From Pseudolabrys sp. FHR47 (lineage in GTDB: Bacteria; Pseudomonadota; Alphaproteobacteria; Rhizobiales; Xanthobacteraceae), in contig NZ_CP039740.1 in assembly GCF_005153485.1 (NCBI RefSeq), forward strand, positions 3,537,001-3,601,000: a stretch of DNA of 64,000 nucleotides. The letters run 5' to 3'. A program made the translations under genes and the position numbers. Below, piece after piece: positions 1-64,000 of this stretch. The stretch's first letter is position 1; each line of letters begins with the position of its first letter. The notes under the pieces were generated by a model. The model saw only the letters and a program-made list of their open reading frames with translations, ran no database searches and was not told where the DNA came from.

Positions 1-626
1 CCTCGCACCTGACCGAATGGTCCAAGCTCGACCGCGCGCTGGTCGTGTCCTTTGCGCTGTCGGAAGTGCTGGTCCAAGGCGGCGAGCGCGTCGGCATCCC
101 GCTTCTGATGCGGCCGACCGCCAACCGCAATGTCATCGAGACCATGGCGCAGCGCATCATCCACGACCGTACCGAAAGACCGAGCCTGCCGCCGAACTTC
201 GCGCCGGCGCCGTTTTCGGAAGTCGTGATCTTCTCCGATCTGTGGAGCCCGATCGCCGAGTATCGCAAGATGATCGGCCAACTCGCCGCCAATGGCGCGC
301 GCGGCCATGTCGTGCAGGTGTGCGATCCGGCGGAAGAGACATTCCCCTATTCAGGCCGCGTCGAATTCGTTGAATCCGAAGGCCTCGGCAGCGTCACCGC
401 CGGCCGCGCCGAAACCTGGCGCAACGACTATCAAGCGCTGCTCGCCAATCATCGCGCTGCGTTGCGCGCCGAGACCGAAGCCTTCGGCTGGACCTTCACT
501 GTGCATCGCACCGATCGCGGCCCGACCGAACTTCTGTTCGCGCTGCATGGCCGCATGGGCGCGCACTCGATCCAGACCGCGCTTAACACCCGCCACCTTC
601 CCGTCGAAGAAGGAGGCGCGGCATGA
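1..626 (+). CDS. DUF58 domain protein, C-terminal part (5' end outside window)
   Basis: The window opens inside this gene. 207 codons are readable in frame from base 3, with no start codon needed. The visible part looks like the end of a DUF58 protein: the stretch LSEVLVQGGERVG is followed by a region with FSEVVIFSDLW and VVQVCDPAEETFPYSG, which matches the DP-E segment of the VWA-like fold of this family. DUF58 proteins usually sit next to a MoxR AAA ATPase and BatA-like membrane proteins; the latter follow here, and the ATPase would be expected just upstream of the window. The stop codon overlaps the next start (ATGA at 623-626), so the genes are translationally coupled. The family is sure, the biological role unknown. 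Confidence 0.85.
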   Translation, partial: SHLTEWSKLDRALVVSFALSEVLVQGGERVGIPLLMRPTANRNVIETMAQRIIHDRTERPSLPPNFAPAPFSEVVIFSDLWSPIAEYRKMIGQLAANGARGHVVQVCDPAEETFPYSGRVEFVESEGLGSVTAGRAETWRNDYQALLANHRAALRAETEAFGWTFTVHRTDRGPTELLFALHGRMGAHSIQTALNTRHLPVEEGGAA

Positions 627-3481
627 TCGGTTCGCTCCCGCTCGCTTTCGCCCAACCGCTGATCCTGCTCGGTCTGCTCAGTCTGCCGGTGCTGTGGTGG
701 CTGCTGCGGCTGGTGCCGCCGCGCCCGCAGGTCGTCTCATTCCCGCCGACGCGGCTTCTGTTCGAGATCGCGCCGAAGGAAGAGACGCCGTCGCGCACGC
801 CATGGTGGCTGATCCTGCTGCGCCTGCTGCTGGCCGCCCTTGTCATCATCGCCGCCGCCGGTCCTCTATGGAATCCGCCGGTCGCGACCGGGGCGAGGAA
901 CGCGCCGCTGCTCATTCTTGTCGATGACGGCTGGGCCGCGGCGGCGTCCTGGGACATTCGCCTGCGCACCGCCGACGAAATGCTGGCTCGCGCTGAAGCC
1001 GACAATCGCGGCGTCGCCCTGCTCCCGCTGTCGGAGACGGCGCGCGATATCTCGCTGCAGGTGGCCGGCGCTTTGCGGGTGCAAACGAAGCAACTCAAGC
1101 CGAAGCCGCATTCGATCGATCGCGTCGAGGCGCTCCCGGTCATCGATCGCTTCCTCAAGGTTACGCCGGATGTCGAGATCGTCTGGCTGTCCGACGGCGT
1201 CGATATGGGCAAAAGCGCGGGCTTCGTCGACGGCCTCAAGCAGATCGCCGGTTCGCGGCCGATGACGGTGGTCTCCGGCGGCATCGCCATTCCGCATGCG
1301 CTGGCCGCGGCCGACAATGCCGCGGGCGCGTTGACCGTCAAGGTGCTGCGCGCGCAGACCGGCGTCAGCGAGAACGGACTCATTCATGCCATCGACCTCA
1401 AGGGCCTACCGCTTGGCGATGCGCCATTCGCTTTCGGCAGCGGCGACCGCGAGGCCGAGGCGCGGATCACCCTGCCGGTTGAAATCCGCAATGACGTGGC
1501 GCGTTTGGAAATTGCCAGCGAACGTTCTGCCGGCGCCGTGCAACTCCTCGACAATCGCTGGCGGCGGCGCACCCTTGGCATCGTGTCGGGTTCGGCCGCC
1601 GATCGCTCGCAGCCGCTACTCGGCGCGTCATATTATCTTTCGCGCGCCCTCAATCCCTTCGCCGATGTGCGACTGGCCGAAAGTGTAGCGCCGGCCGAGG
1701 CGATCGGTCGTTTTCTCGACCAGCGCCTGCCGATGCTGGTACTCGCTGACGTCGGCAATGTCGCCGAAGCGCGCGGCCGGCTCGACACCTGGATCGAGAA
1801 CGGCGGCGTGCTCGTGCGCTTCGCCGGCCCGCATCTCGCGGCCGGCAGCGACGATCTCGTGCCGGTGCGCTTGCGCCGCGGCGGCCGCATCCTCGGCGGC
1901 TCGCTGAGCTGGGAGAAGCCGCAACAACTTGCCGCCTTCTCCCGCGAAAGCCCGTTCGTTTCCATGGCTGTGCCGAACGACGTCACCGTCACGCGCCAGG
2001 TGCTGGCCGAACCCGATGCGACGCTCGCCGACCGCACCTGGGCGACGCTCGCCGACGGCACGCCGCTAGTCACCGCGCAGCGCCGCGGCAAGGGTCTCAT
2101 CGTGCTTTTCCATGTGACCGCCGACACGCGCTGGTCCGATCTGCCGCTGTCGGGCGCTTTTGTCGACATGCTGCGCCAGATCGTATCGCTCGCCGGCGCG
2201 ACTCCCGCTGCGGACGGCGACGCCGCCGGGCGCACGAACGCCCAGGCGGTGCCGGCGACGCGCGTACTTGACGGCTTCGGCGCGTTCACGGTGCCGCCGG
2301 CCAGTGCGCGCCCCGTCCCCGCGGGCTTTGCAGGCCGCGCCACGGCCGATCACCCGCCCGGCTTCTACGGACCGCCGGAAGGCCTCGTCGCCGTCAATAC
2401 ACTGACGCCTGATGACCGCCCCGCCCCGCTCGATTTCTCTCCGCTCAATGCGCGACAGGACATCTATCGTTTCGGAGAACCGGTCGACCTGCGCGGTCCG
2501 GTTTTCATTGCGGCGTTCGGATTGATCGCAATCGACGCGCTGGTCGTGTTCGTGCTCGCCGGCGGCCTGGCCGCATTCGCGCGCCGCCGACGCGCTGCGA
2601 CGGCTGCCGCTCTGCTGCTGGCGCTCGCCGGCGGTCTAGCGATGCCCGAGCCCCTTCGCGCCCAGTCGACGCTGATCCCGTCGGGGAGCCTGCCGCAACG
2701 CACGCCGCTGTCGCCGCAGCAGCAAGACTATGCCATCAAAGCGACGCAGCAGACGCATCTCGCTTACATCATCACCGGCGACGCCGAAGTCGACGAAGTC
2801 AGCCGCGCCGGCCTTTCCGGCCTGACCCTTTTCCTCGCACAACGCACAGCACTCGAACCGGGCGAACCGGTCGGACTCGATCCGTCGCGCGACGAATTGT
2901 CGTTCTTTCCGGTGATCTACTGGCCGATCTCAGAGCGCGCCGCCAAGCCGTCGCGCGAGACGCTCGATCGCATCGACACTTATATGAAGCAAGGCGGCAC
3001 GGTGCTGTTCGATACGCGCGATGCCATTGACGCGCCACCCGGCCCCGACGGCGAAACGCGCTCTCCGGGTATGGTGGCGCTACGAGCCATTCTGTCGTCG
3101 CTCGACGTGCCGGAACTCGAGCCGATCCGCGCCGACCATGTCCTCAACAAGACGTTCTTCCTGATGAAGGACTTCCCGGGCCGCTTCACGACGGGCCGTC
3201 TTTGGGTCGAAGCGCTGCCCGCGGACGCCGAGGAAGATCCGAGCCGCCCGGCACGCGCCGGCGACGGCGTGTCCTCGATCATGATCACGTCGAACGATCT
3301 CGCCGGCGCCTGGGCGCTGCGGCCGGACGGCCAGGCCATGCTGCCGCTGGTGCCGGGCGAGCCACGCCAGCGCGAGTTCGCCTTCCGCGCCGGTGTCAAC
3401 ATCGTGATGTACGCACTGACCGGCAACTACAAAGCCGACCAGGTGCACATCCCCGCCCTGCTCGAACGGTTGGGGCAGTAA
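623..3481 (+). CDS. BatA-like N-terminal / DUF4159 membrane protein
   Basis: A 952-residue membrane protein. Residues 8-32 form a first membrane helix of BatA type (N-terminal aerotolerance-regulator-like), and a second helix lies at about 57-80. A large VWA-like/amidotransferase-like extracytoplasmic region follows, with a further helix near 630-655. After that comes a hydrophobic segment ending in a LRAQ motif like a secretion signal. The C-terminal 250 residues are DUF4159, seen in FFPVIYWPISERA and MKQGGTVLFDTRDA. The start ATG overlaps the stop of the DUF58 gene. In Hyphomicrobiales this gene commonly forms a set with moxR and DUF58 genes thought to act at the cell envelope. The exact function is not established; the domain call is firm. 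Confidence 0.85.
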   Translation: MIGSLPLAFAQPLILLGLLSLPVLWWLLRLVPPRPQVVSFPPTRLLFEIAPKEETPSRTPWWLILLRLLLAALVIIAAAGPLWNPPVATGARNAPLLILVDDGWAAAASWDIRLRTADEMLARAEADNRGVALLPLSETARDISLQVAGALRVQTKQLKPKPHSIDRVEALPVIDRFLKVTPDVEIVWLSDGVDMGKSAGFVDGLKQIAGSRPMTVVSGGIAIPHALAAADNAAGALTVKVLRAQTGVSENGLIHAIDLKGLPLGDAPFAFGSGDREAEARITLPVEIRNDVARLEIASERSAGAVQLLDNRWRRRTLGIVSGSAADRSQPLLGASYYLSRALNPFADVRLAESVAPAEAIGRFLDQRLPMLVLADVGNVAEARGRLDTWIENGGVLVRFAGPHLAAGSDDLVPVRLRRGGRILGGSLSWEKPQQLAAFSRESPFVSMAVPNDVTVTRQVLAEPDATLADRTWATLADGTPLVTAQRRGKGLIVLFHVTADTRWSDLPLSGAFVDMLRQIVSLAGATPAADGDAAGRTNAQAVPATRVLDGFGAFTVPPASARPVPAGFAGRATADHPPGFYGPPEGLVAVNTLTPDDRPAPLDFSPLNARQDIYRFGEPVDLRGPVFIAAFGLIAIDALVVFVLAGGLAAFARRRRAATAAALLLALAGGLAMPEPLRAQSTLIPSGSLPQRTPLSPQQQDYAIKATQQTHLAYIITGDAEVDEVSRAGLSGLTLFLAQRTALEPGEPVGLDPSRDELSFFPVIYWPISERAAKPSRETLDRIDTYMKQGGTVLFDTRDAIDAPPGPDGETRSPGMVALRAILSSLDVPELEPIRADHVLNKTFFLMKDFPGRFTTGRLWVEALPADAEEDPSRPARAGDGVSSIMITSNDLAGAWALRPDGQAMLPLVPGEPRQREFAFRAGVNIVMYALTGNYKADQVHIPALLERLGQ

Positions 3482-3482
3482 C

Positions 3483-5552
3483 ATGAATCTCGGCGTCGCC
3501 TTCGCACCGCTGGTTCCGCAATACGTCGTCTGGACGGCGTTTGGCGTTGCCGTGCTGCTGTCGATCCTGCTGCTGATCGCGCGCAGCCGCGGCGCGGTGA
3601 TACGCACCATCGCCATGGCCATGCTGGTGCTGGCGCTCGCCAACCCCTCGATGACGCGTGAAGACCGCGACCCGATCCCCTCCGTAGCCGCAGTCATCAT
3701 CGACAAGAGCCCGAGCCAGGAATTCGGCGACCGCGCCGCGCAAACCGAACAAGCGCGCGAGACTTTAATCGATCGCCTCAAGCGCGTCCCCGGTCTCGAA
3801 GTGCGCGTCGCCGAAGCCGGCGCTGCCGATGGCGAAACCGACGGCACGCGTCTTTTCAACGCACTGTCCTCGACGCTCGCCGACGTGCCGCCGGACCGCA
3901 TCGCCGGCGCGGTAATGATCACCGACGGCCGCATTCACGACATTCCGGCCGACGCCACCGCGCTTGGCTTTGCCGCGCCGCTGCATGCGCTGATCACCGG
4001 CCGCGCCAACGAGATCGACCGCCGCGTCGTGCTCACGCAAACGCCGCGCTTCGGCATTGTCGGCCAGATGCAGACCATCGGCTTCAAGATCGAAGATCAG
4101 GGCGCACCGTCCGGACCGGTGCAGGTCACCGTGCGGCGCGATGGCGAACTGCTCGAGCAGCGCACCGTCAATGGCGGCGCCGAAATCCGCATGCAGGTGC
4201 AGATCCCGCATGCCGGCGCCAATATCGTCGAAGTCGAGGCGGCGCCGCTCGCCAATGAGCTGACGCTGGTGAACAACCGCGCCGTCATTTCCATCGACGG
4301 CGTGCGTGACAAGCTGCGCGTACTTCTGGTGTCGGGCGAGCCGCATGCCGGCGAGCGCACCTGGCGCAACCTTCTCAAGTCGGACGCCTCGGTCGATCTC
4401 GTCCACTTCACCATTCTGCGTCCACCGGAAAAGCAGGACGGCACGCCGATCAACGAACTGTCGCTGATCGCCTTCCCGACACGCGAGCTGTTCCAGCAGA
4501 AGATCAGCGAATTCCAGCTCATCATCTTCGACCGCTACGCGCGGCAGGGCGTGCTGCCGATGATCTATTTCGACAACATCGCCCGCTACGTCCGCAACGG
4601 CGGCGCGGTCATGATCGCCGCCGGTCCTGACTACGCCTCGCAAACCTCGATCTGGCGTACCCCGCTGGATGTGATCCTGCCAGCCGAGCCATCCGGCGAC
4701 GTGACCGAACAGAGCTTCCACGCCCGCCTGTCCGATGCCGGCAAGCGTCATCCCGTCACGCGCGCGCTCGAAGGCTCGGACGCCGAGCCGCCGGCCTGGA
4801 GTCACTGGTTCCGGCTGGTCAACACCAAGCGCACCACCGGCACAACGGTGATGCAGGGGCCGGATAACAAGCCACTCCTGGTGCTGGCGCGCGAAGGCGA
4901 AGGCCGTGTCGCGCTGATGCTGTCCGATCACATCTGGCTGTGGGCACGCGGCTATGAAGGCGGCGGCCCGCATCTCGACCTGTTGCGCCGCCTGTCGCAC
5001 TGGCTGATGAAGCAGCCCGACCTCGACGAGGAAGCGTTGCGCCTCATCGTGCGCGGCCGTGACATGACCGTGCAACGCCAGACCATGGCCGACGCGGTCG
5101 CGGACGTCACCGTCACATCGCCATCCGGCAAGAGCCAGACGTTGAAGTTGTCGTCAGCCGAGCCCGGCCTGTGGCGCTCGCAGGTGCCCGCCAATGAACT
5201 CGGCCTGTGGCGCGCCACGGATGGCAAGCTGACCGCGCTGGTCAATGTCGGCCCGGCCAATCCGCGCGAATTCCAGGAAGTGACCTCAACAACGCGAACG
5301 CTGGCCGCGCTCGCGGACGGCACCGGCGGCAGCGTGCGCCGCCTCATCGAAGGCGCCGGCGGAGTCGAAGTACCGCGCGTTGTGCCGGTGCGCACCGCCT
5401 CGACCTATCGCGGCGACGACTGGATCGGCATGAAGATGCGCGACGTCTCGGTGGTGCGCGGCATCGGCGTGCTGCCGATCTTCACCGGACTGATCGGCCT
5501 GTTGCTGCTGGTCGGCTCGCTGGCGCTGACCTGGGCCAGAGAAGGCCGGTAG
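3483..5552 (+). CDS. large membrane protein with VWA-like / glutamine-amidotransferase-like region
   Basis: A 689-residue protein starting one base after the stop of the DUF4159 gene, so almost certainly cotranscribed. Two N-terminal membrane helices (about residues 13-33 and 38-56) are followed by a region beginning AAVIIDKSPS that resembles a VWA-type fold. Next comes a long periplasmic stretch including LRVLLVSGEPHAGER and a class-I-amidotransferase-like segment (NGGAVMIAAGPDY), and a single C-terminal helix around 665-685. It is the usual third member of the DUF58-DUF4159 set. No catalytic residues are recognised; a structural or regulatory envelope role is inferred from context only. Confidence 0.75.
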   Translation: MNLGVAFAPLVPQYVVWTAFGVAVLLSILLLIARSRGAVIRTIAMAMLVLALANPSMTREDRDPIPSVAAVIIDKSPSQEFGDRAAQTEQARETLIDRLKRVPGLEVRVAEAGAADGETDGTRLFNALSSTLADVPPDRIAGAVMITDGRIHDIPADATALGFAAPLHALITGRANEIDRRVVLTQTPRFGIVGQMQTIGFKIEDQGAPSGPVQVTVRRDGELLEQRTVNGGAEIRMQVQIPHAGANIVEVEAAPLANELTLVNNRAVISIDGVRDKLRVLLVSGEPHAGERTWRNLLKSDASVDLVHFTILRPPEKQDGTPINELSLIAFPTRELFQQKISEFQLIIFDRYARQGVLPMIYFDNIARYVRNGGAVMIAAGPDYASQTSIWRTPLDVILPAEPSGDVTEQSFHARLSDAGKRHPVTRALEGSDAEPPAWSHWFRLVNTKRTTGTTVMQGPDNKPLLVLAREGEGRVALMLSDHIWLWARGYEGGGPHLDLLRRLSHWLMKQPDLDEEALRLIVRGRDMTVQRQTMADAVADVTVTSPSGKSQTLKLSSAEPGLWRSQVPANELGLWRATDGKLTALVNVGPANPREFQEVTSTTRTLAALADGTGGSVRRLIEGAGGVEVPRVVPVRTASTYRGDDWIGMKMRDVSVVRGIGVLPIFTGLIGLLLLVGSLALTWAREGR

Positions 5553-5571
5553 CACAAACTCCGTTCACTCT

Positions 5572-5624
5572 CGCGAAAGCGGGGATTCATTTCTGAAAAG
5601 AAAGACTGGGTTCCCGCTTTCGCG
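5572..5624. repeat. paired inverted repeat of the GCGAAAGC family, copy 1
   Basis: Two perfectly complementary 12-base arms, CGCGAAAGCGGG (5572-5583) and CCCGCTTTCGCG (5613-5624), lie 19 bases past a stop codon. The same GCGAAAGCGGG core recurs at 8.6, 9.2 and 10.9 kb. It is intergenic and shows no coding potential; it is probably a REP-like element that may also protect or end transcripts. Confidence 0.75.
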
Positions 5625-5678
5625 GCGACGAACGGTTTGTTAGCGTCCGTTACACCTTCTGACGCTCGTGTGTTCCCC

Positions 5679-6308
5679 ATGACCCTTTCCCTCTTCGTCG
5701 CCACCATGATCGCCGGTTTCACCTACTCGGTGATCCCCGGACCCGCTGTGCTGCTGGTGTTCTCGCTCGCCGCCCAGCACGGCCGCGCCATGGGCGCCAA
5801 ATTTCTGATCGGTCACATGGTCGGCGACATTACGTGGAGCGCCATGGCGTTCGCTTCCATCGTCGGCGTGAGCAAGATGGGCCCGCTGCTGTTCGACATC
5901 CTCGGTGCCGGCTGCGGGCTGTACCTGATCTATCTCGGTATCAAGGCGATCCGCGCCAAATCGATCGGTGACGCGCCGGTGCTGCGCGGCCACAGGCCCT
6001 ACCGCGCCGGCTTCCTGTTCGGGCTCACCAATCCCAAAGCCTATCCCGTGGCGGTCGCGGTCTTCACGGCGCTGATCGCGCGCTATACGATGGATTTATC
6101 CTGGTCGTCGCTGCCGCTGATGGGACTCGCCGCCTGGATCGGACTGGTGCTCGGCTATCTCGCGACTTTGTTCTGGGCAGGATTGCCGCTGGTGCGGCGC
6201 TTTTTCCTCATGCACGGCGTCGTGGTCACGCGCATCATCGGCGTGACCTTCGTCCTGTTTGGATTGAAGTCGCTGGTCGACGCCGGCCGTTCGTTCCAGA
6301 CGCGCTAG
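5679..6308 (+). CDS. LysE/RhtB-family amino-acid exporter
   Basis: A 209-residue protein of the LysE/RhtB superfamily, which exports amino acids or homoserine-type metabolites across the inner membrane. The N-terminus MTLSLFVATMIAGF continues into YSVIPGPAVLLVF, the signature proline-glycine-proline segment of the family. About six hydrophobic segments span the rest, and FLFGLTNPKAYPVAV is the conserved N-P-K segment. The ATG at 5679 was preferred over an upstream TTG at 5637, because the upstream stretch is derived from the palindromic repeat area and the family motif begins directly after this ATG. Substrate cannot be told. A second family member lies at 7935-8570. Confidence 0.85.
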   Translation: MTLSLFVATMIAGFTYSVIPGPAVLLVFSLAAQHGRAMGAKFLIGHMVGDITWSAMAFASIVGVSKMGPLLFDILGAGCGLYLIYLGIKAIRAKSIGDAPVLRGHRPYRAGFLFGLTNPKAYPVAVAVFTALIARYTMDLSWSSLPLMGLAAWIGLVLGYLATLFWAGLPLVRRFFLMHGVVVTRIIGVTFVLFGLKSLVDAGRSFQTR

Positions 6309-6317
6309 CGTCGAGCT

Positions 6318-6830
6318 TCAGTCTGGCTCAACCCAGTCCGGCCGGATCAGCCCGGTAACGCCGTCGAATGCGCCGGGCACAAGCTCGTTAACGAGGAGCC
6401 GGGCCGGGTTGACCGGGCCGGGCATCTTCACCTGCCCCTTGGGAATGCGCTTGAAGCCGCTGCGGCCGTAATAGGGCTCGTCGCCGACCAGCACGACCAG
6501 TTTGTACCCTTTGGCTTTGGCGTCCTTGAGCGCGCGGGACATCAGAGCAGCACCGACACCGCGCGAGCGGAACGGCGGTTCGACCGTCAGCGGCCCGAGC
6601 AGCAGCGCCGGGGTGTCGCCGATGCAGACCGGCGTCAGTCGGATAGAGCCGACCATCAGGGTGCCGATCCGGGCGACGAAGGACAGTTCGAGCAGGTGGC
6701 TCCGCCCTTCCCGGATGCGGTAGGCGCTGCGCGCATAACGCCCCGGACCAAACGTGCGCTCGTTCAGGCGTTCGACGGCGAGCGCGTCGCTCGGCGTTTC
6801 GGGGACAATGGTGAGGTCGAGTTCGCTCAT
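6318..6830 (-). CDS. GNAT-family N-acetyltransferase
   Basis: A 170-residue protein of the GNAT fold. The acetyl-CoA binding motif A is visible as PPFRSRGVGAALM (R/Q-x-x-G-x-G/A), preceded by LLLGPLTVEP, and the late motif YYGRSGFKRI is typical of the YhbS-like subgroup. It probably transfers acetyl groups to a small amine or peptide; the substrate is unknown. The gene converges on the LysE gene, with only nine bases between the two stop codons, so the two share a terminator region. Confidence 0.8.
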   Translation of the reverse strand: MSELDLTIVPETPSDALAVERLNERTFGPGRYARSAYRIREGRSHLLELSFVARIGTLMVGSIRLTPVCIGDTPALLLGPLTVEPPFRSRGVGAALMSRALKDAKAKGYKLVVLVGDEPYYGRSGFKRIPKGQVKMPGPVNPARLLVNELVPGAFDGVTGLIRPDWVEPD

Positions 6831-6933
6831 GAAACCATGCGATTAGCACCCTGCCCGCCCAAGGTCCATCGGCGGTGGCGGCGGGCTCCCCAAGGGCTTA
6901 ACTAACCGGGGACAGTCAAAAAAGGAATGCGGC

Positions 6934-7908
6934 ATGGGACTTCTGGTTGACGGCGTCTGGCGTGACGAATGGTACCAAACCAGGAATGGCCGCTTCGAGC
7001 GGCAGGCCTCGCCGTTCCGCAACTGGGTGACCGCCGACGGCAGCGCCGGACCGACGGGCAAGTCCGGTTTCAAGGCCGAGGCCGGCCGCTATCACCTCTA
7101 TGTCTCGCTCGCCTGTCCCTGGGCGCACCGCACGATGATCTTCCGTCAGCTCAAGGGCCTCGAAAATCTCATCTCGATGTCGGTCGTCTCTCCCGACATG
7201 CGGGAAAACGGCTGGACCTTCCACAAAGACGAAGGCTCGACCGGCGACGCGATCAACGGCAAGGACAAGCTCTACGAGATCTATCTGCTCGCCGATCCGG
7301 CCTTCACCGGCCGCGTCACCGTGCCTGTGCTGTGGGACATGAAGACGAAGACGATTGTCAACAACGAATCGTCCGAAATCATCCGCATGTTCAACTCGGC
7401 CTTCGATGGACTGACCGGCAACACCGTCGATTTCTATCCACAGGCGCTGCGCGCCGAGATCGACCGCATCAACGACCTCGTCTATCCGAACATCAACAAC
7501 GGCGTCTATCGCGCCGGCTTCGCGACGACGCAGGAGGCTTACGAGGAAGCCTTCCGCAACCTGTTCGACGCGCTCGACCGGGTCGAGGATATCCTGTCGC
7601 GGCAACGTTATCTCGCGGGTAACCAGATCACCGAAGCCGACTGGCGGCTGTTCACGACCCTGGTGCGTTTCGACGCCGTCTATTACGCGCACTTCAAGTG
7701 CAACTGGCGACACATTCACGAATATCCGAATCTGTCGAACTACGTGCGAGAACTCTACCAAGTCCCGGGCGTCGCCGGGACGGTGGACCTCGGGCAGATC
7801 AAGCGGCATTATTATTTCAGCCAGCGGATGGTGAATCCGACCGGCATTGTCCCGGTCGGCCCGCAGCTCGATTTCGCCAGCAAGCATGACCGGGGAAGAT
7901 TGAGCTGA
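6934..7908 (+). CDS. glutathionyl-hydroquinone reductase (YqjG/ECM4-like, GST superfamily)
   Basis: A 324-residue glutathione-S-transferase-superfamily enzyme of the Xi class. It reduces glutathionyl-hydroquinones by glutathione-dependent thiol exchange. The catalytic cysteine sits in SLACPWAHRT (about residue 59), the exact motif of this class. An N-terminal thioredoxin-like region contains VPVLWDMKTKTIVNNESSEI, in which V-P and the E-S pair contact glutathione, and it is followed by the helical domain. The length matches the family. It stands alone upstream of a LysE exporter with 26 bases between them, so cotranscription is possible. It may serve aromatic-compound detoxification, in keeping with the gentisate genes further right, but that link is inference. 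Confidence 0.9.
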   Translation: MGLLVDGVWRDEWYQTRNGRFERQASPFRNWVTADGSAGPTGKSGFKAEAGRYHLYVSLACPWAHRTMIFRQLKGLENLISMSVVSPDMRENGWTFHKDEGSTGDAINGKDKLYEIYLLADPAFTGRVTVPVLWDMKTKTIVNNESSEIIRMFNSAFDGLTGNTVDFYPQALRAEIDRINDLVYPNINNGVYRAGFATTQEAYEEAFRNLFDALDRVEDILSRQRYLAGNQITEADWRLFTTLVRFDAVYYAHFKCNWRHIHEYPNLSNYVRELYQVPGVAGTVDLGQIKRHYYFSQRMVNPTGIVPVGPQLDFASKHDRGRLS

Positions 7909-7934
7909 CTCCTTCTTTCGTTGCAGAGGTTCCG

Positions 7935-8570
7935 ATGTTCGGTACGCACGATCTCTGGCTCTTCATTCTGTCGGCCCTGCTGCTGAACATCACACCGGGG
8001 CCGGACACGGCGCTGGTGGTGGCGCGCTCGACACAAATGGGTTTGCGCGGCGGCGTGGCGGCGTCGTTCGGCATTGCCGGCGGCATCGTCGTGCACATTG
8101 CAGCGGCGGCCATCGGCCTGTCGGCGTTGATCGCGGCCTCCGCCACCGCCTTCACCGTCATCAAATATGTCGGCGCCGCCTACCTCATCTATATCGGCCT
8201 GCGCATGATCCTCAGCCGTTCCGCCGCGGTGGCCGAAAGCACCGCGCCGGCGCAGACGACGTTGCCGCTGCGCAGCGTGTTCTGGCAGGGCTTCTTCAGC
8301 AACGCGCTCAATCCGAAGGTGGCGATCTTCTTCCTCGCCTTCCTGCCGCAGTTCGTCAGCAACGACACGCCGTCGAAGGCGATCGCCTTCCTGTTCCTCG
8401 GCGTTGTCTTCATCATCGGCGGCACGCTATGGAGCCTGGTCCTCGCCGCCGTCACGGCGCATGCGACGTCGCGGCTGAAGGCGACGCGGCGCTTCCAGCG
8501 CCTCATCGACAGCGCCATCGGCGCCATGTTCGTCGCGCTCGGCATAAGGCTGGCGCTGGTGGAACGCTGA
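7935..8570 (+). CDS. LysE/RhtB-family amino-acid exporter (second copy)
   Basis: A 211-residue integral membrane protein of the LysE/RhtB superfamily. ILSALLLNITPGPDTALVV carries the family signature P-G-P-D near the N-terminus, and FFSNALNPKVAIFFLAF is the conserved N-P-K segment of the middle helix. Six hydrophobic segments are visible. It starts 26 bases after the glutathionyl-hydroquinone reductase gene and is followed by a palindromic repeat 12 bases past the stop. It is more like RhtB/YggA-type exporters than the copy at 5.7 kb; the two are only distantly similar. Substrate unknown. Confidence 0.87.
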   Translation: MFGTHDLWLFILSALLLNITPGPDTALVVARSTQMGLRGGVAASFGIAGGIVVHIAAAAIGLSALIAASATAFTVIKYVGAAYLIYIGLRMILSRSAAVAESTAPAQTTLPLRSVFWQGFFSNALNPKVAIFFLAFLPQFVSNDTPSKAIAFLFLGVVFIIGGTLWSLVLAAVTAHATSRLKATRRFQRLIDSAIGAMFVALGIRLALVER

Positions 8571-8582
8571 ATCGCCGCCGTC

Positions 8583-8656
8583 GTTCTCCGCGAAGGCGGA
8601 GAACCCAACACTTGCGACGATCTTGAGAAGAGCTGGATCCCCGCGTTCGCGGGGAT
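8583..8656. repeat. paired hairpin repeat, copy 2
   Basis: Two hairpins stand 32 bases apart. The first is GTTCTCCGC/GCGGAGAAC (8583-8604, loop GAAG). The second is ATCCCCGC/GCGGGGAT (8637-8656, loop GTTC). The layout of two strong hairpins around a variable spacer, just after a stop codon, is shared with the copies at 9.2 and 10.9 kb. Confidence 0.75.
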
Positions 8657-8699
8657 GACCGGTTCTGGATTTGTCTGATTCAATTTTCAAACAGCCCGG

Positions 8700-9130
8700 A
8701 AACTTGCAGCCAACGCTCCGCTGGCCCTGTTCTTTACGGCGCGGGTCACGCCGGCTTCCCTTTCCTTCTCCCTCGGCGCATGCCGAGGGGATGGAGCGCC
8801 GCGAGGCGCCCTTTTTGGATCGCACCTTGAGGGTGCGAGGCATCCCCTGCGAAGGGACGCCCGCGCCCCGCGGCGCTCCATCGCGGTGTCTTACGGCGCA
8901 CGGGCCGCGCTTCTGGCGGCTGATCCATCTTGCGATGGGTAGCGCTCACCATCAGCAAGCTCCTTGCAGCCGGTCTTATTGCCGGCGGGCGGAGCCCCGT
9001 CGCCGCCCGAGCGCCCGGGATGCGTAATCCCCGGGCTCGCGGGCACCGCGCCCTGTTCCCACTGAAACGACGCCTCATGACAGCGCCCCCGGCCGGAACA
9101 GGACGAAATGAGCCTATAATGTCCTAGGAA
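8700..9130. other. hairpin-rich non-coding stretch (no gene seen)
   Basis: No plausible gene lies between 8571 and 9367. This central part carries many perfect stems. They are CCTCGGC/GCCGAGG (8771-8788), a 14-bp pair GATGGAGCGCCGCG (8790-8803) with CGCGGCGCTCCATC (8869-8882), and inside it TCGCACC/GGTGCGA (8820-8838) and TCCC/GGGA (8843-8857). Further right are CCATC/GATGG (8925-8938), GCCGG/CCGGC (8969-8986), GCCCGGG/CCCGGGC (9013-9036) and CCTGTTCC/GGAACAGG (9052-9102). The 14-bp pair enclosing two hairpins would fold as a three-way junction. It may be a structured RNA, a MITE-like element or a composite of repeats; I cannot assign it to a known family. Confidence 0.6.
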
Positions 9131-9166
9131 TAAGAGTCAAGGACTATTTTCTGGCCTCGTATCGTC

Positions 9167-9286
9167 ATCGTCCGCGAAAGCGGACGATCCAGTATTCGCT
9201 GACACCCGCGATTACTGGATGGCCCGCTTTCGCGGGCCATGACGCCGTTGGAGCAAAGAGCTCGATCGCCCGCCTACGCGGGCGAT
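9167..9286. repeat. hairpin repeat cluster, copy 3 (three hairpins)
   Basis: Three nine-base stems follow each other: ATCGTCCGC/GCGGACGAT (9167-9188, loop GAAA), ATGGCCCGC/GCGGGCCAT (9219-9240, loop TTTC) and ATCGCCCGC/GCGGGCGAT (9265-9286, loop CTAC). The first two are further linked by ATCCAGTA and TACTGGAT between them, so the whole unit could fold as one branched structure. It belongs to the same family as copies 1, 2 and 4. Confidence 0.75.
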
Positions 9287-9305
9287 GATGCTGAGAGATA
9301 CTGTC

Positions 9306-9332
9306 CCCGGATTTCGCTGCGCTTCATCCGGG
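9306..9332. repeat. short palindromic repeat (CCCGGAT...ATCCGGG)
   Basis: A seven-base stem, CCCGGAT (9306-9312) and ATCCGGG (9326-9332), with a 13-base loop. It differs in sequence from the GCGAAAGC hairpins beside it and resembles another widespread class of proteobacterial intergenic repeat. It ends shortly before the 3' end of the Nudix gene. Confidence 0.55.
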
Positions 9333-9367
9333 CTACAGGATGTTGCCCCACCGACGACACCGAGCCA

Positions 9368-9883
9368 TCACCACATCTCGCTCACCGCCCGGCCCTCGAA
9401 CACCTCGGCGATGCGGGCGCGGGCGGCGCGGCCGGTGTCTTCCGGCAATTCGTCAATGGCGAAGAAGCCGTGCGCCACGATCTCGTAGTCCGGCACCGGC
9501 GGCGATTCCTGCACGAAATCGCGCACGACATAGAGCATCACATGATCGCGCCGCGAGACGCGACGGTTGTGGAATACGCCATGCAGCACTGGCTCGCCAG
9601 TGAGTTTGATGTTGCCTTCCTCGATCAGTTCGCGCGCCAGCGCCGTCTTCACCGTCTCGCCGGTTTCGACGCCGCCGCCGGGCAGATGCCAGCCGCTGAC
9701 ATAGGAGTGCTTGATCAGGAAAACCCGGCCCTGACCGTCGATCACCAGGGCGAAGGCGCCAAGCGTCGCACCACGGGCGAAACGCCAGTAAAAGTGAAAG
9801 GCACGGCTCAATATCGGCTCAAAACGGCGACGTAAGGCAGACAAGCGGCGGTTCCCTTTTTGCGACCCATTCTCATAGCGCAT
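9368..9883 (-). CDS. Nudix hydrolase
   Basis: A 171-residue Nudix-fold protein, expected to cleave a nucleoside diphosphate linked to another moiety with Mg2+. The Nudix box runs GGVETGETVKTALAREL and continues IEEGNI, matching G-x5-E-x7-R-E-U-x-E-E-x-G-U except that N stands where the last G is usual. GWHLPGGGVE before it is canonical. The start was put at the ATG at 9883: the frame stays open up to 10048, but the upstream part would overlap the mbfA start region and has no family resemblance. An N-terminal basic stretch (RLSALRRRFEPILSRAFHF) precedes the domain. The gene is divergent from mbfA. Confidence 0.8.
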   Translation of the reverse strand: MRYENGSQKGNRRLSALRRRFEPILSRAFHFYWRFARGATLGAFALVIDGQGRVFLIKHSYVSGWHLPGGGVETGETVKTALARELIEEGNIKLTGEPVLHGVFHNRRVSRRDHVMLYVVRDFVQESPPVPDYEIVAHGFFAIDELPEDTGRAARARIAEVFEGRAVSEMW

Positions 9884-9917
9884 CGGCTGAAAGTTGGGCG
9901 GACTGAGGCCTTTAATC

Positions 9918-9935
9918 TTTAGAATGATTCCAATA
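9918..9935 (+). promoter_or_regulatory. Irr-type iron control element (ICE box) upstream of mbfA
   Basis: TTTAGAATGATTCCAAT fits the rhizobial ICE consensus TTTAGAA-YNR-TTCTAAA: the left half-site and YNR spacer are exact, and the right half keeps five of seven bases. It lies 37-54 bases before the GTG start of mbfA. The mbfA gene is a known target of the haem-responsive repressor Irr in Bradyrhizobium and Agrobacterium, so repression under low iron is expected here. Confidence 0.65.
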
Positions 9936-9971
9936 TATGGGGTTAAGCCAGACCCGCTAAGGACGTCCCCC

Positions 9972-10931
9972 GTGAAGCAATTCTCCGACCTGACCGAGCA
10001 GGAAGTGCTGGCGCTCGCCATCACCAATGAGGAAGAGGACAGCCGCATCTATCGCGGCTTCGCCGAGGGCCTGCGCGAGCAGTTTCCCGCCTCCGCGAAG
10101 GTGTTCGACGAGATGGCCGAAGAGGAAGTGCATCACCGCGCGATTCTCTACGACCTCTACCGTCAGCGCTTCGGCGAATATCTGCCGTTGATCCGTCGCC
10201 AGGACGTCAAGGGCTTCCTTCACCCGAAGAAGCCGCTGTGGCTGATGCGGCCGCTCGGCCTCGAGGAAGTGCGCAAGTTCGCCGAGAACATGGAGTTCGA
10301 GGCCGAGCGCTTCTATCGCAAGGCCGCCGAGAACGCCCGCGATGCGTCGGTGCGCGAGCTGCTGATCACTTTGGCCGAAGCCGAGGCAGGACATGAGACG
10401 CTGGCGCACAAGCTGACCGCGAAGATTCTCACCGAAGATGCGCGCGCCGAGGAACACGAGACGGCGCGGCGCATGTTCCTGCTGCAATATGTGCAGCCGG
10501 GCCTGGTCGGGCTGATGGACGGCTCAGTGTCGACGCTGGCGCCGTTGTTCGCCGCGGCCTTCGCCACGCACAATACCTGGGAGACGTTTCTCGTCGGCAT
10601 GGCGGCGTCTGTGGGCGCCGGCATTTCGATGGGCTTTGCCGAAGCCTTGTCCGACGACGGCTCGCTCACCGGCCGCGGCGCGCCGTGGCTGCGCGGCCTC
10701 GTCTCCGGCCTGATGACGACCATCGGCGGCGTTGGCCACGCGCTGCCGTATCTCATTCCCGACTTCTATGTCGCCACCATCGCGGCGGTGATCGTGGTCG
10801 CCATCGAACTCGCGGTGATCTCGTGGATCCGCTACAAATACATGGACACGCCGTTCCTGAAGGCGGCGTTCCAGATCGTGGTCGGCGGCGTGTTGGTGTT
10901 CATCTCCGGGATATTGATCGGGAGTTCGTGA
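9972..10931 (+). CDS. mbfA: MbfA: ferritin-like / VIT1-CCC1 iron exporter
   Basis: A 319-residue membrane-bound ferritin. Residues 1-160 form a ferritin-like/rubrerythrin domain with iron-ligand motifs such as ITNEEEDSRIYRGF, EMAEEEVHHRAI, MEFEAERFYRKA and EAEAGHETLAHK. Residues 170-319 are a VIT1/CCC1-type transporter domain with about five membrane helices (PGLVGLMDGSVSTLAPLF, ISMGFAEALSDDGS). In Bradyrhizobium and Agrobacterium MbfA exports iron and protects against iron and peroxide stress. The GTG at 9972 is preferred because AAGGA stands eight bases before it and the upstream ATG falls inside the ICE box. It stands alone and is followed by a palindromic repeat. Confidence 0.92.
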   Translation: MKQFSDLTEQEVLALAITNEEEDSRIYRGFAEGLREQFPASAKVFDEMAEEEVHHRAILYDLYRQRFGEYLPLIRRQDVKGFLHPKKPLWLMRPLGLEEVRKFAENMEFEAERFYRKAAENARDASVRELLITLAEAEAGHETLAHKLTAKILTEDARAEEHETARRMFLLQYVQPGLVGLMDGSVSTLAPLFAAAFATHNTWETFLVGMAASVGAGISMGFAEALSDDGSLTGRGAPWLRGLVSGLMTTIGGVGHALPYLIPDFYVATIAAVIVVAIELAVISWIRYKYMDTPFLKAAFQIVVGGVLVFISGILIGSS

Positions 10932-10943
10932 TTCTTTGTTGTC

Positions 10944-11050
10944 GTCCCCGCGAAAGCGGGGACCCAGTATCCCCTGTGCGCGATTGAGGCGCATACCTCG
11001 CTTATCCCTTCATTCCGGTGGATACTGGATGCCCCGCTTTCGCGGGGCAT
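10944..11050. repeat. paired hairpin repeat, copy 4
   Basis: GTCCCCGC/GCGGGGAC (10944-10963, loop GAAA) and ATGCCCCGC/GCGGGGCAT (11029-11050, loop TTTC) are joined by CCAGTAT (10964-10970) pairing with ATACTGG (11022-11028). The whole unit begins 12 bases after the mbfA stop. Its right hairpin is what makes the metallophosphoesterase frame look longer at its 5' end. Confidence 0.8.
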
Positions 11051-11071
11051 GACAGCCATTGGACGCCGGCT

Positions 11072-11950
11072 TTGCCCTTCACCCTCGCCCACCTCTCCGA
11101 CATCCACCTTTCGCCGCTGCCGCCGGCGCATGTGCTCGATCTGTGTAGCAAGCGCATCACCGGTTACCTGAACTGGCAGCGCAAGCGCCGCTTCGTGCAT
11201 GATCCGGCGGTGCTTGGCAGCATCGTCGCCGATCTCAAGACGCAAAGGCCGGACCACATCGCCGTCACCGGCGATATCGCCAATATCGGGTTAGAGGCTG
11301 AGTACGCCGCCGGCCGCGGCTTTCTCGACGCGCTGGGCAAGCCGGAGCAGGTGAGCTTCGTGCCGGGCAATCACGACATCTACGTCGCCGAGTGCGCGCG
11401 CTTTGCCGCGCGGGCCTGGGGCCCGTTCATGACCGGCGACGACGGCGAGACGTTTCCCTATGTGCGGCGGCGCGGCCCGCTCGCGATCATCGGCCTCTCG
11501 ACCGGCGTGCCGACGGCACCGTTCCAGGCGACCGGCGAACTCGGCGACGGCCAGCTCGGCGCGCTGGCAACCCTGCTAGACCGTATGCGCGACGAGAAGC
11601 TGTTTCGCGTTGTGCTGATCCATCATCCGCCGGTCAGCGATGCGCCGGCCTATAAGCGCCTCACCGACGCCGGCAACTTCATGCACGTCATCGCCCGGCA
11701 CGGCGCCGAATTAATCCTGCACGGCCACGACCATCGCGACATGCTCAATGTCATCGACGGGCCGAACGGCGCGCGAGTGCCGGCGGTCGGCGTACCTTCG
11801 GCTTCCGCCGCGCCCGGCCTCGACAAGGACAATGCCGGCTATCACCTCTATCGCATCGATGGCGCGCCCGGCGCGTGGCGGTGCGAGATGGTGGTAAGGG
11901 CGGTGAGTGAGGATGGGTTGGTGACGGAAGTGAAGCGGGAAATGCTTTAA
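11072..11950 (+). CDS. metallophosphoesterase (calcineurin-like, CpdA type)
   Basis: A 292-residue binuclear metallophosphoesterase. All five family motifs can be read: LSDIHLS (D-x-H), VTGDIAN (G-D), PGNHD, HHPP and HGHDH. The likely substrate is a phosphodiester such as cAMP, but this subgroup is often uncharacterised. The frame is open from a GTG at 11018, yet that stretch is the translated palindromic repeat. The TTG at 11072, giving LPFTLAHLSDIHL, is where family members begin, so I use it; no strong ribosome site is visible. Its stop overlaps the stop of the convergent gene (TTAA at 11947-11950). Confidence 0.85.
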   Translation: MPFTLAHLSDIHLSPLPPAHVLDLCSKRITGYLNWQRKRRFVHDPAVLGSIVADLKTQRPDHIAVTGDIANIGLEAEYAAGRGFLDALGKPEQVSFVPGNHDIYVAECARFAARAWGPFMTGDDGETFPYVRRRGPLAIIGLSTGVPTAPFQATGELGDGQLGALATLLDRMRDEKLFRVVLIHHPPVSDAPAYKRLTDAGNFMHVIARHGAELILHGHDHRDMLNVIDGPNGARVPAVGVPSASAAPGLDKDNAGYHLYRIDGAPGAWRCEMVVRAVSEDGLVTEVKREML

Positions 11951-12522
11951 GGCACCGGCGCGGTCAGCAGCGCCCAGGTGAACAGGACCGCCACCGCGAC
12001 CACGACACCGTAGATGAACATGCGCAGGCCACGCAGGCGGCCGCGACGTTGCTCGTCCTCGATGGTCTTGAGCGTCGCCGCCTGACCGAACGGCACGTCG
12101 TCCGCCAGCGCACGTTCCCGCTCGAGCAGGCGCCGGGCCACATAGCGCGTTACGGCCGACACCATCTCCGGCAGTTCATAGCTCTCGGCCAGCACGGCGC
12201 GGCCGTAGCGCGTATCCTGCACGAAGCGGTACTCGCGCTTGTCGCGGCCCATCTCGATATGGGCGACGACGTCGATCCACAGCCGTGGTGTTTCGCCCTG
12301 GCTGACGCCGCGATCGAACAGCTCGACCTCTTTCGGGATTTCGGCGAACAGCGGATCGAGCGCTTCGCTCAGCAGCTCCAGCCGCGCCACCTCGGCATCG
12401 CGCAGATCGACGATGACAGCCGAGCGCTCGGCGGCCTCGATGCGCGCCTCGCGCATTGCCTCCTTGAGCGGCGTCGGCGGCACGGGCATCTCCGACTCGG
12501 GCTTTTTGCGGCGTCCCCACAT
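11947..12522 (-). CDS. conserved protein of unknown function with C-terminal membrane helix
   Basis: A 191-residue protein I do not recognise. It begins MWGRRKKPESE and has a long charged region rich in Arg, Glu and Ala, with helical or coiled-coil character (about residues 16-150). It ends in one hydrophobic helix at about 168-188, so it is probably a tail-anchored inner-membrane protein facing the cytoplasm. The ATG at 12522 is chosen because the upstream open frame runs into the neighbouring hyi gene and shows no conserved look. It follows hyi on the same strand with an 82-base gap. Function unknown. Confidence 0.65.
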   Translation of the reverse strand: MWGRRKKPESEMPVPPTPLKEAMREARIEAAERSAVIVDLRDAEVARLELLSEALDPLFAEIPKEVELFDRGVSQGETPRLWIDVVAHIEMGRDKREYRFVQDTRYGRAVLAESYELPEMVSAVTRYVARRLLERERALADDVPFGQAATLKTIEDEQRRGRLRGLRMFIYGVVVAVAVLFTWALLTAPVP

Positions 12523-12604
12523 GGGGGCCTTTCTAGCAGGCCCCGAAAGCCCGGAAAAGGGAGAAAGGTCAGGTTTTTCAAGGCTATTGACGGTTAGCCA
12601 AAGG

Positions 12605-13393
12605 TTAATTGCGCGGATTGACACCGTATTGCCGGATCCAGCCCAGGCTGTCCTCGGTCCGCGGCGTCGAGGGGATGTACTCGCAGCCCACCCAGAACGG
12701 ATAGCCGAGCCGATCGATCTCGGCGAAGACGTAGGGGTAATTGATCTCACCATCCTCGTTGGGCTCGTGGCGCACCGGCACCTGCGAGCACTGGATGTGG
12801 GCGATCAGCGGCTGGTACTTTTTAAAACGCTCGATGATGTCGCCGCCGACGATCTGCACGTGGAAGAAATCGTATTGCATGAAGACATTGTCGCTGCCGA
12901 CTTTGGCGATGATGTCGGCGGCGTGCTCGACCTGATAGAGAAAATAATTCGGCACGCTGCGCTGGTTGATCGGCTCGATATAGAGCTTGATGTTTTTCGC
13001 CGCGGCCTGATCGGCGGCGCGCTTGAGGTTGTCCACGAACACGTCCTCCGCTTTGCGGCGCCGCTCGGGCGTCACCATGCCGGCCAGACAATGGATGGCG
13101 AGGCCGTCGACCGCAGCGACATAGTCGAGCGTCTGCGCGAAGGCAGCGCGCCATTCGTCCTGCCGTCCCGGCAGCGCGCCGAGACCGAACTCGCCCTCGC
13201 CGCCCTGCGGCGTGTTGATGCCGAGCACCTTGAGATTGTTGCGCGTGGTGGCGCGCCTGTAGTCCGCCGCGCTCACACCTTCGGGAAAGCGGCCTTCGAT
13301 CGCCGTAAAGCCGGCCGCCGCTGCCGCGTCGATGCGCTCGATGAGCGGCCGCTCCTTGAACAGATAGTCGATGTGAGCGGAAAACCGCGGCAT
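12605..13393 (-). CDS. hyi: hydroxypyruvate isomerase family (xylose-isomerase-like TIM barrel)
   Basis: A 262-residue TIM-barrel protein of the Hyi family, which interconverts hydroxypyruvate and tartronate semialdehyde. It begins MPRFSAHIDYLFKERP, and the catalytic-site strands are visible as NIKLYIEPINQR (Glu ligand), VFMQYDFFHVQI (Asp/His), IAHIQCSQVP and FWVGCEYIP (Glu). Length and order match the family. The start at 13393 has no upstream homologous sequence. It is divergent from a decarboxylating dehydrogenase at 13489, with 95 bases between, suggesting shared regulation and a common path in glyoxylate, tartrate or hydroxypyruvate metabolism. That pairing is inference. Confidence 0.87.
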   Translation of the reverse strand: MPRFSAHIDYLFKERPLIERIDAAAAAGFTAIEGRFPEGVSAADYRRATTRNNLKVLGINTPQGGEGEFGLGALPGRQDEWRAAFAQTLDYVAAVDGLAIHCLAGMVTPERRRKAEDVFVDNLKRAADQAAAKNIKLYIEPINQRSVPNYFLYQVEHAADIIAKVGSDNVFMQYDFFHVQIVGGDIIERFKKYQPLIAHIQCSQVPVRHEPNEDGEINYPYVFAEIDRLGYPFWVGCEYIPSTPRTEDSLGWIRQYGVNPRN

Positions 13394-13488
13394 GCTTCTC
13401 CCCTTGCGCCCATCGCCTGGGCCGTATTCATTAGCGGGCAAATTACCGTCCAAGCGCCGCAAAGGCCACCCGTATCGAGGAACGCCGC

Positions 13489-14574
13489 ATGTCCGCCAAC
13501 TCCGCCTTTCATATTTGCGTATTGCCGGGCGACGGCATCGGCCATGAGGTGATGAAGCCGGCACTCGATGTGCTGCGCCGCATCGAGGAAACGACGCCGA
13601 GCCTCAAGTTCCGCTTTTCGGAAGCGCCGGCCGGCGCCGAGGAATACAAGGCGACCGGCAAATCGATGTCGGACGCGACGGTGAAGCTCGCCGGCGAGGC
13701 CGACGCCATCCTGCTCGGGGCCTGCGGCATGCCGAGCATCCGCTATCCCGACGGGACGGAGATCATGCCGCAGGTGGAACTGCGCTTCATCTACGATCTC
13801 TATGCCGGCGTGCGCCCGGCGCGGCTGGTGCCCGGCGTGCCCTCGCCGATCGTCGGCGCGCATGAGCACGGCATCGACTTCGTGCTGGTGCGGGAATCGA
13901 CCGAAGGCCTGTTCGCCTCAATGGGCAAAGGCGTCACCACGCATGATGAAGCGCGCGAGACGCTCGTCGTCACGCGCAAGACCACCGAGCGGCTGTTCGA
14001 CTTCTGCCTGCGGCTCGCGCAGCGCCGCAAGGCGCGCGGCAAGCCGGGCCGGCTGACGCTCGTGGACAAGGCCAATGTGTTCAAGGCGTTCAACTGGCAG
14101 CGCGGCATCTTCGACGAACGCAAGGCGGCGTTTCCCGATGTGGCGACCGACAAGCTCTATGTCGATGCCTGCGCCGCCATCATGGTGAAAAAGCCGTGGG
14201 ACTTCGACGTCATGGTGATGGAGAACATGTTCGGCGACATTCTCTCCGATCTCGCCGCCGGCCTGATCGGCGGCCTCGGCATGGCACCATCCGCCGATAT
14301 CGGCGACACCCATGCGGTGTTCCAGCCCTGCCACGGCACCGCGCCGGATATCATGGGCCAGGGCAAGGCCAATCCGACCGCCATGATCCTGTCCGCCGCC
14401 ATGATGCTCGACTGGCTCGCTGACAAGCACGATCACCCGCCCGCCGCCGAAGCAGCCCAGCGTATCGAGCAGGCGGTCGACGATGCCTATCGCACCGGCC
14501 TCAAGCCGATGGAATATGGCGGCGGTGATGGCACTGCGACGATATCCAAGGCGGTGATGACGGCGCTGGGATAG
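13489..14574 (+). CDS. isocitrate/isopropylmalate dehydrogenase-family oxidoreductase
   Basis: A 361-residue NAD-dependent beta-decarboxylating dehydrogenase. Seen motifs are CVLPGDGIGHEV, the substrate region DFVLVRESTEGLFAS, the metal-binding segment ENMFGDILSDLAAGLIGGLG, and the nucleotide-binding end FQPCHGTAPDIMGQGKANP. The RESTEG signature places it near tartrate/3-isopropylmalate-type enzymes. The residues that separate LeuB from tartrate dehydrogenase cannot be settled by eye, and no leuC/leuD gene is nearby. The divergent hydroxypyruvate isomerase favours a role in tartrate or related hydroxyacid use. Its stop abuts that of the MFS gene head-on (TAG at 14572-14574). Confidence 0.85.
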   Translation: MSANSAFHICVLPGDGIGHEVMKPALDVLRRIEETTPSLKFRFSEAPAGAEEYKATGKSMSDATVKLAGEADAILLGACGMPSIRYPDGTEIMPQVELRFIYDLYAGVRPARLVPGVPSPIVGAHEHGIDFVLVRESTEGLFASMGKGVTTHDEARETLVVTRKTTERLFDFCLRLAQRRKARGKPGRLTLVDKANVFKAFNWQRGIFDERKAAFPDVATDKLYVDACAAIMVKKPWDFDVMVMENMFGDILSDLAAGLIGGLGMAPSADIGDTHAVFQPCHGTAPDIMGQGKANPTAMILSAAMMLDWLADKHDHPPAAEAAQRIEQAVDDAYRTGLKPMEYGGGDGTATISKAVMTALG

Positions 14575-15741
14575 CTACTCAGCGGCCTGCGGCGCTTCGA
14601 CGACTTTCCGCCGCACCAGCAGCAGCATGACGACGCCGACCGCGGAGGTCGCGGCGCCTGCGATCGACACTGCCGGCAGGCCGAGGCCGGCGTCGATCAC
14701 CGCACCACCGAGCGCGGCGCCGACCGCATTGCCGAGATTGAAGGCGCCGATGTTCATGGCGGAGGCGAGGTTCGGCGCTTCGTGCGCTTCCTGCATCACG
14801 CCCATCTGCAACGGCGGCACCAAAGCGAAGCTGGCGATGCCCCACAAGAAGATCAGCACCGCGGCGCTCGCCTCCCAGCGCATGCCGACCGCAAAGGCGG
14901 CGAGCAGCACGACGACGCCGAGCAGCGACGCCATCAGCGTGCCGTCGACCGAGCGGTCGGCGAAGCGGCCGCCGATCAGGTTGCCGACCGCGAGGCCAAC
15001 GCCATAGACGACCAGCATCGCGGTAACGAAGGCCGTGCCGGCGCCGGTCTCGGACTTGAGGATCGGCACGATGTAGGTGAACACCGTGAACATGGCGCTG
15101 GCGCCGACCACGGTGAGCGCCAGAGCCAGCAACACCGGCGCGCGGCCGAGCACGCGCAGTTCGGCGCGCATGTCGGCATTGCTGTCGGCCGGCATCAGCG
15201 GCAAGGCGAGACGCAACGCCACCATGACGACCGCGCCGACACCGGCGATACCCCAGAAGGTGGCGCGCCAGCCGAACACTTCGCCGAGCCAGGCGGCGAG
15301 CGGCACACCGCCGATGGTGGCGATGGTCAGGCCGGTGAACATCGCCGCCACGGCGGAAGCCCGCCGTTCCGGCGCGACGACGCTCGCCGCCACCACCGAG
15401 CCGACGCCAAAGAAGGCGCCATGGTTGAAGGAGGTGATGATGCGGGCGGCAAGCAGCATCGAATAGCTGTCGGAGATCGCCGCCAAGAGATTGCCGGCGG
15501 TGAAGATGCCCATTAGGCCGATCAGCAGCGTGCGGCGCGGCACCCGGGCGAAGGCCAAGGTCATCACAGGCGCGCCAACCAGCACGCCCAGCGCATAGGC
15601 GCTGACCAGAAGCCCGGCGGCTGGGATGGAGACGCCGAGGCCGTCGGCGATCAGCGGCAACATGCCCATGGGCGTGAATTCGGTGACCCCGATGCCGAAG
15701 GCGCCGAGTGCAAGAGCGAACAGGGGTGGATTGAATTTCAT
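14575..15741 (-). CDS. MFS transporter, DHA1 family (AraJ/arabinose-efflux-like)
   Basis: A 388-residue major facilitator with about 12 membrane helices. FGIGVTEFTPMGMLPLIADGL is the N-terminal feature of the AraJ/YdhP-like drug and sugar exporters, and PVMTLAFARVPRRTLLIG is the loop 2-3 motif A region (usually G-x-x-x-D-R-x-G-R-R, here degenerate). The second half repeats with GGRFADRSVDG. The start ATG at 15741 fits the family; the frame stays open upstream but without similarity. It is divergent from a LysR gene at 15845, a usual arrangement in which the regulator controls the exporter. Substrate unknown. Confidence 0.87.
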   Translation of the reverse strand: MKFNPPLFALALGAFGIGVTEFTPMGMLPLIADGLGVSIPAAGLLVSAYALGVLVGAPVMTLAFARVPRRTLLIGLMGIFTAGNLLAAISDSYSMLLAARIITSFNHGAFFGVGSVVAASVVAPERRASAVAAMFTGLTIATIGGVPLAAWLGEVFGWRATFWGIAGVGAVVMVALRLALPLMPADSNADMRAELRVLGRAPVLLALALTVVGASAMFTVFTYIVPILKSETGAGTAFVTAMLVVYGVGLAVGNLIGGRFADRSVDGTLMASLLGVVVLLAAFAVGMRWEASAAVLIFLWGIASFALVPPLQMGVMQEAHEAPNLASAMNIGAFNLGNAVGAALGGAVIDAGLGLPAVSIAGAATSAVGVVMLLLVRRKVVEAPQAAE

Positions 15742-15844
15742 GGCGGTACAGCGCTCCGGAATTTTTGCAACCCCGGACATGGTGCAGCGCCGCAATCCGC
15801 ACTAGAGGCTTTCCCGGTCCAGCATCTTTGCGTAGGATTCACAA

Positions 15845-16750
15845 ATGGAGCGAGCTGACCACACATCGGAGATGGCGGCCTTTGTCGAGGTCGCCCGCCA
15901 AGGCAGCCTGTCCGGCGCGGCGCGGGCGCTTGGGCTGACGCCCTCGGCGGTCAGCCGCATCATCGGGCGCATTGAGGCCCGGCTCGGCGTCCGCCTCATG
16001 GTGCGCACCACGCGCTCGCTGCGGCTGACCGCCGAAGGCCAGAGCTATATCCATGCCGCGTGCCGCATCCTGGCCGACATTGCCGAGACCGAACGCGCCA
16101 TCGCCGACCAGGCCTCGCCGCGCGGCAAGGTCCGCCTCAGCATGGCCTCGGCGCATGGCCGCATGAACGTGCTGCCGCTGCTCGGCGAATTCACAGCCCG
16201 CTATCCGGGCATCTCGCTCGATATCGACTTGAGCGACGAGGTGGCCGACATCCTCGGCGGCCGCGCCGACGTCGCGGTCCGCTTCGGCCCGCTGGCCGAC
16301 AGTCCGCTCACCGCGCGGCGTCTCGGCCACACCGGCCGCACGGTGATCGCCTCGCCGGCCTATCTTGAGCGCCACGGCACGCCGCGCCGGCCGGCCGACC
16401 TCGCCACGCATAACTGCCTCGACTTCAGCTTCCGCCGCATAGAGCCCGGCTGGCCGTTCCGCGAGGACGGCCGCGACTATATCCTGCCGGTGAGTGGCAA
16501 CATCACCGCGAACAACGGCGAGACGCTGGTGCAGCTCGCGCTCGACGGGCTGGGCATCACCCGCGTCGGCAATTTCCACATCGAGGATGATCTGGCGAGC
16601 GGCCGCCTGGTGCCGCTGCTCGAAGAGTTCAACCCGCAAGATCGCGAAGCCATTCACGCGGTCTTCATCGGCGGCGCGAACATGCCGGCGCGCGTGCGCG
16701 TGCTGGTTGATTTCCTGGCCGAGAAATTGCGCGCACCGGGCGCGGCATAA
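15845..16750 (+). CDS. LysR-family transcriptional regulator
   Basis: A 301-residue LysR-type regulator. The N-terminal winged helix-turn-helix is clear in FVEVARQGSLSGAARALG and LTPSAVSRIIGRIEARLG, followed by the effector-binding region (GKVRLSMASAHGRM, NGETLVQLALDGLGI). The pattern SGAARALGLTPSAVSR and the early VRTTRSLRLTAEG are those of the CrgA/DsdC-like group. It is divergent from the MFS exporter with a 103-base gap that should contain the operator; I saw no unambiguous T-N11-A site there. The TAXI-TRAP genes start 178 bases downstream with their own promoter candidate. Confidence 0.9.
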   Translation: MERADHTSEMAAFVEVARQGSLSGAARALGLTPSAVSRIIGRIEARLGVRLMVRTTRSLRLTAEGQSYIHAACRILADIAETERAIADQASPRGKVRLSMASAHGRMNVLPLLGEFTARYPGISLDIDLSDEVADILGGRADVAVRFGPLADSPLTARRLGHTGRTVIASPAYLERHGTPRRPADLATHNCLDFSFRRIEPGWPFREDGRDYILPVSGNITANNGETLVQLALDGLGITRVGNFHIEDDLASGRLVPLLEEFNPQDREAIHAVFIGGANMPARVRVLVDFLAEKLRAPGAA

Positions 16751-16825
16751 CCTGCGCCGTTGGGCGACCGCCCGCATGAGGCGCGTATTGTTTCCGTAAT
16801 CCGAAAGCTATTGGCAGGAATGGCT

Positions 16826-16854
16826 TTGCACTGACGCCGTCCACCGCCTACGCT
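16826..16854 (+). promoter_or_regulatory. candidate sigma-70 promoter for the TRAP genes
   Basis: TTGCAC (16826-16831) and TACGCT (16849-16854) are separated by 17 bases. A strong ribosome site GGGGAGG follows at 16915-16921, seven bases before the start codon. This is a visual match only. Confidence 0.35.
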
Positions 16855-16928
16855 ACCGCTACAGAGAGACCGATCCGGCATCGGCCAAAAGCCAACGCAA
16901 AGACCGGATCGACAGGGGAGGAAAACCA

Positions 16929-17906
16929 ATGTCGATTGAAACGTCGATCGAGACCCGTCATGGCGTCGCCCGTTTCACCCGCGCCGCACTCGGCGCCGTT
17001 GCCGCGCTGACGCTCACCGCGACCGCGGCCTGGTCGCAGGCCTATGGCATCTACAGCATGCCCGCCGGCACGCTGAGCCACACCACCGCCTCGGCCATCG
17101 CCAAGGTGCTCAAGGAAAAGGGCGGCATGAACATGCTGGTGCAGCCGACGGCCGGCGAAACCACGCTGCTGCCGCTGCTCGCCCGCGGCGAAGGCGATCT
17201 CGGCATCGCCAACATCTTCGAGACCGAGATCGCCGTGAAGGCCTATCCGGACCTGCGCGTCGTCGGCTCGCTGCACTCGCTGCGCGGCGCCTTCTGGGTG
17301 CGCAAGGATTCGCCCATGAAGACCGTCGCCGACCTCAAGGGCAAACGCGTCGTGCTCGGCTTCTCGGCGATGCGCACCATAGATCCGCTGGTGAAAGCGA
17401 TTCTCGCGACCGGCGGTCTGACCGAGGCGGACATCAAGCCGGTGCTGGTGCCGAACGTCGTGCGCGGCGCGGAAGATTTCGCCAACGGTTCGGCCGACAT
17501 GTTCTTCTTCGCCTTCGGCGCGGCCAAGGTGCGCGAGGTCGACGCCACCGTCGGCGGCATCCGTGCCCTGACCATTCCGAAAGAAGGCATGGCCGCGGCG
17601 CAAAAGATCGTGCCGGAAGGCTATCTCACCCCGGCCGCGCCGTCGCCGTTCTTCGTTGGCGTCGAGCAGCCGATGGAGGTCTACACCTGGGACAACATGC
17701 TGCTGACCAACGCCAAGGTGAAGGACGAGGTCGTCTACAAGATGATTGAGGTGATGGAAGCCAACAAGAGCGAACTCGTCGCGGTGCAGCCGGCCTTGCG
17801 CGATTTCGACGCCAAGAAGCTCTACAAGACCTACAACATTCCCTATCACCCCGGCGCCTTGAAGTATTTCAAGGATCACAAGATCGAGGCGATGAAGGTC
17901 CAGTGA
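16929..17906 (+). CDS. TAXI-family TRAP transporter substrate-binding protein
   Basis: A 325-residue periplasmic binding protein of the TAXI type. A signal peptide is visible: a basic start, then the hydrophobic stretch ALGAVAALTLTATAA, and cleavage likely after WSQA near residue 37. The mature part has the TAXI features IYSMPAGTLSHTTASAIAKVL and TAGETTLLPLLARGEGDLGIAN. It delivers a small solute, often an organic acid, to the fused permease just downstream (10-base gap). The convergent gentisate genes suggest an aromatic or dicarboxylic acid substrate, but nothing in the sequence proves that. Confidence 0.9.
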   Translation: MSIETSIETRHGVARFTRAALGAVAALTLTATAAWSQAYGIYSMPAGTLSHTTASAIAKVLKEKGGMNMLVQPTAGETTLLPLLARGEGDLGIANIFETEIAVKAYPDLRVVGSLHSLRGAFWVRKDSPMKTVADLKGKRVVLGFSAMRTIDPLVKAILATGGLTEADIKPVLVPNVVRGAEDFANGSADMFFFAFGAAKVREVDATVGGIRALTIPKEGMAAAQKIVPEGYLTPAAPSPFFVGVEQPMEVYTWDNMLLTNAKVKDEVVYKMIEVMEANKSELVAVQPALRDFDAKKLYKTYNIPYHPGALKYFKDHKIEAMKVQ

Positions 17907-17916
17907 GCGCCATCCA

Positions 17917-19872
17917 GTGAGTGAAGTTCACGCTATCGACGAAACGGCGGACGACAAACCCGCCGTTTCGAAAGTCGCCGCCTGGGCAACCGATATCCTG
18001 CAAGCCTTGCTGCTCGCCTGCGTGGTCGGCTGGGTGCTCGACCTGCCGCGCAAGTTTCTCGGCCTGTCGCTCTATACAGAGCAACTACTCGCGATCTGTC
18101 TTGGCCTTGCGCTGGCGCTATCCTTCATCAACGCCCGCTTCAAGCATGCGGTCTTCGGCTGGATCGGCGCCGCGCTGGCGCTGATCATCTGCGGCTATAT
18201 CGCCGTCCGCTACGAGGAACTGACACTCTCGATCGCGCTGCTGCCGGTCGAAGGCATTATCGGCAGCGCCATTCTCGTTCTGCTGGTTCTGGAGGCGACG
18301 CGACGTTCGGCCGGCGCCGTCCTGATCGTCATCATTCTCATCATCTCGGCCTATGTCTTCATCGGGCCCCATATGCCCGGCGATTTCGCCACGCGCGCCG
18401 TCTCGCCCGAGCGCCTGCTGGTCTATTACGGCCTCGATACCAATGCCATCATCGGCAACATCCTGTCGGTCGCCGTCCTCATCGTCGTGCCGTTCACGCT
18501 GATGGGCCAGGTGCTCGGCCGCACCGGCGGCGCGGCCTATTTCGCCGACCTGGCAATGTCCGGCATGGGCAGCTTCCGCGGCGGCGCGGCCAAGATCGCC
18601 GTGGTCGGCTCCGGCCTGTTCGGGCTGATCTCCGGCGCGGCGGTGTCGAATGTCATGGCCGTCGGCATCGTCACCATCCCGCTGATGTCGCGCTCCGGCT
18701 TCTCGCGCACGCGCGCCGCGGCGATCGAGGCCGTCGGCTCGACCGGCGGCCAACTGATGCCGCCGGTGATGGGCGCCGCCGCCTTCCTCATGGCGGAATT
18801 CCTGCAGGTGCCCTATGGCGCCGTTGCGCTCGCCGCTTTCATTCCGGCGCTGCTCTACTACATAGCGCTGTTTGTGCATGTCGATCTCGAGGCCGCCAAG
18901 CACAAGATCGGCGCCGCGCAGGTCGCCGAGATACCGGCTTTCACCGCGGTGCTGAAATCGGGATGGCATTTCCCGATCCCGCTGATCTTCCTCATCGCGA
19001 CGCTGGCCTGGCCCGAGTTCTTCCAGATCCCGATCGAGCGCGCCGCCGTCTATTCGACGGCGATCCTAATCGTGCTGTCGCTGCTGTTCGGTTATCGCGG
19101 CAAGCGTGTGAGCCCAGGTGAGATGCTGCGCGCCGTGCTCGACACCGGCCGCGCCGCGCTGGACATTATATTGATCGGCGCCGCCGCCGGCATGGTGGTC
19201 GGCGCGCTCAACATCTCCGGCATTTCCTTCGGGCTGACGCTGCAGCTCATCGCCATCGCCGGCGAGAATCTGTTCGTGCTGCTGGCCCTGACCGCGGTCA
19301 TCTCCATCATCCTCGGCATGGGCATGCCGACGGTCAGCGTCTATGTGCTGACGGCCTCGCTGCTGGCGCCGTCGATCATCAAGCTCGGCGTGTCGCCAAT
19401 GGCGGCGCACATGTTCGTGATGTATTTCGGCATGCTGTCGATGATCACGCCGCCGGTGGCGATCGCCGCCTATGCGGCGGCCAATATCGCGCGCGTGCCG
19501 GGCTGGAACGCCGGCTGGATGGCGGTGGTCGTGGGCTGGAGCACGTTCTTCATCCCCTTCCTGTTCGTCACCCAGCCGTCGCTGCTGTTCGACGGCACCT
19601 GGCTCGAAATCGGCTGGAACCTGTCGCGCAACGTGCTCGGCATCGTGATCGGTACCGCCGCCATTGTCGGCTTCATGTTCGCGCCGCTGGCGGGCCCGCT
19701 GCGCATCGCCTTCGGCGTGGCGGCCATCGCCATCCTGCTGCCGCCGAATGTCTTTGCCGGCGCGCAATGGATCGACATCGTCGGCCTCACCGGCGCGCTG
19801 GCGCTGATGGCGTTCAACTGGATGCAGAGCCGCGCGCAAAAACAAACGGCGCCGCAAGTAGCGGCGCCGTAG
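17917..19872 (+). CDS. TRAP transporter fused permease (DctQM type, TAXI-associated)
   Basis: A 651-residue integral membrane protein in which the small (DctQ) and large (DctM) TRAP subunits are fused, as is usual with TAXI binding proteins. About 16 hydrophobic segments are visible. The DctM part contains GGAAKIAVVGSGLFGLISG, AVSNVMAVGIVTIPLM and STGGQLMPPVMGAAAFLM, as well as LGMGMPTVSVYVLTA in the second repeat. The GTG start at 17917 lies ten bases after the binding-protein stop. Transport is expected to be driven by a Na+ or H+ gradient. The last codons and stop form part of a perfect 10-bp hairpin (19846-19870). Confidence 0.92.
   Translation: MSEVHAIDETADDKPAVSKVAAWATDILQALLLACVVGWVLDLPRKFLGLSLYTEQLLAICLGLALALSFINARFKHAVFGWIGAALALIICGYIAVRYEELTLSIALLPVEGIIGSAILVLLVLEATRRSAGAVLIVIILIISAYVFIGPHMPGDFATRAVSPERLLVYYGLDTNAIIGNILSVAVLIVVPFTLMGQVLGRTGGAAYFADLAMSGMGSFRGGAAKIAVVGSGLFGLISGAAVSNVMAVGIVTIPLMSRSGFSRTRAAAIEAVGSTGGQLMPPVMGAAAFLMAEFLQVPYGAVALAAFIPALLYYIALFVHVDLEAAKHKIGAAQVAEIPAFTAVLKSGWHFPIPLIFLIATLAWPEFFQIPIERAAVYSTAILIVLSLLFGYRGKRVSPGEMLRAVLDTGRAALDIILIGAAAGMVVGALNISGISFGLTLQLIAIAGENLFVLLALTAVISIILGMGMPTVSVYVLTASLLAPSIIKLGVSPMAAHMFVMYFGMLSMITPPVAIAAYAAANIARVPGWNAGWMAVVVGWSTFFIPFLFVTQPSLLFDGTWLEIGWNLSRNVLGIVIGTAAIVGFMFAPLAGPLRIAFGVAAIAILLPPNVFAGAQWIDIVGLTGALALMAFNWMQSRAQKQTAPQVAAP
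19846..19870. terminator. hairpin terminator between convergent operons, inside the TRAP stop region
   Basis: ACGGCGCCGC (19846-19855) and GCGGCGCCGT (19861-19870) form a perfect 10-bp stem with loop AAGTA. The arm includes the first base of the TRAP permease stop codon. A short T-rich run (ATCTTTCTT) follows on the plus strand. It sits between two convergent gene sets, so it may stop transcription from both sides. Confidence 0.6.
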
Positions 19873-19934
19873 ATCTTTCTTCACTTCTCCCATGGGGAGA
19901 GGGAGCGTTCAGCGTATACCGCGCAGAATGAGCC

Positions 19935-20999
19935 TCAATTTCCCTCCCGCCAGATGCCGAGCGCTTCCTGCGCCGGGCGGTCCGAGATCGAGAACAGCAC
20001 CGCGTCGGCATTGCCCTTGACCTCGTGGCTGTAGCGCTTCCACGGCGGGATGACGAACACGTCGTTGACGCCCCACTCCAGCGGCTGGCCATCGACCATG
20101 GTCACGCCCGAGCCTTCCGCGACGCAGAACACGGTGCCATCGGTCGAGCGATAGGGCTCGCCCTTGAAGCCCTTGGGCAGCAGCGACAGATGCGCGCCCA
20201 TGGTCGGCAGCACCGGGCCGCCATTGATCGGGTTGGCGTAGCGCACGCGGGCACCGAAGCGCTTGTCGATGTCGCCGGTCTTGCGCAGTCGCTCGAGCAC
20301 CGGCTTCATCTTGCGGTACGGATAGTTGATCACCGGCGAGCGGTTGGTCACCGCCGGCATGCCGTCCGGCAGCACGCCGGTGGCATAGCGCTCGAACGAG
20401 TCGCCATCCTCGTGATTGACGTTCTGCATCTTCTCGTCGAAGTGCTTGGCGAACGATGCCTGGAAGTGATTGACCGTCGGCATGTCGAGCACGTCGAGCC
20501 ACATCACCGGCTCCTTGCCGGTGTTGCCGTGATCGTGCGGCGCCCAGTTCGCGGTGATGATGAAGTCGCCATGCTCCATATTCGACTTCTCGCCCTCGAC
20601 CGCCGTATAGGCGCCTTCACCCTTGAGCACGAAGCGGATGGCGGAAGCGACATGCTGGTGCACGTCGGCAATTTCGCCCGGCATGATGAGCTGGATGCCG
20701 GCGAACAGCGAATTGGTGATCTTGGACTTGCCCGGATCGCCGGGGTTCTCGAGCACCAGCACGCGGCGCTCGGCCTCCTCGGCCGTGATGACCTCGCCGG
20801 CTTCGAGCATCAGCTTCTCGACCTGCGGGAACTTCCACACCGCCGGCACCATCTGGGTTTTCGGCTCGGGCGTCACGAGGCCCTTGAGCACCTCCCAGAG
20901 CGGGGCGAGGTTATAGCCCCGGATTTTCTCGTAATAGGCCTGCCGTGAGGCCTGGATGTTATGTTTGGACCCAGGATTGGCCTCGGTTGCCATCGACAT
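19935..20999 (-). CDS. gentisate 1,2-dioxygenase-like cupin
   Basis: A 354-residue bicupin of the gentisate 1,2-dioxygenase family, an Fe(II) enzyme opening the ring of 2,5-dihydroxybenzoate to maleylpyruvate. The first cupin has the iron ligands in VHQHVASAIRFVLKG (H-x-H) and a later His in NWAPHDHGN. The second, degenerate cupin includes VFVIPPWKRYSHEV. The start ATG at 20999 gives the usual length; the frame is open further upstream without similarity. It is the last gene of a minus-strand set with an FMN reductase and a fumarylacetoacetate-hydrolase-family enzyme, which together make a gentisate-type pathway plausible. Some close homologues cleave salicylate or hydroxynaphthoate instead. 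Confidence 0.85.
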   Translation of the reverse strand: MSMATEANPGSKHNIQASRQAYYEKIRGYNLAPLWEVLKGLVTPEPKTQMVPAVWKFPQVEKLMLEAGEVITAEEAERRVLVLENPGDPGKSKITNSLFAGIQLIMPGEIADVHQHVASAIRFVLKGEGAYTAVEGEKSNMEHGDFIITANWAPHDHGNTGKEPVMWLDVLDMPTVNHFQASFAKHFDEKMQNVNHEDGDSFERYATGVLPDGMPAVTNRSPVINYPYRKMKPVLERLRKTGDIDKRFGARVRYANPINGGPVLPTMGAHLSLLPKGFKGEPYRSTDGTVFCVAEGSGVTMVDGQPLEWGVNDVFVIPPWKRYSHEVKGNADAVLFSISDRPAQEALGIWREGN

Positions 21000-21131
21000 G
21001 CGCGCGCTCCCTGAGGGCGATTTTTGCCCGATCGTTCCGTTTGTAACCATCTTATAGCGCAAAACGATACCGGGCGAAACAGCCCTGCTTTGGAACAAAC
21101 TCCTGCCGAACCGATGGGCCTGCCCACCCGG

Positions 21132-21698
21132 TTAGGCCCTCACCCGCTTGATGAAGCCAGCGAAGCCGGCGAGCTGCTGCTTGATGAAATCCTTGGTCTG
21201 CTGGTCGGTCAGTTCCAGCGTATCCTTGTCGAACTTGTTCTGCGCGAAGGACACGATCACTTCCGGCGTGCCGAAGATGAAGGCGTTCAGATACGTGATC
21301 GACTGGCGCATGTGATACTGCATGCGCGAGCCGCCCATCGGCCCGCTGCTGGCGGACTGGATCGCGACCGGCTTTTCCTTGAACGGCTGGTCCTTCATGC
21401 GCGACACCCAGTCGAACGCGTTCTTCAGGGCGCCGGGGATGGTCCAGTTGTATTCCGGCGTGACGATGATGACGCCGTCGGCGGCGCGTATCGCGTCGGC
21501 GAGCTTCACCACCGAATCCGGAAAGCCGGAAGCGTCCTGAATGTCCTGATTATAGAACGGAATGGTGTCGAAGGGCGGCGACTCCGAAAAGGTCATGCCC
21601 TCGGGCGCCAGCGCCGGCAGCGCACGCACCAGCGCGTGATTGTACGACTTCTTGCGCAGCGATCCGCAGATCGTCAGCACCTTGAGTTCATCGGCCAT
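21132..21698 (-). CDS. NAD(P)H-dependent FMN reductase (flavodoxin-like)
   Basis: A 188-residue flavodoxin-like reductase. The FMN phosphate loop is seen in TICGSLRKKSYNHALVRAL. The isoalloxazine-contact segment is IIVTPEYNWTIPGALKNAFDW, the classic P-E-Y-N-x-x-x-P-G-x-L-K-N-A-x-D-W motif. GPMGGSRMQYHMRQ is also typical. Such enzymes reduce quinones, azo compounds or free flavin. The ATG at 21698 is chosen over an adjoining TTG. It lies between the ring-cleavage gene and the hydrolase gene on the same strand and may provide reduced flavin or keep the catechol/hydroquinone substrate reduced; that role is inferred. Confidence 0.88.
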   Translation of the reverse strand: MADELKVLTICGSLRKKSYNHALVRALPALAPEGMTFSESPPFDTIPFYNQDIQDASGFPDSVVKLADAIRAADGVIIVTPEYNWTIPGALKNAFDWVSRMKDQPFKEKPVAIQSASSGPMGGSRMQYHMRQSITYLNAFIFGTPEVIVSFAQNKFDKDTLELTDQQTKDFIKQQLAGFAGFIKRVRA

Positions 21699-21753
21699 CA
21701 ACAGTCTCCGTCCCGGCGTCGGCCCGCAGCACGTCCTTTCGCAGGTGACAAAA

Positions 21754-21782
21754 CGCGCGCCCCGCCGCTCCGCGGGACGCGC
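21754..21782 (-). terminator. terminator-like hairpin downstream of the hydrolase gene
   Basis: Read on the minus strand, GCGCGTCCCGC and GCGGGGCGCGC form a long GC-rich stem with a short loop, followed by GTTTTGTC. It lies in the 128-base gap between the hydrolase and FMN reductase genes, so it may separate or attenuate expression inside the apparent operon. Confidence 0.5.
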
Positions 21783-21826
21783 AATCTGTCAAATTCAAAG
21801 AAACAACACCAGAGCGGGTGCTTGGT

Positions 21827-22699
21827 TCACTTCTCGTCGGCGATGGTGTTCTTGAGAGTGCCGATGCCGCCGATCTCACACTCGATGGTGTCGCCGGCCT
21901 TCATCCACACCGGTTCCGGCTTGCGGGCATGACCCACACCCGACGGCGTGCCAGTGAACAGAACGTCGCCCGGCTCCAGCGTCATACCTTCGGTGAGATA
22001 GACCAGCGATTCCGCCACCGGGAACATGAAGTGATCGGTGTTCGAGGACTGCATCACGTTGCCGTTGAGGCGGCTTTCGATCTTGAGGCCCTTGCCGCCG
22101 CGCGGCAACTCGTCGGCGGTGACGACCCACGGGCCGTAGCTGCCCGTCTCGTCGAAATTCTTGCCCATGCCCCACTGCGTGGTGTGGCGCTGATATTCGC
22201 GGATGGAGCCTTCCATGCCGCAGGTGTAGCCGGCGACGCAATCGGCGGCGTTCTCCAGCGTCAGGTGCTTGGCGCGCTTGCCGATGATGACGACCAGTTC
22301 GCCCTCGTAGTCGAACTGGATCGACTTCTTCGGCCGGATCAGCGGTGCGCCCGGCGACGTGAAGGACGACATCATGCGGAAGAAGATCGACTGGAATTTC
22401 GGGATATTGTCCTTCTGCGGACCTTCCTTGACGTGGTCGAGATAATTGAGGCCGAGACAAATCACCTTGCCCGGGCTCATCACCGGCAGCGCGAACTTGA
22501 TGCCGGCGAGCGGCACGCGGGCCGATGCCGGCGCCTTCTTTACGACATCGGCCAGCGCCTTGACGTCACCGCCGGCGCGCAGGAAGGCGCCATACTCGGT
22601 CGGCAGCGTGCTGTCGGCGGCGTTGACATCAACGACGGTGTCACCGTCGACGACACCCATGCGCACGCCGTTGCTTGATTGGAAATTGACGATCTTCAT
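21827..22699 (-). CDS. fumarylacetoacetate hydrolase-family protein (probable fumarylpyruvate hydrolase)
   Basis: A 290-residue FAH-superfamily enzyme. Metal-binding and catalytic segments visible are ICLGLNYLDHVKEG, FDYEGELVVIIGKR (the E-x-E pair), and GPWVVTADELP; LFTGTPSGVGHARKP is the conserved C-terminal signature. In the gentisate route a member of this family hydrolyses fumarylpyruvate to fumarate and pyruvate, and the neighbouring gentisate dioxygenase supports that. Many FAH proteins of this length act on other beta-diketo acids, so the substrate is inferred. It is the first gene of the minus-strand set; a maleylpyruvate isomerase is not seen in the window. Confidence 0.85.
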   Translation of the reverse strand: MKIVNFQSSNGVRMGVVDGDTVVDVNAADSTLPTEYGAFLRAGGDVKALADVVKKAPASARVPLAGIKFALPVMSPGKVICLGLNYLDHVKEGPQKDNIPKFQSIFFRMMSSFTSPGAPLIRPKKSIQFDYEGELVVIIGKRAKHLTLENAADCVAGYTCGMEGSIREYQRHTTQWGMGKNFDETGSYGPWVVTADELPRGGKGLKIESRLNGNVMQSSNTDHFMFPVAESLVYLTEGMTLEPGDVLFTGTPSGVGHARKPEPVWMKAGDTIECEIGGIGTLKNTIADEK

Positions 22700-22844
22700 C
22701 GCGCCTCACCCAGACTTTCGTGGTCATGCCTCCGGGCGCGGACGCGCGCGGAATGTCGGGGAGTGGCTTAGCGCAGACCGTGGCTATCGTTCAACAGCCT
22801 GAGCGCGCGGCTGTTTTCGGATTGCGGAAGGGCATTTGCCCACC

Positions 22845-23831
22845 TCAGACCTTGGCGGTCTCCGGCAGCGAGAAGGCCTGGATCGAGAAACGGCAATCCG
22901 CGTCAGTCCACACCCCGGCCGGCTCCCAGCCCACGCCACGGGCAAGCGCCGCGAGCGAGTCCGGCGTATACTTATAGCTGTTCTCGGTGTGGATGGTCTC
23001 ACCGGCGCGGAAGTCGAAGCACTCGCCCGCCACCTTCACCTTCTGCCGCTTGGTGCTGGCCAGATGCATTTCCACGCGCTGGCGCTCCCGGTTGTAGAAG
23101 GCGTGATGTTCGAACGTCTTGAGATCGAACGTGCCGCCGAGTTCGCGGTTCATGCGCGTCAGAAGATTGAGATTGAATTTTTCGGTGAAGCCCGCCGCGT
23201 CGTTATAGGCGGCATTGAGGGTTTCGGAATCCTTCACCAGATCGGCGCCGATGATCATCCTGGCGCCGGGGCCGAGCGTCTTGGCCGCGTTGCGCAGAAA
23301 GGCCGAGGCTTCGTGCGGCTCGAGATTGCCGATGGTGGAACCCGGAAAAAAGCCGACGCGGGCCGGCGCGTCGACGGCTTCCTGCGGCAGCGCGAAGGGC
23401 TGGGTGAAATCGGCCTCGACCGGCCGCACGTTGAGCGACGGAAAATCCGGCGCCAGTTCGGCCGCTTCCTGCGCCAGCATTGGGCCGCAGATATCGACCG
23501 GCACATAAGCGGCCAGCGCCGGCGCGGCAGCTAGAAGGATACGCGCCTTCTTGTTAGAGCCGGAGCCGAATTCGATCAGCGCCGCGCCTGGCACGATCAG
23601 CTTGGCGATCTCGGCGCCCTGCTCGCGCAGGATGCTCATCTCGCAGCGCGTCGGATAGTACTCCGGCTGCTCGGTGATGCGTTCGAACAGCTCCGATCCG
23701 ACCGCGTCGTAGAAATACTTGGGCGGCACGCGCTTGCGCTGCGCCGAGAGGCCTTTCACGACATCGGCGGCGAAGGCCGAGGTTTCGGCGTCATCCGCGA
23801 TAAAAGATTGAGTTCGTGCCAACGCGACCAT
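22845..23831 (-). CDS. egtD: EgtD: L-histidine N-alpha-methyltransferase
   Basis: A 328-residue SAM-dependent methyltransferase of the EgtD family. It trimethylates histidine to hercynine, the first step of ergothioneine synthesis. The N-terminus has VKGLSAQRKRVPPKYFYDAVG, the signature start of the family. It is followed by ELFERITEQPEYYPTRCE and the SAM-binding loop ALIEFGSGSNKK. GFFPGSTIGNLE and HHAFYNRERQRVEMHL are further conserved family segments. It lies 43 bases downstream of egtB on the same strand, so the two are an operon. egtC and egtE are not present nearby, which is common outside actinobacteria. Confidence 0.95.
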   Translation of the reverse strand: MVALARTQSFIADDAETSAFAADVVKGLSAQRKRVPPKYFYDAVGSELFERITEQPEYYPTRCEMSILREQGAEIAKLIVPGAALIEFGSGSNKKARILLAAAPALAAYVPVDICGPMLAQEAAELAPDFPSLNVRPVEADFTQPFALPQEAVDAPARVGFFPGSTIGNLEPHEASAFLRNAAKTLGPGARMIIGADLVKDSETLNAAYNDAAGFTEKFNLNLLTRMNRELGGTFDLKTFEHHAFYNRERQRVEMHLASTKRQKVKVAGECFDFRAGETIHTENSYKYTPDSLAALARGVGWEPAGVWTDADCRFSIQAFSLPETAKV

Positions 23832-23874
23832 AGGGCCTCACGATCCGATCATGTGTCTTTCGGTGCCGTCCCGT

Positions 23875-25128
23875 TCAGGGAAATTCGGCGAGGCGCAGGC
23901 TTGAGAACTGCCAACGCGCCGGCGGATAAAAGAAGTTGCGGTAGGTTAAACGCTCATGGCCGTCCGGGGTTGCCAGCGACGCGCCGCGCAACACCATCTG
24001 TCCGCTCATGAACTTGCCGTTGTATTCCCCCAGCGCCCCTTCGGCAGCGCGGTATCCCGGATAGGACAAATAGGCACTGCGCGTCCATTGCCAAGACAGG
24101 CCGAAAGCGTCGGCGATGATGCCGGCGCGAACCGCCACTTCCCATTCCTGCTCACTGGGCAGGCACTTACCGGCAAAGCGGGCAAACGCGTCGGCCTCGT
24201 AATAGCTGACATGCAAAACCGGAGCGGCTGGATCGACCGGTTTCAGGCCGCCGAGCGTCATGACATGCCAGGTTCCATCGCCCTGCCGCCAGTATCCCGG
24301 TGCCTCCCAGCCTTCCGCCTGCACCGCCGCCCAGCCGTCCGATAGCCACAGCGACGGCGTGCGGTATCCGCCCGCCTCGATGAACGCCAGCCACTGCGCA
24401 TTGGTCACGAGATGGCGCGCGATGCGCATTTTGGGAATAAGCGCGTCGTGGCGCGGCAGTTCGTTGTCGTAACAGAAGCTCGCATTGTCATGGCCGATCG
24501 GCTGGATGCCGGACGGCACATCGATGAAATCGTTGACCTCGCGCGGCCCAGTCGCGCCGCGCGGCATCTGCCAGTCGGGATCGTAAGCCGGGTTCGTCGG
24601 GTTCTGCGCGAAGGCGTGCAAAATGTCGGTGAGCAGCAGCTCCTGATGCTGCTGCTCGTGATTGAGACCGATCTCGAGAATCTCGAAAACTCGCGGCGCA
24701 TCTTCTTCGGACACGTGTTCGATCAATCTCTCAACCGCGGCGTCGACATGCGCGCGATAACGCGTCACCTCTTCGCTGTTCGGCCGTGTGATCAGGCCGC
24801 GCTGCGGCCGCGCATGCCGCGGACCGGCGGCGACATAATAGGAGTTGAACAGAAAGGGAAAGCGTTCGTCGAACAGCGCATAGGATTTGTCGTATTCGCG
24901 AACGAGAAACGTCTCGAAGAACCAGGTCACATGGGCGCGATGCCATTTGGTCGGCGACGCATCCGCCATCGACTGCACGATCTGGTCCTCGGGCGACAGG
25001 AAGGACGCGCGACGCTCGGTCTCGGCGCGCACGGCGCGATAGGCCGCGAGAAAACGCGCGCGACGCTCGTCGGCCGGCTGATTTCGAAGTGAAGCGCCGG
25101 GGACCGACGACATCGCAGTGTGGGCCAT
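23875..25128 (-). CDS. egtB: EgtB: hercynylcysteine sulfoxide synthase
   Basis: A 417-residue iron-dependent enzyme joining hercynine with a thiol (cysteine or gamma-glutamylcysteine) under oxygen. The N-terminal DinB-like domain holds the iron ligands: His in SPTKWHRAHVTWFFE and the H-x3-H-x-E motif HEQQHQE. The C-terminal formylglycine-generating-enzyme-like domain carries MRIARHLVTNAQWLAFIEAGGY, VSYYEADAFARFAGKCLPSEQEWE and ASLATPDGHERLTYRNFFYP. The ATG at 25128 is preferred to the longer open frame beginning near 25179. It is the first gene of egtB-egtD and is divergent from the polysaccharide locus. Confidence 0.95.
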   Translation of the reverse strand: MAHTAMSSVPGASLRNQPADERRARFLAAYRAVRAETERRASFLSPEDQIVQSMADASPTKWHRAHVTWFFETFLVREYDKSYALFDERFPFLFNSYYVAAGPRHARPQRGLITRPNSEEVTRYRAHVDAAVERLIEHVSEEDAPRVFEILEIGLNHEQQHQELLLTDILHAFAQNPTNPAYDPDWQMPRGATGPREVNDFIDVPSGIQPIGHDNASFCYDNELPRHDALIPKMRIARHLVTNAQWLAFIEAGGYRTPSLWLSDGWAAVQAEGWEAPGYWRQGDGTWHVMTLGGLKPVDPAAPVLHVSYYEADAFARFAGKCLPSEQEWEVAVRAGIIADAFGLSWQWTRSAYLSYPGYRAAEGALGEYNGKFMSGQMVLRGASLATPDGHERLTYRNFFYPPARWQFSSLRLAEFP

Positions 25129-25496
25129 CAACGGCCTCCGTGACGTATCTGAGGACAACTCGCCCCCGGCGTGTACCAACCCTCAAGCTATTTACGATTG
25201 GCAGCGGCAATTGTTCCATCGTCCGAACGCGCGCACAACCGCCAGCCTCGTCGCATTCTGGAGAGCTGTGGACGCCGACCGCATCGCACGCTTCGCCTGC
25301 CGCCGCGCGGGCTTAATTCCGCCGTGAGTCCAAGGCGATAACGGTCGATTGAAACCTCCACGGCCCGTCTCTATAAGGGGCGCCTCGGGGGTCTGATGCG
25401 CAGCAACGACGAGTCCGGTCGGACGGTCTGGGCGCTCGAACGCGATATGCGCGCCGGTTTGGCGTGGCAGCGTCGCGCGAACGGGAGATGCCGGAT
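25129..25496. other. 368-base intergenic region between egtB and gmhA
   Basis: No gene is seen. The egtB promoter should lie in its left half on the minus strand, but no clear box could be picked. The right half holds the gmhA promoter candidate described separately. No strong hairpin or repeat of the 5-11 kb family occurs here. Confidence 0.6.
25349..25377 (+). promoter_or_regulatory. candidate sigma-70 promoter for gmhA and the ligase gene
   Basis: TTGAAA (25349-25354) and TATAAG (25372-25377) are spaced by exactly 17 bases, each matching five of six consensus positions. Transcription would start near 25384, leaving a leader of about 113 bases before the gmhA ATG. Confidence 0.55.
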
Positions 25497-26087
25497 ATGA
25501 CATTCGATGTTGCCGCCTTCTACAAGGCCGAATTCGCCGAGCAGCGCGCGGTGGCGCAAGCGACCGAAGCTGCGCTCGGAAAGGCCTTCGCCGATCTGCT
25601 GGCGTCCTGCGTTACGTCGATCCGCGCCGGCGGCAAGATCATGCTGTTCGGCAATGGCGGCAGTGCCGCCGACGCTCAGCATCTCGCGACCGAACTTGCC
25701 GTCCGGTACAAGAAGGACCGTCCGGCCATCGCCGCCCTCGCCCTGACCACCGACACGTCGGTCTTGACCGCGGCCGGCAACGATTTCGGCTTCGACTACA
25801 TCTTCGCGCGGCAGATCGAGGCGCTCGGCCGGCCGGGCGACGTCGCCATTGGCATCTCGACTTCGGGCAAAAGCCCCAATGTCACGCTGGCGCTGAAGCA
25901 GGCCAAGAAAATGGGCCTTGTCACCGCGGCCCTCACCGGCAAGGGCGGCGGCGATCTGACCGGCCTTCCGCAGCACCTGCTTGTGGTGCCATCCGACACC
26001 ACGGCCCGCATCCAGGAGATGCACATCACGCTCGGGCAGATGCTGTGCGGCGCGATCGAGATCGAACTGGGCTTCGTCCAGCCGTGA
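25497..26087 (+). CDS. gmhA: GmhA-like sedoheptulose 7-phosphate isomerase
   Basis: A 196-residue SIS-domain isomerase that turns sedoheptulose 7-phosphate into glycero-manno-heptose 7-phosphate, the entry to activated heptoses. The phosphate loop [21 protein letters not shown] and the catalytic Glu in HLATEL are intact, as is the C-terminal [11 protein letters not shown] with catalytic His. [13 protein letters not shown] is the second phosphate-binding Ser/Thr cluster. The ATG at 25497 has GGGAG nine bases before it. Its stop overlaps the GTG start of the ligase gene (26084-26087), so they are coupled. It opens the polysaccharide locus; a variant SIS protein lies at 41087. Confidence 0.92.
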
Positions 26088-27319
26088 CGCTCTGGCGGTC
26101 CTACCGCGCAAGTCTGCCGGTGCAGGCCGACTGGCTCGTTGCCTTGCTGGCCGCTTCGCTGCCGTGGTCGACGTCCCTCACCGCCATCTTCGCCGTGCTG
26201 TGGCTGATTGCCGTCTTGCCAACACTGGGGCCTGAGGATTTCCGGCGGGCCTTTCTGCGGCCGGCCGGCGTCACGATCCTCGCCCTCGTCGGCTTGGCCG
26301 CGCTCGGCATGTTGTGGGCCGATGTGTCCTGGGCAGAGCGGTTCGACGGCTTTGACTCTTATCTGCGCCTTTTGTGCATTCCGCTGCTGCTGGCGCAGTT
26401 CAGCCGCTCCGAACACGCCGGCCGCGTCATGATCGGCTTTGCGGTGTCGTGCACGGTGCTGCTGGCCGTGTCGTGGCTAAGCTATTTCGGGCTGGTCCTG
26501 CCGCCGCCTTTCAAGCCGGACGGCATTCCGGTGAAGGACTACATTGCGCAGAGTGCGGTGCTGACGGTGGCGCTTCTGTTCTTCGTGCGGTTGGGCGTGG
26601 ACGCCTGGGGAAACGGGAGACGCACTCTGGCGCTCGCGCTCGCGCTGCTCGCGACGTTGTGCCTGATCAACATCTTCTATATCGCCACCAGCCGCACGGC
26701 ACTGGTGGTGACGACGCTGCTGCTGGTCGTGTTCGGCTTTCGCCGGTTCGGCTGGCGCGGCGCGGCAGCGATGGCCGTCGCCTTTGTCATCCTGATCGCG
26801 GCGGCCTGGCCGACGGCCGATTTCCTGCGCCAGCGGGTGGTCGGATTCGTTCAGGAAGTCCAGAGCTTTACTCCGGAAGGCCGGGCGACACCGGCGGGCG
26901 AGCGCCTCGAGTTCTGGCGCAAGTCGGTATCCTTCATCGCGGCGGCGCCCATCCTCGGACACGGCACCGGCTCTATTCGCAATCAGTTTCAGAAGGCCGC
27001 GGAAGGACAATCAGGGATGGCTGCGACGGTCGCCGCCAATCCACACAATCAAATGTTCGCCGTGGGGATTCAGATCGGCCTGGTCGGTATCGCGATCCTG
27101 ATCGCGATGTGGCTGTCTCATGTGGCCTTGTTCGGATCCCACAGTATTGCGGGCTGGATGGGGCTCGCGATCGTGCTGCAGAACATCGCCGGCTCAATGT
27201 TCAACTCCCATCTGTTCGATTTCACGCATGGCTGGCTATATGTGATCGGCGTCGGCGTTGCCGGCGGCGCTGTGCTTCGGGAAGCGCACCGTACCGGCGC
27301 GGCCGACCGGCGCGGCTAG
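26084..27319 (+). CDS. O-antigen ligase/polymerase-family membrane protein (Wzy_C)
   Basis: A 411-residue membrane protein with about ten hydrophobic segments and a large loop around residues 260-330, the layout of the O-antigen ligase (WaaL) and polymerase (Wzy) superfamily. In the loop, [17 protein letters not shown] and [14 protein letters not shown] are the conserved R and H-G-T-G segments, followed by [17 protein letters not shown]. These enzymes join or polymerise undecaprenyl-linked glycans in the periplasm. The GTG start at 26084 overlaps the gmhA stop. Its own stop shares bases with the stop of cysNC (CTAG, 27316-27319). With an ABC exporter in the same locus, a ligase role is more likely than polymerase. 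Confidence 0.85.
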
Positions 27320-29196
27320 ATAACCTTCAGTCGCTCCAGGCCGCGAACCACCTGCTCTGCCAATTCGGTGGCGGTGAACTCGCCGGACTTCAAGTGCAGA
27401 TCGGGCGATTGGGGCACTTCATAGGGCTGATCGACGCCCGTAAAATTCTTGATCTCGCCGGCGAGCGCGCGGCGGTAGAGTCCCTTGGGATCGCGCGCGA
27501 CGCATTGTTCGAGCGGGGCATCGACAAAAATCTCCAGGAACTCGCCGTCTGCAACCAGCTCGCGCGCCATCTGACGCTCGGCGCGGAACGGCGAGATGAA
27601 GGAACAGAGCACGACAAGGCCCGCTTCGGTCATCAACTTGGCCACTTCGCCAATGCGCCGGATGTTTTCGACACGATCGGCTTCGGTGAAGCCCAGGTCG
27701 CGATTGAGGCCATGCCGCACATTGTCGCCGTCGAGCAACAAAGTGTGCACGCCGCGCGCGTGCAACTGGACCTCGACGAGATTGGCGATCGTCGATTTTC
27801 CCGCGCCGGAGAGCCCGGTAAACCAAAGCACTGCGGGCCGGTGATTGTTGAGCAGCGACCGCTTTTCCTTGGTCACCGTGATATTCTGGCGATGAATGTT
27901 GGTGGCGCGGCGCAAGGGAAAATCGACCATACCCGCCGCGACGGTTTCATTGGAGACGCGGTCGATCAGAATGAATGCGCCGGTCGTCCGGTTGTCGGCA
28001 TAGGTGTCGAAAACGATCGGCCGCCCGGTCGACAGGTTACAGACGCCGACTTCGTTCAGCGCCAGAGTCTTGGCGGCAAGCTTGGCCAGGCTGTCGGTAT
28101 CGACCCGGTGCTTGAGTTCCGTCACGGTGGCGACCACGGCACCGTGGTTGATCTTCATCAGATAGGAGCGCCCCGGCAGCAGCCGCTCCGCCGACATCCA
28201 GACGAGATGCGCGGCGAATTGATCGGCCACCTGCGGCCGCTCGCGCATGGGCGCCATCACATCGCCGCGGGCGATGTCGATCTCGTCGGCGAGCGTTACC
28301 GTGACGGCGTCACCGGCCTCGGCACGGTCAACCTCACCGGCCGGCGACAGAATGGACTTGATGACGCTCGATCGTCCCGACGGCAGAACGGCGATCTCCT
28401 CGCCGATGCCTATCGTGCCGCTGGCCACAGTGCCGGCAAAACCGCGGAAATCCAGATTGGGCCGGTTAACCCATTGCACCGGCAGGCGGAATGCCTTGGC
28501 GGCGCGGTCATCCTCGACATCGACGGTTTCAAGAAATTCGAGAAGAGAGGGCCCGTCGAACCAGGGCGTTTTGTCGCTTCGCACCGACAGATTGTCGCCG
28601 TAGCGGGCCGAAAGCGGGATCGCCTGCACGACCTTGAAGCCGAGCGGCGCGGCGAAGGCGGCGAACGCGCCGGCGATGCCATCGAAGACGTCTTGCGAAA
28701 AGCCGACGAGGTCAATCTTGTTGACCGCCAGCACCACATGCCGGATGCCGAGCATGCCGGCAATGATGGCGTGCCGCCGCGTCTGCGCCAGCAGGCCTTT
28801 GCGCGCGTCAACCAGAAGAATGGCGAGGTCGCTATTGGATGCGCCGGTGGCCATGTTGCGGGTGTATTGCTCGTGGCCGGGCGTATCGGCGACGATGAAG
28901 GCGCGGCGCGGCGTCGCGAAATAACGATAGGCGACATCGATGGTGATACCCTGCTCGCGCTCTGCTTCGAGACCGTCGAGCAGTAATGCGAAATCGATGT
29001 CGGCGCCGGTGGTGCCGTGCTTTCTGGAATCGCGGGTCAATGCCGCAAGGTGATCATCGAAGATCAGATTCTGTTCGTAAAGCAGCCGGCCGATCAGCGT
29101 CGATTTTCCGTCGTCGACCGATCCGCAGGTCAGAAAGCGCAGCACCGGCCGCGAGCGCACCACACTGCCAGCGATGTCTGGTCCGGGCGAGCTCAT
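27316..29196 (-). CDS. cysNC: CysNC: sulfate adenylyltransferase subunit 1 / adenylylsulfate kinase fusion
   Basis: A 626-residue bifunctional enzyme making APS and then PAPS. The N-terminal EF-Tu-like GTPase has the P-loop [16 protein letters not shown], switch region [17 protein letters not shown] and VNKIDLVGF. The C-terminal 180 residues are APS kinase, with P-loop [15 protein letters not shown] and [15 protein letters not shown], plus [14 protein letters not shown]. The length is that of CysNC/NodQ proteins. The start overlaps the cysD stop by one base (TGATG on the minus strand). The presence of cysD/cysNC within a glycan locus, with a sulfotransferase 14 kb away, points to PAPS supply for sulfated polysaccharide, as NodPQ does for Nod factors, besides general sulfate assimilation. 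Confidence 0.95.
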
Positions 29197-30107
29197 CAGA
29201 AATAGCCCTCGCGCTTCTTCTTTTCCATCGAACCACTATCGTCGTGATCGATGAGCCGGCCCTGCCGTTCCGAACTCGACGACGAGCGCATCTCCTCGAT
29301 GATGGCATCAAGCGTGTCGGCCCCCGAACGGATGGCGCCGGTCAAGGGATAACAGCCGAGCGTGCGGAAGCGGACGCTCTCCATCCGCGGCGTCTCGCCC
29401 GGTTCGAGGGGCAGCCGCTCGTCATCGACCATGATCAGCGTGCCCTCGCGCTCCACCACCGGGCGCGACTTAGCGAAATAAAGCGGCACCACCGGGATAT
29501 TCTCGGCGCGGATGTAATCCCAGACATCGATCTCGGTCCAGTTCGATAGCGGAAACACGCGCAGCGACTCGCCAGGTTTGATGCGCGCGTTAAACAGGCG
29601 CCACAATTCGGGCCGCTGGTTGCGCGGGTCCCAGCCGTGAGATGCGCTGCGATGTGAGAAGATGCGCTCCTTGGCCCGGCTCTTCTCTTCGTCGCGCCGG
29701 GCGCCGCCGAAAGCCAGATCGAACTTCCATTTGTCGAGCGCCTGCCGCAGCCCCTCGGTCTTCATGACCTGCGTATGAACCGCCGATCCCGACGCAATCG
29801 GCGAAATACCGCGCCGGAGCCCCTCCTCGTTGACATGAACGAGCAGATCCATCCCGATCCGGGCCGCGGTCTCGTCCCTGAAGGCGAGCATCTCGCGAAA
29901 TTTCCAGGTCGTGTCGACGTGCAGAAGCGGAAATGGCGGCTTGCCCGGTGCAAAGGCTTTTTGCGCAAGGTGCAGCATCGCGCTGGAATCCTTGCCGATG
30001 GAATAGAGCATCACCGGGTTGCGCGACTCGGCGACCGCTTCGCGAATGATTTCGATCGCCTCGGCTTCAAGGCGGCGCAGACCGATGTTGTGCTCACGCC
30101 AGGTCAT
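29196..30107 (-). CDS. cysD: CysD: sulfate adenylyltransferase subunit 2
   Basis: A 303-residue ATP-pyrophosphatase (N-type) that makes APS with Cys[16 protein letters not shown] opens the domain. The PP-loop is [17 protein letters not shown], and [14 protein letters not shown] and [21 protein letters not shown] are family hallmarks. The C-terminus has [16 protein letters not shown] at 30107 was chosen over a TTG at 30122: GAAAG precedes it on the minus strand and the family begins here. It lies 51 bases after a nucleotide-sugar dehydrogenase gene on the same strand and overlaps cysNC, so the three may be cotranscribed. Confidence 0.95.
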
Positions 30108-30158
30108 GACGACTTTCAACAAATAGAAACCGAAGAATAGCGGCCATTGCCGCCGCGC

Positions 30159-31445
<1,287 letters not shown>

Positions 31446-31709
31446 CTTCCCGGAATTCCGTTGGCGCGCGAAATAGACAGGCGTTGATACACGTAGCGTT
31501 CGTGCCGTGTCGATATCCTACTCTAGGCACTGCCCTAGCCGAATTCCAAGGCTGGATATAGAGACAACACCACCTGCCCCGGCGCCCCCGGACGTGCGAT
31601 GCGCCAGGCCATCAAAAAGGACTAAATCCGGGCTTGCCCGTCGAGCGTGGCGGGATGCTATGTGGGTCCGTCCCGTTCGAATCGAACCGATTAAAAAGCC
31701 GAATCCCTT

Positions 31710-32573
31710 ATGCTGGATGCGACGATCATCATTCCGGTCTTCAATCGCCAGGCGCTGTGCGAACGAGCGCTGCACAGCGTCGTCGTACAGAACGTTGCGA
31801 ATACCGAGATCATCGTTGTCGACGACTGTTCTCAGCCCGCATTCACGCTGCCGTCCAGTCTTTCCGGCCATGGCATTCGCGTCATTCGCCACGAAAAAAA
31901 CCACGGCGCCGCGGCGGCGCGTAACACCGGGATCGAGGCGGCACAAGGCGAGTGGCTGCTGTTTCTCGACTCCGACGATTACTGGCTGACGGATACGCTC
32001 GCCCCTCGCCTGACGATGGCGCAGCAGAACTACGCCACGAACCGGTCCGCCCTCACCGCTTTTGTCGCGGGCTTCGTACTGGAAAACAAGTCAATTGGCC
32101 GCCATGACACCCGCATCCCTCGCGCGAGTGACGATCCACTCGACTTCGCCAGTGGCTGCTGGTTTTCGCCGGGCTCGACCCTGCTTCTGCGCCGGGAGGT
32201 CTTTGCGAAGATCGGGCCTTACGATACGGCGCTCGCGCGCCTCGAAGACCTCGACTGGTTTTTGCGCTTTGCCCTGGCCGGCGGCCGGCTCGAGCGATGG
32301 CCGAATGTTGCCGCTATCATCGAACTCGGCGGCAAACCGCGCCGCGACACTCTTGAACAGGCCGCACACCGGTTGCTGACCAAATACGCCACCACCGGAA
32401 GTCCGAACCGCCTGACCGCGCCCTTTATTCGTCGGCTGAAGGCCTATCTGGATGTCGAGCGTGCGTCGATTGCCGCCGCCAATCGAGACTGGCTGGCGAC
32501 AGCCTTCTATTTTGTCCGGTCGTGGCTGCGTGTTCCGCGCACGACGCTCCATCTCAAACGCTTCTGGGATTGA
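31710..32573 (+). CDS. family 2 glycosyltransferase
   Basis: A 287-residue GT-A glycosyltransferase. The opening ATIIIPVFNRQALCERALHSV is the family 2 nucleotide-binding start, with VVDDCSQPAF and the D-x-D metal motif in LFLDSDDYWLTD. EDLDWFLRFALAGG is the usual acceptor-side E-D segment. It would transfer one sugar at the cytoplasmic face of the membrane during polysaccharide assembly. It stands alone between divergent tviB and a convergent second GT2 gene (eight bases between stop codons). Donor and linkage cannot be told. Confidence 0.9.
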   Translation: MLDATIIIPVFNRQALCERALHSVVVQNVANTEIIVVDDCSQPAFTLPSSLSGHGIRVIRHEKNHGAAAARNTGIEAAQGEWLLFLDSDDYWLTDTLAPRLTMAQQNYATNRSALTAFVAGFVLENKSIGRHDTRIPRASDDPLDFASGCWFSPGSTLLLRREVFAKIGPYDTALARLEDLDWFLRFALAGGRLERWPNVAAIIELGGKPRRDTLEQAAHRLLTKYATTGSPNRLTAPFIRRLKAYLDVERASIAAANRDWLATAFYFVRSWLRVPRTTLHLKRFWD

Positions 32574-32581
32574 ACGCACCC

Positions 32582-33553
32582 TCAATTCTGTCGCGTCACG
32601 GCGTTCTGAAGCTTCCTCAACCGCCGTCGTAGTGCGGGCGAAGCCAGCGGACGGACATAAGACCAAAGCCCACGCCCGATAATGCGTATAGCAAGCTGCG
32701 GCGTCACCCATTGTCTTCCGAGGGGGCTCGCAAGCAGCCAATACAATGTCCTTAAACGATATTCCGGGATCAATCCGGCGTCCTGAAACCGTTTGATGAC
32801 ATCGGCATAGGCGGGGGTCGCGAACCGCTCCAGCACCTTCATCAACATCGGCCGCTGCGCGCGTGAATCGCGCAGGCTTTGCGCGGAATAAGAATCGCCT
32901 CGCACCGTCAGACATGTCAGCGATTCCGGCAGATAGCACGCGCCGTGACGACAGGCGACGACAAGAACCAGGAACCAATCGGAAAGCCAGTGCAGATCGG
33001 GATCGAAGCCCCCCGCCTGACGGAAGGCGGAGGCACGAAACAGGCCCGTATTCGACGAAATATGAAAGTAGTTGCGGCCGAACAAGGCGACGAGCGCGTC
33101 CGGCGAGTAGAATATTGGCTTGTCGCTCAGATTAAGAGGGTAATGAATCTTGGTCCCCTCTTTTTCATAATATTCCGTCGGATCGGAGAAACTCAGACCG
33201 GCCTCCGGATGGTGATTCATTTCGGTGACGCAGCGCTCGAGGAAATTCGGCGCGACAAAATCGTCGGCAGCCGCGCAGCAGATGAATTCGCCTTCCGCCA
33301 CCTCGAGCGCGCGCATGACGGCGTAATTGACGCCGCGGTTTTCCCCCAGCGCGACCGACCGAACGCGCGGATCGCGCTTCGCAAAGTCTTCGATGACCTC
33401 GCGGCTATTGTCCGTCGAGGCGTCGTCAACGACGATGATTTCGAAATCGGTCCACGTTTGCGCCAACATCGCATCCAGCGCGCGCGGCAGATAATGCGCG
33501 TGGTTGTAGTTGGGCATCAAAACGGAGACGAGGCCGGTCCTGGGCAAGGACAA
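32582..33553 (-). CDS. family 2 glycosyltransferase (WcaA-like)
   Basis: A 323-residue GT-A glycosyltransferase. VSVLMPNYNHAHYLPRALDAM and EIIVVDDASTDNSREVI are canonical; the D-x-D equivalent is in FICCAAADDFVAPNFLER. A C-terminal region around residues 240-320 is basic and may contact the membrane. It is the last gene of an eight-gene minus-strand operon starting with gmhB at 40831, 57 bases after the preceding gene. It likely adds the sugar made by the operon to the growing glycan, an inference from position only. Confidence 0.88.
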   Translation of the reverse strand: MSLPRTGLVSVLMPNYNHAHYLPRALDAMLAQTWTDFEIIVVDDASTDNSREVIEDFAKRDPRVRSVALGENRGVNYAVMRALEVAEGEFICCAAADDFVAPNFLERCVTEMNHHPEAGLSFSDPTEYYEKEGTKIHYPLNLSDKPIFYSPDALVALFGRNYFHISSNTGLFRASAFRQAGGFDPDLHWLSDWFLVLVVACRHGACYLPESLTCLTVRGDSYSAQSLRDSRAQRPMLMKVLERFATPAYADVIKRFQDAGLIPEYRLRTLYWLLASPLGRQWVTPQLAIRIIGRGLWSYVRPLASPALRRRLRKLQNAVTRQN

Positions 33554-33610
33554 CTCCCACGCATTGTCGCTAGCCGCCCGAGTTCGATCGGGACCGGCGC
33601 GCGCCGCCTG

Positions 33611-34882
33611 TCAGGCGGAAACGCCCAGTGACAGGTGCTCGAGGCCGGCCGCACGGCAAGCGGCGCCATCAAGGCACTTATACGGGTCGATGACGACCTT
33701 GCCACGCAGATGTTTGGCGATGTCGGTCGGGGCAAGCGCCTTGAACTGCGGCCAGGGCGTTACGATGACCAGCGCATCGGCACCGTCGCAAGCCTCCAGT
33801 TCACTCCCCTTGCCGGCGAGCCGCGGATGCCATTCCGGTTTCGGCGCAACGACCGGATCGAAGGTCTGCACCTTCGCATCCTTGATCTGGGACAGAAGCG
33901 CCAGCGACGGCGAATTCTTGGTCGAGTGCGTATTTTCCTTGTAGGCGAGCCCAAGCACCGCCAGCGTCGCATCGGGCGTTGCCGCCAGCACCTTGCTGCG
34001 CAAGGTGCGCAGCACCCAGTCGCGCCGGTAGCGGCTGTTGTGCTGCCAGGCGCGCACCACGCCGACATCGGTGCCATGCTTGTCGCCGAGGCGGACGATG
34101 GTCGCGAGGTCGCGCTCCAGATTGCCGCCGGCAATGCCGAGGCCCGGCGCTAGGTACGAATACTGGCCGATCCGGCGGTCAAGCTTCAACGCCGGCACGA
34201 TTTCCGACCAGTCGGCCCCAATATTCTCACAGATCTCGGCCAGCGTATTGGCGGTCGACACCGAGGCGACCAGACAGCAATTGATGGCGATCTTGGTGAG
34301 CTCGGCGCTCTCGAAACGCATCGGCAGAATCGGACAGCCGAAGGCCTTGAGGAAGGTGTCGAACGCCGGCGGCAAGGGCTTGCCCGGCTCCGCCACGCCG
34401 ACGATAAAACGCTCCGGCAGCGTCACGCGCTCCACGGCGCGGCCGAACACCAGGGTCTCGACCTGGTAGTAAAGCTGGCGCCCCGGCCGCTGCCGCGCCC
34501 GGGTAAAGCCCGGCGACACCTGGCTCAGCACCACGACGACGGCGTCCGGCCTAGTATTGGCCAGCACCAGTTCAAGGAGCTTGTCGAGACCGGTCAGATC
34601 GCTCGTCCCGGTGTCGTCCGTCGGCACGTCCGGCGCGACATAGACCAGGTCGCAAGCCTTGAGATCGGCCGCATCGGCCGTGAAGCTAATGCGCGCGCGG
34701 TTGTCGCGCAGCATATCGTCAAGGTCTGGCTCGACCACCGGCAATTGCCCGGCCTTGAGCCGCTCGACCAGCGCGGCGTCGGCGTCGAAGCAGACCATGT
34801 CGAAGCCCTTGCTCGAGCCGCCGATGGCCGAGCAGAGGCCGAGATGGGTCATGCCGGCATAGCCGACCGTTGGTTTGCTCAT
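33611..34882 (-). CDS. UDP-glucose/GDP-mannose dehydrogenase-like protein lacking the catalytic cysteine
   Basis: A 423-residue member of the nucleotide-sugar dehydrogenase superfamily. Lys197 and Asn201 in ELTKIAINCC match the conserved K-x-x-x-N of the middle domain, and VLGLAYKENTHSTKNSPS is the C-terminal nucleotide-binding signature. However, the segment that normally reads G-F-G-G-S-C-F-P-K-D is GIAGGNLERD at residues 249-258, with Asn254 in place of cysteine. The N-terminal glycine motif is also changed (VGYAGMTHLGL, with an insertion). It therefore cannot form the thioester used in the second oxidation step; it may stop at an aldehyde, act as an epimerase-like redox enzyme, or have another substrate. 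Start ATG overlaps the stop of the next gene in the operon (34879-34882). Confidence 0.82.
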   Translation of the reverse strand: MSKPTVGYAGMTHLGLCSAIGGSSKGFDMVCFDADAALVERLKAGQLPVVEPDLDDMLRDNRARISFTADAADLKACDLVYVAPDVPTDDTGTSDLTGLDKLLELVLANTRPDAVVVVLSQVSPGFTRARQRPGRQLYYQVETLVFGRAVERVTLPERFIVGVAEPGKPLPPAFDTFLKAFGCPILPMRFESAELTKIAINCCLVASVSTANTLAEICENIGADWSEIVPALKLDRRIGQYSYLAPGLGIAGGNLERDLATIVRLGDKHGTDVGVVRAWQHNSRYRRDWVLRTLRSKVLAATPDATLAVLGLAYKENTHSTKNSPSLALLSQIKDAKVQTFDPVVAPKPEWHPRLAGKGSELEACDGADALVIVTPWPQFKALAPTDIAKHLRGKVVIDPYKCLDGAACRAAGLEHLSLGVSA

Positions 34883-35814
34883 TGTGCGTTCGCGACCTTG
34901 ACCGCAGTGGCTGACAGCTGTCCAAGCACCCGCAGCAGCCAGCGATCGTTTGAAAGATTTGCCGGCGCCGCCTCGGCGATCAGACGTTTGAAGTGATCAT
35001 ATTCAAGCGCCCAGGTCGGGTCGTCCTGAACCAGCGTGACGTCCTGCTCGGGCGGACGACCGCTCGGCAAGACGCGGCGGCGATGGGTAAAGGTTGTCGG
35101 CCCCCACTTGCACAGCGAGGCGATATGCGCCGTACCGTTCTCGGCGAAGATGTCGCAAGTGAAATGGTTGCGCCACGACAGCAGCGTCATCTCGAGTTCG
35201 ATGCGCGGGCTACCAGCCTCGCAGCCGATCACGACATGGTCGGGCGCCCGGTTCTCGAAGCTGTTCGCAGAGATCACGCGGAAATCGTCGCTGATGTCGC
35301 CGAACCAGAAGCGCAATGTGTCGAGCAGATGCGAGCCGAGATCCGGCAAAACGCCGGCGCCCTGATCGCGCCACGCCGAATTACGCACCAGCCGCGCCGT
35401 GCCGTTGCCGTAGAACATGCGGCAGCGATAGATGCGGCCGAGTTCGCCCGACTGCACTAGGTCGCGCATGCGCACATAGTGCGGCTCGAAGCGGTGATTG
35501 TAGGCCGTATAGCAGATCGCGCGGTTGGCCCGCGCGACGGCCTCAAGCTCGGCCAGTTCGGCGTCGCTTTCGGCATGCAGCGGCTTTTCGACCAGCACGT
35601 GCTTGCCGTTACCGAGCAGGTATTTGAGGATCTCGACCTTCGGCTCGTCCGGAATGCAGGCCAGCACGGCGTCATAAGCGTCGAGCGGCACATCGCGGAC
35701 ATCGCGCCAATTGGCTTCCGGCGCGACGGGATCGACTATGCCGGCCGCCTCATCACCGGCAATCCGGTGCCGTTTCTTGCCCTGAACGCCGTAGCCGACA
35801 ACAAGCATCCGCAT
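34879..35814 (-). CDS. Gfo/Idh/MocA-family oxidoreductase
   Basis: A 311-residue NAD(P)-dependent sugar oxidoreductase. The N-terminal Rossmann motif is MLVVGYGVQGKKRH, the hallmark E-K-P is in HVLVEKPLHAESDAELAEL, and YNHRFEPHYVRMRDLVQSGELG and LPDLGSHLLDTLRFWFG are the usual substrate-side helices with Asp and His. Such enzymes oxidise a sugar hydroxyl to a ketone or reduce one. Two ATGs are possible (35814, 35808); the first is 13 bases after the preceding stop. Its stop overlaps the start of the cysteine-less dehydrogenase gene, so the two are tightly coupled and may act in succession. Confidence 0.87.
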   Translation of the reverse strand: MRMLVVGYGVQGKKRHRIAGDEAAGIVDPVAPEANWRDVRDVPLDAYDAVLACIPDEPKVEILKYLLGNGKHVLVEKPLHAESDAELAELEAVARANRAICYTAYNHRFEPHYVRMRDLVQSGELGRIYRCRMFYGNGTARLVRNSAWRDQGAGVLPDLGSHLLDTLRFWFGDISDDFRVISANSFENRAPDHVVIGCEAGSPRIELEMTLLSWRNHFTCDIFAENGTAHIASLCKWGPTTFTHRRRVLPSGRPPEQDVTLVQDDPTWALEYDHFKRLIAEAAPANLSNDRWLLRVLGQLSATAVKVANAQ

Positions 35815-35827
35815 TGGTTGAGCGAGC

Positions 35828-37387
35828 TCACGCGTAATTGGCAAAGCGTTCGAAACGCTCGAGCTTGTCGATGACGTCCTTCGGACGAACCGGCACATTG
35901 CCTTCGTGTTCGCACTCGACGGCGGCCGCCAACGATCCAAGCACGGAAGCAATCACGCTGCTGCCCGTCGAGAATAGCGACAGCGCCGCATAGGCCAGCA
36001 ACGCATCGCCGGAGCCCACAGCATCGACGATCCTTTCCGCGAAAGTATCCACGGCGAAGAAGGCACGCACGTCCTGCTCCTCCTCGGGAATCGAGCGGAA
36101 GGTCATCAGGCCGCGCTCGCCCAGCTTCAGGATCAGCGTCTTGCAATGCGCCTGCTTGTAAAGCTCAAGCCCGAGCGGACGCACGACCGAGTCCTGATCG
36201 CCAAGCGCAAAACGTGCCTCGCGCTCATTCGGCGTAATCAGGTCGAAGCCCTGGAACTCCAGGATATTGCCCCAGCGCGAAGCAACCTGACTGTCGGCGA
36301 CACGGAACGCGTCCTTCGGAATCGCAGCGGTCAAACCGGGGATCGTGTCGCGGTTGAACATGCCATGCCGGAAGTCGGAAAAGACGACGATGTCGGCCGG
36401 CGTTTCCTCGACCTGCGACTTCAGCGTTTCGACCACCCGCTCGGAAATCGAGCGATTATCGAGCGTGTCGACCTTCAGAAGATTGTAGCCGCCGGCGATG
36501 ATCGCATTCTTGTTCGTGGTGGGCCGTGTCGGGTCGATGATCGGGACGCATTCGACACCGGCTTCCTTGAGATCGTCGAGGGCAAATTCGGCGAGCTTGT
36601 CGTTACCGAGCACGGTCGAATAGGTCACCTTGGCGCCTGCCGCGCGCAAGTGCTTTGCGACAATGCCCGCGCCGCCGACGAAGTCCTTTCGATTCTCGAA
36701 GCGCACGCTCATCGTCGGCGTCTTGGTCATGCCGCCGATCAAAACCGTATGCGTGTAGCTGTCGACGATCGTGTCGCCGATGACGTGAACGCGGATGTCC
36801 TTGAGCTTGCCGGCCGCTTCCTTGAGGGAATCGAAGCTGAGCTTCTCAGCCTGAAGCAGCGACAGCAGCTTTTCGGTCGCGATCGCCGGCGGCTCGGTCT
36901 CGATGATGTGCGAGGAGGAGTAGACGATGTCGCCGGGCGTGAAGAGAATCTCGCCGCCATAGGACTCGACCGCGGTCTTTTCATCGGCGGTGCGCGGCGG
37001 CAGACCGCCCTTCACATATTCATAGCCCTTGGCGAAATAGTCCGGCTTGATAACCTTGATGTTCTCGATCGGAGTCGGCAGGTGGTCGATGACCACAAAA
37101 TCGACGACTTCGAGCGCCGCGAGATTGAACGCGCGCAGTTCCTGCGGAACGAACGGCCGGAAATTCGCCTTCGCGATATGGGCATCGGCGGTGAGGCTCG
37201 CGACGAGGAGATCGCCCTTGCTCTTTGCATAGAGCAGATGACGCACATGGCCTGGATGCACGATGTCGAAGGTGCCGTGGCACATCACGACTTTCTTCGC
37301 GCGCGGCCTGGCGCCGATCAGCTTCGCAATTTCGTCCGCAGTCTTGATCTTGTGACTGACGAGCGACTTACTGGCATCATCCATCAT
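35828..37387 (-). CDS. nucleotidyltransferase-PfkB kinase fusion, HldE-like but in reversed order
   Basis: A 519-residue fusion. Residues 33-165 are a cytidylyltransferase-like domain with CHGTFDIVHPGHVRHLLYA (H-x-G-H) and KPDYFAKGYEY. Residues 197-505 are a PfkB (ribokinase-like) kinase with VHVIGDTIVDSYTH, the G-G-A segment DFVGGAGIVAKHL, and the catalytic end VDAVGSGDALLAYAAL. HldE/RfaE of enterobacteria has the same two activities but with kinase first. The likely reactions are phosphorylation of heptose 7-phosphate at C1 and nucleotidyl transfer to heptose 1-phosphate, with GmhB removing the 7-phosphate in between. The start overlaps the stop of the upstream epimerase gene (ATGATG at 37382-37387). 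The second Met codon is an equally good start. Confidence 0.88.
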   Translation of the reverse strand: MMDDASKSLVSHKIKTADEIAKLIGARPRAKKVVMCHGTFDIVHPGHVRHLLYAKSKGDLLVASLTADAHIAKANFRPFVPQELRAFNLAALEVVDFVVIDHLPTPIENIKVIKPDYFAKGYEYVKGGLPPRTADEKTAVESYGGEILFTPGDIVYSSSHIIETEPPAIATEKLLSLLQAEKLSFDSLKEAAGKLKDIRVHVIGDTIVDSYTHTVLIGGMTKTPTMSVRFENRKDFVGGAGIVAKHLRAAGAKVTYSTVLGNDKLAEFALDDLKEAGVECVPIIDPTRPTTNKNAIIAGGYNLLKVDTLDNRSISERVVETLKSQVEETPADIVVFSDFRHGMFNRDTIPGLTAAIPKDAFRVADSQVASRWGNILEFQGFDLITPNEREARFALGDQDSVVRPLGLELYKQAHCKTLILKLGERGLMTFRSIPEEEQDVRAFFAVDTFAERIVDAVGSGDALLAYAALSLFSTGSSVIASVLGSLAAAVECEHEGNVPVRPKDVIDKLERFERFANYA

Positions 37388-38403
37388 TGCTTGCCCCCGG
37401 CGGAAAGTGCGTTGAACCACCCGGCCGTTGCTTTTGCGATTGACGACGGCTCCCACAGCGGAGCGTCCCGCCAATATTCAATGTTCTCAACAACTCGCGC
37501 CACGCCCTGCTCGAAGCTGACGGACGGCTCCCAATTGAGGTCGCGGCGGATTTTTGTGATGTCGGCAAAAGTGCAATCGGGCTCGCCGGGGCGTTTTGGA
37601 ATATGCACCACGGGCCCGCCAAGCAATTCGACCAGACGATTGACCGATTGCGGATTGCCGGCGCCGAGATTCCAAACCTGGCCGGTCTTTTCGGTCTCGG
37701 CCGCGCGCAGGAAGGCGGCAGCGATGTCGGTGACGTAGAGGAAATCGCGGGTCTGAGTGCCGTCACCGACCACGGTGAACGGCTTGCCCGCGAGTTTCTG
37801 CTTGAGGAACACCCCAAACACAGCGCCATAGGCGCCCGAGGTGCGCGAGCGTGTGCCATAGGCGTTGAAGATGCGGATCGAGTTGACCGGGAGCTTGTAG
37901 ACCTTGTTCCAGTGAAAGGTCGCCTGCTCGCCCTGATACTTGCTCAGCGCGTAGGGATATTCGGTCTGGATCGGATGGTCTTCGCGAGTCGGAGTCGAAG
38001 CAAGCCCGTAGCACGATGACGATGCGGCATAGACGAACTTCTTTACGCCCTTGCCGCCATTGGCCGCGCGGGCGCATTCCAGCATGTGCACCGTGCCCTG
38101 CACATTGGCCGACATGTATTCCATCGGCCGCTCGATCGACGGCACGATGTCGCCAATGCCGGCGAAGTGAATCACATAGTCGACGCCGTCGAACAGCGGG
38201 TTGCCGGGCTGATAATCGCGGATGTCCGACGAGGCGAAGGTAAAGTCCGGATTGTCGGCGTGATGGGCGATATTCGCCTCACGGCCGCCGACCAGATTGT
38301 CGATGACCCTGACCTTGAACCCGCGTTCAATCAACAGATCCACCATATGGCTGCCGATGAACCCGGCGCCACCGGTAACGATCGCAACAGGCTTTGTGCT
38401 CAT
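37384..38403 (-). CDS. NAD-dependent epimerase/dehydratase (SDR, UDP-glucose 4-epimerase-like)
   Basis: A 339-residue extended SDR. AIVTGGAGFIGSHMVDLLIERG is the NAD-binding motif (G-x-x-G-x-x-G). The catalytic triad is visible as Ser in VYAASSSCYG and Y-x-x-x-K in YPYALSKYQGEQ. NSIRIFNAYGTRSR and GDGTQTRDFLYVTDIA are typical of NDP-sugar 4-epimerases. It probably epimerises the nucleotide sugar produced in this operon, acting on an activated heptose or hexose. Its ATG overlaps the stop of the preceding SDR gene (38400-38403), and its own stop overlaps the start of the fusion gene. Confidence 0.9.
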   Translation of the reverse strand: MSTKPVAIVTGGAGFIGSHMVDLLIERGFKVRVIDNLVGGREANIAHHADNPDFTFASSDIRDYQPGNPLFDGVDYVIHFAGIGDIVPSIERPMEYMSANVQGTVHMLECARAANGGKGVKKFVYAASSSCYGLASTPTREDHPIQTEYPYALSKYQGEQATFHWNKVYKLPVNSIRIFNAYGTRSRTSGAYGAVFGVFLKQKLAGKPFTVVGDGTQTRDFLYVTDIAAAFLRAAETEKTGQVWNLGAGNPQSVNRLVELLGGPVVHIPKRPGEPDCTFADITKIRRDLNWEPSVSFEQGVARVVENIEYWRDAPLWEPSSIAKATAGWFNALSAGGKQ

Positions 38404-39398
38404 TTCGCGCCGATTTTCTTCATCGTCCTGACGTTGTAATACCAATCGTCATCGAAGCTCGCCGGCAGCAGGTGGTTGCGGAAGGCGCGCGTCAGGTCGC
38501 GCACCGCGTCCTCGATCGTCCGCTTCGGCCTGAAGCCGAGCACGCGGGTGACCTTGTCGGAATTGACGTGATAAGAGCGGTTGTCGTTCGACGGCGTGGT
38601 CACGATGTTGATCGGGCCGCGATCGGGCAACTCCTCTTCGACCACCTTCTTCGCCATCTCGGCGATGTTGGCAATCGAATGATTCTGGAAGCCGATGTTG
38701 AAAATCTCGCGATGAATCTTCTCGTGCGGCGCCTGGAGCATCAGTTCGTAGGCGTCGACCATGTCCTCGACATGGAGATTGGGCCGCATCTGCGCGCCGC
38801 CGAAGACCGTGATCGTGCCCTTGTTGACCGCATGATTGGTCAGGATGTTGACCGACAGGTCGAGGCGGGTGCGCGGGCTGTAGCCGCAGATGGTCGCCGG
38901 GCGAATCACCGTCGTAGTGAAGTCGTCGGAGTTGTACTTCCACAGCAGCGGTTCGCACATGCCCTTGTACTTGTTGTACAGGGTGAGCGGGACCAGCGGA
39001 TGCTCTTCGGTGACGTTGGGCGAATCCGACACGCCGTAGACCGAGCTCGACGAGGCATAGACAAAGCGCTTCACGCCGGCGTTCTTGCAAGCCAGCACCA
39101 TCGGCTCGAAGCAATCGTAATTGATTGTCTTGGACAGGTTCTCGTCGAGCTCGAAGCTGGCATCGTTGGAGATGCAGGCCAGATGCAGGACCGCGTCGTG
39201 ACCCTGGACCGCCGCGGCGAGCTTTTCGGTATCGCGAATGTCGCCCTGAATGACCCGCAGATTCGGATCATTCGGGAACCGCGCGCCGAAGAACAGCGTG
39301 TCGTAGACTGTGACCTTGTAGCCACGCGCCAGAAGACGGGGCGTCAGAACGTGCCCAACGTAGCCGGCGCCACCGGTGATAAAGACCTTCTCGAACAA
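38400..39398 (-). CDS. NAD-dependent epimerase/dehydratase (SDR), second of pair
   Basis: A 332-residue extended SDR distinct from its neighbour. VFITGGAGYVGHVLTPRLLARG is the NAD motif, VLHLACISNDASFEL the usual H-L-A segment, and the catalytic residues are Ser in VYASSSSVYG and Y-x-x-x-K in YNKYKGMCEP. IRPATICGYSPRTRLDLSVN and FGGAQMRPNLHVEDM follow the pattern of NDP-sugar epimerases and dehydratases found beside HldE-like genes. It may be the equivalent of a heptose epimerase (HldD-like role) or a 4,6-dehydratase; motif reading alone does not decide. The gene follows transaldolase after 98 bases and overlaps the next SDR gene. Confidence 0.88.
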   Translation of the reverse strand: MFEKVFITGGAGYVGHVLTPRLLARGYKVTVYDTLFFGARFPNDPNLRVIQGDIRDTEKLAAAVQGHDAVLHLACISNDASFELDENLSKTINYDCFEPMVLACKNAGVKRFVYASSSSVYGVSDSPNVTEEHPLVPLTLYNKYKGMCEPLLWKYNSDDFTTTVIRPATICGYSPRTRLDLSVNILTNHAVNKGTITVFGGAQMRPNLHVEDMVDAYELMLQAPHEKIHREIFNIGFQNHSIANIAEMAKKVVEEELPDRGPINIVTTPSNDNRSYHVNSDKVTRVLGFRPKRTIEDAVRDLTRAFRNHLLPASFDDDWYYNVRTMKKIGAK

Positions 39399-39496
39399 GA
39401 CACGATCTCCAGGATTTCCCGTTATGCGCGACGGCTTTTACCTTCCGACCCGCACCTTGGCAATTGGCATCTGCAGGAAGCTGCCCAGTTTGCCAC

Positions 39497-40222
39497 TTAA
39501 GTCGCAATCTTAAAACCGGCTGCCTGCGCGTCGTTATAAAACATCTTTACGGTTTCTAACGAATAGGCGTCTTGGTCTTTCCCGATCAGGGACAGTTTCT
39601 TGAGGATGTCATTCGTCACGGTGATGATGCCGCAACCGACCTCGTCGGCCTGGATCACGTTCAGCAATTCGCGCGGGCTCGCCCACAGTAGTTCCGCCTT
39701 CGGCCGCGACGCCTGCAGAATCTTCGCCGCCTTGGTCATCAGCGGTACCGGATCGATACCGGAATCGGCGATGCGCCCGGCGAACACCGACACGATCGCC
39801 GGCACATCAGAATTGAGGGCGGCAGCAATCTTCTCGACCTGATCGAGCGTGAAAACCGCGGTGACGTTAACCTGGACGCCACGGCTCACGAGACGCGAGA
39901 TCAAGGGACCGGTAAAGACGCCCTTCGTATTGGTGACAGGAATCTTGATGTTCACATTGGAGCCCCAGGACGCGATCTTGAGCGCCTGCGCTTCCATCTC
40001 GTCGAACTCGTCGGCGAAGACTTCGAACGAAACCGGACGATCCGGAATCGCCGCAAGAACCTTGTGGGCGAAATCGACATAGTCCGTAACGCCCGCCTGT
40101 TTCATCAAGGTGGGGTTGGTCGTGAAGCCCTTCACGACGGGATTGGTGTAGAGGTTCTTCATGCTCTGAAGATCCGCACCGTCGGCGAAAATCTTGATCT
40201 TCAAAGAGGCAACACTCGTCAT
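39497..40222 (-). CDS. transaldolase-family protein
   Basis: A 241-residue transaldolase/fructose-6-phosphate-aldolase-type TIM barrel. The start KIFADGADLQSMKNLYTNP and VKGFTTNPTLMK are the family's first two signatures, and the Schiff-base lysine is in NVNIKIPVTNTKG. QVNVTAVFTLDQVEKIAAAL and VSVFAGRIADSGIDPVP are also conserved. Transaldolases move a dihydroxyacetone unit, giving sedoheptulose 7-phosphate from erythrose 4-phosphate. A location between gmhB and an SDR suggests it feeds the heptose branch, or joins a C3 unit to a sugar. It lies 66 bases after gmhB on the same strand. Confidence 0.9.
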   Translation of the reverse strand: MTSVASLKIKIFADGADLQSMKNLYTNPVVKGFTTNPTLMKQAGVTDYVDFAHKVLAAIPDRPVSFEVFADEFDEMEAQALKIASWGSNVNIKIPVTNTKGVFTGPLISRLVSRGVQVNVTAVFTLDQVEKIAAALNSDVPAIVSVFAGRIADSGIDPVPLMTKAAKILQASRPKAELLWASPRELLNVIQADEVGCGIITVTNDILKKLSLIGKDQDAYSLETVKMFYNDAQAAGFKIAT

Positions 40223-40288
40223 CGCTAGCGCTTCCTTCTCGTTTCTCCGCGCGTCCCCGTTTCGCCCGCCAAGCTGGATTGATCCGGC

Positions 40289-40831
40289 CTAGCTCGACTT
40301 GGGCAGCGCCGCCAAAATCAATGGAACCGCTTCGACCAGCGATCCGACGACCAGATCGGGCCGGGTCGGACGCCGCTCCTGCGGATAGTTGTAGTCCACG
40401 AATACCGTTCGGCAGCCGGCCGCCGCACCCGCATCAATGTCCCGCCAGCGATCGCCGACCATCCAGCTTTGAGACAGGTCGATGTCGTACTTCCGGGCGG
40501 AACGCAATAGCATTCCGGGCTTCGGCTTGCGACAGTCGCAATTTTCCCCTTCGGTGTGAAAACACACCTCGATGTCGTCCACAGGTACCTGACGACGCAA
40601 AATGTCGTGCATTTGGTCAAGTACGGTAGGGGTTTGCAGGCCGGTGCTGACGTCCGGCTGATTGGTGGCGACGACGATCATCAAGCCGGCGTCGCGCAGA
40701 CGGCCAACCGCTTCCGGAACCCCGGGCAGAATTTCGAAATCCTCCAGCGCGACCGGGGCATAGCCCCGCCCATTGCGGACGATATTGCGATTGATCACGC
40801 CGTCACGGTCGAGAAAGACTGCCCGTCGCAT
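40289..40831 (-). CDS. gmhB: GmhB-like heptose bisphosphate 7-phosphatase (HAD-IIIA)
   Basis: A 180-residue HAD phosphatase that removes the 7-phosphate from glycero-manno-heptose 1,7-bisphosphate. The nucleophile and acid Asp are in AVFLDRDGVINR (D-x-D). The zinc-site loop specific to GmhB is ICFHTEGENCDCRKP-like (seen as VCFHTEGENCDCRKPKPG), and MVGDRWRDIDAGAAAG is motif IV. The ATG at 40831 gives family length; further upstream the frame is open but unrelated. It is the first gene of the eight-gene minus-strand operon, divergent from the SIS isomerase gene with a 255-base gap that should hold both promoters. Confidence 0.92.
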   Translation of the reverse strand: MRRAVFLDRDGVINRNIVRNGRGYAPVALEDFEILPGVPEAVGRLRDAGLMIVVATNQPDVSTGLQTPTVLDQMHDILRRQVPVDDIEVCFHTEGENCDCRKPKPGMLLRSARKYDIDLSQSWMVGDRWRDIDAGAAAGCRTVFVDYNYPQERRPTRPDLVVGSLVEAVPLILAALPKSS

Positions 40832-41086
40832 TACGCATCCTTGGCCGCCCGGCTCTGCCGCGGCACGTGAATAAACACGCTCCCCCAGCGCTCGGCCGTT
40901 CATCGCGGCCTAACACGGAGGCACCCGGAAAGGTTGAAATCGGGCAAGCCTTATCAGCCGCGCCGACGGCCGTCCAGCGCCAGGCCCGCGGTACCGGGCC
41001 AATCCGCACGGCAAGATACAACTTGCTACGGCGCGCGGCGCCCTATATTTCAACGACCTTCAATCGGTCCGGGGGGCTCTTTGTCG

Positions 41087-41671
41087 ATGTCGCACGCTGA
41101 AACCTACCTCAAAGAAGTCGTCGAAACGGCGCAAAAACTGTCGGTTGCAGACATCGAGAGCCTGTGCGACGAGTTGGTCGCTCTCCGCGAGCGCGACGGA
41201 CGGCTTTTCTTCCTGGGCGTCGGCGGCAGCGCCGGCAATTGCGGCCATGCCGTCAACGATTTCCGCAAGCTGTGCGGCATCGAAACCTACGCGCCGACCG
41301 ACAACGTCTCGGAGCTTACCGCCCGGACCAATGACGAAGGCTGGCACACGGTTTTTTCCGAGTGGCTCAAGGTCAGCCGGGCCAATGCCAAGGACGCGAT
41401 CTTCATTTTCTCGGTGGGTGGCGGCAACCTCGAGAAGAACGTGAGCCCCAACCTGGTCGCGGCTATTCAGGAAGCCAAGAGCCGCAACATGAAGGTCTTT
41501 GGCATCGTCGGCCGCGACGGCGGCTACACCAAGAAGGCTGGCGACGTCGTTGTTGTGGTGCCGACTACCCACGATGGGCGCGTGACGCCGCACGCCGAAG
41601 AGTTCCAGGGCGTGGTTTGGCACTGTCTCGTGTCGCACCCGAAACTGCAGAAAAATGCCACGAAGTGGTAG
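41087..41671 (+). CDS. SIS-domain sugar isomerase, GmhA-like variant
   Basis: A 194-residue SIS protein. FFLGVGGSAGNCGHAVNDF is the phosphate-binding loop, and IFSVGGGNLEKNVSPNLV is the second phosphate site. Compared with GmhA, the catalytic Glu position carries Asp (HAVNDF instead of H-x-x-x-E). The C-terminal RIQEMH segment is replaced by VTPHAEEFQGVVWH, with the His displaced by one position. It therefore belongs to a separate SIS subgroup and may isomerise a different ketose phosphate than the gmhA product at 25497. It is the first gene of a plus-strand group with the 610-residue protein and the sulfotransferase. Confidence 0.85.
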   Translation: MSHAETYLKEVVETAQKLSVADIESLCDELVALRERDGRLFFLGVGGSAGNCGHAVNDFRKLCGIETYAPTDNVSELTARTNDEGWHTVFSEWLKVSRANAKDAIFIFSVGGGNLEKNVSPNLVAAIQEAKSRNMKVFGIVGRDGGYTKKAGDVVVVVPTTHDGRVTPHAEEFQGVVWHCLVSHPKLQKNATKW

Positions 41672-41774
41672 TCTCCTCAGCGCCGTCTGAATGACCCATT
41701 TTGGAACCGAACCGGGAACCGCCGCGTCCGGCATCGGTTGTCGAGGTATTATATAGACTACCGCGAGGGGTTTG

Positions 41775-41803
41775 TTGCGGTGCCACAACCGCTCCTGTAT
41801 TAG
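41775..41803 (+). promoter_or_regulatory. candidate sigma-70 promoter for the 610-residue protein gene
   Basis: TTGCGG (41775-41780) and TATTAG (41798-41803) with a 17-base spacer, about 40 bases before the putative start codon. The region is more AT-rich than its surroundings. Confidence 0.35.
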
Positions 41804-41842
41804 AACAATTCAAGCCGGCAACCAGCCCAGAGACGGTGTTCT

Positions 41843-43675
41843 TTGCTCAAACCCCTAGAAATTGCCGCCAAAGGCGACGTGGTGCAAAACGACACGGAGC
41901 TGAAGGCTGAGGCTTTCGATTTCGAACTCGTCCTGTCGACTTTTTTCGAAGAGGTCATCGACGCCCTGAAGACGGGCGAGGGCATGATGGAGCCCGTGAC
42001 CCACGGGCACATTTATCAAAAGTTTCTCGACTTCTTTGCTTATCGCATTCCTGGAGCCGACGCTCGCGTTCGCGAAATCGGCACGATGCGCCGGCCAAAG
42101 AAACCGTCGCTGCACAAGCGGCTCATCGCGGCGACGCCGGATGGCGTCAAGCGCTTCGTCAAGAAATTTGGCTGGCTCTACATCCTGGTCATCGGCATCG
42201 ACGCCCTACTTTTTCCGAGCGAAAGCGCGAAACGGCGCGTATCACTGCGCGGTCAAATCGCGCGCCGAATTCCGACGTCGTTGCGCTTCAGGCTTTCGCA
42301 TATTCAGTTTCTTCGATCGCTCGACGAGACGATATTCCGTCCACGCTGGAAGTCGAAAGAGAAGCAGAAACCTCTCTGGGCCTTTACAAAGGACGAAATC
42401 GCGAAACTCGCAAAAGTATTGGTCGCCGACAATGCGGAGGCCCTGCGCGACGGGCTGGAAGCGGCGCGCAAGCTCGACGCCGATCCGCGCGACGTCTACG
42501 TCTTCGTGTCCCATCTGTTTCCGACGACCTGGTCACCGCACGTGCGCGCGCTCAATGACCGGGGTAACCACACGGTTTGGTGCGGCATCGACGACCCGCA
42601 CGAATCGGCGGGATACGGCGTCCTGGAATCGCCGCTCGTTCCGGTCACGACGCATGTTCATTTGACGTTTCTCGGCGTCATTGTCTTTCTCTGCGCGACG
42701 CGCCGGTGCCAGATCCTGATGAGCGGCGAGTGCTTCTACGGCTCGAACTGGAACGCCGAAGACACGACCGTTCTGTACTCGCTGCTGTCGAGCGTGCTGT
42801 CGACCATGCGCCGCCGGCGCGCCGGCACCAAGAACCTTACGCTGCTGATGTATGACGGTCTCAAGCCGATCAACCTGTCCGGCAACGCGAAGAACGTTGC
42901 GATCACCCATTTCTATAAGCGGCTGATGGGCACCGGCGACCGCATCATCTACAATTCCAATACCGAGCTTCTCGGAACCTTCAATCAGTACGCCATTCCC
43001 CTGAAGACCCCGCGGCTGCATTTTTACCGCTATTCGGAAGCACCGAAGGCGCCGAAGCCGCGCATTGACCTCGAAGGCGGCAGGAACATCCACATCGCTT
43101 GCATCACGGTATGCCTGAACGAGTTCGGCGAACCGTCGCGCGATATGGTGGCCGGCTACGTCCGCGACATCATCTGTTCGGGGATTCACTTCCACTACTA
43201 CTGCATGACCGACCACCCGGTCATCAAAAAGTTCAAACAAGACCTCGGCGAATACGGGAAGTTCCTGCACCTCCATCCGATCATCAAGGATCAGTCAAAG
43301 CTGGTCGACGACCTTCACCAGTATCACGCCGGCTTCAATCCATCCGACCATGTGCCATTCGCACACGGCATCAGCTCCTTGAACGACCGATTCTACCAGG
43401 ACGCCATGTCGGTGTTCTTGCAGTCGACCATCGGCACCTCCTTCCTGGTCTATGCCGCAGCGGGGCTTCCGGTGCTATTGCCACGCGGATGCGTCGGGGC
43501 CACGCAGTTGCTTGGTGATGTCGCGCTGCCCATCATCTTCGCCGAGATGAGCAACCTGCGTTCGATCCTTGAGGATTGCGATCTGGAGCATCGCCTGGCG
43601 CTGGCCGATAAGGACCGCTCGAAGGTCCACATCGACACTCACATCGACCGATTTGTGGAGTTCATGAAGCGGTGA
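41843..43675 (+). CDS. large protein of unknown family, possible glycosyltransferase
   Basis: A 610-residue protein I cannot place. It has no signal peptide; one hydrophobic stretch near residue 110-125 (GWLYILVIGIDALLF) may touch the membrane. The last third has the feel of a GT-B nucleotide-sugar domain: HAGFNPSDHVPFAHG and FLVYAAAGLPVLLPRGCVG, the latter like the acceptor/donor cleft loop with A-A-G-L-P. No D-x-D or classic E-x-x-x-x-x-x-E motif was confirmed. A TTG at 41843 is the first start in frame; GTG codons at 41879 and 41882 are alternatives. The stop overlaps the sulfotransferase start (TGATG, 43673-43677), so the two belong together. Confidence 0.6.
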   Translation: MLKPLEIAAKGDVVQNDTELKAEAFDFELVLSTFFEEVIDALKTGEGMMEPVTHGHIYQKFLDFFAYRIPGADARVREIGTMRRPKKPSLHKRLIAATPDGVKRFVKKFGWLYILVIGIDALLFPSESAKRRVSLRGQIARRIPTSLRFRLSHIQFLRSLDETIFRPRWKSKEKQKPLWAFTKDEIAKLAKVLVADNAEALRDGLEAARKLDADPRDVYVFVSHLFPTTWSPHVRALNDRGNHTVWCGIDDPHESAGYGVLESPLVPVTTHVHLTFLGVIVFLCATRRCQILMSGECFYGSNWNAEDTTVLYSLLSSVLSTMRRRRAGTKNLTLLMYDGLKPINLSGNAKNVAITHFYKRLMGTGDRIIYNSNTELLGTFNQYAIPLKTPRLHFYRYSEAPKAPKPRIDLEGGRNIHIACITVCLNEFGEPSRDMVAGYVRDIICSGIHFHYYCMTDHPVIKKFKQDLGEYGKFLHLHPIIKDQSKLVDDLHQYHAGFNPSDHVPFAHGISSLNDRFYQDAMSVFLQSTIGTSFLVYAAAGLPVLLPRGCVGATQLLGDVALPIIFAEMSNLRSILEDCDLEHRLALADKDRSKVHIDTHIDRFVEFMKR

Positions 43676-44448
43676 TGGCTGCGAGTGCCTCGCGATTGCG
43701 AGTATTTTTTCTGCACCTCCCGAAAGCGGGAGGAACGGCAATCGCAACGCGGTTCAAAACCGCTTTCGAAAGTGCAAACTCAGCGTCGACCGACACGTCA
43801 TTACCCACCGACCCCAAACTCTGGAAAGAATGGTCGAAATACGACTTTATACACGGCCACTGCGGCTTCGGATTGTTCAAGAGCGTTGGACAAGATTACT
43901 CCTTGGTGACGAACTTCCGTCACCCGGTCGACCGCGTCGTTTCGCTGTATGATTTCTGGCGCAACAACATCGGACCCGAGGATACGATCGACGACGATAT
44001 GAAGCGGGATAACCCGCCCTCCACGACTCTTGCGCCCTATCTAGCCCGACAGCTTTCGTTCTCGGAGTTCATCCGGCGGCAAGAAACCGCCATTTCGATC
44101 TACATCCGCAATTGGCACGCAAGACAGCTTCTGGGAGACCCTTGGGAGTACCGGAAGCTTTACATTTGGGATATGTGGCTGGTGCGGTTCCGCTTCAGCA
44201 GACTGTACTGGTTCTATGTCTGCGAGGAGCCCGAAAAGTCGGAAACGTGGTTCAGAGACCGATTTCCCTCTTTGGAGCACAAAGCCTTGGCCCTTGAAAA
44301 TCCGACCGACTACTCCGAAAAAAGCCGGACAACTCCGTCGTCGGACGACATTCAAGTCATCCTGCGAGACAATTGGGCCGACGTCGAGCTGTACGAACGC
44401 GCCTTGAAGATATTGAAAAAGCGGGTCGATACCCTGGAGCGTCGATAA
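43675..44448 (+). CDS. sulfotransferase-family protein
   Basis: A 257-residue sulfotransferase of the type acting on polysaccharides. The PAPS 5'-phosphosulfate loop is FFLHLPKAGGTAIATRF (P-K-x-G-G-T), and the 3'-phosphate segment is VTNFRHPVDRVVSLYDF (R-x-P-x-x-R-x-x-S). It would transfer sulfate from PAPS to a hydroxyl of the glycan. PAPS can come from cysD/cysNC in the same locus. It starts on the stop codon of the 610-residue gene (a GTG three bases before is an alternative). The stretch is visibly less GC-rich than the core genes, consistent with horizontal origin. Acceptor sugar unknown. Confidence 0.85.
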   Translation: MAASASRLRVFFLHLPKAGGTAIATRFKTAFESANSASTDTSLPTDPKLWKEWSKYDFIHGHCGFGLFKSVGQDYSLVTNFRHPVDRVVSLYDFWRNNIGPEDTIDDDMKRDNPPSTTLAPYLARQLSFSEFIRRQETAISIYIRNWHARQLLGDPWEYRKLYIWDMWLVRFRFSRLYWFYVCEEPEKSETWFRDRFPSLEHKALALENPTDYSEKSRTTPSSDDIQVILRDNWADVELYERALKILKKRVDTLERR

Positions 44449-44509
44449 ATTGGCGACCTATAGTGACTTGGTAATGGACTGATGCGCCTCGACCGAATTC
44501 GCGGGGACA

Positions 44510-44538
44510 TTGACAACGCGTGGCGTCTGGATGATAGA
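44510..44538 (+). promoter_or_regulatory. candidate promoter upstream of wzm
   Basis: A perfect TTGACA (44510-44515) with a weak GATAGA (44533-44538) 17 bases on, in the 284-base gap before the wzm start. The -35 is convincing, the -10 is poor. Confidence 0.35.
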
Positions 44539-44732
44539 ACGTGGCCCGCCAGGGGGGCGGAGGCTCACTATCTCGCAGCAAATTCGACGGCCGCACGCCA
44601 AAAGGTACCGGTCTGAAAGTGTGCTAGTAACTTGCGGGAAGAAGCCAGCAGCCGGCATCGCTTCAAAGGGTTGCCTCGGCGCAGAGGCATAACCGCTTGC
44701 GCCAGACGATCCGAGTTTACACGGCAGCTTCT

Positions 44733-45539
44733 ATGAACGAATCCCTCAATCGAGCCTTGCGATCGAACTCAGCCTCCCTTCTCGCCCCGTTGTTCGACTG
44801 GCGTCTGTGGACGACGCTCGGCTGGCTCGACATGGTGCAGACCTATCGGCGCACATCACTCGGCCCGTGGTGGATCACCGCCAACCTCGCGGTTTTCGTC
44901 ATCGCCATGACTTATGTCTACGGCGCGCTGTTCGGCATTCCGACCAAGGAATATTCCGCCTACCTGCTGGGCGGCATGATCGCCTGGTACTGGGTGTCGG
45001 CACTGCTGGCGGAGGTCGGCAACGCCTTCATCAACTACACCTACTTCATCAGAAGTACGTCCATCGCCAAGGCGCAGCTGGTCTGGGCGACAGTCTACAA
45101 ACAGCTTCTGACCTTCCTGCACAACTCGGCGATCGTCATCGTCTACATTGTCGTCGGCGTGATCCCGCTGAACTTTCACACGCTGGCGATCATTCCCGCG
45201 GTGGCACTTCTGTTCCTGCTTTCGATCCCGACAACCGCCATCGCGGCTATCCTCTTTGCCCGCTATCGCGACCTGCAGCGTTTCATCGGCAGCGCCGTCA
45301 TTATCGTTATGATGCTGACGCCGGTGTTCTGGAAGCCCGATATGATGGTTGGCTGGCGCAGCGCCTTCGTCGAGCTCAATCCCTTCCATTACCTCATCGA
45401 ACTCATCAGGCGGCCTCTGCTCGGCCAGCCGGTCGATCTGACGACCTACGCCGTCGTCATCGGACTGACGGTGCTGGCCTGGCTCGTCGGCGGCCGCGTG
45501 TTCCGCCGCTATCAGTCCTACGTGATCTTCTGGGTCTAG
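44733..45539 (+). CDS. wzm: ABC-2 polysaccharide exporter permease (Wzm/KpsM-like)
   Basis: A 268-residue permease of the ABC-2 type with six membrane helices. It exports complete undecaprenyl- or lipid-linked polysaccharide through the inner membrane. DMVQTYRRTSLGPWWITANL is the typical cytoplasmic entry segment, AYLLGGMIAWYWVSALL a conserved helix, and FWKPDMMVGWRSAFVELNPFHYLIELIR the C-terminal P-x-H family signature. The ATG at 44733 is preferred to an earlier TTG. It is followed by the ATPase gene after four bases. The pair gives the locus an ABC-dependent export route. Confidence 0.93.
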   Translation: MNESLNRALRSNSASLLAPLFDWRLWTTLGWLDMVQTYRRTSLGPWWITANLAVFVIAMTYVYGALFGIPTKEYSAYLLGGMIAWYWVSALLAEVGNAFINYTYFIRSTSIAKAQLVWATVYKQLLTFLHNSAIVIVYIVVGVIPLNFHTLAIIPAVALLFLLSIPTTAIAAILFARYRDLQRFIGSAVIIVMMLTPVFWKPDMMVGWRSAFVELNPFHYLIELIRRPLLGQPVDLTTYAVVIGLTVLAWLVGGRVFRRYQSYVIFWV

Positions 45540-45543
45540 ATTC

Positions 45544-46302
45544 ATGACCGACTGTCATATTCGCCTCGACAACGTTCACCTGAGCATCCCGATCTTCGCG
45601 CCGGGGCAACAGCGGCTCTTTCGTTCGCCCTTTCGCCGCGCGCCCGTGGGCGGCAATGTCGGCAGGCGCGACGGCAAGGTCTATGTCGATGCGCTACGTG
45701 GCATCTCGATCGACATCAAGCGCGGCGAAAGCCTTGCGCTCATCGGTCACAACGGCGCCGGCAAATCCACTCTGCTGCGCCTGATTGCCGGGCTGTACCC
45801 GGCCACGATCGGCACGCTGAGCGTACGGGGATCGCTTGGCTGGCTGTTCGACGTCGGCGGCGGGATGAGTGCCGATCTCACGGGTAACGAGTGCATTAAA
45901 TATTGGTGTCTCATCAATCAAATCCCGCGGCAGAGTTGGCCCGAAATCATCGACGACGTCATCACCTTCACCGAACTCAATTCCTTTCTGTCCCTGCCCA
46001 TCCGCACCTATTCGGACGGCATGCGCGCACGTTTGTTCGCTGCGCTGGCGACAGCATGGAAGCGCGACATCCTGTTGCTGGACGAAGGTATCGGTGCCGG
46101 CGACCAGGCCTTTCAGGACAAGTTCAAGGTCCGCCTTGAAGGCTTCCTTGCCCACGCCGGCCTGATGGTGATCGCGTCCCACAGTCCGGACTTGCTGCGC
46201 CGCTACTGCAAGCTGGGCATGGTTCTCAACCACGGCGAAGTGCAGATGACCGGCACGCTTGAAGAAGCGCTCAAGGCCTACGAGAGTGGCGTCGGCCATT
46301 AA
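45544..46302 (+). CDS. wzt: polysaccharide ABC exporter ATPase (Wzt/KpsT-like, short form)
   Basis: A 252-residue ATPase partner of Wzm. Walker A is IGHNGAGKSTLLRLI, the signature loop is YSDGMRARLFAALATA (a Wzt-type variant of LSGGQ), Walker B is ILLLDEGIGAGD, and the switch His is in VIASHSPDLLR. It has an N-terminal extension of about 40 residues before the core but no C-terminal carbohydrate-recognition domain such as in Escherichia coli O9a Wzt. Export is thus probably coupled to synthesis without recognition of a terminal cap. It follows wzm after four bases. Confidence 0.93.
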   Translation: MTDCHIRLDNVHLSIPIFAPGQQRLFRSPFRRAPVGGNVGRRDGKVYVDALRGISIDIKRGESLALIGHNGAGKSTLLRLIAGLYPATIGTLSVRGSLGWLFDVGGGMSADLTGNECIKYWCLINQIPRQSWPEIIDDVITFTELNSFLSLPIRTYSDGMRARLFAALATAWKRDILLLDEGIGAGDQAFQDKFKVRLEGFLAHAGLMVIASHSPDLLRRYCKLGMVLNHGEVQMTGTLEEALKAYESGVGH

Positions 46303-46332
46303 TCCGATAATACTGCGTGAGGGGGCAAGCCT

Positions 46333-47502
46333 ATGACCGATGTCGTTGCACAGGAAGCGCGTTGCAGTGTTTGCGGCGCGCCAGCTATCGAGGTAATCGG
46401 CGCCTTCGCTGACCTGCCCCGCGTCACATCGGATTGTCGTCCCTTCCCGACCGGCGGCAAGATCGGCATCTGTCCGTCATGCCATGCCGTTCAGAAGCCA
46501 GCCGACCCGAAATGGCAGTCCGAAGCCACGTCGATCTACAGCCGCTACGATATCTTCCGCCAGGCCGCCGGCGGCGCCGAACAGCGCGTGTTCGACCAAG
46601 CGTCGGGCACTTCGCTGCCGCGCAGTGAATTGGTGCTGAAGCGCCTGCAGTCTGTGTTTCCATTTGGCCCGACCGGGCGCGCCCTCGATGTCGGTTGCGG
46701 AAACGGTCCGACCTTACGCGCGATGTCGCGGCTGGCGCCCGGCTGGCAGCTCTACGGTCACGAAATTTCCGACGTCAACGCCGCACGCTTTGCTGCGATC
46801 CCAGGTTTCCAGAAACTCTATACCGGCCGGCCCGGCGATATCGACGCCAAATTCGATCTGATCACGCTGTTTCATTCGCTGGAGCACATGCCCGATCCGG
46901 TCGAGGACCTCGCCTCCCTGCGCAACAAGCTTGCGCCAGGCGGCATTCTGCTGGTCGAGGTCCCGAACGGCATGGCGAATTTCTTCGACCTGCTGGTCGC
47001 CGATCATCGCAGCCACTTCGATCCTTTGTCGCTGGCCACCGCGGCGCGCCGCGCCGGCTGGCCGCATGTCGCCATCTTCACCGACTGGGCATTCAAGGAA
47101 TTGACGCTGCTGGTTTCGGAACAGCCGATCAATGCCGGCCCCGTTTCCGACCCGGGCGAACCTTTCACGCAAGCCGTGCTGCAGCAGCGGGTCGACTGGC
47201 TCGCCTCGGTGGTGAAGACCGCCAGGGAGGCCGCCGCCGGCGCAAGCCGTTTCGGCGTCTTCGGGACCGCGATCGCCGGCACGTGGCTGTTCGGGGCGCT
47301 GGCGGACAAGGTGACCTTTTTCGTCGACGAGGATCCGGCCCGCATCGGCCAGGAACACGAAGGGCGGCCGATCCTCTCGGCCCAGCAGGTCCCTGCCGGC
47401 GCGGTGGTTTTCGTGCCGTTGTTGCCGCAGGTGGCCGACGCGGTCGCTTCGCGGCTGAAGACGCATGGAATCGACGCCCGGACCCCGCCAAAGCTCGTCT
47501 AA
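46333..47502 (+). CDS. SAM-dependent sugar C-methyltransferase (zinc-binding N-terminus)
   Basis: A 389-residue protein with three parts seen in NDP-sugar C-methyltransferases. The first is an N-terminal zinc site with two CxxC pairs, RCSVCGAP and ICPSCHAV. The second is a SAM-binding domain with ALDVGCGNGPTLRAM and the H-S-L-E-H segment FHSLEHMPDPVEDLASL. The third is a C-terminal domain with FGVFGTAIAGTWLFGALADKV. It may add a methyl branch to a nucleotide-linked ketosugar; some relatives are N- or O-methyltransferases or act on heptose. It lies 30 bases after wzt and precedes another methyltransferase gene. Confidence 0.8.
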   Translation: MTDVVAQEARCSVCGAPAIEVIGAFADLPRVTSDCRPFPTGGKIGICPSCHAVQKPADPKWQSEATSIYSRYDIFRQAAGGAEQRVFDQASGTSLPRSELVLKRLQSVFPFGPTGRALDVGCGNGPTLRAMSRLAPGWQLYGHEISDVNAARFAAIPGFQKLYTGRPGDIDAKFDLITLFHSLEHMPDPVEDLASLRNKLAPGGILLVEVPNGMANFFDLLVADHRSHFDPLSLATAARRAGWPHVAIFTDWAFKELTLLVSEQPINAGPVSDPGEPFTQAVLQQRVDWLASVVKTAREAAAGASRFGVFGTAIAGTWLFGALADKVTFFVDEDPARIGQEHEGRPILSAQQVPAGAVVFVPLLPQVADAVASRLKTHGIDARTPPKLV

Positions 47503-47629
47503 CGCGAAACCTGCCGTTTCGGGGTTTCCCGGTTGATGTGCCGGTCAAGAATTGGCATATCAAGGCCGCCGGCAGCAACGCGCGCGGGCCGGTCCGCCTT
47601 TCCATCATCCGCTATTTGGTTGTTTACCC

Positions 47630-48289
47630 ATGCCGGAAGTCAATCTGTTGACGAAGCTGCCGAAGCCGAAAAAGCGCGACGTCAATGCGCGGGCAACGGC
47701 CAAGAACGAAGAAGTCATCCGCGTTTCGCGCCAATACGGTTTTGAGTATTTCGACGGGCCGCGCGAATATGGCTACGGCGGCTATCGCTATGACGGTCGC
47801 TGGGTGCCGGTGGCCGAAGACATGGTCAAGCATTTCGACCTGAAGCCGGGCGACCGCGTGCTCGACGTCGGCTGCGCCAAGGGTTTTCTGGTCAAGGATT
47901 TCATGAAGGCCTGCCCCGGCCTCGAAGCGTTCGGCCTCGACGTCTCGCGCTATGCGCTGATGAATTGCGAGCCCGAGGTTATCGGCCGCCTCCATCTCGG
48001 CAACGCGATGGAACTGCCCTTCCCCGACAACGCCTTCAAGGCGGTCATCTCGCTCAACACGATCCATAATCTCGATCGCGACAAGTGCATCATCGCGCTG
48101 AAGGAAATTCAGCGCGTGTCCGGCGGTCGCGCATTCGTCACCGTCGATTCCTATCGCACGCCTGAAGAACGCCAGCTCTTCCTCGACTGGGTGCTGACCG
48201 CGCACTATCACGAATATCCGGATGGCTGGATCAAGACCTTCAACGAGGCCGGCTACACCGGCGACTACAACTGGACCATCGTCCAGTAA
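47630..48289 (+). CDS. class I SAM-dependent methyltransferase
   Basis: A 219-residue methyltransferase. The SAM-binding motif is RVLDVGCAKGFLVKDFM, motif II is in ELPFPDNAFKAVISLNTIHN and motif III in EIQRVSGGRAFVTV. The start ATG at 47630 gives MPEVNLLTKLP; an upstream open frame lacks similarity. Nothing in it reveals the acceptor. It directly precedes the two transketolase subunit genes (21-base gap), which suggests a role in the same sugar pathway rather than in general metabolism. Confidence 0.82.
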   Translation: MPEVNLLTKLPKPKKRDVNARATAKNEEVIRVSRQYGFEYFDGPREYGYGGYRYDGRWVPVAEDMVKHFDLKPGDRVLDVGCAKGFLVKDFMKACPGLEAFGLDVSRYALMNCEPEVIGRLHLGNAMELPFPDNAFKAVISLNTIHNLDRDKCIIALKEIQRVSGGRAFVTVDSYRTPEERQLFLDWVLTAHYHEYPDGWIKTFNEAGYTGDYNWTIVQ

Positions 48290-48310
48290 GCGGGTTCGGA
48301 GAAACAATCG

Positions 48311-49126
48311 ATGCACGGTAAAATGACCGGCCCGGACGTCGAGGCCGCGCGCACGCGTTGCAAGGCCTATCGGCGGCGCATCCTCGAAGTGTCGCAGCAG
48401 GTGCCGGCTCTGCATATCGGCGGCGCCTTCTCCGCGGTCGAACTCGTTGACAGCATCTACAACGATCTGATGCGGCGGCGGCCGGGCGAGAACTCGCCCG
48501 ATACGTTCATCCTGTCCAAGGGTCACGGCTGCATGATCCAGTACGTCGTGCTCGAAAGCCTCGGCATCTTGAAGAAGAGCGATCTCGACGACTATTCCAC
48601 AGCGCGCGGCCAACTCGGCGTGCACCCTGACTACGGCAATCCTGGCATCGAAGCCTCGACCGGCGCGCTCGGTCACGGCCTGTCGATGGCTGTCGGCATG
48701 GCACTCGCCAACCGCATCAACGGCAATGACGGCATTGTCTACACTGTCATGAGCGATGGCGAGGTTCAGGAAGGCTCGATTTGGGAAGCCACGCTGATGG
48801 CGACTTCGCTGCGCCTCAACAACCTGGTGGCCTTCGTCGACTACAACCAGATGGTCAGCATCGGCCCGATCGTCGATCTGCACCCGCATTTCTATCCGCT
48901 GGTCGAGAAATTCCGCGCCTTCGGCTGGGAATGCGTCGAAATCGACGGACATGACAACAAGCTGATCGTCGACACCGTCAAAGGCCGCAGCGGCGACAAG
49001 CCGCTGATGGTCATCGCCCGCACCGTGAAGGGCAAGGGCGTAAGCTACATGGAGAACGTTCCGATGTGGCACTACCGCTCGCCCAACAAGGATGAGCTTC
49101 GTCAGGCGATGCAGGAGCTGGAGTAA
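48311..49126 (+). CDS. transketolase, N-terminal subunit
   Basis: A 271-residue subunit corresponding to the N-terminal thiamin-diphosphate-binding domain of transketolase. PDTFILSKGHGCMIQYVVLE carries the catalytic His region, and TGALGHGLSMAVGMALANRI is the conserved loop. YTVMSDGEVQEGSIWEATL holds the G-D-G type diphosphate motif, here S-D-G-E, and NNLVAFVDYNQM its distal Asn. The C-terminal half is encoded separately just downstream, the split form found in archaea and in many secondary-metabolite and glycan loci. It would move a two-carbon ketol unit. It follows a methyltransferase gene at 21 bases. Confidence 0.92.
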   Translation: MHGKMTGPDVEAARTRCKAYRRRILEVSQQVPALHIGGAFSAVELVDSIYNDLMRRRPGENSPDTFILSKGHGCMIQYVVLESLGILKKSDLDDYSTARGQLGVHPDYGNPGIEASTGALGHGLSMAVGMALANRINGNDGIVYTVMSDGEVQEGSIWEATLMATSLRLNNLVAFVDYNQMVSIGPIVDLHPHFYPLVEKFRAFGWECVEIDGHDNKLIVDTVKGRSGDKPLMVIARTVKGKGVSYMENVPMWHYRSPNKDELRQAMQELE

Positions 49127-49130
49127 GCCC

Positions 49131-50042
49131 GTGCGCAATACGTTTTCCGAGACGCTCTACGAAGAAGCCTGCAAGAACGACAAGGTCTGCATCGTCGTCG
49201 CCGACATCTCGCCGGCCGGCAGCATGGCGAAGTTCGGCAAGGAATTCCCCGACCGCTTCGTCAATGTCGGCGTCGCCGAGCAGAGCATGATCGGCATCAC
49301 CGCCGGACTGGCGCTCAAGGGTATGCAGCCTTTCGCCTATACGATCGCGACGTTCTCGCTGTACCGCCCGTTCGAAATGGTGCGCGACGACCTGTGCTAC
49401 CAGAACCTGCCGGTCACCGTCGTCGGCATGGGCGCGGGCATCATCTATGCCTCGCTCGGCGGCACGCATCATTCGCAGGAAGACATCACCATCGCCGGCG
49501 CGTTGCCGAACATGCGCATCATCGCGCCCTGCGATCCGCAGGAATGCATCGACGCAACCCGCTGGTGCGCCCAACAGCGGCAGGGCCCGGTCTATCTGCG
49601 TATCGGCAAATCGGGCGAACCGACGCTGACCAAGGGCGCCGAGCCATGGCAGTTCGGCAAGCTGCGCTACCTGCGCCGCGGCAGCGACGTCTGCATTCTC
49701 ACTTATGGCGTCATCACCAAGATGGCCTTTGAAGTCGCCGAGGCGCTGCAGGCCAAGGGCAAGTCGGTGTCGATCGTCTCAGCGCACACCGTCAAGCCAC
49801 TCGATCGCCCCGGCATCATCGAAGCGCTCAAGAACCACAAGCAGGTCATCGTGATCGAGGAAACCGCGCCGCTCGGCGGCCTCGGTGCGCAGACCAAGCA
49901 GATCGCCTGGGACATGCAGGCGACCTGCCGTCTCAACACCTTCTCGCTGCAGGATGCCTTCGTCGACAACAACGGAACGTGGGAAGACCTGCTCGACGCC
50001 CACGGCCTGTCGACGCCGAAGATCCTGGCCGCGGTGGCATGA
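49131..50042 (+). CDS. transketolase, C-terminal subunit
   Basis: A 303-residue subunit with the pyrimidine-binding and C-terminal domains. FVNVGVAEQSMIGITAGLAL contains the Glu that activates thiamin diphosphate, and GAGIIYASLGGTHHSQEDI the substrate-side His residues. GPVYLRIGKSGEP and DVCILTYGVITKMAFEVAEAL belong to the later domains. The GTG at 49131 lies four bases after the stop of the N-terminal subunit gene; the upstream open frame is not homologous. With the transaldolase in the same locus it could supply or extend a C7 or larger sugar. Confidence 0.93.
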   Translation: MRNTFSETLYEEACKNDKVCIVVADISPAGSMAKFGKEFPDRFVNVGVAEQSMIGITAGLALKGMQPFAYTIATFSLYRPFEMVRDDLCYQNLPVTVVGMGAGIIYASLGGTHHSQEDITIAGALPNMRIIAPCDPQECIDATRWCAQQRQGPVYLRIGKSGEPTLTKGAEPWQFGKLRYLRRGSDVCILTYGVITKMAFEVAEALQAKGKSVSIVSAHTVKPLDRPGIIEALKNHKQVIVIEETAPLGGLGAQTKQIAWDMQATCRLNTFSLQDAFVDNNGTWEDLLDAHGLSTPKILAAVA

Positions 50043-50069
50043 GTTTTTTCGGCGCCGGCCCGCTCAGCT

Positions 50070-50945
50070 TCAATCGCCCGAGCGGTGGGCGATGGAGATG
50101 CCCTGTTCGAGCGGGGTGGCGCGAAAATCGGGAAACGCCCGCGACAACTCGGTCGCGTCGTAGTGGCGATACGTCACGGGCATCTGCCGCGGCAAATTCA
50201 CGATCTCGACCGGGTCGGCGAACTGCGCCGCCACCATCTTCGCCAGATCGGCAAAGGCGATGGAACGTCCTGTCACCAGGCCGAGCGTGCCGCTGCTGCG
50301 ATGGCGCAGCACGAGGTCGATAAGCAGAACCACATCGTCGATATAGATGTGATCCCGCATCTCCTCGCCGCCGCCGAACAAAGTGATTTTCCCCTCCTTG
50401 CGCGCCATGCGGCGAAACCGGTTGGCGCCGTAGGAATTGTGGGTGTCGCCGGCGCCGTAGATGAGCGTCGGCCGCAGAATGGCGAGCGGACATTTGACCG
50501 TGCCCTTGAGCATGATTTCCCGCGACAGATGCGCGGCGCCGTATAGGTCGGCCGGCGCCGTCGGCGTCGCCTCGCTCGTTTGCCCCTCGACGAAGGGATA
50601 GACCGCATCGGTGCTGAAATAGACGACCTGGGACGGCGGCTTGGCCTCGATGGCCGCGCAAACCGCCGCGCCCATCCGCACATTGGCGAGAAAGGCATCG
50701 ATCCCTCGCCCCTTGTCCGGCGTGATGGCCGATAAAAACACCAGCGCGTCCCCCGGCTCCAGCTCGGCCGCCAGTTGCGCGGCGGCCTCCGGAGCTGCGA
50801 GGTCGATCTTGTCCCGTCCGATCGCCTTTACCGAAAACCCGGCTCGAGCGAGGTGACCGATCAGCGCGGCGGCAACAAAACCGCCAGCCCCAAGCACGAC
50901 AACGCGCTTCGGCGGAGCCGGCGGATTTTGATGGTGCTGGAACAT
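50070..50945 (-). CDS. NAD-dependent SDR (epimerase/reductase-like) with altered catalytic pair
   Basis: A 291-residue SDR of the RmlD/epimerase type. VVVLGAGGFVAAALIGHLARAG is the NAD motif and VVYFSTDAVYPF the usual S-T/S-D strand. The catalytic Y-x-x-x-K is DLYGAAHLSREIM: Tyr135 is present but His139 stands for lysine. The C-terminal half with ILRPTLIYGAGDTHNSYGANRF and DHIYIDDV is normal. It is a paralogue of the gene at 61544-62407, which shares the same HLSRE element. It is on the minus strand, convergent with the transketolase and divergent from the aminotransferase genes. Reaction unknown. Confidence 0.82.
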   Translation of the reverse strand: MFQHHQNPPAPPKRVVVLGAGGFVAAALIGHLARAGFSVKAIGRDKIDLAAPEAAAQLAAELEPGDALVFLSAITPDKGRGIDAFLANVRMGAAVCAAIEAKPPSQVVYFSTDAVYPFVEGQTSEATPTAPADLYGAAHLSREIMLKGTVKCPLAILRPTLIYGAGDTHNSYGANRFRRMARKEGKITLFGGGEEMRDHIYIDDVVLLIDLVLRHRSSGTLGLVTGRSIAFADLAKMVAAQFADPVEIVNLPRQMPVTYRHYDATELSRAFPDFRATPLEQGISIAHRSGD

Positions 50946-51155
50946 TCACCCCCCAGAAAGCTAACAGGACTGCGAAAGTCACTTTCCTAATGGTCGCGGC
51001 TGCCTCTGACCAGCCTGCCATGCGTTCTCACTGTGCTCTAAATACCCGTAAAAGCGATCAAAATGGACTTGACTCAGAACGGCTCGTTAGGCTCCAACCA
51101 TTCCAAATTCTCCGCGCCGGACTCCTCGGCCCTTTTTCGCGAAGATTATCAATTC

Positions 51156-52262
51156 ATGCATGTTCGCTATTCTCCCCTCTCGCAGCAATACGCCGATCCG
51201 GACGCCATTTTCGAGGAGATGAGGGCGCTGGTCAAAAGCGGCGACTTCACCCTTGGCAAGGTGGTCGGCGAGTTTGAGGCGATGTTCGCCGCCGCCCTCG
51301 GCGTCAAGCACGCGATCGGGGTCGGCTCGGGAACCGACGCCCTCAAGATTCCGCTGCGCGCCCTCGGCATCGGTCCGGGAGACGAAGTCATCACCGCCGC
51401 TAATACGTTCTATGCCACCGTCGGCGCCATCGCCGAGGTCGGCGCCCGGCCGGTGTTCATCGATTGCGACGACACGTTCTGTATGAACGTCGATCAGCTC
51501 GAGGCCGCGATTACGCCGCGCACCAAGGCAATCATTCCGGTGCATCTGACCGGCGATGTTGCCGAGATGCCGCGCATCGTCGAGATCGCCGAGCGACACA
51601 AGCTGCCGCTCGTCGAAGACGGCTGCCAGAGCCTGATGGGCGAGTACAAGGGTCGCCGGGTCGGCACCTGGGGCATCGCGACCGCCTTCTCCATGCATCC
51701 CTTGAAGATCATCAATGTCTGGGGCGATGCCGGCATTGTCGTAACCAACGACGACGAGATGAACCGGAAGCTGCGGCTTCTGCGCAACCATGGTTTGCGC
51801 AATCGCGATGAGATGGAAGTGCTCGGCTACAATTCCCGTCTCGACTCCCTGCAGGCGGTCGTCGGCAAGTGGATCGTCAGGCAGTTGCCGGACATCGTAA
51901 CAGGCCGCATCGCGGCCGCCGCCCATTACGACAAGGGCTTTGCCGGCATCCCGCAGGTGCGCGTGCCGCCGCGGCGCGACTACACCAAGAACGTCTATCT
52001 GCTTTACATCCTGTTCGTCGAGAACCGCGACGCCCTGGTCAAGTACTGCATCGACAAGGGGATCGAAGCCAAGATCCATTATCCGGTCCCGCTGCATCTG
52101 CAGGATGCGCTCAAGTACCTCGGCTATAAGCCCGGTGATTTCCCGGTTTCGGAGCTGCACTGCCGCGAGGGAATCAGCTTCCCGGTCGACCAGCACCTGA
52201 GCCATGCCGAGCAGGACTACGTGATCGAAACCGTCAAAAACTTCTACGCTGGAAAAAACTGA
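51156..52262 (+). CDS. DegT/DnrJ/EryC1/StrS-family aminotransferase
   Basis: A 368-residue PLP enzyme that aminates a keto-sugar nucleotide. HAIGVGSGTDALKIPLRALGI and GDEVITAANTFYATVGAI are family hallmarks, LVEDGCQSLMGEYKG the Asp contact with PLP, and the Schiff-base lysine is in FSMHPLKIINVWGDAG. It therefore is an aminotransferase, not a lysine-less dehydratase of the ColD type. The ATG at 51156 matches family length; an earlier ATG at 51063 would add 31 unusual residues and lacks a ribosome site. Its stop overlaps the start of a second family member (TGATG, 52260-52264). Confidence 0.9.
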   Translation: MHVRYSPLSQQYADPDAIFEEMRALVKSGDFTLGKVVGEFEAMFAAALGVKHAIGVGSGTDALKIPLRALGIGPGDEVITAANTFYATVGAIAEVGARPVFIDCDDTFCMNVDQLEAAITPRTKAIIPVHLTGDVAEMPRIVEIAERHKLPLVEDGCQSLMGEYKGRRVGTWGIATAFSMHPLKIINVWGDAGIVVTNDDEMNRKLRLLRNHGLRNRDEMEVLGYNSRLDSLQAVVGKWIVRQLPDIVTGRIAAAAHYDKGFAGIPQVRVPPRRDYTKNVYLLYILFVENRDALVKYCIDKGIEAKIHYPVPLHLQDALKYLGYKPGDFPVSELHCREGISFPVDQHLSHAEQDYVIETVKNFYAGKN

Positions 52263-53371
52263 TGTCCGACATCAAGGTCCCCTTCATCGATCTGCAGCAG
52301 CGCTTCGTCGAAGAGCGCGAGGAACTGATGGCCTGCGTTGAGCGCGTGCTCTCCAAAGGCCATCTTGTGATGACGCCGGAAGTTTTCGAGTTCGAACAGA
52401 AGGTGGTCGAATATACCGGCGCCAAGCACTGCGTCTCGTGCGGCAATGGCACCGACGGCCTGATGCTGGCGATGTGGGCGCTCGGCATCGGCAAGGGCGA
52501 CGAGGTCATCACCACGCCGATCTCGTTCGTCGCCTCCACTGGCTCGATCGCCCATGTCGGCGCGACGCCAGTGTATGTCGATGTCCGCGACGACCAGAAC
52601 ATCGATCCCACCCTCATCGAAGCCAAGATCACGCCCAAGACCAAGGCAATCCTACCGGTGCATTGGGGCGGCCGCGTCGCCGACATGAACGCGATCATGG
52701 CCATCGCCAAGAAGCACAATCTCAAGATCGTCGAGGACTCGGCGCAGTCGATGGGCGCCTACTATTACGACAAGCACGGCGGCACCTTCGGCGACGCCGG
52801 CACCATCTCGACGCATCCGCTCAAGAACCTCAACGCCGTCGGCGACGGCGGCATGATGCTGACCAACGACGACGAGATTGCCGCCAAGGTCCGCCTCTAT
52901 CGCAATCACGGCCTCCAGGACCGCGACACCTGCGTGATGTACGGCGTCAATTCGCGGCTCGACGTGCTCAACGCGGAAATTCTAAAGTACCGCCTGACCC
53001 GTCTCGATGACGTCATTGCGCGGCGACGCCGCAATGTCTCGATCTATCAGGACAAGATCAAGGCCAAGCAGGTCTACATCCCGCCGGTGCGTGACTACGA
53101 GAAGCATTCCTACGTGATGTTCATCGTGCAGGCGGAGAACCGCGATGCGCTCAAGGCGCATCTGGAAAGCCGTGGCGTTCAGTCGCTGGTCTATTACGGC
53201 ACACCGCTGCATCTGCATCCGGCCGCCAAGCGCTACGGTTACAAGCGCGGCGATCTGCCGGTGGCCGAGCGCATGGCCGACCGCGTGCTGGCGCTGCCGC
53301 ATCACCAGAACCTGTCGCCCGAGCAGGTCGCGATCGCGGCCGCCGCCGTCAACGAATTCTACGGCGCCTAG
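52262..53371 (+). CDS. DegT/DnrJ/EryC1/StrS-family aminotransferase, second of tandem pair
   Basis: A 369-residue PLP aminotransferase. IKVPFIDLQQRFVEEREELM is the usual start of the family, CVSCGNGTDGLMLAMWALGI the substrate loop, VEDSAQSMGAYYY the PLP Asp segment, and THPLKNLNAVGDGGMMLTND holds the Schiff-base lysine. It differs clearly from its upstream neighbour, so the pair is not a recent duplication and likely acts on two different keto-sugars or at two positions. The start overlaps the previous stop. A PIG-L deacetylase gene follows after ten bases. Confidence 0.92.
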   Translation: MSDIKVPFIDLQQRFVEEREELMACVERVLSKGHLVMTPEVFEFEQKVVEYTGAKHCVSCGNGTDGLMLAMWALGIGKGDEVITTPISFVASTGSIAHVGATPVYVDVRDDQNIDPTLIEAKITPKTKAILPVHWGGRVADMNAIMAIAKKHNLKIVEDSAQSMGAYYYDKHGGTFGDAGTISTHPLKNLNAVGDGGMMLTNDDEIAAKVRLYRNHGLQDRDTCVMYGVNSRLDVLNAEILKYRLTRLDDVIARRRRNVSIYQDKIKAKQVYIPPVRDYEKHSYVMFIVQAENRDALKAHLESRGVQSLVYYGTPLHLHPAAKRYGYKRGDLPVAERMADRVLALPHHQNLSPEQVAIAAAAVNEFYGA

Positions 53372-53381
53372 AGCTTAGGTC

Positions 53382-54044
53382 ATGAACGGAGCGCCCGTCC
53401 TCGTCGTCGCTCCACACGCGCTTGACGAGATGTTGGGCTGCGGCGGGACCATTGCGCGGCACGCCGCAGCGGGCCGCAAGGTTCATATCCTCGTCCTGTG
53501 CGGAGACGGCACCGGCCTCGACGGCAAGCGCCGCGATGCCGCGATGGCCGCCGCCGCCCTGCTCGGCTGCGAGCCGCCGCGCTTTGCCGGCTTTCCGGAG
53601 AACCGTAGCGATACCGTTCCGATCGGCGAGGTCGTTGGCGCCATCGAGCGCACTGTCAATGAACTCAAGCCTGCCACGGTCTACGTCAGCCACGGCGGCA
53701 ACCTGAACATTGACCACCAGACTGCCTTCCGCGCCGTCGCCACGGCGCTACGGCCGATGCCGGGCTCCCCGGTCGCGGAGTTCTACGCCTACGAAATAGC
53801 CTCCTCGACCGACTGGGCACCGCTGGGCTTCGGTGCCACGTTCGTGCCGAACCACTTCGTCGAGATCACGGCCGAACTTCCCCGCAAGATCCAGGCCCTG
53901 GAACTCTACGCCTTCGACATGCGGCCGGAGCCGCATGCACGTTCGATTAAGGCACTGGAGAACCTCGCGCGCGCCCGTGGCGCGACGGTAGGCCTTGCGG
54001 CTGCAGAGGCTTTCATGGTGCTGCGCGAGGTTGAGCGGTACTAA
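53382..54044 (+). CDS. PIG-L/LmbE-family deacetylase with variant zinc motif
   Basis: A 220-residue PIG-L family protein, normally a zinc-dependent N-deacetylase of GlcNAc-type substrates. The family motif A-H-P-D-D-E appears as VVAPHALDEMLGCGG: His and the second Asp (zinc ligands) remain, but the first Asp (general base) is Leu and Pro is Ala. The later ligand is in VSHGGNLNIDHQTAF. It may still bind zinc with another base, or have a different role. It follows the two aminotransferase genes on the same strand and could act on an N-acetylated amino sugar. Confidence 0.8.
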   Translation: MNGAPVLVVAPHALDEMLGCGGTIARHAAAGRKVHILVLCGDGTGLDGKRRDAAMAAAALLGCEPPRFAGFPENRSDTVPIGEVVGAIERTVNELKPATVYVSHGGNLNIDHQTAFRAVATALRPMPGSPVAEFYAYEIASSTDWAPLGFGATFVPNHFVEITAELPRKIQALELYAFDMRPEPHARSIKALENLARARGATVGLAAAEAFMVLREVERY

Positions 54045-54113
54045 GCAAGCGCGAAGTCCAACGCGCGCCGTCGCGATGCCCGACAACGCGAACAATAAAG
54101 TTTGTTTCTTTCT

Positions 54114-54136
54114 GCCCTCGAGGGCTCCTTATTTTT
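54114..54136 (+). terminator. possible terminator after the PIG-L gene
   Basis: GCCCTCGAGGGC (54114-54125) can form a four-base stem with a TCGA loop and is followed by TCCTTATTTTT. The stem is short, so this is a weak candidate; it lies in the 252-base gap before the RTX protease gene, a stretch more AT-rich than its surroundings. Confidence 0.3.
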
Positions 54137-54296
54137 CGATGCTGTCGACCGCAGATTACTAGTTTCCTTCCACAACCAAGCGTAGTACAATTATCTTGTG
54201 CTACCCGGTTCTTTCGGGGAAAAAGTTCCGGCGTTTGCGCATGCCTTGCAAGTTGCTTCGCTTTGCACTGGTATCCACCGAAAGTGGGGGGTGGAA

Positions 54297-57200
54297 ATGA
54301 CTGTATCGACGAAGAGTGATCTGGTGTCGCCGGTAAGCGAGGATCCGTTCGCGCGGACTCTGAATTTCATACCGAACGAACCATACTTTCAGAACCAATG
54401 GCATCTGCGCAATACCGGCCAGACCGGCGGCCCCGCCGGCATTGATATCAATGTCACTTCCGTCTGGGATGACTATGACGGCAGCGGCGTCAAGGTCGGC
54501 GTCTATGACGATAGCGTGCAATACACGCACCATGACCTGAACGACAATTATGTCGCGAGCCGGCATCTCGTCATTAACGGCGTCGCTCAGGATCCCCAGC
54601 ACAACTCAGCCCAGGGAGATGCTCACGGCACGAACGTCGCCGGATTGATTGCCGCCGAACTCGACGGCGTTGGCACCATGGGCGTGGCTTACCGCGCACA
54701 ACTGACGGGCTTCGACGTCATAAGCGCTTCGTTCGAATACATGTCTGCAGCGATGAACCTGCAAGACACGTTTGATGTCGTGAATCACAGCTGGGGCTTC
54801 ACTACTCGCTTCGCCGACAACATTCTAAATGGATCTTGGAATCCGTTTTTCGCCGGCTTGGCCGATGCCGTAAACTCGGGAAGAGGCGGTCTCGGCACGA
54901 TTCAACTGGTGGCAGCTGGCAATAGCAACGGTTTTGGCAATGATCGCTTGTCAACCAACGCAAGCTCCGCAAACGACTCCAATTTTTCGAATTCGCAATA
55001 CGTCATCACGGTCGGCGCCGTTGCCAGTAACGGCCTTGTTTCATACTACAGCGAGGAAGGCGCGTCGCTCCTTGTGTGCGCCCCCTCAAACGGCGTCACT
55101 GGCATCTTGACGACGGACCCGATCGGCTCCGACGGATACAACTCATCCCCCTCGCCCGGTGGCGACTACAATTCAGGCTTCGGCGGCACGTCGGCGGCTA
55201 CCCCGATCGTGAGCGGGGTCGTGGCGCTGATGCTCGATTCAAATCCGCTGCTTGGCTGGCGCGACGTTATGGAGATCCTGGCCTACTCCGCCCGCAGCGT
55301 CGGCGGAACGGTCGGCAGCGATTCACTCCAGGGATCGGAACGCTATCTCTGGGCCTTCAACGGCGCCCAGAACTGGAACGGCGGCGGTCTGCACTTTTCG
55401 AACGACTATGGGTTCGGACTTGTCGACGCGCACGCCGCTGTCCGGCTCTGCGAGACGTGGACCCTGCAGCAGACATCGGCCAACGATGTTTCGGTTTCGG
55501 CCACCAATGGCGGCACCTATGCGATCCCGGACAATAACAGCACCGGGGTCACGTTCACCGTCACGCTCGGCGCCGGCGTCACGATCGAGACATTGCGCAT
55601 CCAGATGGGGATCACGCATAGCTACGCGTCCGATCTCGTCATCACCATCACATCGCCTTCCGGCACCGTCAGTACGCTGCACAATCGGACTGGCGGTAGC
55701 TCTGATTTTGCCAACTGGACGTTCAGTTCGAACGCCTTCCGCGGTGAAGAAAGTGCCGGTGTCTGGACGATAACCGCCAGGGATCTCGTGGCATCGGACG
55801 TCGGCTCCATTGCCTCGACTACGATCACGGCCCTCGGCTCGGCCAGCAGCGCGAACGACAATTATGTCTATACCGACGAATTCGGCACTTATGGCGGAAT
55901 GTCGACCCGCGGGACGCTGAACGACACCTCCGGAACCGACACGATCAACGCCGCGGCGGTGACGTCGAACTCGACAATCAATCTGACGGCAGGATCGACG
56001 AGCACGATTGCCGGCCGCTCGCTTGTGATCTCCGCTTCGACGACGATCGAAAACGCCTACGGCGGGGACGGTAGCGACACCATCACCGGCAATAGCGCCG
56101 CCAATTTTCTGTCCGGCGGGCGCGGCAATGACACATTCGACGGCGGTGCCGGCGCCGATACCCTCAATGGTGACAACGGCACCGATACGGTGAGCTATGC
56201 CAGCGCCGGCGCGGCCGTCAGCGTCAATCTCGCCACCCAGCGCGAGTACAGCCAGGGCGATATTCTCAACAGCATCGAGAACGTGAGCGGCTCGGCCTTC
56301 AACGACGTTCTGGTTGGCGACGGCAATGCCAATGTCCTCACCGGCGGCGACGGCAACGACTCCTTCGACGGCGGAGCCGGCGCCGATACCCTCAATGGCG
56401 GCAGTGGCACCGACACGGTGACGTATGGCAGCGCCGGTAGCGCGGTCAGCGTCAATCTTGCCACGCAGTTCGAATACAGCCAGAGCGACTCGTTCATCGG
56501 CATCGAGAACGCAACGGGCTCCGCCTTCAACGACATCCTGGTCGGCGATGGTAATGCCAATGTCCTCATCGGCGGCGACGGCAACGACTCTTTCGACGGC
56601 GGCGCCGGCGCCGATACCCTCAATGGCGGGAACGGCACCGACACCGTGAACTACGCCAGCGCCGGAGCGGCCATCAGCGTCAATCTCGCAACACAACGCG
56701 ACTACAGCCAGAGCGACATTCTCGTCGGCATCGAGAACGTCATCGGCACCGGCTTCAACGACATTCTGATCGGCGACGGCAATGTCAATGTTCTGACCGG
56801 CGGCGCCGGCAATGACACATTCGACGGCGGTGCCGGCGCCGACACGCTCAATGGCGACAACGGCACCGACACCGTGAGCTATGCCAGCGCCGGCGCGGCC
56901 GTCAGTGTCAATCTCGCCACCCAGCGCGAGTACAGCCAGGGCGACATTCTCAACAGCATCGAGAACGTGAGCGGCTCGGCCTTCAACGACGTCCTGGTCG
57001 GCGACGGCAATGCCAACGTCCTCATCGGCGGCGACGGCAACGACTCCTTCGACGGCGGCGCCGGCGCCGACACGCTCAACGGCGGCAGCGGCACCGACAC
57101 CGTGAGCTATGCCAGCGCCGGTTCCGCCGTGAGCGTCAATCTTGCCACGCAGTTCGAATACAGCCAGAGCGACTCGTTTATCGGCATCGAGAACGTCACG

Positions 57201-59843
57201 GGCACCACCTTCAACGACATCCTGGTCGGCGATGGCAATGCCAATGTCCTCATCGGCGGCGACGGCAACGACTCCTTCGACGGCGGCGCCGGCGCCGATA
57301 CCCTCAATGGCGGCAACGGAACCGACACCGTAAACTATGCCAGCGCCGGCGCAGCCGTCAGCGTCAATCTCTCAACCCAGCGCGACTACAGCCAGGGCGA
57401 CATTCTCATCGGCATCGAGAACGTTATGGGCACCGCCTTCAACGACATCCTGGTCGGCGATGGCAATGCCAATGCCCTCACCGGCGGCGACGGAAATGAT
57501 GCGCTCGAGGGCGGCGGCGGTCTGGATACGCTGAACGGCGGCAACGGCACAGACAGTGCGAGCTTTGCCGGTCTGAGCAGTGCGATTAGCGTCAACCTCG
57601 CGGCGGGCCGCGACTTCGCGACTGGCGCAACGCTGATTTCCATCGAGAGCGTGACTGGCACTGCTTTCAACGACATCCTGGTCGGCGATGGCAATGCCAA
57701 TGTCCTCATCGGCGGCGACGGCAACGACTCCTTCGACGGCGGCGCCGGCGCCGATACCCTCAATGGCGGCAACGGAACCGACACCGTAAACTATGCCAGC
57801 GCCGGCGCAGCCGTCAGCGTCAATCTCTCAACCCAGCGCGACTACAGCCAGGGCGACATTCTCATCGGCATCGAGAACGTTATGGGCACCGCCTTCAACG
57901 ACATCCTGGTCGGCGATGGCAATGCCAACGCCCTCATCGGCGGCGACGGCAACGACTCCTTCGACGGCGGCGCTGGCGCCGATACCCTCAATGGCGGCAA
58001 CGGAACCGACACCGTGAGCTATGCCAGCGCCGGCGCGGCCGTCAGCGTCAACCTCGCAACCCAGCGCGAATACAGCCAGGGCGATATTCTCAACAGCATC
58101 GAGAACGTGAGCGGCTCGGCCTTCAACGACGTCCTGGTCGGCGACGGCAATGCCAACGTCCTCACCGGCGGCGACGGCAATGATGCCCTCGAGGGCGGCG
58201 GCGGTTTGGACACGCTGAACGGCGGTAATGGAACCGACACTGCGAGCTTTGCCGGCATGGGCAGTGCGATCAGCGTCAACATTGCAGCGGGCCGAGACTT
58301 CGCCACTGGAGCAACGCTCATCGGCATCGAGAACGTCATGGGCACCGCCTTCAACGACATCCTGGTCGGCGACGGCAATGCCAACGTCCTCACTGGGGGC
58401 GATGGCAATGACTCCTTCGACGGCGGCGCTGGCGCCGATACGCTTAACGGCGGCAGCGGCACCGACACTGTAAACTATGCCAGTGCCTCTTCCGCCGTCA
58501 GCGTCAATCTCTCCACCCAACGCGAATACAGCCAGGGCGACATTCTCATCGGTATCGAGAATGTCATGGGCACCGCATTCAACGACGTCCTGGTCGGCGA
58601 TGGCAGTGTCAATGAGCTCACTGGCGGCGATGGCAATGATTCCCTCGAAGGCGGCGGCGGCGCCGATACCCTTAATGGCGGCAACGGCACCGACACGGCG
58701 AGCTTTACCAACATGGGCAGCGCGGTCAGCGTCAACCTTGCAGCGGGCCGAGACTTCGCCACCGGCGCAACGCTGATTTCCATCGAGAATGTGACCGGCT
58801 CGGCCTTCAACGACATCCTGATCGGAGACGGCAATGCCAATGTCCTCACCGGCGGCGATGGCAATGACACCTTCGATGGTGGCGCCGGCGCCGATACGCT
58901 CAATGGCGACGCTGGCACTGACACCGCTAGCTACGCCAGCGCCGGTGCGGCAGTCAGCGTCAACCTCACAACCCAGCGCGAGTACAGCCAGGGCGACATT
59001 CTCAACAGCATTGAGAACGTGAGCGGTTCGGCTTTCAACGACGTCCTGGTCGGCGACGGCAGTGCCAACGTCCTCACCGGCGGCGACGGCAATGATACCT
59101 TCGATGGTGGCGCCGGCGCCGATACGCTCAATGGCGACGCTGGCACTGACACCGTTAGCTACGCCAGCGCCGGTGCGGCAGTCAGCGTCAACCTCGCAAC
59201 CCAGCGCGAGTACAGCCAGGGCGACATTCTCAATAGCATTGAGAACGTGAGCGGTTCGGCTTTCAACGACGTCCTGGTCGGCGACGGCAGTGCCAACGTC
59301 CTCACCGGCGGCGACGGCAATGATACATTACAGGGCGGCGGCGGTCTCGACACACTGAACGGCGACAACGGCATCGACACCGCGAGTTTTTCTAATTTGG
59401 GCAGCGCTGTCAGCGTCAACCTTGCGGCGGGCAGAGACTTCGCCACTGGCGCCACGCTGATCGCCATCGAGAACGTGAACGGATCGGCCTTCAACGATAT
59501 TATCGTGGGCGACAGTAACGGAAACACATTATCCGGCGGCAACGGCAACGACACAATTGCCGGGGGCACCGGTGCCGATTTCCTTTACGGAGAAGCCGGC
59601 AACGATATTTTCGTGTACAGCTTTGGCGACGGTTTCGACCGCATCATGGACTTCGATCAGAACGGCAACGATCAAATCCAGCTTTTCGGCTTTGCCGGAA
59701 TCAACAGCGCCGCTGCCGCCCTTGCCTTTGCGGTGCAGGCGGGCGCCCATGTGACATTCGACTTCGACAGTTCCGGATCGGTCGACCTGCAGCTTGACAG
59801 CCGGCTCGTTGCGCAGCTCAGCACGTCGGATTTTCTGGTCTAG
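54297..59843 (+). CDS. RTX subtilisin-like serine protease with P domain (S8 family)
   Basis: A 1848-residue secreted protein. Residues 55-345 are an S8 protease with catalytic Asp71 in VGVYDDSVQ, His110 in DAHGTNVAG, Asn209 in VAAGNS and Ser299 in GGTSAATPIVSG. Residues 375-520 are a proprotein-convertase P domain (LRIQMGITHSYASDLVI, GVWTITARDLV). From residue 607 fifteen 76-residue RTX repeats run to 1746, each with three nonapeptides of GGxGxDxxx type for Ca2+, followed by a terminal RTX segment and a C-terminus ending in DFLV. There is no N-terminal signal peptide; type I secretion by a C-terminal signal is expected. ATG at 54297 has GGGGGTGG before it. No type I secretion genes occur in the window. 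Confidence 0.92.
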   Translation: MTVSTKSDLVSPVSEDPFARTLNFIPNEPYFQNQWHLRNTGQTGGPAGIDINVTSVWDDYDGSGVKVGVYDDSVQYTHHDLNDNYVASRHLVINGVAQDPQHNSAQGDAHGTNVAGLIAAELDGVGTMGVAYRAQLTGFDVISASFEYMSAAMNLQDTFDVVNHSWGFTTRFADNILNGSWNPFFAGLADAVNSGRGGLGTIQLVAAGNSNGFGNDRLSTNASSANDSNFSNSQYVITVGAVASNGLVSYYSEEGASLLVCAPSNGVTGILTTDPIGSDGYNSSPSPGGDYNSGFGGTSAATPIVSGVVALMLDSNPLLGWRDVMEILAYSARSVGGTVGSDSLQGSERYLWAFNGAQNWNGGGLHFSNDYGFGLVDAHAAVRLCETWTLQQTSANDVSVSATNGGTYAIPDNNSTGVTFTVTLGAGVTIETLRIQMGITHSYASDLVITITSPSGTVSTLHNRTGGSSDFANWTFSSNAFRGEESAGVWTITARDLVASDVGSIASTTITALGSASSANDNYVYTDEFGTYGGMSTRGTLNDTSGTDTINAAAVTSNSTINLTAGSTSTIAGRSLVISASTTIENAYGGDGSDTITGNSAANFLSGGRGNDTFDGGAGADTLNGDNGTDTVSYASAGAAVSVNLATQREYSQGDILNSIENVSGSAFNDVLVGDGNANVLTGGDGNDSFDGGAGADTLNGGSGTDTVTYGSAGSAVSVNLATQFEYSQSDSFIGIENATGSAFNDILVGDGNANVLIGGDGNDSFDGGAGADTLNGGNGTDTVNYASAGAAISVNLATQRDYSQSDILVGIENVIGTGFNDILIGDGNVNVLTGGAGNDTFDGGAGADTLNGDNGTDTVSYASAGAAVSVNLATQREYSQGDILNSIENVSGSAFNDVLVGDGNANVLIGGDGNDSFDGGAGADTLNGGSGTDTVSYASAGSAVSVNLATQFEYSQSDSFIGIENVTGTTFNDILVGDGNANVLIGGDGNDSFDGGAGADTLNGGNGTDTVNYASAGAAVSVNLSTQRDYSQGDILIGIENVMGTAFNDILVGDGNANALTGGDGNDALEGGGGLDTLNGGNGTDSASFAGLSSAISVNLAAGRDFATGATLISIESVTGTAFNDILVGDGNANVLIGGDGNDSFDGGAGADTLNGGNGTDTVNYASAGAAVSVNLSTQRDYSQGDILIGIENVMGTAFNDILVGDGNANALIGGDGNDSFDGGAGADTLNGGNGTDTVSYASAGAAVSVNLATQREYSQGDILNSIENVSGSAFNDVLVGDGNANVLTGGDGNDALEGGGGLDTLNGGNGTDTASFAGMGSAISVNIAAGRDFATGATLIGIENVMGTAFNDILVGDGNANVLTGGDGNDSFDGGAGADTLNGGSGTDTVNYASASSAVSVNLSTQREYSQGDILIGIENVMGTAFNDVLVGDGSVNELTGGDGNDSLEGGGGADTLNGGNGTDTASFTNMGSAVSVNLAAGRDFATGATLISIENVTGSAFNDILIGDGNANVLTGGDGNDTFDGGAGADTLNGDAGTDTASYASAGAAVSVNLTTQREYSQGDILNSIENVSGSAFNDVLVGDGSANVLTGGDGNDTFDGGAGADTLNGDAGTDTVSYASAGAAVSVNLATQREYSQGDILNSIENVSGSAFNDVLVGDGSANVLTGGDGNDTLQGGGGLDTLNGDNGIDTASFSNLGSAVSVNLAAGRDFATGATLIAIENVNGSAFNDIIVGDSNGNTLSGGNGNDTIAGGTGADFLYGEAGNDIFVYSFGDGFDRIMDFDQNGNDQIQLFGFAGINSAAAALAFAVQAGAHVTFDFDSSGSVDLQLDSRLVAQLSTSDFLV
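56115..59534 (+). repeat. fifteen tandem 228-bp repeats in the RTX protease gene
   Basis: Fifteen units of exactly 228 bp (76 codons) start at 56115 and end at 59534, with no indels. By protein text they fall into four types: REYSQGDILNS (units 1, 4, 9, 13, 14), FEYSQSDSFIG (2, 5), DYSQ/EYSQ with ILIG or ILVG (3, 6, 8, 11), and AGRDFATGATLI (7, 10, 12, 15). Units 1-3 and 4-6 repeat as a three-unit block. Units 6 and 8, and 13 and 14, are nearly identical over long stretches of DNA. Confidence 0.9.
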
Positions 59844-59846
59844 CGT

Positions 59847-60545
59847 TTACAACAGCCCGCGCATCCGCGCCCGCAGAATGAGCGACATGGTGGGCCCATC
59901 GGTAATCGTGCCGTCGAGCACGAGGCGATCGATATCATCTTTCGCTATCCTGTGAATGCTTTCGATGCCTTCGCTGCGCTGCGGATCGCCGAAGCTCGAT
60001 ATTTTCGCCGCGAACATCTTCAGGCTTTCCGACGTCATGGCGGTGCTGGTGTAGACGACACCCAATGGCGTGAGGTCGTCCACGGTCGCGCCCATTTCTT
60101 CCATCAACTCGCGGCGCGCCTCTTCCGCCGGGACAGCCCCCGGCAAGACCAGGCCCTGCGGCGCTTCGAGAAACCATCGCCGCGCCGGATGGCGGAAAAT
60201 CCGGATCAGCGCAATGCTGCCATCCGGCAGGATCGGCAGTACGACGATGCCGCCGCTGGCGACGACGCGATTGTAGAGCCCGAGCGAGCCGTCATAGAAA
60301 CGCACCGCGTCACGGATCACGTAGCCGATGTAAGGATCCTCGGCGACCACGCCCACGCGCAGGTCGTTGACCGGCCATCCCCAGCCCTCGCGCTGAACAA
60401 GCACGTCGCGCTTGGCCTGGGCAATCTCATCGGCATCGAACAGCAGCATTGTCGGGCAATCGGCCGGATTCTCGAACAACTCGGGATTGGACGCGAGCAA
60501 TTCGCGGTAGCGCTTGAGACTCGGCTCTTCTTGATCATTCGACAT
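59847..60545 (-). CDS. Nudix hydrolase (ADP-ribose pyrophosphatase-like)
   Basis: A 232-residue Nudix protein of the ADP-sugar pyrophosphatase type. The box is GLVLPGAVPAEEARREL and continues MEEMG: R-E-L-x-E-E-x-G is intact, but the single Glu before it is Ala. The N-terminal region DEIAQAKRDVLVQREGWGW and RDAVRFYDGSLGLYNRVV resembles NudF-like proteins. It may hydrolyse a nucleoside-diphosphate sugar. ATG at 60545 (MSNDQEE) is chosen; an earlier ATG at 60587 is possible. It is read convergently with the RTX protease, with three bases between the stop codons, and follows an EamA gene on the minus strand. Confidence 0.8.
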   Translation of the reverse strand: MSNDQEEPSLKRYRELLASNPELFENPADCPTMLLFDADEIAQAKRDVLVQREGWGWPVNDLRVGVVAEDPYIGYVIRDAVRFYDGSLGLYNRVVASGGIVVLPILPDGSIALIRIFRHPARRWFLEAPQGLVLPGAVPAEEARRELMEEMGATVDDLTPLGVVYTSTAMTSESLKMFAAKISSFGDPQRSEGIESIHRIAKDDIDRLVLDGTITDGPTMSLILRARMRGLL

Positions 60546-60586
60546 CGAACTCTTCTCTGACCGCAGGAAAACCGGCTCGTCATGAA

Positions 60587-61432
60587 TCATCGCAGGACTG
60601 CGATGATCATCAGGCCGGCGAAAATAACCGCCGCGGCGCCGAGGCGATGCGGCGAGCGGGCCTCGCCATACCACACCATCCCGATGATGGCAGCAAACAG
60701 CACGCTGGATTCGCGCAGCGCCGCGACCGGGCCGACCGGGCTGCGGCTCAGGGCCCAGAGGAAGACGCCGAAGGATCCGATGCCGAGCAGGCCCGAGGCC
60801 AGCGTGCGGGTTCGATCGATCCAGAGCCGGTCCAGCAACTGGCGACCCTGAACGGCGAGGATCAGCAGAAAGAAACTGCCGCTGTCGACGATCACCAGCC
60901 AGACGGTGAAGGACAGCCAGTCTCCGGCCAGGCGGGTGCCGTAGGCGTCGACCACGGCATAGCCTGCCACCGTCATGCCGGCGACCAACGCCGCGAGGAA
61001 AAGTCTCCCATCGACGCCGCCGCGAACGGAATCGGCAGACAGCCAGATAAGCCCGCCGGACACGACTGCGATACCCAGAACCTGTCCGCTCTTGGGCAGT
61101 TCGCCCATGACCAGGAAAGCCAGCCCGGCCGCGAAAAGCGGAACAAAGCCGCGCGCCAGCGGAAAGGCCTGACCGAGATCGCCGAGGCTGTAGGAGCGCG
61201 CCAGCGCCAGCTTGTATCCGCAATGCAGACAGACCGATCCGGCGATCACCGGCCAGACCGCCGCCGGTGGAAACGGCACGAATGGCATCACGGCCGCCGC
61301 GACGGCCGTAGCGACCAACCCCATGCCGGCGATCGCGGCGATGCCGTTGGCGGCGGATTTGATCAGCGCGTGCCAGGACGCGTGCAGCAGTGCCGCCGAC
61401 AGCATCAAGGCGATAGTTAGCGAGTCGATCAT
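60587..61432 (-). CDS. EamA/DMT-family transporter
   Basis: A 281-residue membrane protein with ten hydrophobic segments in two repeats of five, the drug/metabolite transporter layout. ALLHASWHALIKSAANG is the conserved first helix with W-H, and GDLGQAFPLARGFVPLFAAG the middle of repeat one. In repeat two ALRESSVLFAAIIGMVWYGE is the EamA signature. It probably exports a small metabolite. The gene is divergent from the SDR gene at 61544. Only 41 bases separate it from the downstream Nudix gene, so the two may be cotranscribed. Substrate not predictable. Confidence 0.88.
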   Translation of the reverse strand: MIDSLTIALMLSAALLHASWHALIKSAANGIAAIAGMGLVATAVAAAVMPFVPFPPAAVWPVIAGSVCLHCGYKLALARSYSLGDLGQAFPLARGFVPLFAAGLAFLVMGELPKSGQVLGIAVVSGGLIWLSADSVRGGVDGRLFLAALVAGMTVAGYAVVDAYGTRLAGDWLSFTVWLVIVDSGSFFLLILAVQGRQLLDRLWIDRTRTLASGLLGIGSFGVFLWALSRSPVGPVAALRESSVLFAAIIGMVWYGEARSPHRLGAAAVIFAGLMIIAVLR

Positions 61433-61543
61433 CGCCGGGTGTCTAGCACGGGACCGACGGGCGGCAATAAAGAGCTTGTCTCACCCGCATTTTTGCTGTT
61501 GCTGGGGTCGCGACGCCCTCCTCCAAGGTTAGAGATTCACGCC

Positions 61544-62407
61544 ATGCTGACGCATCTGAACCCGACGCCAACCGATCCCGCGCGCGTCGTCATCCTCGGC
61601 GCCGCCGGCTTCGTCGGGGCGGCTACCGCGAAGCTGCTTCAATCGAAACGGATCGCCGCGCTGGCGCTCGGCCGCGGCGAACTTGACCTGCTCGCCGCCG
61701 ATGCGGCCATCCGCCTGCGCGCGCTGTTGCAGCCATCCGATGCCCTGGTCGTGGTGTCGGCGAAAGCGCCGGTCAAGAATGTCGCCATGCTCGGCGACAA
61801 TATCCGCATGATGACCGCGGTCTGCGACGCGCTCGCGGACACCAAGGTGGCGCATGTCGTCTATATCAGTTCGGATGCCGTCTATCGCGACTCGACCGGC
61901 CTGCTGAGCGAAAGCTCATGCGCCGAGCCGTCCTCGCTCCACGGCGTCATGCATCTTTCCCGCGAGGTGATGCTCAAATCGGTCGTCACCGCGCCGCTGG
62001 CGATCCTCCGGCCGACATTGATCTACGGCGCGGCCGATCCGCATAACGGCTACGGGCCGAACCGCTTCCGCCGTCTCGCCGCCGAGGGCAAGGAAATCGT
62101 GCTGTTCGGCGAGGGCGAAGAACGGCGCGATCATGTGCTGATCGACGACGTCGCGGAGATCGTCGTCCGCGTGCTGCGCCACAAGAGCCAGGGCACGCTG
62201 AACATCGCGACCGGCGAGGTGCACAGCTTCCGCAGCATCGCCGAAACCATCGCCCGCGCGGCCAGCCCCGCCGTCCCGGTTCGGGGCACCGAGCGCGTCG
62301 GGCCCATGCCGCATAACGGCTACCGCGCCTTCGACCCGGCGGCGACCTACGCCGCGTTCCCCGATTTCAAATATGTGTCGATCGGCGACGGCCTCAAACG
62401 CGTCTAG
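61544..62407 (+). CDS. NAD-dependent SDR lacking the canonical Tyr/Lys pair
   Basis: A 287-residue SDR paralogous to the protein at 50070-50945. RVVILGAAGFVGAATAKLLQ is the NAD motif and VVYISSDAVYRD the active-site strand with Ser. Where Y-x-x-x-K is expected the sequence is SSLHGVMHLSREVM, that is His133 and His137. ILRPTLIYGAADPHNGYGPNRF and HVLIDDVAEIVVR are shared with the paralogue. The catalytic acid/base must differ or the protein works as a non-SDR-type epimerase or binding protein. The ATG at 61544 was chosen; the upstream open frame is unrelated. rfbF follows 121 bases downstream. Confidence 0.83.
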   Translation: MLTHLNPTPTDPARVVILGAAGFVGAATAKLLQSKRIAALALGRGELDLLAADAAIRLRALLQPSDALVVVSAKAPVKNVAMLGDNIRMMTAVCDALADTKVAHVVYISSDAVYRDSTGLLSESSCAEPSSLHGVMHLSREVMLKSVVTAPLAILRPTLIYGAADPHNGYGPNRFRRLAAEGKEIVLFGEGEERRDHVLIDDVAEIVVRVLRHKSQGTLNIATGEVHSFRSIAETIARAASPAVPVRGTERVGPMPHNGYRAFDPAATYAAFPDFKYVSIGDGLKRV

Positions 62408-62528
62408 CGCCGGCCCGGCCCGCACAGGCGGCTTGATGGACCCGCGATTAAAGTGATATCGAGCACCTGACCCTTTCGCGAAAACGCGCCGTCGGGATCA
62501 GGCGCCCGGTTCAAAATCGAGCGATACG

Positions 62529-63299
62529 ATGAAGGTTGTCATTCTGGCGGGCGGCTGGGGCATGCGCCTGCGCGAATATACCGACACCAAGCCAAAGCCC
62601 ATGATCGAGATCGGCGGACGGCCGATCCTTTGGCACATCATGAAGATCTATTCGTCGTTCGGCTACAACCAGTTCGTCATCTGCCTCGGCTATCGCGGCT
62701 ACATGATCGTCGAATATTTCGCCAATTACGGTTATCACAACGCGGTCGTGAACATCGACATGTCGACCCGCAGCCTCGACGTGCGCAGCGCGGTAACCGA
62801 GCCCTGGCAGCTCACTCTGGTCGATACCGGCGAAGGCACGATGACCGGCGGGCGCCTCAAGCGCGTGCGCGACTATATCGGCGACGAGACCTTCTGCATG
62901 ACCTATGGCGACGGCGTCGGCGACATCAACATCCCGGCGCTCGTCGATTTTCACCAGCGCCATGGCCGTCATGCGACCGTCACCGCGACGCGGCCGCCGG
63001 CGCGCTTCGGCGCCCTCAATATCGACGACAGCCAGTCGGTCACGCATTTCGAGGAAAAGCCGGTCGGCGATGGCGGCTGGATCAATGGCGGCTTCTTCGT
63101 GCTGTCGCCGAAGGTCTTCGATTACATCGATAACGACCAGACGCCGTGGGAGACAGCGCCGCTGCAGCGGCTGGCCGCCGACAATCAACTCAAGGCCTAT
63201 CGTCACGAGGGGTTCTGGCAGCCCATGGACACTTTGCGCGATCTCAATCTGCTGCAGGAGCTCTGGTCATCGGGCCGGCCACCGTGGAAAAACTGGTGA
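62529..63299 (+). CDS. rfbF: glucose-1-phosphate cytidylyltransferase
   Basis: A 256-residue enzyme making CDP-glucose from glucose 1-phosphate and CTP, the entry to CDP-3,6-dideoxy and branched sugars. VVILAGGWGMRLREYTDTKPKP is the nucleotide loop typical of RfbF (usual form G-G-x-G-T-R-L-x-E-x-T). PMIEIGGRPILWHIM and FCMTYGDGVGDINI follow with the metal Asp, and GGFFVLSPKVFDYI and GFWQPMDTLRDLNLL complete the signature. The length matches the family. It overlaps the next gene by a TGATG junction (63297-63301), suggesting the SDR downstream acts on CDP-glucose or a product. Confidence 0.94.
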   Translation: MKVVILAGGWGMRLREYTDTKPKPMIEIGGRPILWHIMKIYSSFGYNQFVICLGYRGYMIVEYFANYGYHNAVVNIDMSTRSLDVRSAVTEPWQLTLVDTGEGTMTGGRLKRVRDYIGDETFCMTYGDGVGDINIPALVDFHQRHGRHATVTATRPPARFGALNIDDSQSVTHFEEKPVGDGGWINGGFFVLSPKVFDYIDNDQTPWETAPLQRLAADNQLKAYRHEGFWQPMDTLRDLNLLQELWSSGRPPWKNW

Positions 63300-64000
63300 T
63301 GCCGTCGACGCTCATGCAAACGATCATCAAGGAAGACGCCGCCCGGATTGCCGCCGCGCTCGGTGATTCGGTCCATAGCCTCGAAGGCACCACCCTGCTG
63401 GTCACCGGCGGCGCCGGTTTCCTGTGCGGCTATCTCGTCGATGTCCTGGTCGCTCTGAATTCCGATATTCTGCGCAAGCCGGTCAAACTCATCGTTGTCG
63501 ACAATTTCCTGCGCGGCGAGAAAAATCGTCTGGCGCATCTTGCCGATGATCCGAATGTCCGCCTCATCGCGCGTGACGTCACGCAGCCTTACGAAGGGGA
63601 CGACCGTCCGGACTGGATCATTCATGGCGCCTCCGTCGCGTCGCCGACCTACTATCGCATTCATCCGCTGGAGACGATCGACGTCAACGTCAACGGCACG
63701 CGCCATATGCTCGATCTGGCGAAGCGCGCCGATGCGCGCAGCGTAATCGTTCTCTCCTCGAGCGAAATCTACGGCGATCCCGATCCGGCCTTCATCCCGA
63801 CGCCGGAACATTACCGCGGCAATGTGTCGTGCACCGGTCCGCGCGCCTGCTACGACGAGAGCAAGCGCCTGTCGGAAACACTGGCGGTGGGCTATCACGA
63901 CAAGCACAAGGTGCCGGTCAAGATCATCCGCCCCTTCAATGTCTATGGTCCCGGCCAACGGCTCGACGACAAGCGCATCGTTCCCGATCTCGTATCGTCG
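63299..64000 (+). CDS. NAD-dependent epimerase/dehydratase (SDR), 3' end outside window
   Basis: The window ends inside this gene; 234 codons are readable from the ATG at 63299. The NAD motif is LLVTGGAGFLCGYLVDVLVAL (the usual G-x-x-G-x-x-G with F-L-C), then IHGASVASPTYYRIHPLETIDVN. The active site shows Ser in IVLSSSEIYGDP and Y-x-x-x-K in CYDESKRLSE. IIRPFNVYGPGQRLDDKR is seen near the edge. The pattern is closest to UDP-glucuronate decarboxylase/dTDP-glucose-dehydratase relatives. After rfbF one would expect CDP-glucose 4,6-dehydratase; this protein has extra N-terminal residues compared with RfbG and may be a different tailoring enzyme. Confidence 0.82.
   Translation, partial: MPSTLMQTIIKEDAARIAAALGDSVHSLEGTTLLVTGGAGFLCGYLVDVLVALNSDILRKPVKLIVVDNFLRGEKNRLAHLADDPNVRLIARDVTQPYEGDDRPDWIIHGASVASPTYYRIHPLETIDVNVNGTRHMLDLAKRADARSVIVLSSSEIYGDPDPAFIPTPEHYRGNVSCTGPRACYDESKRLSETLAVGYHDKHKVPVKIIRPFNVYGPGQRLDDKRIVPDLVSS

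Follow-up and report, generated by a model that had tools for sequence, protein, structure and literature searches.

The window, that is, the whole stretch of DNA analysed here, comprises 64,000 nt of contig NZ_CP039740.1 (3,537,001 to 3,601,000, forward strand), likely from Pseudolabrys (FHR47). Its features are listed by position in the window, with profile matches in brackets.

25464..26087, + strand: gmhA (TIGR00441, 181.8 bits, below its own cut-off of 209)
33611..34882, - strand: UGDb, UDP-glucose-dehydrogenase-like, without the catalytic Cys (PF03721/PF00984/PF03720)
34879..35814, - strand: Gfo/Idh/MocA-type oxidoreductase, start inferred, a neighbour conserved in relatives (PF22725, PF01408)
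35828..37390, - strand: HldEr, nucleotidyltransferase and PfkB kinase fusion in reversed order, start inferred (PF01467 then PF00294)
37384..38403, - strand: SDR1, NDP-sugar epimerase/dehydratase, start inferred (PF16363, PF01370)
38400..39398, - strand: SDR2, NDP-sugar epimerase/dehydratase (PF01370)
39497..40222, - strand: TAL, transaldolase, Schiff-base Lys93 (TIGR02134, 358 bits, over the cut-off of 282)
about 40289..40831, - strand: GmhB-type HAD phosphatase, start inferred (PF13242/PF00702; GmhB models below cut-off)
about 41087..41671, + strand: SIS2, predicted aldose/ketose-phosphate isomerase, start inferred from 194-aa homologues (PF13580)
44697..45539, + strand: Wzm, ABC-2 transporter permease, likely polysaccharide export (PF01061)
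45544..46302, + strand: Wzt, ABC transporter ATPase (PF00005)
47630..48289, + strand: MT2, the operon's class I methyltransferase, start inferred (PF08241/PF13649)
48311..49126, + strand: TkN1, split transketolase, N-terminal half (PF00456)
49092..50042, + strand: TkC1, split transketolase, C-terminal half, probably starting near 49131 (PF02779 and PF02780)
50070..50945, - strand: SDR3, an SDR at the operon's variable end (PF01370)
51063..52262, + strand: DegT1, aminotransferase-family protein, adjoining operon genes in loci L085, L092 and L129 (PF01041)
52262..53371, + strand: DegT2, aminotransferase-family protein (PF01041)

A sequence-only reading had placed gmhA, a second SIS isomerase, gmhB, a kinase/nucleotidyltransferase fusion, a transaldolase and a split transketolase in one polysaccharide locus, and profile matches confirmed that all are present. 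Polysaccharide export and glycosyltransferase genes lie near the operon within the window.

Relatives were gathered by scanning genome contigs with SDR2 as the query, and 80 named loci (SDR2 identity 61-86%) were kept. The conserved set reads SIS2-GmhB-TAL-SDR2-SDR1-HldEr-Gfo-UGDb-(SDR)-(MT)-(TkN-TkC). SDR1 was found in 75 of the 80 loci, and operon-type TAL and HldEr in 65 each. The 42 named loci with long flanks contained HldEr and Gfo (38 each), TAL (37), UGDb (36), SIS2 (30), MT2 (26), TkN1 (18), TkC1 (17) and an SDR3- or SDR4-type gene (31); all seven core genes occurred together in 26 of them. Aminotransferase-family genes, represented in the window by DegT1 and DegT2, were present in only part of the relatives' loci. 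Locus L043 carries an SDR, a UGD with GGT, Gfo, a GHMP kinase, an NTP_transferase, TAL, GmhB and SIS2, and the operon of L163 has a transaldolase and a SIS protein from other subfamilies (28% and 34% identity). The set is thus kept together in relatives; scattering would have spoken against the earlier reading. Because the same gene order recurs in other families and, per record titles, in many bacterial phyla, it is, judged by sequence, a real pathway module and not a chance assembly. The notion of a single set held for SIS2, GmhB, HldEr, TAL and the transketolase. It did not hold for gmhA, which flanks the island, lies outside the recurring set and most likely serves the core-heptose pathway.

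SIS2 scored 48 bits against the gmhA model TIGR00441 (cut-off 209; the gmhA of the window also falls short, at 182). All 77 relatives at 50% identity or more, its own sequence included, carry a six-residue insertion in the phosphate loop and a GGG; in the window the loop reads SVGGG where GmhA has STSG. Neither of the two PDB GmhA sequences displayed in alignment has the insertion, nor do the aligned GmhA and GmhA-like proteins, except that the SIS protein of L163 carries its own, longer one. By its predicted loop structure, SIS2 is not a GmhA. A protein search with SIS2 at E 1e-5 returned at least 8,000 candidates, some of which may not be SIS2 proper. HldEr likewise departs from the heptose enzymes: its nucleotidyltransferase precedes its kinase, the reverse of HldE, and it scored 132 against a cut-off of 345 and 94 against 181 bits with the HldE models. 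Its motifs are nevertheless conserved ([HT]xGH in 77/77, kinase GxGD in 74/77), as is the DxDG motif of the GmhB-type phosphatase (72/72). FHR47 has its own HldE at 1,597,820, 2 Mb away from the locus. The argument that the product is not a core sugar since the core lacks heptose does not apply, because a true HldE over the curated cut-off was found elsewhere in all 20 cassette genomes checked.

TAL was the sole PF00923 match in a profile search of the FHR47 genome and therefore is not an extra copy there, which makes doubtful the proposal that the locus works independently of central metabolism. Lys93 is kept in 91/91 operon-type and 26/26 second-type transaldolase sequences. SIS2 (59% identity or more) occurs in 19 genomes of the family, and every one of them encodes a TAL at 55% or more, within 20 kb on one contig in 18 and on another contig in the nineteenth. 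For the best 106 gmhA matches, TAL lay within 20 kb in 13; adding 27 weaker rows, read by eye, brought this to 15/133. Genomes with operon-type HldEr had an operon-type TAL in 14/14 cases. The 16 second-type HldEr matches shared a contig with a GmhA-like isomerase in 15 cases, with a TAL in one and with SIS2 in none, and 12 of these genomes lacked a match to this TAL at E 1e-10. TAL thus goes with SIS2 and is mostly missing from related operons whose isomerase is GmhA-like. Together with the position of gmhA and the loop of SIS2, this partition leaves the view of the locus as a full heptose-precursor set unsupported.

In UDP-sugar 6-dehydrogenases, the catalytic Cys of GGxCFPKD is needed for acid formation. 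UGDb has GGNLERD where its family has GGSCFPKD, and so lacks this mark of an acid-forming enzyme. Asn replaces the Cys in all 73 UGDb relatives at 45% identity or more, its own sequence included; Thr stands there in L040, L042, L043, L046 and L150. As a control, UGD loci were taken from 296 sampled genomes of another phylum: 25 of the 29 kept the Cys, L133 and L150 were without it and the remaining two gave no clear call. A UGD-like enzyme without this Cys would not be expected to form a hexuronic acid and would suit a sugar longer than a hexose. Regarding the split transketolase, FHR47 has four Transketolase_N matches: the TkN1/TkC1 pair, another split pair some 4.8 kb beyond the window end, a 695-aa frame at 1.19 Mb and a weak match (31 bits) at 0.72 Mb. 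TkN1 and TkC1 match transketolase profiles, which do not imply a sugar-branching role.

We propose, with a probability of roughly 0.57, that the operon makes an NDP-octose for an O-antigen or capsule, in parallel to the lincosamide octose steps. TAL would take a three-carbon unit from fructose 6-phosphate (or sedoheptulose 7-phosphate) and pass it to a pentose 5-phosphate; SIS2 would convert the resulting octulose 8-phosphate to octose 8-phosphate. The HldEr kinase would then phosphorylate C1, GmhB would remove the C8 phosphate and the HldEr nucleotidyltransferase would attach the nucleotide. UGDb, which lacks the Cys, would then act on a secondary side-chain alcohol and form a ketone rather than an acid. 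Gfo, SDR1, SDR2 and SDR3/4 would remodel the oxidised sugar. Decoration would fall to MT2 and, in some members of the family, to DegT enzymes, and a further two carbons may come from the split transketolase. In the FHR47 locus, the polymer would leave the cell through Wzm/Wzt. An unusual higher-carbon sugar, as initially suspected, is our best guess in view of the conserved gene set, the altered loop of SIS2, the Cys missing from UGDb and the split of TAL by isomerase type; its destination is most likely a surface polysaccharide rather than the core.

The operon might instead make an unusual NDP-heptose, TAL forming sedoheptulose 7-phosphate from erythrose 4-phosphate, SIS2 being a divergent sedoheptulose-7-phosphate isomerase and the later enzymes modifying the side chain of the heptose at C6. 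We hold this to be possible but unlikely. GmhB, HldEr and SIS2 are all akin to heptose enzymes, all 13 PDB matches of SIS2 are named phosphoheptose isomerase, and a Cys-less UGDb would fit the secondary C6-OH of a heptose too; moreover, second-type TALs lie near gmhA in 11/70 cases, and L050 and L101 combine the same SDR1/SDR2 with a GmhA-like isomerase. However, sedoheptulose 7-phosphate is a transketolase product and would be supplied anyway, a TAL is missing from the contig in 15 of 16 cases of a second-type HldEr operon, and the altered SIS2 loop is found in all 77 relatives. That TAL is a housekeeping transaldolase lying in the island by chance, with an ordinary modified hexose as the product of the operon, seems very improbable: TAL is indeed the only PF00923 protein of FHR47, but its operon context is maintained across phyla, 11 of 24 named cassette genomes have an additional, more distant transaldolase match (25-36%), and a hexuronic acid is not expected from UGDb.

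Two further readings keep a higher-carbon product. The boldest is a ten-carbon, bradyrhizose-like sugar, in which a TAL/SIS2 C8 chain is activated by HldEr, given ketones by UGDb/Gfo/SDR and extended by the transketolase to C10, with or without ring closure. It would make the operon the pathway so far missing for such surface sugars and a general carbon-adding O-antigen cassette across phyla; we consider it improbable. Also improbable is a TAL whose acceptor is a hexose phosphate or carries no phosphate (nonose, or deoxy-ketose), the split transketolase then adding carbon a second time. Passages of PMC5854111 describe transaldolases and transketolases as tolerant of more than one substrate, and TkN1/TkC1 recur in the long-flank loci, but the characterised pathway that we found with these roles yields an octose (PMC4351081, PMC12945683).

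If the octose proposal is correct, transaldolase-built octoses or larger sugars would be an undescribed, widespread part of bacterial surface polysaccharides, hidden behind the annotation 'D-sedoheptulose 7-phosphate isomerase'. To our knowledge, unbranched octoses made via a transaldolase are known only from Streptomyces antibiotics. The SIS2 loop insertion and the Cys-less UGDb could serve as a genetic marker for choosing strains for structure work, and bradyrhizose-type sugar synthesis becomes directly testable through the operon.

We compared the operon with the lincosamide pathway of Streptomyces lincolnensis, source of the lincomycin sugar (LmbR, LmbN, LmbP, LmbK, LmbO, LmbM, LmbL, LmbZ and LmbS), whose roles are tabulated in PMC4351081 and in which LmbR forms an octulose by transaldol transfer onto ribose 5-phosphate (PMC5854111). 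The likeness is one of enzyme role: transaldolase, isomerase, kinase, phosphatase, nucleotidyltransferase, epimerase, dehydrogenase and oxidoreductase in one cluster. An aminotransferase-family protein, a candidate for the LmbS role, is present only sometimes: DegT1 and DegT2 in the window, but only part of the relatives. The cluster has a dedicated transaldolase (over the TIGR02134 cut-off, and in every SIS2 genome), an isomerase, a GmhB-type phosphatase, a kinase and a nucleotidyltransferase (GHMP and NTP_transferase in L043), and the L043 genes match roles M, L, Z, P, O, R, K and N. The SDR, UGD-type and Gfo-type proteins correspond by role to LmbM, LmbL and LmbZ, which we take to belong to these families. 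For the epimerase, dehydrogenase and oxidoreductase steps, the relevant parts of PMC12945683 and PMC4351081 give roles, not families. No recognisable Lmb sequences were found in 296 genomes of the phylum of genome G343 (Actinomycetes by record title). Unlike the lincosamide cluster, the operon occurs mostly in Gram-negative bacteria, beside export and glycosyltransferase genes in the window, fuses kinase and nucleotidyltransferase in a reversed HldE-like protein, and has extra SDRs, a methyltransferase and the split transketolase.

The ADP-heptose pathway (GmhA, HldE, GmhB, HldD) shares the isomerase-kinase-phosphatase-nucleotidyltransferase logic, whereas the operon has a remodelled SIS2 loop, an HldEr that is reversed and far under the HldE cut-offs, and an additional transaldolase, UGDb, Gfo and transketolase. 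The bradyrhizose cluster of photosynthetic Bradyrhizobium has eleven genes including gdh (PMC4743980); G344, a Bradyrhizobium with photosynthetic reaction-centre genes, carries the operon as eleven co-linear genes, and C8 plus C2 would reach the ten carbons of bradyrhizose. The G344 contig starts only 17 kb before the operon, and its first 100 kb gave no relatives of rfaL, rfaD or rfaE; reaction-centre genes were absent from the two other Bradyrhizobium operon carriers tested. Finally, two-protein complexes of the AviB1/AviB2 type (avilamycin, paulomycin) are proposed to add C2 to a sugar, and branched octoses, yersiniose among them, have already been described from O-antigens (PMC4753412). 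The proposed origin of octoses of that type is a hexose that gains a C2 branch, without a transaldolase.

Family and profile searches recovered in the window all the genes that the sequence-only reading had named. The transaldolase (TAL) lies above the curated TIGR02134 cut-off and is the sole match to PF00923 in the whole genome, a single contig of 4.5 Mb in which the window spans bases 3537001-3601000. The transketolase of the window is split into two genes, TkN1 and TkC1; the other transketolase matches in the genome are a frame of 695 aa at 1.19 Mb, another split pair shortly past the window end and one weak match. With the second SIS isomerase (SIS2), TAL, the reversed-order nucleotidyltransferase/kinase fusion (HldEr) and TkN1 as queries, we searched 198 genomes of the family and retrieved 44 neighbourhoods. 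Full or partial, the same order recurs in them: SIS2-GmhB-TAL-SDR2-SDR1-HldEr-Gfo-UGDb-SDR-MT2-(x)-TkN1-TkC1, where GmhB is a phosphatase, SDR1 and SDR2 are NDP-sugar SDRs, Gfo is a Gfo/Idh/MocA oxidoreductase, UGDb is a UDP-glucose-dehydrogenase-like protein and MT2 is a methyltransferase. The window version is complete but rearranged, from 33.6 to 50.9 kb; gmhA, an O-antigen ligase and sulfate-activation genes lie to its left, outside the conserved set. Among the matches listed, the closest SIS2 protein is from a Pseudolabrys sp. (Xanthobacteraceae), at 94% identity. The gene set is a real, conserved pathway module, undescribed as far as the searched open-access literature shows; it may be in print elsewhere.

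Other features of the glycan island and of the stretch just past the window end (L006) are:

27316-30122, in the island: cysNC (with APS kinase) and cysD
41843-43675, adjoining SIS2: protein of 610 aa that matches no Pfam family at E 0.001, possibly a glycosyltransferase
54198-59843, mid island: 1881-aa subtilase with a P-domain and RTX calcium-binding repeats (11 stretches)
62529-64000 and L006 (about 1-7000), after the island: second sugar set with nucleotidyltransferase, SDR and UGD
L006:2241-3194, just beyond the window end: Sulfotransfer_3 protein
L006:5257-6081 and 6078-7001, in the second sugar set: second split transketolase pair, its TkN2 42% identical to TkN1

Given the cysNC/cysD and Sulfotransfer_3 genes, the polymer may carry sulfate groups.

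Scanning named genomes with an alignment of SDR2 gave at least 571 relatives, of which the best 80 were kept as named loci. The titles of these best 80 range over Alpha-, Beta-, Gamma- and Deltaproteobacteria, Acidobacteria, Bacteroidia, SAR202, Leptospiraceae, Nitrospiraceae, Chlamydiia and Kiritimatiellaeota; the majority come from metagenome assemblies, so single taxon assignments may be wrong (misplaced contigs). Scored by tblastn with identity thresholds, as in the neighbourhoods, the best 80 contain SDR1 in 75, TAL and HldEr in 65 each, Gfo in 60, UGDb in 56, SIS2 and GmhB in 54 each, MT2 in 39, TkN1 in 22 and TkC1 in 20; because the loci were chosen by SDR2, the frequency of its own absence is not readable from them. 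Restricted to the 42 loci whose flanks reach 5.5 kb or more before SDR2 and 8.5 kb or more after it, the tally becomes SDR1 40, HldEr 38, Gfo 38, TAL 37, UGDb 36, SIS2 30, GmhB 29, MT2 26, TkN1 18 and TkC1 17, and 26 hold all seven core genes (SIS2, TAL, SDR2, SDR1, HldEr, Gfo, UGDb). TAL is absent from the retrieved stretch in 15 of the 80 loci; seven of these were searched genome-wide, and a TAL lies elsewhere in five of them, L076 and L097 being without an operon-type TAL. A whole-genome search of 24 named genomes found operon-type TAL (54% or more) in 22, with an additional, more distant TAL (25-36%) in 11 of them; one of the remaining two has a distant TAL only, the other none.

The locus had been read from sequence as a full heptose set with gmhA. 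This description fails, gmhA standing outside the conserved set and the true HldE elsewhere: in 20/20 cassette genomes checked, a true HldE scores above cut-off at another site, in the genome of the window at 1,597,820, adjoining genes resembling waaC, waaF and hldD (such names, in L184, L164 and similar loci, were read by eye from the first residues rather than by family search). That the sugar is nevertheless a heptose appears unlikely, though it deserves weighing. TAL accompanies SIS2 and far less gmhA. Of 19 SIS2 genes, 18 have a TAL no more than 20 kb away on their contig, and the remaining one has its TAL on another contig. Among the strongest gmhA matches, 106 in all, 13 have any TAL at that distance; this count left out 27 weaker gmhA rows and partial TAL rows, and becomes 15/133 with the weaker rows, among which the second gmhA of G181 and one of G163 are that close. 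SIS2 also departs from GmhA at the phosphate-gripping loop. In GmhA, three serines and one threonine presumably hold the phosphate, as described in PMC5387315. A six-residue insertion follows GGG in SIS2 in 77/77 aligned sequences; this set, like the sets of 73 UGDb and 91 TAL sequences below, was selected by identity to the window's protein and counts some genomes twice (for example L026/L053, L032/L060, L034/L056 and L010/L098). The insertion is absent from the GmhA structures aligned, from the window's own gmhA and from the GmhA-like isomerases of L049, L050, L052 and L101. A Glu-to-Asp change at the catalytic position, likewise in 77/77, was rejected as a SIS2 hallmark, being present also in some short-loop isomerases.

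In favour of a heptose, SDR1 and SDR2 are found also in operons with a GmhA-like isomerase and without TAL. Two loci, L016 and L048, also weigh on this side: they carry operon-type TAL with no other operon genes in the retrieved stretch. Moreover, 11 of 70 transaldolases of a second subfamily lie no further than 15 kb from a gmhA, and a transaldolase-heptose link therefore exists in the Xanthobacteraceae. Ten such loci from several members of the family (L164-L173) show gmhA-like, and often hldE-like, genes adjoining this transaldolase; they give no frequency because they were picked (10 of 20) for a nearby gmhA. Against a heptose, the reversed HldE-like fusions fall into two types, that of the operon and a second one (29-36% identity). 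Operon-type HldEr is accompanied by the operon TAL in 14/14 genomes, on the same contig in 12 and within 4 kb in ten of these. The 16 second-type matches differ: 15 have a GmhA-like isomerase on their contig, in 14 cases no more than 8 kb away, one shares its contig with TAL and none with SIS2. In 12 of the genomes with second-type HldEr, this TAL has no match at E 1e-10, a search that more distant transaldolases could escape. G273, with a partial or weaker row, was left out of this comparison. Operons with a GmhA-like isomerase therefore mostly manage without transaldolase. A related cluster, SDR1-HldEr(30-31%)-SDR2-split transketolase-DegT1-DegT2, the last two being aminotransferase-family proteins, was seen in L050 and L052 (genomes G035 and G298), accompanied by a GmhA-like isomerase but by no transaldolase. 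In a TAL tree, 91 operon-type sequences and L131 grouped together, but we do not take this as proof because the support is low (0.264), the root is on two divergent sequences and the second type is paraphyletic.

In the UGD family, the catalytic Cys is needed for acid formation, and in any aldopyranose longer than a hexose the exocyclic carbon is a secondary alcohol. UGDb has Asn at the Cys position in 73/73 sequences; in a control of 29 UGD loci from 296 genomes of another phylum (record title Actinomycetes), Cys is kept in 25, absent in two (L133 and L150) and ambiguous in two. UGDb as a uronic-acid maker was dropped as a lead on account of this loss. The Cys-less protein would stop at the carbonyl, as expected for oxidation of a secondary alcohol; the substitution thus supports a higher-carbon sugar and does not separate C7 from C8.

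A larger product was also considered. Bradyrhizose, an O-antigen sugar, has ten carbons (PMC9912281); for antibiotic sugars, two-protein complexes have been proposed to attach C2 branches, and O-antigens are known to contain branched octoses of this kind (both described in PMC4753412). If TkN1/TkC1 added C2 here, the product would have ten carbons, and the operon as source of a bradyrhizose-type sugar is a lead rather than a finding. G344 (record title Bradyrhizobium manausense) has photosynthetic reaction-centre genes and the operon as eleven co-linear genes. Against the lead, the first 100 kb of its contig, which starts only 17 kb before the operon, contain no rfaL, rfaD or rfaE relatives, and reaction-centre genes are absent in two operon carriers, G341 and G345. 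Among the 120 SDR1 relatives listed, the only names are B. manausense, B. arachidis and Skermanella aerolata, and BTAi1, ORS278 and ORS285 are not included. Clusters of the L050/L052 type are a weak candidate for the bradyrhizose locus: they are without TAL and SIS2, and reaction-centre genes are absent in 5/5 carriers tested (G035, G143, G298, G312 and G332).

Judged on gene content, an octose made in the lincosamide manner is the most likely sugar, rather than a core-type heptose (probability roughly 0.57). The operon matches the lincosamide clusters role by role, a likeness drawn from families and roles, using what we take to be the families of LmbM, LmbL, LmbZ, LmbP and LmbO. In L163, from the same 296 genomes, the SDR2-SDR1-HldEr-Gfo-UGDb core is kept, but its transaldolase and SIS protein are of different subfamilies (28% and 34%), which would fit a requirement for the transaldolase step as such. 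No lmb genes were recognised among these genomes, nor by name among proteins searched with the L162 dehydrogenase. LmbR is described as making an octulose through a transaldol reaction with fructose 6-phosphate or sedoheptulose 7-phosphate as donor and ribose 5-phosphate as acceptor (PMC5854111), and the lincosamide clusters as comprising transaldolase, C8 isomerase, kinase, phosphatase, guanylyltransferase, epimerase, dehydrogenase, oxidoreductase and aminotransferase (PMC4351081, PMC12945683). A variant of the operon, L043, encodes an SDR, a UGD-like protein (GGT motif), Gfo, a GHMP kinase, an NTP_transferase, TAL, GmhB and SIS2, and so holds every role of the lincosamide set except the aminotransferase.
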